Source: a virus. From it: a DNA stretch of 21,153 bases. The notes below the pieces were generated by a model that was given only the letters and a program-made list of their open reading frames with translations, made no database searches and was not told where the DNA came from. Below are positions 1-21,153 of this stretch, one piece after another. Made by a program: the position numbers and the translations under genes. The stretch is taken from IMG/VR virus record IMGVR_UViG_3300026551_000007, positions 1-21,153 of that record; one strand, 5' to 3'. The stretch's first letter is position 1. Each line of letters starts with the position of its first letter.

Positions 1-723
1 CAGGAGAGTAAAGATGGGCTGATTCCGCCATATCTTCAAGTGAAGAACGCGCGGGGAGAGTGGAAGTCGGTGATTCAAGATATGGGGATGCCGGACGGCA
101 AGCCGAAGACGATTGCGGTGGATCTCTCCGGGAAGTTCTTGACAGATGAGCGCACGGTTCGCATTGTGACGAATTTGTGCGTGTATTGGGACGAGATCTT
201 TTTAGGCGAGGATGCGAGCCAGCCTCAGGCTTCGTTGACGCGCATGCCCGCGGCTTCGGCCGAACTCAAGTTTCGCGGGTTCTCGGGAGTGAGGATTGAT
301 GCGGAACGAAAACAGCCTGAGGAGTTCACGTACGCCGATGTTAGGGCGGTTTCGTCGTGGAATCCGACACCGGGACTATATACGCGCTACGGGGATGTGA
401 AGGAGCTGCTGGAGAGTGTGGATGATCGGTATGCGATCTTAGGATCGGGCGACGAAGTGCGGTTGCGGTTCCGTTCCGATTCGCTGCCCCGGTTGCAAGC
501 CGGCTGGAAGCGCGATTTCATCCTGAAGGTGGACGGGTGGGCCAAGGATCGCGACGCCAACACGGCATATTCGCAGACGTTGGATCCGCTTCCGTTTCAT
601 GGGATGAGCGCTTATCCGTATTCTGCTACGGAACACTATCCGCGGGATGGCGTGCACGAAAGATACAGGAAGGAGTACAACAAGCGGCCGGCGTTACGTT
701 TGATCCGGCCGTTGGTGAACTAA
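1..723 (+). CDS. C-terminal part of a large ASPIC/UnbV-type (CRTAC1/FG-GAP-like) protein, 5' truncated
   Basis: The frame is open to the first base of the window, so this is the 3' end of a longer gene; an internal GTG at 40 is not needed as a start. The visible 240 residues end in a block I recognise from the C-terminus of long Acidobacteriota proteins with TPR, FG-GAP or ASPIC/UnbV domains: YAILGSGDEVRLRF, then WKRDFILKVDGWAKDRDANT, then PLPFHGMSAYPY and a Tyr-rich tail ending RPALRLIRPLVN. These proteins are usually exported and of unknown biochemical role. No membrane segment or catalytic motif is visible in this part. It ends 5 nt before the next gene's ATG, so the two are probably cotranscribed. 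The family call is by motif memory; the gene being real and truncated is clear. Confidence 0.8.
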   Translation, partial: QESKDGLIPPYLQVKNARGEWKSVIQDMGMPDGKPKTIAVDLSGKFLTDERTVRIVTNLCVYWDEIFLGEDASQPQASLTRMPAASAELKFRGFSGVRIDAERKQPEEFTYADVRAVSSWNPTPGLYTRYGDVKELLESVDDRYAILGSGDEVRLRFRSDSLPRLQAGWKRDFILKVDGWAKDRDANTAYSQTLDPLPFHGMSAYPYSATEHYPRDGVHERYRKEYNKRPALRLIRPLVN

Positions 724-728
724 CGGCG

Positions 729-1589
729 ATGAATCCGAAAATACCGATTGCGGCGATCACTGACGAGTTTTCACCGGACCTGGAGACGGCGCTGGGAGCG
801 ATGCAGGAGATCGGCATGCAGGCGGCGGAGCTGCGCGTGATCTCCGGCAAGAACATCCTGGACCTTTCCGATGATGAGGTGGAGCAGGTGCGGGGAAGCG
901 TGGCGGCTCGGGGGTTCCAGGTGATCTCGATCGCGTCGCCGTTACTCAAGTGCGTGCTTCCGAATGCTCCTGAAGTGGACGGACGTTTTCAGCAGGACGT
1001 GTTTGCGTCGAAGCACACTTTTGAAGATCAGGCGCGGCTGGCGGCGCGGGCGTTTGCTATCGCGAAGAAGCTGAACGCTCGCATTATTCGAGTGTTTTCT
1101 TTCTGGCGAACTGTGGCGCCGGAGAAGTGCTTTGACGCTGTAGTGAATGCGCTTGGCAAGCTGGCTGGCGAGGCGGCGCGGGAGGATCTGATCATTGGAC
1201 TGGAGAACGAGCATGCATGTAACATTGCTACGGCGTCCGAGACGGCGCGCGTGCTGGAGGCGGTAAAGCATCCGAATCTCGGCGTAGTTTGGGATCCGGC
1301 GAACGCGTATGTGGCGGGGGAGAATCCTTTTCCGGAGGGGTACGGGTTATTGCTGCCGGAGCGGATCGTGCACGTTCATGCGAAGGATTGTCATCTGGAA
1401 GGGCATAAACCCGTTTGGGGGCCGCTGGGGACGCGGGCGATCGATTGGAAGGGGCAGATCGAGGCATTGCTGCGGGACGGATATACGGGCTATTTGAGTC
1501 TGGAGACGCATTGGCCTGGGCCGGGGGGAGACAAGCTGGAGGCGAGCCGGATTTGTGGGTGGAATTTGAGGGGATTGGCGAGCTCTTAG
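729..1589 (+). CDS. Sugar phosphate isomerase/epimerase (xylose isomerase-like TIM barrel)
   Basis: A 286-residue protein of the AP endonuclease 2 / xylose isomerase-like TIM-barrel superfamily, typical in length for cytoplasmic sugar or inositol isomerases and epimerases. The usual metal-binding set is visible at barrel strand ends: Glu159 in GLENEH, Asp189 in VVWDPAN, His215/His217 in HVHAKD and Glu259 in LSLETHW. The start chosen is ATG 729, 5 nt after the upstream stop; the frame is open further upstream to 537 but that stretch overlaps the preceding gene. The substrate cannot be told from sequence. The gene ends 3 nt before a stem-loop and is the last host gene before the phage-like module. 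Confidence 0.9.
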   Translation: MNPKIPIAAITDEFSPDLETALGAMQEIGMQAAELRVISGKNILDLSDDEVEQVRGSVAARGFQVISIASPLLKCVLPNAPEVDGRFQQDVFASKHTFEDQARLAARAFAIAKKLNARIIRVFSFWRTVAPEKCFDAVVNALGKLAGEAAREDLIIGLENEHACNIATASETARVLEAVKHPNLGVVWDPANAYVAGENPFPEGYGLLLPERIVHVHAKDCHLEGHKPVWGPLGTRAIDWKGQIEALLRDGYTGYLSLETHWPGPGGDKLEASRICGWNLRGLASS

Positions 1590-1591
1590 GG

Positions 1592-1614
1592 CGTTTTCGC
1601 GCGCGGCGAAAACG
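1592..1614 (+). other. Stem-loop just after the isomerase gene
   Basis: CGTTTTCGC (1592-1600) pairs perfectly with GCGAAAACG (1606-1614) around a 5-nt loop, beginning 3 nt after the stop codon. No T-run follows on the + strand, so it is not a textbook intrinsic terminator. It could protect the mRNA 3' end. Confidence 0.55.
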
Positions 1615-1710
1615 ACGGTCACAAAAACTGATAAAAAATGTCTTTTGTGTTTTCAAAGATTTAGCGGGACTCCGCGTTCAGGCGTGATGCACGGCTGATA
1701 AATTTGTGTC

Positions 1711-1722
1711 AGGAGAGAGTTG
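1711..1722 (+). promoter_or_regulatory. Strong Shine-Dalgarno with a TTG start in the leader
   Basis: AGGAGAGAG at 1711-1719 is followed directly by TTG 1720. That TTG is in frame with the ATG at 1771, so translation from it would add 17 residues and pass through the terminator hairpin. The ATG at 1771 itself has only a weak GAGA (1761-1764) upstream. Which start is used is unresolved. Confidence 0.4.
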
Positions 1723-1727
1723 ATTAC

Positions 1728-1760
1728 GGGCGCTCTGGAAACGGAGCGCCCACTTTTTTT
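1728..1760 (+). terminator. Intrinsic terminator in the leader of the phage-like module
   Basis: GGGCGCTCTG (1728-1737) and CGGAGCGCCC (1742-1751) form a 10-bp stem with one G-U pair, closed by a GAAA tetraloop, followed after 2 nt by seven T residues (1754-1760). This is a near-ideal intrinsic terminator. It ends only 10 nt before the ATG of the first module gene, leaving no room for a promoter after it. It may act as an attenuator for the module as well as an end for the host transcript. Confidence 0.85.
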
Positions 1761-1770
1761 GAGATCGTAC

Positions 1771-2001
1771 ATGGCTAAGACCAAAGCGAAAGACAAAGAG
1801 AAAGAGCCCGGGAGCCGTATCGAGAAGATCAGAGCACTACTGAAAACTATGGAAGAACGTCTCGAGACTCAGGGGAAGGTCTCGATGTCCGACTTCATCC
1901 GGTTGACTCAACTGGAACGCGAGTTAGAGCAAGAGGAGCAGCCGGGAGAGGTAATTGTCAGGTGGGAAGACCTAGCGGAGAAACGCGACTCCGGCCGATA
2001 G
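1771..2001 (+). CDS. Small charged protein, candidate terminase small subunit
   Basis: A 76-residue protein with a very basic N-terminus (MAKTKAKDKEKE), then predicted helices rich in Glu/Arg/Lys (RIEKIRALLKTMEERLE and FIRLTQLERELEQEEQ) and an acidic tail. I recognise no family. Its place immediately upstream of, and overlapping by 40 nt, the large terminase gene is where tailed phages carry the small terminase subunit, which binds viral DNA and regulates TerL. It is shorter than most small subunits and lacks an obvious helix-turn-helix, so the call is mostly positional. ATG 1771 was chosen over the in-frame TTG 1720. An intrinsic terminator lies just upstream. Confidence 0.55.
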   Translation: MAKTKAKDKEKEPGSRIEKIRALLKTMEERLETQGKVSMSDFIRLTQLERELEQEEQPGEVIVRWEDLAEKRDSGR

Positions 2002-3275
2002 CATACAGCCCACTTCCATCGCAACGAAAGTTTCACGATTCGCCGGCGAGGTTTAAAGGGTTTTCGGGGCCGATCGGGTCGGGGAAGAGCCAGGCGCTTT
2101 GTCAGGAGGCGATCAAGCTCAGTTACTTGAATCCTGGGCGGCAGGGATTGGTCGGAGCCCCGACGTATCCGATGTTGCGCGACGCGACGCTGACGAGTTT
2201 TTTGGAAGTCTTGGGAGCGAACCAGCTTCCTTACGAGTTCAACAAGGCCGAGTCCGTGCTGGTGATGAAAGACACCAGATCGCGGATCTATTTTCGCGCG
2301 GTAGACGAATTCGAGCGGCTGCGGGGCACGAATCTGGCGTGGTTCGGGCTGGATGAGCTGACTTACACGGCGGAGGAAGCCTGGCTGCGGCTGGAGGGAC
2401 GTTTGCGCGATCCGCAAGCGAACCGATTGTGCGGCTTTGCGGTGTGGACGCCGAAAGGTTTCGATTGGGTTTATCGCAGATTCATCCGGGATCGAGTGGA
2501 TGGCTATCAGGTAGTCGTCGCGAGGCCATACGAAAACCGGTATGTGCTGGACAAGGTTCCGGATTTTTACGACCGGCTGAAGGGCAGTTACGAAGCCAAG
2601 TTTTTTGAGCAAGAGGTACTGGGCGAGTATCTGAACGTCCAGGCCGGCACGGTGTATCACGCTTTCAAACGGGAGCGGAACATGGCAGTTTTGCAGTTGG
2701 ATCCGGGTTTGCCGCTGTTTTGGGCGCTGGATTTCAACGTGGACCCGATGTGTTCGATTGTGGCGCAGAAAAAGGAAAACGAAGTGCGGGTTCTGGACGA
2801 GATTGTGCTCGGCAGGGCCAGCACTCACGACGCCTGCGAGGAATTCCATGCGCGATATCCGAATCATCAAGCCGGTGTGGTGATCTATGGCGATGCTTCG
2901 GGCCAGAGGCTGCAGACGGCGGGAACGACGGACTACCAGATCATCAAGGAGTACTTCCGGCGAACGGCGTACGGCAATTTGAAGTTTCGGATACCGCGGG
3001 GCAATCCGTGCGTGCGCGAGCGAATCGCTCTGGTGAATTCGAAGCTGTTCTCGGCTGGCGAAGAAACGCAGTTGTACGTGGATCCGCGGTGTAAGGGGCT
3101 GATCATGGACTTCGAAGAAGTGACGTTTAAGCCGGACAGTATTGTGATCGATAAAGAGAAAGATTCCAAGCGGACTCACTTGTCGGACGCGTTGGGTTAC
3201 TTGATTTGGCAGGAGTGCAGACAGCAAAAGGTGATTTTTGGCGAGCAAGACAGACCGCTGCGAGGAATCGGGTGA
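1962..3275 (+). CDS. terL: Phage terminase large subunit (ATPase/nuclease)
   Basis: A 437-residue DNA-packaging motor that translocates DNA into the prohead and cuts it. Walker A is GPIGSGKS (36-43). Walker B with catalytic Glu is WFGLDE (127-132). The C-terminal RNase H-like nuclease shows Asp257 in ALDFNVD, Asp311 in VIYGDASG and Asp409 in THLSDALGY, the usual three acidic positions. Length and spacing are normal for TerL of the Terminase_6C type. The start GTG 1962 is preceded by GGGAGAGG at a good distance and overlaps the previous gene; no ATG precedes the ATPase core. All key residues are present, so the motor looks functional. Confidence 0.95.
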   Translation: MGRPSGETRLRPIAYSPLPSQRKFHDSPARFKGFSGPIGSGKSQALCQEAIKLSYLNPGRQGLVGAPTYPMLRDATLTSFLEVLGANQLPYEFNKAESVLVMKDTRSRIYFRAVDEFERLRGTNLAWFGLDELTYTAEEAWLRLEGRLRDPQANRLCGFAVWTPKGFDWVYRRFIRDRVDGYQVVVARPYENRYVLDKVPDFYDRLKGSYEAKFFEQEVLGEYLNVQAGTVYHAFKRERNMAVLQLDPGLPLFWALDFNVDPMCSIVAQKKENEVRVLDEIVLGRASTHDACEEFHARYPNHQAGVVIYGDASGQRLQTAGTTDYQIIKEYFRRTAYGNLKFRIPRGNPCVRERIALVNSKLFSAGEETQLYVDPRCKGLIMDFEEVTFKPDSIVIDKEKDSKRTHLSDALGYLIWQECRQQKVIFGEQDRPLRGIG

Positions 3276-3289
3276 ACAGTGGTGACAAA

Positions 3290-3359
3290 AATCCGGGGAC
3301 ACGCCTGCGGAGGCTCTGGGATTGGACATGGTTGAAGCGAGCCGGAGTGTCCCCAGATT
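3290..3359. repeat. REP-like inverted repeat between terL and portal
   Basis: Left arm AATCCGGGGACAC (3290-3302) and right arm GTGTCCCCAGATT (3347-3359) are inverted copies matching at 12 of 13 positions around a 44-nt centre. Arms ending in GGGGACA near a run of A are of the kind found in REP-type elements mobilised by REP-associated tyrosine transposases; that assignment is from memory. It fills most of the 93-nt gap between two module genes. Confidence 0.55.
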
Positions 3360-3368
3360 GTCGAGGCG

Positions 3369-4775
3369 ATGGCTGAGATGATTACGGGAAAGAACGGGTT
3401 CGACATCAATCAGGAACATCCGGAGTATGCCGCGCGGCGCGCGACATGGCGGCAGTACAGAGACCTGTACGCGGGCGGCGAGCAGTTCAAGGCGAATGCG
3501 GACCAGTATCTAATACCGCGGCAGAAAGAGCCGGGGGACGTCTATGCCGAGCGGCTACGCCGGAGCTTTTACGAGAACTATATCGGCTCCATCGTGGACT
3601 GGTATGCGGCGACGCTTTTCCGGCGGGAGCCGGTGATCGCGTTCGAAGGCCGGAACGAGCGCGCGAAGAAGTTCTTCGGGGAGTTCACGGAAGATTGCGA
3701 TTTAAAGGGCGGGAGTTTGACGGAGTTCTTCCGGCGGCAATTCATTGAAACGTTGGTTTGTGGAAAGAGTTACGTTCTGATCGACTTTCCGCGCCAGAAC
3801 AGTCCGGCGGGAACACGTGGGGAAGAAGACGAACGCGGAGCCTCGAGGGCTTACCTGGTTGGGTACACGGCGGACGAACTTATCAACTGGAGTCATGACG
3901 AGCACGGGCATTACGCGTGGGTGGTGCTGCGAACGCGGAGTCTGAAGAAGGAAGAGATCGAGGACAGCGCGTGGGCGAAGCAGACGCGTTGGGTGTACTA
4001 CGACAAAGAGAACTACCGGGTCTACGAGCAGATGGAGAACGGCTCGGGCGGCGGCGCCATTGAAATTGTCGCGGAGGGGCGGCACGGTCTAGCGAAGCAG
4101 TCGCGTGTGCCACTAGTGGATCTGCGAGTTTCCGAGGGACTTTGGCTTCTAAACAAGGCGGGCACGCTGCAACTGGAGCATTTCAACAAGTCGAATGCGC
4201 TGGGATGGGCGCTGACCATGGGGCTTTTTGCAATGCCGGTGGTGTACTCGGAGCGGGACTGGAACCAGGTGATGGGCGAGTCGTACTACATCCAGCTTGG
4301 TCCTCAGGATCGCTTCGGGTGGACGGAGCCGGAGGGGCACGTATATCAGATCGCGGCCGACAACCTGACGAGATTGCAGGAAGAGATCTATCGCGTTTGC
4401 TACGTGACGCACGCGGGCGGGGCTCTGGGAGGGAATAGCAGCCAATCCGGTCTGAGCAAGCAACGCGATTACGCGATCACGCAGGAGGTGCTGCGGGCGT
4501 ACGGAGACGCGTTGAAGGACACCATGAAGCGGGCGCTGCGGGCGATCGAGGCGGCCCGGGAAGACGGTGTGAGCATCGATGTTTCGGGCATGGATGAGTT
4601 CGACATAGGCGATTTCGGCACCGAACTGGAGGACGCGGAGAGGCTGCTGAATCTGGGAATCGATTCAACAACGCTGAAGAAGCAGGTGTTCAAGAAACTC
4701 GCCTTCCAGTTTCTGTGCGATGTGCGGCAGGAAGTGAAAGACAGGATCGGGCGGGAGATCGATCAAGGGAAGTGA
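3369..4775 (+). CDS. Phage portal protein (DUF4055-like)
   Basis: A 468-residue protein filling the slot directly after terL. The N-terminus HPEYAARRATWRQYRDLYAG, then YLIPRQKEPGDVYAERLRRS and YIGSIVDWYAATLFRREP, matches the pattern of DUF4055/portal-type proteins, which form the dodecameric ring through which DNA enters and leaves the head and which binds TerL. The middle part is acidic and mixed alpha/beta, and the C-terminus is helical (MKRALRAIEAAREDG), as expected for a portal. ATG 3369 has GAGG very close upstream; ATG 3378, three codons on, is an alternative. Slightly shorter than many portals but with no sign of breakage. Confidence 0.85.
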   Translation: MAEMITGKNGFDINQEHPEYAARRATWRQYRDLYAGGEQFKANADQYLIPRQKEPGDVYAERLRRSFYENYIGSIVDWYAATLFRREPVIAFEGRNERAKKFFGEFTEDCDLKGGSLTEFFRRQFIETLVCGKSYVLIDFPRQNSPAGTRGEEDERGASRAYLVGYTADELINWSHDEHGHYAWVVLRTRSLKKEEIEDSAWAKQTRWVYYDKENYRVYEQMENGSGGGAIEIVAEGRHGLAKQSRVPLVDLRVSEGLWLLNKAGTLQLEHFNKSNALGWALTMGLFAMPVVYSERDWNQVMGESYYIQLGPQDRFGWTEPEGHVYQIAADNLTRLQEEIYRVCYVTHAGGALGGNSSQSGLSKQRDYAITQEVLRAYGDALKDTMKRALRAIEAAREDGVSIDVSGMDEFDIGDFGTELEDAERLLNLGIDSTTLKKQVFKKLAFQFLCDVRQEVKDRIGREIDQGK

Positions 4776-4789
4776 CTCGAAGGAGGTTT

Positions 4790-5353
4790 ATGGAAGAGAC
4801 GAAGACGGATGAAACCGAATTGCGCTCCGTGATTCGAGGAGTGATTGAGGAGTTTGTGCGAGCCGAGCAGGTGAAGGTGGAGCCTGCATACAAGGTCGAG
4901 CTGATCGAGGAGCGCAAGCGGCGCGAGGACCTGGAGCGGCGACTGAACGATCTAGTTCAGGAAAATCAGCGCAGCCGGCAGATCGCGGAAGAGGCGGAGC
5001 GAAGCTCGTCGGTTCGGGCGGAGCTGCAAAGGCTGGGTGTGGCCAAAGTCGACTTGGCTTATCGAGTTGTCAAGGACGACATCCAGCGCGCGGAAGACGG
5101 GCGGCTGGTAGCCAAGAGCGGCCAGAACGAACTGGCAGTGCGGGATTACCTGACGCAATTCGTACAAGAGAATCCAGAGCTGTTGCCGGCGCGCATAACG
5201 GGCGGCTCGGGTATGGGATCGGGGCCGAAGATGGCTCCGAGTTCGGGTGGACTGGATCTGGAGAAAATTCGGCCGGGCATGAATCCGGACGATCTGGAGA
5301 AGATTCGCCAAGAGATCTCGCGGGTAGCCAGTCAGACTCTGCGAGGTCTTTGA
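4790..5353 (+). CDS. Putative capsid scaffolding protein
   Basis: A 187-residue, highly charged protein. Residues about 35-75 are a likely coiled coil (KVELIEERKRREDLERRLND, then EEAERSSSVRAELQR). A Gly/Ser/Met-rich linker (GGSGMGSGPKMAPSSGG) leads to a short C-terminal helix, DLEKIRQEISRVASQTLRG. A coiled coil plus flexible linker plus basic C-terminal helix, placed between portal and coat, is the hallmark of internal scaffolding proteins that guide coat assembly and then leave. A perfect AGGAGG precedes ATG 4790 with good spacing, suggesting strong translation. No protease domain is fused or adjacent, consistent with a P22-like head that is not proteolytically matured. Confidence 0.8.
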   Translation: MEETKTDETELRSVIRGVIEEFVRAEQVKVEPAYKVELIEERKRREDLERRLNDLVQENQRSRQIAEEAERSSSVRAELQRLGVAKVDLAYRVVKDDIQRAEDGRLVAKSGQNELAVRDYLTQFVQENPELLPARITGGSGMGSGPKMAPSSGGLDLEKIRPGMNPDDLEKIRQEISRVASQTLRGL

Positions 5354-5429
5354 TGGAGCGGCCGGGAGCCGGCGACAGATAAGCGGGTTCCTGGCGTGGA
5401 CATGACAGAAAGAGGAAAAGGAAACACAA

Positions 5430-6341
5430 ATGCCAGCAATTACATCAGCAAATATCGCGAATGCGATAGTGAAGTTAGTAGCAGTAGACGCACTTCCAGC
5501 GCTCGTAGGCAACCTGGTGATGGGCAACTTAGTCAACCGGGACTACGAACCTACACTGGCGCAGGCTGGGGACACGGTGAACGTGCCGATACCCCCGACG
5601 CTTATCGCCAACAATCTTGCGGAGGGGGGCACGGTTCAGACGCAGAATCCCAGTCTGGGAAACGCGCAAATCGTGCTGAACACGCATGCGGAGGCGACGT
5701 TTCAGATTCCGGACGTGACGAAGGTTCTCGCGGTACCGGATCTTCTGAAGTTGTACATGCAGCCGGCGGTGGTGGCATTGGCGGAGCGAATCGAGACAGA
5801 CCTGCTAGGGTTGTACTCGCAATTCACCGCGAACGGGTCGGTCGGGGTGCCGGGTGTGCCGCTGACCGAAGCCGTTGTCGACTCGGCGGAAACGTCGCTG
5901 TTCCAGGCAAAGGTGCCGGGCAGCTTGAGTAAATATCTGGTGGTTGATCCGGGCACTTACTCGGCGTTGAGGCAAATTCCCCGTTTTAGCGAATACTACA
6001 CGGCAGGCGAAGCGGGGCTGCGGGCCCTGGTGGACGGAGCGGTTGGAAAGCTGAAGGACTTCTTCGTCTTTCGGTCGCAGTTCGTGGCAAAGACGGGAAG
6101 CGGGCCGGCTACAACTCACAATGTGGCGTTTGCGCGCGATGCGATGGGGCTGGTAGTCCGCAGGCTGCCCCAGCCGTTGCCTGGGACGGGGGCGATTGCC
6201 GAGTACGCAGAGATGGGGAACTTTGGGATTCGCGTGGTAATGAGCTATCAACCCAGCACGCTGGCTCAGCAGTTCACGGTGGATGTGCTGTATGGCGCGG
6301 CTGTTCTTCGCAACACGTTCGGTGTGCACGTGGAGAGCTAG
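5430..6341 (+). CDS. Major capsid (coat) protein, P22 gp5-like
   Basis: A 303-residue protein right after the scaffold, as expected for the coat protein. It starts MPAITSANIANAIVKLVAV, then RDYEPTLAQAGDTVNVPIPP, a beta-rich stretch and ERIETDLLGLYSQ, the long spine-helix region seen in P22-type coats, and ends with a beta-strand-rich P-domain-like tail (FGIRVVMSYQPSTLAQQFTV). It should form the icosahedral shell with an HK97-like fold. An AG-rich ribosome-binding stretch (5411-5422) precedes ATG 5430. There is no N-terminal delta domain long enough to be cleaved, in line with a separate scaffold. Downstream is a 196-nt structured gap. Confidence 0.85.
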   Translation: MPAITSANIANAIVKLVAVDALPALVGNLVMGNLVNRDYEPTLAQAGDTVNVPIPPTLIANNLAEGGTVQTQNPSLGNAQIVLNTHAEATFQIPDVTKVLAVPDLLKLYMQPAVVALAERIETDLLGLYSQFTANGSVGVPGVPLTEAVVDSAETSLFQAKVPGSLSKYLVVDPGTYSALRQIPRFSEYYTAGEAGLRALVDGAVGKLKDFFVFRSQFVAKTGSGPATTHNVAFARDAMGLVVRRLPQPLPGTGAIAEYAEMGNFGIRVVMSYQPSTLAQQFTVDVLYGAAVLRNTFGVHVES

Positions 6342-6360
6342 CTAGGCGGGTGTTACGTGG

Positions 6361-6420
6361 CCGCGAACGGATGCTGGTGCTCACAGGCTGACGCTTGTGG
6401 TACCGGGGGTCCGTTCGCGG
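6361..6420. repeat. Long nested hairpin (interspersed palindrome) after the coat gene
   Basis: The outer stem is CCGCGAACGGA (6361-6371) with TCCGTTCGCGG (6410-6420), 11 bp perfect. Nested inside, GGTGC-T-CACAGGC (6376-6388) pairs with GCTTGTG-GTACC (6393-6404) with one bulged T and a TGAC tetraloop. A CACAGGC...GCYTGTG hairpin of this kind is, from memory, a frequent dispersed repeat in Acidobacteriota-like genomes. There is no T-run directly after it, so it is not a clear terminator. Confidence 0.7.
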
Positions 6421-6432
6421 TTCTATCTGTTT

Positions 6433-6465
6433 CACGAGCGATTTTCGTCCCTGCGGGCGATCGTG
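6433..6465. repeat. Second imperfect hairpin in the coat-downstream gap
   Basis: CACGAGCG (6433-6440) can pair with CGATCGTG (6458-6465) with one mismatch. It lies between the nested hairpin and a GC-rich repeat-like motif, making the whole gap a chain of structured elements. Confidence 0.4.
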
Positions 6466-6470
6466 GTAGC

Positions 6471-6509
6471 GCTCCCTGCCGGTCGCGGCTCAGTTTGCGG
6501 CGAAGCCGC
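6471..6509. repeat. Dispersed-repeat-like motif and short hairpin before the next gene
   Basis: GCTCCCTGCCGGTCGCGGCT (6471-6490) resembles a short motif that I recall as highly repeated in Solibacter-like and planctomycete genomes (its reverse complement begins AGCCGCGACCG). It is followed by GCGGC-GAA-GCCGC (6497-6509), a 5-bp stem with a 3-nt loop. Whether the motif is really repeated in this genome cannot be seen from one window. Confidence 0.45.
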
Positions 6510-6537
6510 ACTGGCGAAAAACTAACAGGAGGGGATC

Positions 6538-6864
6538 ATGGACTTGAGAGTGTTCTATCAAAAGCTGCGGAAGATCGAGCAGGAAATTGCGGACCCGCAT
6601 GTGGTTGTGGTCAGTAATGAGACCTCGGATGGAGGGCGGGCGGGCCAGAAGTCCGAAGTGTCTCGGAGCATCGCGGCGAGGTTGATTCTGGAGGGACGGG
6701 CACGTTTAGCTGTGCCTGAGGAAACCGCGGAGTACCGCAGCGCGGTGGAGCAGGCGCGGCAGGATGCCGAGCAGAGAGCGATGGCACAGAAGATCCAGGT
6801 GAACGTAATGTCGGAAGCTGATTTTCGCTCGCTGAAAGGCGCTCCGCGGCCGGAGAAGCGCTAG
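6538..6864 (+). CDS. Small protein of unknown function in the head-gene region
   Basis: A 108-residue protein with no family I recognise. It has a helical N-terminus (FYQKLRKIEQEIAD), a short beta stretch (PHVVVVSNETSDGG) and then a helix with a conserved-looking pattern (KSEVSRSIAARLILEGRARL), ending in a charged tail. It has an excellent AGGAGGGG ribosome-binding site ahead of ATG 6538 and sits between coat and adaptor, where phages often encode decoration, spike or minor head proteins. No signal peptide or membrane segment is visible. The positional inference is that it is a head accessory protein; a regulatory role is equally possible. Confidence 0.7.
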   Translation: MDLRVFYQKLRKIEQEIADPHVVVVSNETSDGGRAGQKSEVSRSIAARLILEGRARLAVPEETAEYRSAVEQARQDAEQRAMAQKIQVNVMSEADFRSLKGAPRPEKR

Positions 6865-6881
6865 GAGTCCGGTGAACCGAC

Positions 6882-7649
6882 ATGGCCCTATTCACGGACG
6901 GACCAATCAATGGGACGACGGACCTCCAGAATTATGAAAACGCCATCCTCGACGTCGCCAGCACGGAGAAGATCGACCTTTCCGGAAAAATCGCGCTGGC
7001 GCAGGACGAGATTGCGAGCGAGCTGACGCTATTCTTGCTGCGGAGGCTTCCCTTGCGCGATTTTCAATGGACGCTGCGGCGCAGCGTTGGAGTAAGCGAC
7101 GTCGCGGTGACTGCATCGTTACGGCAGTGGCACGCTCACAAGGCGCTGGCTCTGGTTTATCGTGACGCGTTCAACAGTCAACTGAACGACCGGTACCGAA
7201 GCAAGTGGAAGGAGTATGAGCAACTGGCCAAGACAAGCTCACAGAACTATTTTCAAATCGGCGTGGGACTTGTGGCGGGTCCTATTCCGAAAGCGGCGGT
7301 CCCGCTGGTGGCGACACTGCCGGGAGCGGGACCGGCCGCGACTTATTACGTGGCGGTGGCGTGGCTGAACCAGGCGGGACAGGAGGGCGGCGCGAGCGAC
7401 ACGGCGCAAATCAGTACTTCGAACGGGCAACAGCTCGTGGTCGAGGCTCAAACCCCTCCGGCCAACGTCACGGGCTGGAACGCGTATGTCGGGAACGCGC
7501 CGGATACTATCAGTCTTCAAAACGCCGGTCCAATCGCAGCCGGCAGCTCGTGGACCATGCCGGTGGGGCTGAAACGAGGCAGGCGGCCGGGACAGGGCCA
7601 GCAGCCGACTTCGTTTCTAGTAGATCAGCATGTGATGGAGAGGGGTTAG
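6882..7649 (+). CDS. Head-tail adaptor-like protein with an FN3/Ig-like C-terminal domain
   Basis: 255 residues in two parts. Residues 1 to about 140 are helical (ALAQDEIASELTLFLLRRLP; SLRQWHAHKALALVYRDAFN; RSKWKEYEQLAK), resembling gp6-like connectors that dock under the portal. Residues about 150-240 are a beta-rich module with the pattern ATYYVAVAWLNQAGQEGGAS ... VTGWNAYVG, matching FN3/Ig-like domains decorating phage structural proteins; a related module is in the hub protein near its residues 740-855. Such domains often bind cell-surface carbohydrate weakly. The start ATG 6882 has GGAG at 6864-6867, rather far. The adaptor call is from position plus helical make-up. Confidence 0.7.
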   Translation: MALFTDGPINGTTDLQNYENAILDVASTEKIDLSGKIALAQDEIASELTLFLLRRLPLRDFQWTLRRSVGVSDVAVTASLRQWHAHKALALVYRDAFNSQLNDRYRSKWKEYEQLAKTSSQNYFQIGVGLVAGPIPKAAVPLVATLPGAGPAATYYVAVAWLNQAGQEGGASDTAQISTSNGQQLVVEAQTPPANVTGWNAYVGNAPDTISLQNAGPIAAGSSWTMPVGLKRGRRPGQGQQPTSFLVDQHVMERG

Positions 7650-7653
7650 AAGC

Positions 7654-8151
7654 GTGGCGCAAGTTGGAAGCCTAACCACGAAGAAGCTGGCGGGAATTTT
7701 GGGCGCCAGCGAAGGCGTGCCCGGCGCGGTAGCGGCTCTGTGCGCGATGCAGAACGTGTCGCTGCCGGCGATTTCGGTGCAGCAGATTATCGCGCAGAAT
7801 GCAGCGGCAGATTTATCCGAGCGAAGCACGGCAACCAAATATCCGCTCATCTACGTGTATTGCAGCAAGGTGGTCAATCAGCTCCGGGAGAAGTTCCGGA
7901 AGTTTTCCGGAGACGCCCAGATGGTGGTGGAGGCCCGAGTATCGCAGGACCGGCTGGAGGAGATGGAAACGCACGTTCAGTTTTACGTGGATGCGATTAC
8001 ACAGGTCCTGGACAACAACCGGGGCGATTGGGGCGATGGAGTTTTTTATGGCGGAGGTTATGAAGTGACGTACGGCGGTGTAAAGCACGGCGGGCGCAAT
8101 TTCATACAGATCGCCAAAGTGTCTTTCGTTTTGGAGATCAGCACGGATTAA
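7654..8151 (+). CDS. Probable tail terminator / head-tail joining protein
   Basis: 165 residues, mixed alpha/beta: an N-terminal helical part (TTKKLAGILGASEGVPGAVA), then strands and helices (KYPLIYVYCSKVVN; FSGDAQMVVEARVSQDRLEE; HVQFYVDAITQVLDNN) and a beta-rich end (YEVTYGGVKHGGRNFIQIAKV). Length, fold pattern and position between the adaptor and tail tube fit the tail terminator, which caps the tail tube and joins it to the head. GTG 7654 is the start, 4 nt after the preceding stop, with GAGAGGGG (7636-7643) as the ribosome-binding site. I cannot tell terminator from head-completion protein by sequence alone. Confidence 0.65.
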   Translation: MAQVGSLTTKKLAGILGASEGVPGAVAALCAMQNVSLPAISVQQIIAQNAAADLSERSTATKYPLIYVYCSKVVNQLREKFRKFSGDAQMVVEARVSQDRLEEMETHVQFYVDAITQVLDNNRGDWGDGVFYGGGYEVTYGGVKHGGRNFIQIAKVSFVLEISTD

Positions 8152-8152
8152 T

Positions 8153-9322
8153 ATGTCGTACGTATCATCGAATGAAAATCGTTTCTACGTGGCTCTGGAA
8201 CAGAGTTACGGCAACGCGGCCGCCGTCACGGACGGGAATCGCATTCCGGCGGTGAAGCTGACCGCCAAGCAGCGGCTTGAAAAGGTCCAGCGGAAGGACA
8301 AGACGGGTTCCAGAACATTCGCTGGAAATCCGAGCGGTCTTCGAAAGGAGACGAGCTTTGAACTGAAGACCTACCTGACGAACTGGGCCGATCAAACCAG
8401 GCAGCCCGCGTACGGTCCTTTGTTTCAAGCGTGTCTGGGAAGCGCTGCGCTGCTTTGGGGCGGGGGGACGGTGGCGTCGGCAACGGATCCTTCCCGGATC
8501 GCATTCACGACGCCGCACGGCCTGACGCCGGGGCAGGCGGTGACGAACGGCGGGGAGATACGTTTTGCGGCCGCAATCGTCGACGATCATACGATTCTGC
8601 TCAATGCGCCATTCACAGAGTCGCCAGCAGCCGGCTCACTGGTCGGGCGCTCGGCTGTGTACACGCCGGCGAGAGATTTAAAGAGCGTGACGATTTTCGA
8701 CTACTGGAGTCCGGGAACTTCAGTGCAGAGGATCCTTTGCGGCGCTGCACTGGACAGGCTGACGGTGAAGGTAAACGGAGATTTCCACGAGTTCAGTTTC
8801 GCGGGCATGGGGCGGGATTTGGTGGACAGCTCGAGCTTCGAAGGCGGCCAGAGCGGGCTGACGGCGTTTCCTCCGGAGCCTACGGTGGGGGCGATCAACT
8901 ACTCGATTATTCCCGGCCACCTGGGTCAAGTGTGGCTGGGGAGCACGCCCGAGCGTTTTTTTACTCTGACGAGCGCGGAAGTGGCATTCGAGAACAACAT
9001 CGATTTGCGGGCGCGGGAGTTCGGCTCGGATCTACCGGCCGCAATTTCGCCGGGTTTGCGCATGGTGACGCTGGACATGAACTTGTATCAGCAGGACGAT
9101 GCGGCGACGAAGGCGCTGTATCAGGCGGCGCGGCAGAAATCGCCGATCAGCGTGATGCTCCAACTTGGCCAGCAGGAGGGGCAGCTATTCGGTATTTACC
9201 TGAAGAGCGTTATGCCTGAAGTGCCGGAATTCGACGATGCGGAAAAGCGGCAGCAGTGGCAATTCGGGAACTGCCGGGCGCAGGGGAGCATTGACGATGA
9301 AATTTTTGTGGCGTTTGGGTAG
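8153..9322 (+). CDS. Major tail tube protein
   Basis: 389 residues starting 1 nt after the previous stop. It opens with SYVSSNENRFYVALEQSYGN, then IPAVKLTAKQRLEKVQRKDK and ELKTYLTNWADQ, and later has VTIFDYWSPGTSVQRILCGA, VKVNGDFHEFSFAGMGRDLV and a C-terminal beta/helix pattern (EVAFENNIDLRAREFGSDLP ... LDMNLYQQDDAATKALYQAA), consistent with tube-forming proteins of non-contractile tails. Residues about 105-165 (GTVASATDPSRIAFTTPHGL ... ILLNAPFTESPAAGSLVG) look like an inserted surface Ig-like or hub-like domain. No sheath gene follows, so the tail should be siphovirus-like. It overlaps the next start by 26 nt. Confidence 0.75.
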   Translation: MSYVSSNENRFYVALEQSYGNAAAVTDGNRIPAVKLTAKQRLEKVQRKDKTGSRTFAGNPSGLRKETSFELKTYLTNWADQTRQPAYGPLFQACLGSAALLWGGGTVASATDPSRIAFTTPHGLTPGQAVTNGGEIRFAAAIVDDHTILLNAPFTESPAAGSLVGRSAVYTPARDLKSVTIFDYWSPGTSVQRILCGAALDRLTVKVNGDFHEFSFAGMGRDLVDSSSFEGGQSGLTAFPPEPTVGAINYSIIPGHLGQVWLGSTPERFFTLTSAEVAFENNIDLRAREFGSDLPAAISPGLRMVTLDMNLYQQDDAATKALYQAARQKSPISVMLQLGQQEGQLFGIYLKSVMPEVPEFDDAEKRQQWQFGNCRAQGSIDDEIFVAFG

Positions 9323-9722
9323 CAAGAGCAACAGGCGGACCGGTTCGAAGGACGGAGTATCGTACGAGAGCGTCCTGACAGTTCGCTCCAAGTCGATGCC
9401 GGGCGTCACGTTTGTGCTGAATCGCGTGTCGTTTGGGCGGCGCATGGAGCTGAGCAGGCAAATTCGTGAAATCAGCCGGCGCGGCGAGTTTCTCGAGGCC
9501 GGGAGCCAGGTGCAAGAAAAGATCGAGGCCAACATTTTGGCGCAGGAGGTCGATGGGATGTACTTGCGTTGGGGGCTGGTGAGCATCGAGGGCATGAGAA
9601 TCGATGGCGAGCCTGCTAGCGCCGGGCAGCTAATCGACAGAGGGCCGGAAGAATTGACGCGAGAGATCGTCGGCGCGATCAAGGAGCAGTGCGGGCTCAG
9701 CGATACCGAACGAAAAAATTGA
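9297..9722 (+). CDS. Tail assembly chaperone, unshifted product (lambda gpG-like role)
   Basis: 141 residues from ATG 9297, 26 nt inside the tail tube gene, with CAGGGGAG (9280-9287) upstream. The protein is basic at the start, then mixed (SYESVLTVRSKSMPGVTFVL; RRMELSRQIREISRRGEF), and ends in helices up to LSDTERKN. Its place between tube and tape-measure genes is that of the tail assembly chaperone, which coats the tape measure while the tube polymerises. The last codons before the TGA are on a slippery A-run, and an overlapping frame continues at -1 for 110 codons, the classic gpG/gpGT arrangement. No sequence similarity to lambda gpG is claimed. Confidence 0.8.
   Translation: MKFLWRLGSKSNRRTGSKDGVSYESVLTVRSKSMPGVTFVLNRVSFGRRMELSRQIREISRRGEFLEAGSQVQEKIEANILAQEVDGMYLRWGLVSIEGMRIDGEPASAGQLIDRGPEELTREIVGAIKEQCGLSDTERKN
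9713..9719 (+). promoter_or_regulatory. Probable programmed -1 frameshift site (A AAA AAT)
   Basis: The heptamer reads A AAA AAT in the upstream frame (codons AAA 9714-9716, AAT 9717-9719), directly before TGA 9720-9722. It fits the X XXY YYZ rule; after slipping back one base both tRNA sites can read AAA. The -1 frame is open from here to 10048. The position, at the overlap of the two tail chaperone frames, matches the conserved frameshift of long-tailed phages. Confidence 0.8.
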
Positions 9723-10051
9723 TTGTCGCATTCCATTTTCAGTTTGCCAACCAAGCCGCGTGGAAGTGCGACGGGTGCCGGAAGAGCGGCTTGGAGAGAA
9801 AACGGCGGTGTGGATGGATCGAGGGGACAGCATCCACGCCACCGGTGGTGGTCTGGGCGCGAAATAGCGTATCGGTGACGAGCTGCCCGACGTCGTACAT
9901 TACATCCGAGAGCATCGCGCTGTTGGAGGAGTTCCATGCGTGGAAACTTTTTGGAGCGACGGACTTGTACAGGCTGCCGGCTCGTTTGGTGGACGCGATT
10001 TTCATCCTGGAGAATGAGCTGAGATTGGAAAGAAACGATGCGCAGAATTGA
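9719..10051 (+). CDS. Tail assembly chaperone, -1 frameshift extension (gpGT-like), Cys4-containing
   Basis: This 110-codon open frame is one base behind the 141-residue chaperone frame and would be joined to it by a -1 shift at 9713-9719, giving a fusion of about 251 residues. It has no convincing start of its own: GTG 9689 has AAGGAG only 2 nt away. The extension contains C-x2-C-x10-C-x25-C (starting CDGC, then RRCGW, then TSCPTSYIT), which looks like a zinc-binding ribbon, followed by a helical end (IALLEEFHAWKLFGATDLYR; LVDAIFILENELRLER). By analogy the longer form would recruit the tape measure to the tube. It overlaps the next gene by 14 nt. Confidence 0.75.
   Translation: MIVAFHFQFANQAAWKCDGCRKSGLERKRRCGWIEGTASTPPVVVWARNSVSVTSCPTSYITSESIALLEEFHAWKLFGATDLYRLPARLVDAIFILENELRLERNDAQN
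9751..9794 (+). other. 9-bp stem-loop downstream of the frameshift site
   Basis: CCAAGCCGC (9751-9759) and GCGGCTTGG (9786-9794) pair perfectly around a 26-nt loop. The stem begins 31 nt after the slippery heptamer, further than the usual 5-9 nt for a stimulatory structure, so any role in frameshifting is doubtful. Confidence 0.4.
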
Positions 10052-10718
10052 GTTGCTGGACCTATTGCCGCATAGCGTGGCTAACCAATCTCGAAACGAT
10101 GTGCTTCGTGAATTAGCTGCGGTTTCGAGCGGCGGGGCGGCGATGAGCGTAGAGGGGCTGGGAGGATCAGGTGGTGGGGGGCCGCAGGATCCGATCAAGA
10201 ACGTCACGGAGCAATTGTCGGAACTGAGCAGGCACGTAACGGATCTGAGTTCATCACAACAAACGCTTGCCGGTGCGATGCAGGACAACACTCAGGCAGT
10301 GACTCGGAACACAGCAGTGAAAGGCAGTGGGCCGTCGGTCGCGAGCACGGTGGGGAATATCGCTTCCAGCTTGTTTGGGGGAGCGCTGAGCCTTTCGCCG
10401 ATCATCAGCGGACTCATGAGTCTTTTTGGCGGAGGCAGCAAACCGGCCGTTGCGCCGCTGACGCCTTTCCGGCTTCCCGCGCCAGTTCAGTATCAAGCCG
10501 GACTGACGGGAGGACCGGAGGGCCAAATTGTTCCGGTCGATTACGGGCAGGGCGGGCAAGCGCGGACGCCGGCTGCGAGTCCGGCTCCGCAGATCAACAT
10601 TCAAGTGAATGCCATGGACAGCCGTTCTTTTTTGGATCACAGCGCGGAGATCGCGAGCGCAGTGAGAGCGGCGCTGCTGAACTCGAATTCGCTGAACGAC
10701 GTCATCGCGGATCTGTGA
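10038..10718 (+). CDS. Very short tail tape measure-like protein
   Basis: 226 residues directly after the chaperone frames, where the tape measure is always found. There is a Gly-rich stretch (41-48), a coiled-coil-like region 53-90 (NVTEQLSELSRHVTDLSSSQ), a hydrophobic stretch 101-131 (VGNIASSLFGGALSLSPIIS), a Pro/Gly-rich middle and a C-terminus NIQVNAMDSRSFLDHSAEIA ... LNDVIADL that resembles the ends of small tape measure proteins. Typical siphophage tape measures have 600-2000 residues; about 220 is known from RcGTA. At the usual 0.15 nm per residue the tail tube would be roughly 35 nm. The start ATG 10038 has GGAAAGAAA upstream. A minor tail protein is the alternative. Confidence 0.65.
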   Translation: MRRIELLDLLPHSVANQSRNDVLRELAAVSSGGAAMSVEGLGGSGGGGPQDPIKNVTEQLSELSRHVTDLSSSQQTLAGAMQDNTQAVTRNTAVKGSGPSVASTVGNIASSLFGGALSLSPIISGLMSLFGGGSKPAVAPLTPFRLPAPVQYQAGLTGGPEGQIVPVDYGQGGQARTPAASPAPQINIQVNAMDSRSFLDHSAEIASAVRAALLNSNSLNDVIADL

Positions 10719-10719
10719 C

Positions 10720-11079
10720 ATGAGCGATTTTCCTGCCTTGAAGACGGGCGCCGTGCTGCAGTATCCGGCGCAAAAGGGGTTGGGCTTCTGTACCGATGTT
10801 CTGCGCTTCGTGGACGGGTCGGAGCAGCGATTTCGAGAGTATTCGACGCCACTACGGCGCTGGATGATCCGTCTGGACCTGCTGGACGACGGCGAATTGC
10901 AGCTGCTCCGCGAGTTTTTCTTAACCATGTCTGGCGCGGCGGGAAGCTTTGCGTTCACGGATCCCAGGGACGGCTCTAAATACGCCGATTGTTCTTTCGA
11001 GGGCGAAACGATGGACGGAGCGCTATTGGATGAAGGCAAGGCGAGAACCGGTCTGACCGTCCGAGAGAACCGAGACTGA
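10720..11079 (+). CDS. DUF2460-like distal tail protein, first copy
   Basis: 119 residues, starting 1 nt after the tape-measure stop, so probably translationally coupled. The pattern FPALKTGAVLQYP at the N-terminus, RWMIRLDLLDDGELQLLREF in the middle and AGSFAFTDPRDGSKYADCSF near the end matches DUF2460-type proteins, which form the distal ring joining tail tube and baseplate (the RcGTA g12 position). The next gene carries the same pattern, so the two are tandem paralogues. No extra domain is present here; this is the bare fold. Confidence 0.75.
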   Translation: MSDFPALKTGAVLQYPAQKGLGFCTDVLRFVDGSEQRFREYSTPLRRWMIRLDLLDDGELQLLREFFLTMSGAAGSFAFTDPRDGSKYADCSFEGETMDGALLDEGKARTGLTVRENRD

Positions 11080-11080
11080 A

Positions 11081-11875
11081 ATGCTCTATTACCCACAGCT
11101 CATGAGTGGCTCGGTGTGTCAATTTCCCGTCCGCTGGCGGGCAACGCTCAGAACCGCTTCGAACGAACTGCCCGGTGGCGCGAGCATCCGGATGAGAGAT
11201 CCCGGCGCCGGAACGATTCGCTGGCAACTCGAGTATGCGAGCTTGACGGACGACGAGCAGTCGGCCATGGTGCAATTATTTGAGGCGGCGGAGGGCCGGC
11301 TCGAAACTTTCACGTTTCTCGATCCCACGAACAATCTTTTGATGTGGAGTGAAGATTTGACCAAGCCGGTGTGGACCAGCGATCCGCTACTGCAACTGGT
11401 GGGCGGCGGCGCGGATCCATTTGGCGGGACTGGGGCGATACAGATAACCAATACCGCACAGACGGCGCAGCACGTGGTGCAGAGCTTGGGCGGCGCGAGC
11501 TGGTTCCAATACTGCTTCAGCGTTTATCTGCGCAGCGATTCACCTTCGACAGTTCAATTGATGCAATCGAGCAGCGTCGAGACTTCCCGCACCACAGCCG
11601 CCGTGGGCTCAACTTGGACCAGATTTGTGAAATCCGGAAGCCTGACCGTCAAGCAGGACGGCACCAGTTTTGGCGTTGAGTTACCGCCGGGTGTGAGAAT
11701 CAGCGCCTTCGGAGCACAAGTGGAGGCACAAATTGCTCCCGGATCCTACAAGAAGACGACCGACCACGCAGGTGTGTACCCGAAGACTCGATTTGAATCG
11801 GATTCATTTCCGATCACCACAGATGCGCGAAATCAGAATTCCTGCGGGGTGAACCTTGTGAGCAGCCTGGCGTGA
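11081..11875 (+). CDS. DUF2460-like distal tail protein, second copy, with inserted carbohydrate-binding-like module
   Basis: 264 residues. Residues 1-83 repeat the plan of the preceding gene: YPQLMSGSVCQFP, RWQLEYASLTDDEQSAMVQL and LETFTFLDPTN. The closing strands, which follow directly in the first copy, appear only at about 236-264 (TRFESDSFPITTD ... CGVNLVSSLA). Between them, 84-235 is a beta-sandwich-like module opening NNLLMWSEDLTKPVWTSDPL and closing FGAQVEAQIAPGSYKKTT, a pattern common in phage fibre and spike receptor-binding or CBM-like domains. So the protein appears to be a distal tail ring subunit displaying a ligand-binding domain. It starts 1 nt after the previous stop. Confidence 0.75.
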   Translation: MLYYPQLMSGSVCQFPVRWRATLRTASNELPGGASIRMRDPGAGTIRWQLEYASLTDDEQSAMVQLFEAAEGRLETFTFLDPTNNLLMWSEDLTKPVWTSDPLLQLVGGGADPFGGTGAIQITNTAQTAQHVVQSLGGASWFQYCFSVYLRSDSPSTVQLMQSSSVETSRTTAAVGSTWTRFVKSGSLTVKQDGTSFGVELPPGVRISAFGAQVEAQIAPGSYKKTTDHAGVYPKTRFESDSFPITTDARNQNSCGVNLVSSLA

Positions 11876-11890
11876 GGCGGTTGGAAACCA

Positions 11891-14800
11891 ATGGCTACGA
11901 TCAAAGATCTGAAGGAGCAGGAAGTTCCCGGCACGCCGCTGTTTCTGTTCGAATGCAAACTGAAGTCGGGCGACGTGCAACGCTGGAGCACTCACAGCGT
12001 TACGGTGGATGGACAGGCTTATCTGGCGCGCGTGTTGAAGCACAACCTGTTCGAACTTACCTCCTCAGCTGAAGCGGCGACCGACGGAGTATCGAAGATT
12101 TCGATCACGCTGGCGAACGCAGATGCATTCTTTTCGGCGATTGAACGGAATATCGGCTGGAAGGGCGCGCAGGTCACGGTCAAGTTTCTCTTTTTCGATT
12201 TGAAGAACAGCGCCGCGATGTCGGAGAGCGACGTTGCCTTTCGGGGCATTGCCAATCCTCCGGACGAATCGGATGAGTCCACGCTGCGGCTGAGTTTTGT
12301 GAGCCGGCTGAATCTTCAAAGAATCTTTCTGCCGGAGATTCGGATTCAAAAGCGGTGCCCGTGGGCATTTCCCACAACTGCGGCGCGACGGCAGGAGGCA
12401 GTGAGCGGCGGGGCGAAGGGAGAATTCTCACCGTTGTACCGCTGCGGGTACTCAGCCGACCAAACCGGTGGGGTTGGTAGTCTGAATGGCGCCACGCCGT
12501 ACAACACGTGCGACTTTACGCGCGCGCAATGCGAACAGCGCGGGATGTTCGACGCGGATAGCGCGAACCATGTTACGCGCAGATTTGGCGGCATCGAATT
12601 CGTACCGTCGTCAGTGATTGTTCGCAGCTATGGCGAGAAGGGGGCACACATTTCGACGGCGCTGGATAACCAGGCTCGATATAACGACTTCGTTCCGTTA
12701 CTGTATGGGACGGGCTGGTACCAGCCTCCGATCGTGTTTGCGCGGAACGACGGGAACCTGACGCGCACGGAAGTGCTGCTCGGAGCCGGAGAGATCACGG
12801 GCGTCGTAAAGGTAATCGTAAACGGTATCGAGATACCGGTTGGGATTTCCGGGACGAACATGACGGCGACGGGCTGGTACAACGTCGTGAGTCTTGGAGG
12901 CAGGTCAGGCAACTTCAATACCGATTTCAGCGATTCTGCCGGACATCCACTGGGCGACCCGTACGGAAGCATGGCGCTGCTGTCGGTGGTGGTACCCAAT
13001 CGAATCTCCGACGGCCGCTCGCTGCCGGACATCAAGGTGCTGATCCAAGGGCTGAAGCTAGCGCGGTTTGATTCGAGCCGCGCTCACACGGATGATGCGT
13101 TCACAAACAATCCCGCGTGGGTCCTGTTGGACGTGCTACGGCGCAGCGGATGGAGTCTGGATGAAATCGATCTGGCAAGTTTTGCCTCGGTGGCGCAACG
13201 TTGCGACGCTCTGGTACACGCGGTGGACCTGAATGGGAATGACACATTGATTCCCAGGTACCAATGCAACCTGCTGCTGACCAAGCGCCGCAGCGCGGGC
13301 GACGTTGTGCGCGGGATCCGAAACGCGTGCGCGCTGTATCTGATCTTCAGCCCGGCGGGGCTGCTTCAGTTGAATGCGGAAGACACATTGGCATTGCAGC
13401 AACCTGGCAAGCCAGCGGGCAGCAACAGCACCGAAGCTCTCCATGGCGGGTGGCCGGCGTACGAGTTCGGCGATAACGCATTTTCGGGCATCCTTCGGAG
13501 AGAGAATGGCGCGGTTACCCTTCGGGTATCGTCGCGCAGCGCGGCCGATACGCCGAACCGATACACGGTTGAGTTTCAAGATGATTTCAACGAATACCAG
13601 CAAGACAGCCTCTCGTTGGTGGATATTGACGATTCGTTGCTGTGCGGGCAGGACGTCACGACGTCGCTTGCCGCGCTCGGTCTGCCGAACTTCGATCAGG
13701 CGGCGAGAGCGACAGCCTTGCAGCTTTATAAGTCTGTACGCGGCAATACGTATGTCGAGTTCGAGACCAGCGTAAAGGCTGTGGGCCTGAAACCGGGTGA
13801 TCTGATCACGCTCACTTACGCAAAGGAGGGGTTTGATCGACAGCCTTTCCGGATCTTACGGATTGCGCCTGGAATGAACTTCCGAACGGCGGTGATCACT
13901 GCGCAGATTCATGACGACGAATGGTACAACGTTGTCAACTCGGGTGGGGCCGTTCTGGGAAGGCAGCCTGGGTTTGAGGTTGGGCTGCCGCGTCCGCTTG
14001 TGGGTGGCGTTTTCGACAGCGATGGCGTCGCGCAGTTTGCGATAGGGGAGTCGTCGGCGGCGAGCAGCGATGGAAGCATCACCACCACGCTGTCGGTTGG
14101 GTTTGGTGTCCCGGAGAAGCCCGCTGCGAGCAGCGCGGGCATACCGTTGGTGGCGCTCAATCCGCAGGTGGATACAACCGGTGGGAACCTGGCAGGCGGA
14201 CAAACGTTGTACTACGGCGTCAGCGCAGTGGACGCGAACGGTGCGGAGGGCGGGCTATCATTCACGGTCAAGGCCAGTATCCCGGCGGGAACAAACACCA
14301 GCCAAGTTACTCTTCGAAGCCTGAGCTTTTCATCAACGGCCAGCGGTTTTCATGTTTATCGCGGCACGACACCGGCGCAATTGTTACGGATCGCGGAGAA
14401 CGTCGTGATCGGCGCACAATTTGTGGATACCGGCGCTCAGCCAGAGCTGAAGGGTCCGCCAGACTACAACTACGACCACGCGAACTTTTGCTGGCGGCTG
14501 GAACTGCAGCCCGAGGTAAGAGTGAATATCCACTCTCCCACTACGGTTGGCAACTCCAGCCTGAATATGCTCCCGAACGAATTTAACGGAGCAAAAGTGC
14601 GTATTACGAAGGGCCCCGGGGCAGGGCAGGAGCGGACCATTGCTTCCAGCACCGCGACCGTCATCACACTTGCTTTGAAGTGGGACGTTGAGCCTGACGC
14701 AACGAGTTCGTTCTTAGTGGCGGACTCGGCATGGCAATTCGGAGCAACGAGCAATGCATCGCCGGTTTCGTTTGTAGTGCCGAACCGGGACGGCGCGACG

Positions 14801-15811
14801 GTACACGTCTCCGGGCGCGCGGCGAATGTTCGAGACGAGGAGAATGCCTTCGAGTTGTCGCCGCTGACCAGGTGGAGAATCTCCGGCGCGGCGGGGGACA
14901 ATCTGGACGCGGATGTGCCGGGACTGCCGACGTTTGGGATTGCCGTGGCAGGAAGAGGGGGCGTGGAAGTGGCGGCAATCGGCTTCACGTCGTTGGTCAA
15001 TACGCGCACGATCAGCGCGGGAACACTGACGTTGGGCCATTGGAATGAGTTGAACGGGCCATCGACGATCGTTCTGAGTACGGCTATGGCGATCGGCGAC
15101 ACCTCCATGGCACTAGCGATGGCGATTAGCGCGCAGGCAGGCGACTTGGTTCAGATTGAATCGGAAATCGCGGTGGTGCAGCAAGCAGTGAGTAATGCGA
15201 CCACCTGTCAGATGGTTCGGGGTTCGTACGGAAGCAGCGCGGCGACCCACGCAGCGCAGACACCGGTTTATTTCCTGCAGAAGAAAACATTTGTAATGCC
15301 GTTCGCGCGCGACTTTTTTGGAAGCCCGGCGAGTGGGAGCTATGCCTATCCAGTGACGAGTGCCGACGTTCGCATAGCAACCGCGGAACTGTTTGTGACT
15401 AACAGCCGTGGCAACAGCGGCGTAGCGAGAAGAGCCTATACGGCCACGACGGACGTTGGGCTGCGGACGCTTTCGGGCGGGCAACTTTCGATTCAAGTGG
15501 AGGGACCGCTCGCGATACAGACCAATGCCGCGCCGCCGCTTTTGGTAGAAAGCGCGCATTCCGTGAAAGACGTTTATGCCGTGGTGAAAGACGCGCCCAC
15601 CGGCGCGCCAATCACACTCAGCGTGACGCAGAACGGTCAGCCTTATTGCCAGCTCACGATTCCGGTGGGCGCAACCATCTCGAACGTTGTGGATGGATTT
15701 GCGCTCGGGCCGCTCCAGGCCAAGGCGCAGATCGGGCTGGATATTACAGGCGTGGCTCAGACGGCGGACAGCACTCCCGGCCGCGATCTTACGGTGACGA
15801 TTCGTTTGTAG
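11891..15811 (+). CDS. Tail hub / tip protein (DUF2163-like + J-like), 1306 aa, with Cys4 cluster
   Basis: A giant multidomain tail-tip protein. Residues 1-150 are a beta-rich hub domain like DUF2163/phage BR0599-type proteins. Cys156 (KRCPWAF), Cys185 (YRCGYS), Cys207 and Cys214 (CDFTRAQC) form a cluster at the position where lambda gpL and the RcGTA hub carry an iron-sulfur cluster. About 225-690 is a J-like core (GGIEFVPSSVIVRSYGEKG; NPAWVLLDVLRRSGWSLDEI). About 738-856 is FN3-like (TLYYGVSAVDANGAEGG), related to the adaptor's C-terminal module. Around 900-940 is a GPGAGQERTI ... ALKWDVEPDATSSF module, and near 1087-1127 an IESEIAVVQQ...VRGSYGS motif. It would plug the tail and contact the cell. 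ATG 11891 follows the previous stop by 15 nt. Confidence 0.8.
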   Translation: MATIKDLKEQEVPGTPLFLFECKLKSGDVQRWSTHSVTVDGQAYLARVLKHNLFELTSSAEAATDGVSKISITLANADAFFSAIERNIGWKGAQVTVKFLFFDLKNSAAMSESDVAFRGIANPPDESDESTLRLSFVSRLNLQRIFLPEIRIQKRCPWAFPTTAARRQEAVSGGAKGEFSPLYRCGYSADQTGGVGSLNGATPYNTCDFTRAQCEQRGMFDADSANHVTRRFGGIEFVPSSVIVRSYGEKGAHISTALDNQARYNDFVPLLYGTGWYQPPIVFARNDGNLTRTEVLLGAGEITGVVKVIVNGIEIPVGISGTNMTATGWYNVVSLGGRSGNFNTDFSDSAGHPLGDPYGSMALLSVVVPNRISDGRSLPDIKVLIQGLKLARFDSSRAHTDDAFTNNPAWVLLDVLRRSGWSLDEIDLASFASVAQRCDALVHAVDLNGNDTLIPRYQCNLLLTKRRSAGDVVRGIRNACALYLIFSPAGLLQLNAEDTLALQQPGKPAGSNSTEALHGGWPAYEFGDNAFSGILRRENGAVTLRVSSRSAADTPNRYTVEFQDDFNEYQQDSLSLVDIDDSLLCGQDVTTSLAALGLPNFDQAARATALQLYKSVRGNTYVEFETSVKAVGLKPGDLITLTYAKEGFDRQPFRILRIAPGMNFRTAVITAQIHDDEWYNVVNSGGAVLGRQPGFEVGLPRPLVGGVFDSDGVAQFAIGESSAASSDGSITTTLSVGFGVPEKPAASSAGIPLVALNPQVDTTGGNLAGGQTLYYGVSAVDANGAEGGLSFTVKASIPAGTNTSQVTLRSLSFSSTASGFHVYRGTTPAQLLRIAENVVIGAQFVDTGAQPELKGPPDYNYDHANFCWRLELQPEVRVNIHSPTTVGNSSLNMLPNEFNGAKVRITKGPGAGQERTIASSTATVITLALKWDVEPDATSSFLVADSAWQFGATSNASPVSFVVPNRDGATVHVSGRAANVRDEENAFELSPLTRWRISGAAGDNLDADVPGLPTFGIAVAGRGGVEVAAIGFTSLVNTRTISAGTLTLGHWNELNGPSTIVLSTAMAIGDTSMALAMAISAQAGDLVQIESEIAVVQQAVSNATTCQMVRGSYGSSAATHAAQTPVYFLQKKTFVMPFARDFFGSPASGSYAYPVTSADVRIATAELFVTNSRGNSGVARRAYTATTDVGLRTLSGGQLSIQVEGPLAIQTNAAPPLLVESAHSVKDVYAVVKDAPTGAPITLSVTQNGQPYCQLTIPVGATISNVVDGFALGPLQAKAQIGLDITGVAQTADSTPGRDLTVTIRL

Positions 15812-15817
15812 GCGCTC

Positions 15818-18559
15818 ATGGCCGAAATTCTCGAAAAACTGCGTCCGGACCGCGATCTGCAGTGCTACTTCGAGCGGCCCTCCGGGATTGCGGCGCTGAG
15901 TGGAGCCAGTCCGAATGGATTCACTGTTTCCGGAACGTGGCGGCAACAGTTCGATTGGGCAGTGATCGAGTGGAACCGGGACAACGTGTTCGAGCATCCA
16001 GCCTTTCGGTACCTGCCCGACGGGGACCTCAGCGGGTTGACCTTGGCGTACGATGAAACGCGTCTCAACTGCATTCCCATCGACTCCGACTTATATCCAA
16101 CGGTCGATTGGCCGAATCTTCGCGTATGGGCGGATGACGGCACTGGCGAAAAGCTGTACAGAGTGCCACTGAAGAACTACGCCACGCCCATCGAAGGAAG
16201 CTATCAACCGGCTACGGTTCAGTTTCAACTCGGAGGAACTGTAACGGCGGGCGATTATGTCGGACTGGCATTTCTATCCGAGCATTATCCGCACCTGATG
16301 AACGCGGGCGACACGCTGGACTTCGCGATACAAAACATTGTGGCGGGCGTAAATGCGTTTTCGCCGACGATGCGCGCGGTCGGCACCGGAACCACGATCA
16401 CTTTGACGTACATCGGCGCCGGGCAAACTTCCTCGACCAGCACGGCCGGCGCTAATGGCAATCGAATTGGCGTTTACACTTACGTTTCAGGAAGTAAAAC
16501 GGAACAGTGGGACGCGTTGTCAAAGCAGCTCAGCGGGGGAACGTCGCCGTCCAAGTGGCGCCTGGTTTTGCCATTCGCATCGCTGAGCGATCCCATCGTC
16601 GGCCAGATTGCAGCGCATGCAATTCGGAAGATGCGCTGGACGTACTCGGCCGATCTTCAAGCAGGCGCGTTCGTGCGGAGCGAGTTTCAGGTGGTTGTTT
16701 CCAACTGGAGCGTAACGGGATCGGGGCGGACGTATTCAATCGCAGGTCCGGGGAGCAGGCGAATCGAGGACGATGCAAGCGAGGTCGCGTACAGCGGCGC
16801 TTGGAATAGCTCTAGTGGAAATTTTTCCGGTGGGACGATTCACTTCACGAGCACGAATTCCGCGAGCGTAACTTGCCGTTATACATCGATTCAGGCGCAC
16901 AGTTTGTATTTGGGGACGAGGTTTGCTGCGAACGGGACCGTGATTTCAATCTCGGTGGATGGACAGAGCCAGTCAAACTTCAATCTCAACGTGCCGGGAG
17001 AGGATGTCTTGATCAGGAAGCCGTTGGGCCAGCTTGGGCCCGGCACTCACACTGTTGTTGCCACTCATACAGGCAACGCGGGTACATATTTTTATTTCGA
17101 CTTCCTGGAAATCGCGATTCCGACTACAACGCTACCAGTGGAGACTGCGGAAGTGAAGGTGACGCTGGCAACGGATTGGGACACAGACCACTCGATCGCA
17201 CTGGCGCCTGAAAGGACCGCGTGGATGATCGATGCGCTCGGGTTTCATGGGAGGGCGAATCACTATGTCGGCGCACTGTGGTTTTACGAATTGACGCGCG
17301 TTGGCCATCAATACGCGTCGGGTACGATTACGTTCACGGGGTCGCCGGATCCGAACCTGATCACAGAGATTCATATCGGCCGAACGGACCAATCGGCCGG
17401 AACGCAGAACGTCATTGAACATCTGAATCTCATTGGAGATACTGTCGAGACGCTAGCGAAGGCGTTCGAGCTGGAGCTGAATCGAGGTTATACCGCGATT
17501 CGCGCGCAGGCCATTGGGAATCAACTTACGATTTACTCGCGCTCGATGGGGTCCGATGGAAACGCGATTACGCTCGCGACTAGCGCGGCGACTGCCAATC
17601 TCACGATTCAGATTTCAGGCGCCACGCTTGCTGGTGGGACGGATGGCAACTGGCGCACCGACCTGCAGGCGACGCCGCGATTGAATCGCGCCGTTCGAGA
17701 CTGGTGCCAGAGTTTCTATCGCGCACTGAACGCTTACGGCATCGACGTGACTGCTTCCTTCAGCATGGAGCTGCAGCACGGCGATCCATCGCCGGAGGCC
17801 GGCATCGCGCAACGCTATCCAAGCCAGGCTCCGGTGCTGCTCAACACGCCCTCGCTGCAGACAAACTTCTCGCCAGCGAGCACGAACTTCTGGCAGCAGG
17901 TCTACCGGGACATGGCTTCGGTAATGGTTGCGGCGGGTGTGCATCCTTACTTGCAGTTCGGTGAAGTGCAATGGTGGTACTTTCCTTACGACGGCTCCGG
18001 CATGCCGTTTTACGATGCGTACGCCACCAGCACATTCCAAGCGCAGTACGGGCGCCCGCTTACGGTGATCACCAGCAATACAGTGGACCCGCAAACAATC
18101 CCCCAGGAAGCCGCCTTTTTGCCTGGGTTGATCGGTAACTTCACCAACGCAGTGATGAGTTATGTTCGATCGATGTTTCCCGACTGCCGGTTTGAGGTGC
18201 TCTATCCAACGGATGTCAACAACACACCGCTAAACAAGGTGATCAACTATCCGGGCGCGGACTGGACTTCGCAGAAGGTCACATGTCTCAAGACGGAGAG
18301 CTTCACTTATACGTTCAGCCGCGACTTGGACTTGAGCCAGAGCACGATCATGGCCGGCAGCACGAACGGTTTTACTCCATCTCAACGAAGCCACTTAGTT
18401 GGAATCAGCGACGCATCAACCGCGTGGCTGAAGGAGGCGCGGCTAGCGGAGGCGGGCGGGCTGGAGTCCGTGGTGTTGTTCGCGCTGGACCAGTTTTGTC
18501 TGATTGGATATGAACTGCCGTTGTCGACAGGGATGCGCCGCAGCGTTCAACTCGGATAA
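15818..18559 (+). CDS. Tail-tip protein with glycosidase-like TIM barrel and CBM-like domains, 913 aa
   Basis: The last gene of the module, 6 nt after the hub gene. Residues 1-130 are a beta-rich attachment part. About 139-246 and 502-615 are two copies of one domain, each ending in a long strand pair and LSGGT/LAGGT followed by WR. About 325-430 is a jelly-roll-like CBM (SGGTIHFTSTNSASVTCRYT ... FYFDFLEIAIP). A TIM-barrel-like domain seems to start near 465 (AWMIDALGFHGRANHY) and continue at 620-913, with Glu651 in SMELQHGD and Glu716 in QFGEVQWWYF as candidate catalytic residues. Position and barrel recall the RcGTA 'megatron' end protein. It may degrade a surface polysaccharide; activity is unproven. 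Confidence 0.75.
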   Translation: MAEILEKLRPDRDLQCYFERPSGIAALSGASPNGFTVSGTWRQQFDWAVIEWNRDNVFEHPAFRYLPDGDLSGLTLAYDETRLNCIPIDSDLYPTVDWPNLRVWADDGTGEKLYRVPLKNYATPIEGSYQPATVQFQLGGTVTAGDYVGLAFLSEHYPHLMNAGDTLDFAIQNIVAGVNAFSPTMRAVGTGTTITLTYIGAGQTSSTSTAGANGNRIGVYTYVSGSKTEQWDALSKQLSGGTSPSKWRLVLPFASLSDPIVGQIAAHAIRKMRWTYSADLQAGAFVRSEFQVVVSNWSVTGSGRTYSIAGPGSRRIEDDASEVAYSGAWNSSSGNFSGGTIHFTSTNSASVTCRYTSIQAHSLYLGTRFAANGTVISISVDGQSQSNFNLNVPGEDVLIRKPLGQLGPGTHTVVATHTGNAGTYFYFDFLEIAIPTTTLPVETAEVKVTLATDWDTDHSIALAPERTAWMIDALGFHGRANHYVGALWFYELTRVGHQYASGTITFTGSPDPNLITEIHIGRTDQSAGTQNVIEHLNLIGDTVETLAKAFELELNRGYTAIRAQAIGNQLTIYSRSMGSDGNAITLATSAATANLTIQISGATLAGGTDGNWRTDLQATPRLNRAVRDWCQSFYRALNAYGIDVTASFSMELQHGDPSPEAGIAQRYPSQAPVLLNTPSLQTNFSPASTNFWQQVYRDMASVMVAAGVHPYLQFGEVQWWYFPYDGSGMPFYDAYATSTFQAQYGRPLTVITSNTVDPQTIPQEAAFLPGLIGNFTNAVMSYVRSMFPDCRFEVLYPTDVNNTPLNKVINYPGADWTSQKVTCLKTESFTYTFSRDLDLSQSTIMAGSTNGFTPSQRSHLVGISDASTAWLKEARLAEAGGLESVVLFALDQFCLIGYELPLSTGMRRSVQLG

Positions 18560-18577
18560 CAGTGGGACTGCGGTACA

Positions 18578-19852
18578 TTGATACTGGCAGCCGTGATCTC
18601 CGTCCAAAACGTCTCCAAGGTTTATTATCTTTACCAACGTCCCTTCGATCGTGTGCTCGGCAGTTTCGCGCCCGGCAGAAGGCATGCGGCGGAATTCTGG
18701 GCATTGCGCAATATCAACCTGCGCGTTGAGAAAGGCGAAGTGTTCGCGATCGTGGGGCCGAATGGGTCGGGCAAGAGCACGCTGCTTCAAATCATCAGCG
18801 GGATCCTTCAGCCCACAAGCGGGCGGGTTTTGCGCGGCGGACGCGTGGCGGCGCTGCTCGAGTTAGGCGCCGGATTCAACGCCGAATTCAGCGGACGCGA
18901 CAACGTGTATCTGAACGGCGAGATCATGGGGCTGTCGCGGAAGGAGATGGATAAGGCCTTTCCGCAAATTGAGGCTTTCGCCGAGATTGGAAGATTCATC
19001 GACCGTCCGGTGAAAGAATACTCCAGCGGCATGTATGTGCGGCTGGCCTTTTCCACGGCCATTCACATCGATCCCGAAATCCTGATTGTGGATGAAGCGC
19101 TGGCGGTGGGCGACGCGATCTTCGCCAGCCGCTGCATCCGTAAATTCGAAGACCTCCGTCAGAGAAAAGTCACAGTGCTATTGGTCTCGCACGATCTGGG
19201 GCTGGTGAAGCGGCTGGCGGACCGGGCTGCGTTTCTAGTCGAAGGTCAAGTGGCGATGCAGGGAACGCCCAACGACGCGGTGAATCAATATGTGGGTTTC
19301 GTGCTTGACCGGGAGAAGCGTGCCGACGGGGACGGGCAGGATGGCCGCCCGGTTGAGAGCATCGCGGCGAAGAGCAGTTTCCGTCACGGCGACGGCGCCA
19401 GCCGGATCGTCGATATCGGACTTCTGAATAGCGCACACGAACCTGCGCGTGCATTCCGGCCCGGAGATTTGATGATCATCCGAGTTCGCGCTGAATTTCA
19501 TCAAGCGGTATCGAATCCAGTGGTGGGTATTCTCATCCGCAATCGCATCGGCATGGACGTGTTCGGAACCAACACGCGTCTGGAGCACGTTGAGTTAGGG
19601 CAGGTCGAAGCCGGCGAGACGCTTGAAGTGGAATTCGAGACGGATTGCTTACTGAGCCGCCAGGAGTATACACTGACCGTTGCGACTCAGTATTGGAACG
19701 GGCTCAGTCAGGACTGGCTGGACGACGTGATCGACTTCCGGGTCGTGGATACGAAGGACGTAGCGGGAGTGCTGAACTTGAATACTCGAGTGCGCCACCA
19801 AAAGTTCGTTGGAGTACCCGGCCTGGAAGGGAGCCGCGTCCGCCAGTCATGA
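18578..19852 (+). CDS. Polysaccharide ABC transporter ATP-binding protein (Wzt-type)
   Basis: 424 residues from TTG 18578; GTG 18593, five codons on, is an equally plausible start and neither has a clear ribosome-binding site. Numbered from 18578: Walker A GPNGSGKST (60-68), the Wzt/TagH-type LLELGAGFNAEFSGRDN (93-109) in place of a plain Q-loop region, signature YSSGM (148-152), Walker B ILIVDEAL with Glu173, and H-loop His205. About 265-415 is a beta-rich C-terminal domain like Wzt-C, which recognises the polysaccharide to be exported. It powers O-antigen or teichoic-acid-type glycan export across the inner membrane. No permease (Wzm) lies next to it. It follows the phage-like module by only 18-33 nt. 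Confidence 0.92.
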   Translation: MILAAVISVQNVSKVYYLYQRPFDRVLGSFAPGRRHAAEFWALRNINLRVEKGEVFAIVGPNGSGKSTLLQIISGILQPTSGRVLRGGRVAALLELGAGFNAEFSGRDNVYLNGEIMGLSRKEMDKAFPQIEAFAEIGRFIDRPVKEYSSGMYVRLAFSTAIHIDPEILIVDEALAVGDAIFASRCIRKFEDLRQRKVTVLLVSHDLGLVKRLADRAAFLVEGQVAMQGTPNDAVNQYVGFVLDREKRADGDGQDGRPVESIAAKSSFRHGDGASRIVDIGLLNSAHEPARAFRPGDLMIIRVRAEFHQAVSNPVVGILIRNRIGMDVFGTNTRLEHVELGQVEAGETLEVEFETDCLLSRQEYTLTVATQYWNGLSQDWLDDVIDFRVVDTKDVAGVLNLNTRVRHQKFVGVPGLEGSRVRQS

Positions 19853-21153
19853 TATACGCGATCGTATTGGCCATCGTGGTGGGCACGCTTTGCGTAGTGA
19901 CCATCGTCAAGACTCTATCGGTGAAGAACCAGGCCGATTTTCTGGTGGCGGGAAGAAAGCTGCCCTGGCCGGTTCTGGTCTTCACTTTGCTTTCGTCATG
20001 GATCGGCGCGGGCAGTCTCTTTGCCGGCGCAGAGAACGCATACAAAAACGGATTTGCGGCGCTTTGGCAGCCGGCGGGCGGCTGGGCGGGGCTTATCGTG
20101 ATCGCGCTGATCGCCGGGCGCGCGAGGCGCTTTGCGCAGTTCACTGTTCCGGATCTGTTGGAGACTCGCTACAACGCGACGGCGCGTGTGATGGGCACGA
20201 TTGCGATCGTCATTTCATACACCATTATCACCTGCTATCAATTCATAGCCGGAGGAGACATTCTACATCTCGTTTTTCCCGCGATCACGCGTGGCCAGGG
20301 AATGTGCATTATCGCCACTTTCGTGATCGTGTTCACGGCTGCGGCGGGCATGGCCTCGGTGGCGTATCTCGATCTGGTGATCGGTGGGCTGGTGACTACG
20401 ATCGTCATCGTCGCGATTCCATTGTTGCTGCAGAAGGCGGGTGGGTGGAGTCAGGTGACGGCCAATCTTCCAGCGACGCATTTTCAGGTGTTGGGCAACC
20501 TGAGCGCGTGGCAGGCGTTCAACTTGTTGATCCCCACTATGCTGCTGTTGATAGGGAATCAGGGCATGTACCAGAAGTTCTTTTCCGCGCGATCGGAGAG
20601 GGACGCCAAGTTTGCGGTATATGGTTGGATCGTAGGGACTCTCCTGCTCGAGACGCTGCTCGTTTCCGTGGCGGTGATTGGCAGTTCCGAATTCAAGACG
20701 GATCATCCGCGCGAGATCATTCCGATCAGCGCATTTCAGGGCCTGCCGTCCATGGTGGGGGCGATCCTGCTGGGTGGTATTTTTGCGAAGGTCATTTCAA
20801 CCGCGAACAACTATCTGTTCTCACCTTCCACTAATCTAATCCACGATGTCTATGGCCGGTTCATCAATCCACGCGCCTCCGAGCGACGCAAGTTGGTGAT
20901 GTCGAGACTGATAGTGGTTGTGCTGGGTCTGTTTGCCTTGCTCCAGGCCACTAAGTTTGAATCCATTTTAGACGCGGCTGTCTATGCGTATACCGTGTAC
21001 GGCGCGGCCGTGACACCGGCCGTGATGGCGGTGTTCTTTTGGAAGCGCGCGACAGCCCCTGCAGCGATCACGTCCATCGTGTTGGGAGCCGCCATAACGG
21101 TCGGCTTGAACCAGTCCGGTTACAAACTGGCGATTTATCCGGCGTTGGGCGCC
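19849..21153 (+). CDS. Sodium:solute symporter family (SSS) transporter, 3' truncated by window
   Basis: The frame starting at ATG 19849 overlaps the ABC gene stop (ATGA) and stays open to the last base, giving 435 residues; the family is usually 450-550. It is strongly hydrophobic with many membrane helices. Family marks include GRKLPWPVLVFTLLSSWIGA followed by GSLFAGAENAYKNG (residues 35-68), FTVPDLLETRYN (98-109), GNQGMYQKFFSARSERDAK (246-264) and AKVISTANNYLFSPSTNLIH (313-332), where Ser317/Thr318 sit at the usual Na2 sodium site. It should import a small solute with sodium; the substrate cannot be told. Coupling by a 4-nt overlap to a Wzt-type ATPase is unusual. Confidence 0.93.
   Translation, partial: MIYAIVLAIVVGTLCVVTIVKTLSVKNQADFLVAGRKLPWPVLVFTLLSSWIGAGSLFAGAENAYKNGFAALWQPAGGWAGLIVIALIAGRARRFAQFTVPDLLETRYNATARVMGTIAIVISYTIITCYQFIAGGDILHLVFPAITRGQGMCIIATFVIVFTAAAGMASVAYLDLVIGGLVTTIVIVAIPLLLQKAGGWSQVTANLPATHFQVLGNLSAWQAFNLLIPTMLLLIGNQGMYQKFFSARSERDAKFAVYGWIVGTLLLETLLVSVAVIGSSEFKTDHPREIIPISAFQGLPSMVGAILLGGIFAKVISTANNYLFSPSTNLIHDVYGRFINPRASERRKLVMSRLIVVVLGLFALLQATKFESILDAAVYAYTVYGAAVTPAVMAVFFWKRATAPAAITSIVLGAAITVGLNQSGYKLAIYPALGA

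Follow-up and report, generated by a model that had tools for sequence, protein, structure and literature searches.

Gene Transfer Agents

Gene transfer agents (GTAs) are defined by six features (PMC9662315). Three of these are structural proteins derived from caudoviricetes, full endogenisation, and mostly vertical inheritance with host co-diversification. The other three are the packaging of mostly random host DNA, a head too small for the element's own genome, and the delivery of DNA.

RcGTA and the RcGTA-like alphaproteobacterial GTAs (Rhodogtaviriformidae) are vertically inherited and have the late gene order TerS-TerL-portal-coat-neck-tube-short tape measure-DUF2460-hub. The RcGTA tape measure is ~216 aa (PMC7296036), and its small terminase (TerS) has no N-terminal DNA-binding domain (PMC6854486). 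The operon of CcGTA, from Caulobacter crescentus, is under an activator-dependent promoter, and its terminators are overcome by anti-termination (PMC11150451). The GTAs of Brachyspira (BhGTA) and Bartonella (BaGTA) are independent domestications in other lineages, as is argued below for the present locus, without sequence comparison. Acidobacteriota are among the commonest soil bacteria. To our knowledge, no GTA-like element has been described in this phylum; the sequence-only reading of the locus had said the same, and the open-access PMC literature searched holds none.

A Structural Module between Host Genes

The window, meaning the whole stretch of DNA analysed, is a 21,153-base IMG/VR virus entry. 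It contains a module of ~16.8 kb with all genes on one strand and no interruption. In PHROGs and Pfam searches of the module ORFs, the products are those of packaging, head, and tail only, with assignments for TerL, the portal, a P22-like coat, a minor tail/tube protein, DUF2460, a J-like hub, and a tail-sheath TIM barrel. The same searches recognised no gene for an integrase, a repressor, replication, or lysis among the module ORFs. There is no tRNA within the window, and no convincing direct (att-like) repeat lies near either border, the borders having been scanned separately and not against each other. A functional temperate prophage is rejected on these grounds: the module is without integrase, replication and lysis genes or convincing att repeats. 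The features, all on the plus strand, are as follows.

732..1589, +, left host neighbour, sugar-phosphate isomerase/AP-endonuclease-2-like TIM barrel (Pfam PF01261, E=6e-32; ATG-led 285-aa form)
1638..1663, +, conserved upstream promoter element (consensus ATaTTt..TTTgTTTTCAAT.A.TTA)
1696..1701, +, -10-like box TGATAA, usually 32-34 nt past the upstream element (model gap 28-30 plus 4)
1728..1760, +, leader terminator-like hairpin GGGCGCTC/GAGCGCCC with T run (-22 kcal/mol), between promoter and first start codon
1771..2001, +, first gene, in the small-terminase position, 76 aa (ATG 1771 most likely start)
1962..3275, +, large terminase TerL (phrog_2 E=3e-37, PF03237)
3369..4775, +, portal protein (phrog_145 E=4e-49)
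4790..5353, +, probable scaffold, 187 aa (position between portal and coat; kept in 20/20 genomes; no family match)
5430..6341, +, P22-like major coat protein, 303 aa (phrog_283 E=3e-39, PF11651 E=4e-17)
6538..6864, +, conserved 108-aa protein with no function assigned (present in 18/20 genomes)
6882..7649, +, head-completion/adaptor candidate, 255 aa (phrog_8040 head closure, weak, E=9e-4; kept in 20/20)
7654..8151, +, tail terminator/neck candidate, 165 aa (by position; kept in 20/20)
8153..9322, +, tail tube/minor tail protein (phrog_290 E=3e-16)
9237..9722, +, tail assembly protein (kept in 19/20 genomes, mostly 121-128 aa; core probably from ~9350)
9689..10051, +, overlapping 120-aa tail assembly protein (conserved; overlapping ORF arrangement retained)
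10038..10718, +, short tape measure protein, 226 aa (phrog_3779, weak)
10720..11079, +, DUF2460 distal tail protein, short copy (PF09343 E=2e-12)
11081..11875, +, DUF2460-like distal tail protein with spike-fibre domain (PF09343 below cut-off; NF048003 GTA_spike_fiber 50.8 bits, cut-off 36)
11891..15811, +, tail hub/J-like protein, 1306 aa (phrog_31 E=9e-25, PF13550)
15818..18559, +, non-contractile tail sheath-type TIM-barrel protein, accessory (PF23845 E=7e-18)
18578..19852, +, right host neighbour, Wzt-type ABC ATPase (PF14524 and PF00005)

The order is thus a short first gene, TerL, portal, probable scaffold, P22-like coat, neck genes, tube, and two tail assembly genes, followed by the 226-aa tape measure, two DUF2460-type proteins, the 1306-aa hub, and the tail-sheath-type TIM barrel. 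The sequence-only reading had described a structural-only, same-strand module between host genes, free of integrase, repressor, replication, and lysis genes. Both claims held, the second within the PHROGs and Pfam searches of module ORFs, and every long ORF it named exists on the one strand. It is refined at two points: the first gene most likely starts at ATG 1771 (76 aa), with a conserved promoter element and terminator hairpin ahead of it, and the DUF2460-type genes number two.

Comparison with RcGTA

The module shares the late gene order and vertical inheritance of the RcGTA group, and its tape measure of 226 aa is close in length to that of RcGTA. Its first protein is short and has no recognisable domain, recalling the RcGTA TerS, and homology to TerS is not significant. 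RcGTA has an HK97 coat and a protease, whereas the module has a P22-like coat and a scaffold. The module also differs in phylum and in the absence of an NlpC/P60 gene. The RcGTA-family models TIGR02217 and GTA_megatron score far below cut-off on the module proteins; the only RcGTA-type model above cut-off is the spike-fibre domain, which phage relatives possess as well. Membership of the RcGTA family is rejected on the P22-like coat and on family models that miss or fall below cut-off, and these same results therefore indicate an independent domestication.

The earlier claim of a parallel to RcGTA holds in part, for function and anatomy and not for family membership. Its claim that a scaffold and P22-like coat replace the HK97 protease and coat holds for the coat; the scaffold role is only probable. 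An AlphaFold model of the coat was too poor to use (pLDDT 41).

Three features of the GTA definition are met: structural proteins derived from caudoviricetes, chromosomal endogenisation, and mostly vertical inheritance with host co-diversification. Random packaging of host DNA is inferred, and only indirectly, from the shortness of the first protein, which occupies the place of TerS. The GTA-like candidacy proposed for the locus is supported to this extent, and both random packaging and gene transfer remain inferences.

The GTA-type spike-fibre domain is fused to a DUF2460 protein in modules and phages alike (window 11081-11875; L415, L418, L317).

The First Gene and the Terminase

The first proteins of 21 modules are 75-168 aa long and share a conserved C-terminus (DfirLlqL..E....P.ei.V.W.e). 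The first protein has no Pfam match and no recognisable DNA-binding domain. In the G118 and G788 phages, the protein ahead of TerL is 203-207 aa and is of TerS type by position and appearance. Similarity between the two kinds of protein is not significant (HMM/hhalign, probability 0.3%), so that the module protein can only be inferred to be a truncated TerS. TerL keeps its ATPase and nuclease motifs, which are conserved across 207 relatives. The G052 module is without TerL at this place; no recognisable TerL lies beside the portal at L246, and the gene may have been lost, moved, or replaced.

Distribution and the Recurrent Locus

Coat matches in IMG/VR number at least 599 by pattern, and nearly all are true relatives. 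Of ~215 distinct IMG/VR contigs, all but two are no longer than 21.2 kb. These two, of 48.7 and 49.9 kb, are phage-type, and many of the others are ~16.5 kb. The named-genome relatives of the coat are Bryobacterales.

The coat is found in 182 of 232 genomes of this host order (Bryobacterales, Acidobacteriota), nearly always as a single, unbroken copy, with 76-87% identity across the order. The sample is the order of the isolate Acidobacteriaceae bacterium KBS 96, which itself carries the module, and most of its genomes are MAGs. About one fifth of the order genomes have no coat match; pieces of the hub were found in 5 of 20 such genomes examined, and the remainder may be true losses. A class-level search matched 70 of 299 genomes, of which only G626 and G632 were absent from the order search. 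Both carry further module genes (in G632 the left half only, to the end of the stretch read). The phylum sample yielded order members and distant coats only.

Within 40 kb read around the coat, the TerL-to-hub genes are collinear in 20/20 genomes, TerL of G052 excepted. The hub is 1294-1315 aa in all 20, and the sheath-type TIM-barrel gene occupies its place in 11. Host genes lie on both flanks in 20/20 genomes, near-complete chromosomes included, and host-flanked modules sit on multi-megabase contigs in G001, G078, G134, G135, and G187. A contig artefact or split phage is rejected by this chromosomal context.

The locus in relatives, whose comparison the sequence-only reading had proposed, is recurrent. 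In close relatives (L140/G186, L141, L142, L084, L005, L010, and L012), the left TIM-barrel neighbour is at the same position. The Wzt-type ABC ATPase adjoins the module in distant members, including G003, G005, G007, G008, G052, and G186. Some combination of this gene, a gene matching the ORF at the right end of the window, and an M24 peptidase gene forms the right flank in 9/20 genomes, out to the most divergent, G052. In G186, the nearest genome, both flanks are arranged as in the window. This comparative collinearity supports the module far more strongly than the window alone does.

The coat gene is in two adjacent pieces in G209, G150, G120, G051, and G206, through frameshifts or assembly errors.

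Inheritance and Selection

A ten-protein module tree shares 10 of 17 splits with the rpoB tree, against 0.4 expected by chance and a chance maximum of 4. All nine rpoB splits with support >=0.99 are recovered. Module and rpoB distances are correlated (Mantel r 0.62; permutation maximum 0.32). The rpoB genes of the host tree were chosen by k-mer match, and the main disagreement is G052, which is on a long branch. The sequence-only reading had held that sporadic spread with att sites would count against it; this is not what was found, and the module tracks host phylogeny.

Purifying selection on coat, TerL, and hub had also been put forward as a check. Median pairwise dN/dS is 0.06 for TerL, 0.05 for portal, 0.10 for tube, 0.10 for hub, and 0.15 for coat. 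NG86 medians for the TerL-to-hub genes range from 0.05 to 0.22, and that of the short first gene is 0.36. The pairs are not independent, and the values are indications, not tests. The coat value is oddly high, being above that of TerL although the coat is the most conserved protein. The claim that the long genes are intact, which speaks against simple decay, held on low dN/dS and on full-length genes in relatives; a decaying prophage is rejected by the same measures across 20 genomes.

At many distant genome pairs, coat dS is below 1.2, suggesting constrained synonymous sites.

Phage-Type Relatives

G193 carries the module and, elsewhere, a separate prophage beside tRNA-Thr (C1:824112-888000; L336, L315-L317, L337). 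This prophage is complete and temperate, with an integrase, excisionase, polymerase, helicase, primase, ParB, the late gene order of the module, and a lysozyme. The other phage-type elements are the IMG/VR contigs G787 and G788 and the G118 locus (C144).

These relatives share with the modules the late gene order and the hub and sheath-type proteins, and their coats are 65-72% identical. They differ in a long tape measure and, in the two phages where it was read, a TerS-like protein of 203-207 aa. The integrase, polymerase, primase, and lysozyme set the G193 prophage, the only complete comparator, apart from the modules. Tape measures are 153-270 aa in modules versus 869, 995, and 1145 aa in three phages (1145 by position only). 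Portal-to-hub length is 12.4 +/- 0.4 kb in 22 modules versus 17.4-21.4 kb in three phage-type relatives. The modules are thus separated from the phages by loss of the long tape measure and a shorter first protein, and, against one complete prophage, by having lost the genes for mobility, replication, and lysis.

A six-protein tree places 24 modules against four phage-type elements, each side at 100. It had been stated in advance that the same genes inside a full prophage of close relatives would refute the GTA reading. Related full prophages exist, but in a separate clade. The earlier alternative, a prophage reduced to its late operon or with early genes elsewhere, is disfavoured by comparison with relatives and by chromosomal context. 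When coat and TerL are each given a tree of their own, the phage-type elements stay together, but G626 and G632 adjoin them with weaker support. These two are the first branches among modules and fall outside the order in the rpoB tree. One domestication before the order arose, followed by losses, could account for their placement; transfer into the G626/G632 lineage is not excluded.

The low carbon-per-residue signature of alphaproteobacterial GTAs gave no consistent difference from phage homologues, of which only four were available. Besides its own coat gene, the G193 prophage carries another ~17 kb away that has diverged (L316:1038-1907, minus strand).

The Leader

The window copy of the upstream element reads TTTTCAAAGATTTA at 1650-1663. 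A two-part model, consisting of the 26-bp element and a TGaTAg box at near-fixed spacing, matches 104 of 126 distinct leaders and none in shuffles; it was trained on the same leaders in which it was counted. An independent count of a fixed 14-base core at <=3 mismatches found 44 of 123 leaders against 1.7 expected. The phage-type leaders that could be scored do not match the two-part model.

The exact promoter pattern, searched in 18 genomes, occurs only at the modules' own sites (in 3/18). A looser 26-mer search found 19 further sites outside modules, two of them ahead of groESL. The element as a module-specific signal is rejected, as other host genes such as groESL carry it too, and it therefore looks like a host-type promoter feature.

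Hairpins comparable to that of the window precede the first start codon in 33 of 70 leaders against 5.2 expected, mostly in the window's subclade. The upstream element, -10 box, and leader terminator resemble the CcGTA arrangement. The module terminator is in the leader, unlike in CcGTA, where it follows the first gene, and no relation between the promoter sequences has been shown. Activation plus anti-termination of the operon is inferred by analogy with CcGTA (PMC11150451) and is not shown.

The upstream element precedes groES-groEL in two genomes (L444, L455). Genes for TPR-type proteins (L448, L450, L452) and a probable L,D-transpeptidase (L457, L460) are also downstream of such sites.

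Interpretation

Most probably, the module is the late operon of a phage that was domesticated, is passed down vertically, and acts as a gene transfer agent; proof of particles, of host DNA inside them, and of transfer is lacking. What is shown is that the module occurs order-wide as a single copy at a recurrent locus, that its genes are unbroken and subject to purifying selection, and that it is congruent with the host and distinct from phage relatives. In the proposed mechanism, the upstream element would be the target of a host regulator, and in the window's subclade the whole operon would be switched on once transcription passes the leader terminator. Coat and scaffold would build the head, which the short first protein and TerL may load with host DNA without a specific start site. 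The short tail with its DUF2460/J-type tip would deliver the DNA, and cell lysis would be supplied by genes elsewhere. Against the GTA reading stand the lack of experimental data, the dominance of MAGs, the roughly one fifth of order genomes with no coat match, and the absence of TerL from G052. The split coat genes, a first protein without significant similarity to the phage TerS-like protein, the missing carbon signature, the high coat dN/dS, and the occurrence of the upstream element ahead of other host genes count on the same side.

The strongest rival, itself unlikely, is a domesticated phage particle with another use, such as killing or signalling between kin, or the transport of one specific kind of DNA. 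The evidence for domestication as such is good, and no computed result shows the packaged content; the tail-tip gene at 15818-18559 varies, as a part used in targeting would be expected to. However, the modules retain TerL, portal, scaffold, and coat under constraint, and a tail-only weapon would need none of them; a first protein this short in the place of TerS also speaks against specific packaging. There is very little to favour a mobile satellite or reduced prophage that moves with the help of related full prophages. Such prophages do share a genome with the module in some cases (G193, G118), but the module has no integrase or replication gene, its phylogeny is congruent with that of the host, its neighbours stay the same over deep divergence, and helper-type phages are rare (2 of ~215 contigs >21.2 kb).

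A decaying prophage remnant would explain the presence of late genes only and the few genomes with broken or partial copies. It is highly improbable given low dN/dS in all tested genes, a conserved promoter, and full-length genes in 20/20 genomes, TerL in one excepted. A lytic or temperate phage with its remaining genes on another contig has in its favour the filing of the window as an IMG/VR virus record, and is practically ruled out by host genes on both flanks, here and in larger, even multi-megabase contigs.

The GTA reading can be extended. The module probably represents an undescribed GTA family, independently domesticated from a temperate siphophage with a P22 coat close to the root of Bryobacterales and of a related lineage. 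It is likewise probable, taken jointly, that this family has a host-type promoter with leader termination, is soil-wide, and accounts for hundreds of IMG/VR "viruses" that are copies of it. If so, a whole order has long had machinery for gene transfer that is listed as phage in virus catalogues. The phage-type relatives, among them one complete prophage sharing a genome with the module, would offer a before-and-after view of the path from phage to GTA. The steps seen in that way are loss of mobility, replication, and lysis genes, shortening of the tail, and takeover of the promoter. The presence of the module in isolate KBS 96 makes the GTA idea directly testable.

Two module-bearing records, L184 and L190, are titled Arcobacter and Acidimicrobiia. 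The genome of L190 (G009) groups with Bryobacterales by rpoB, and its title is therefore probably wrong.
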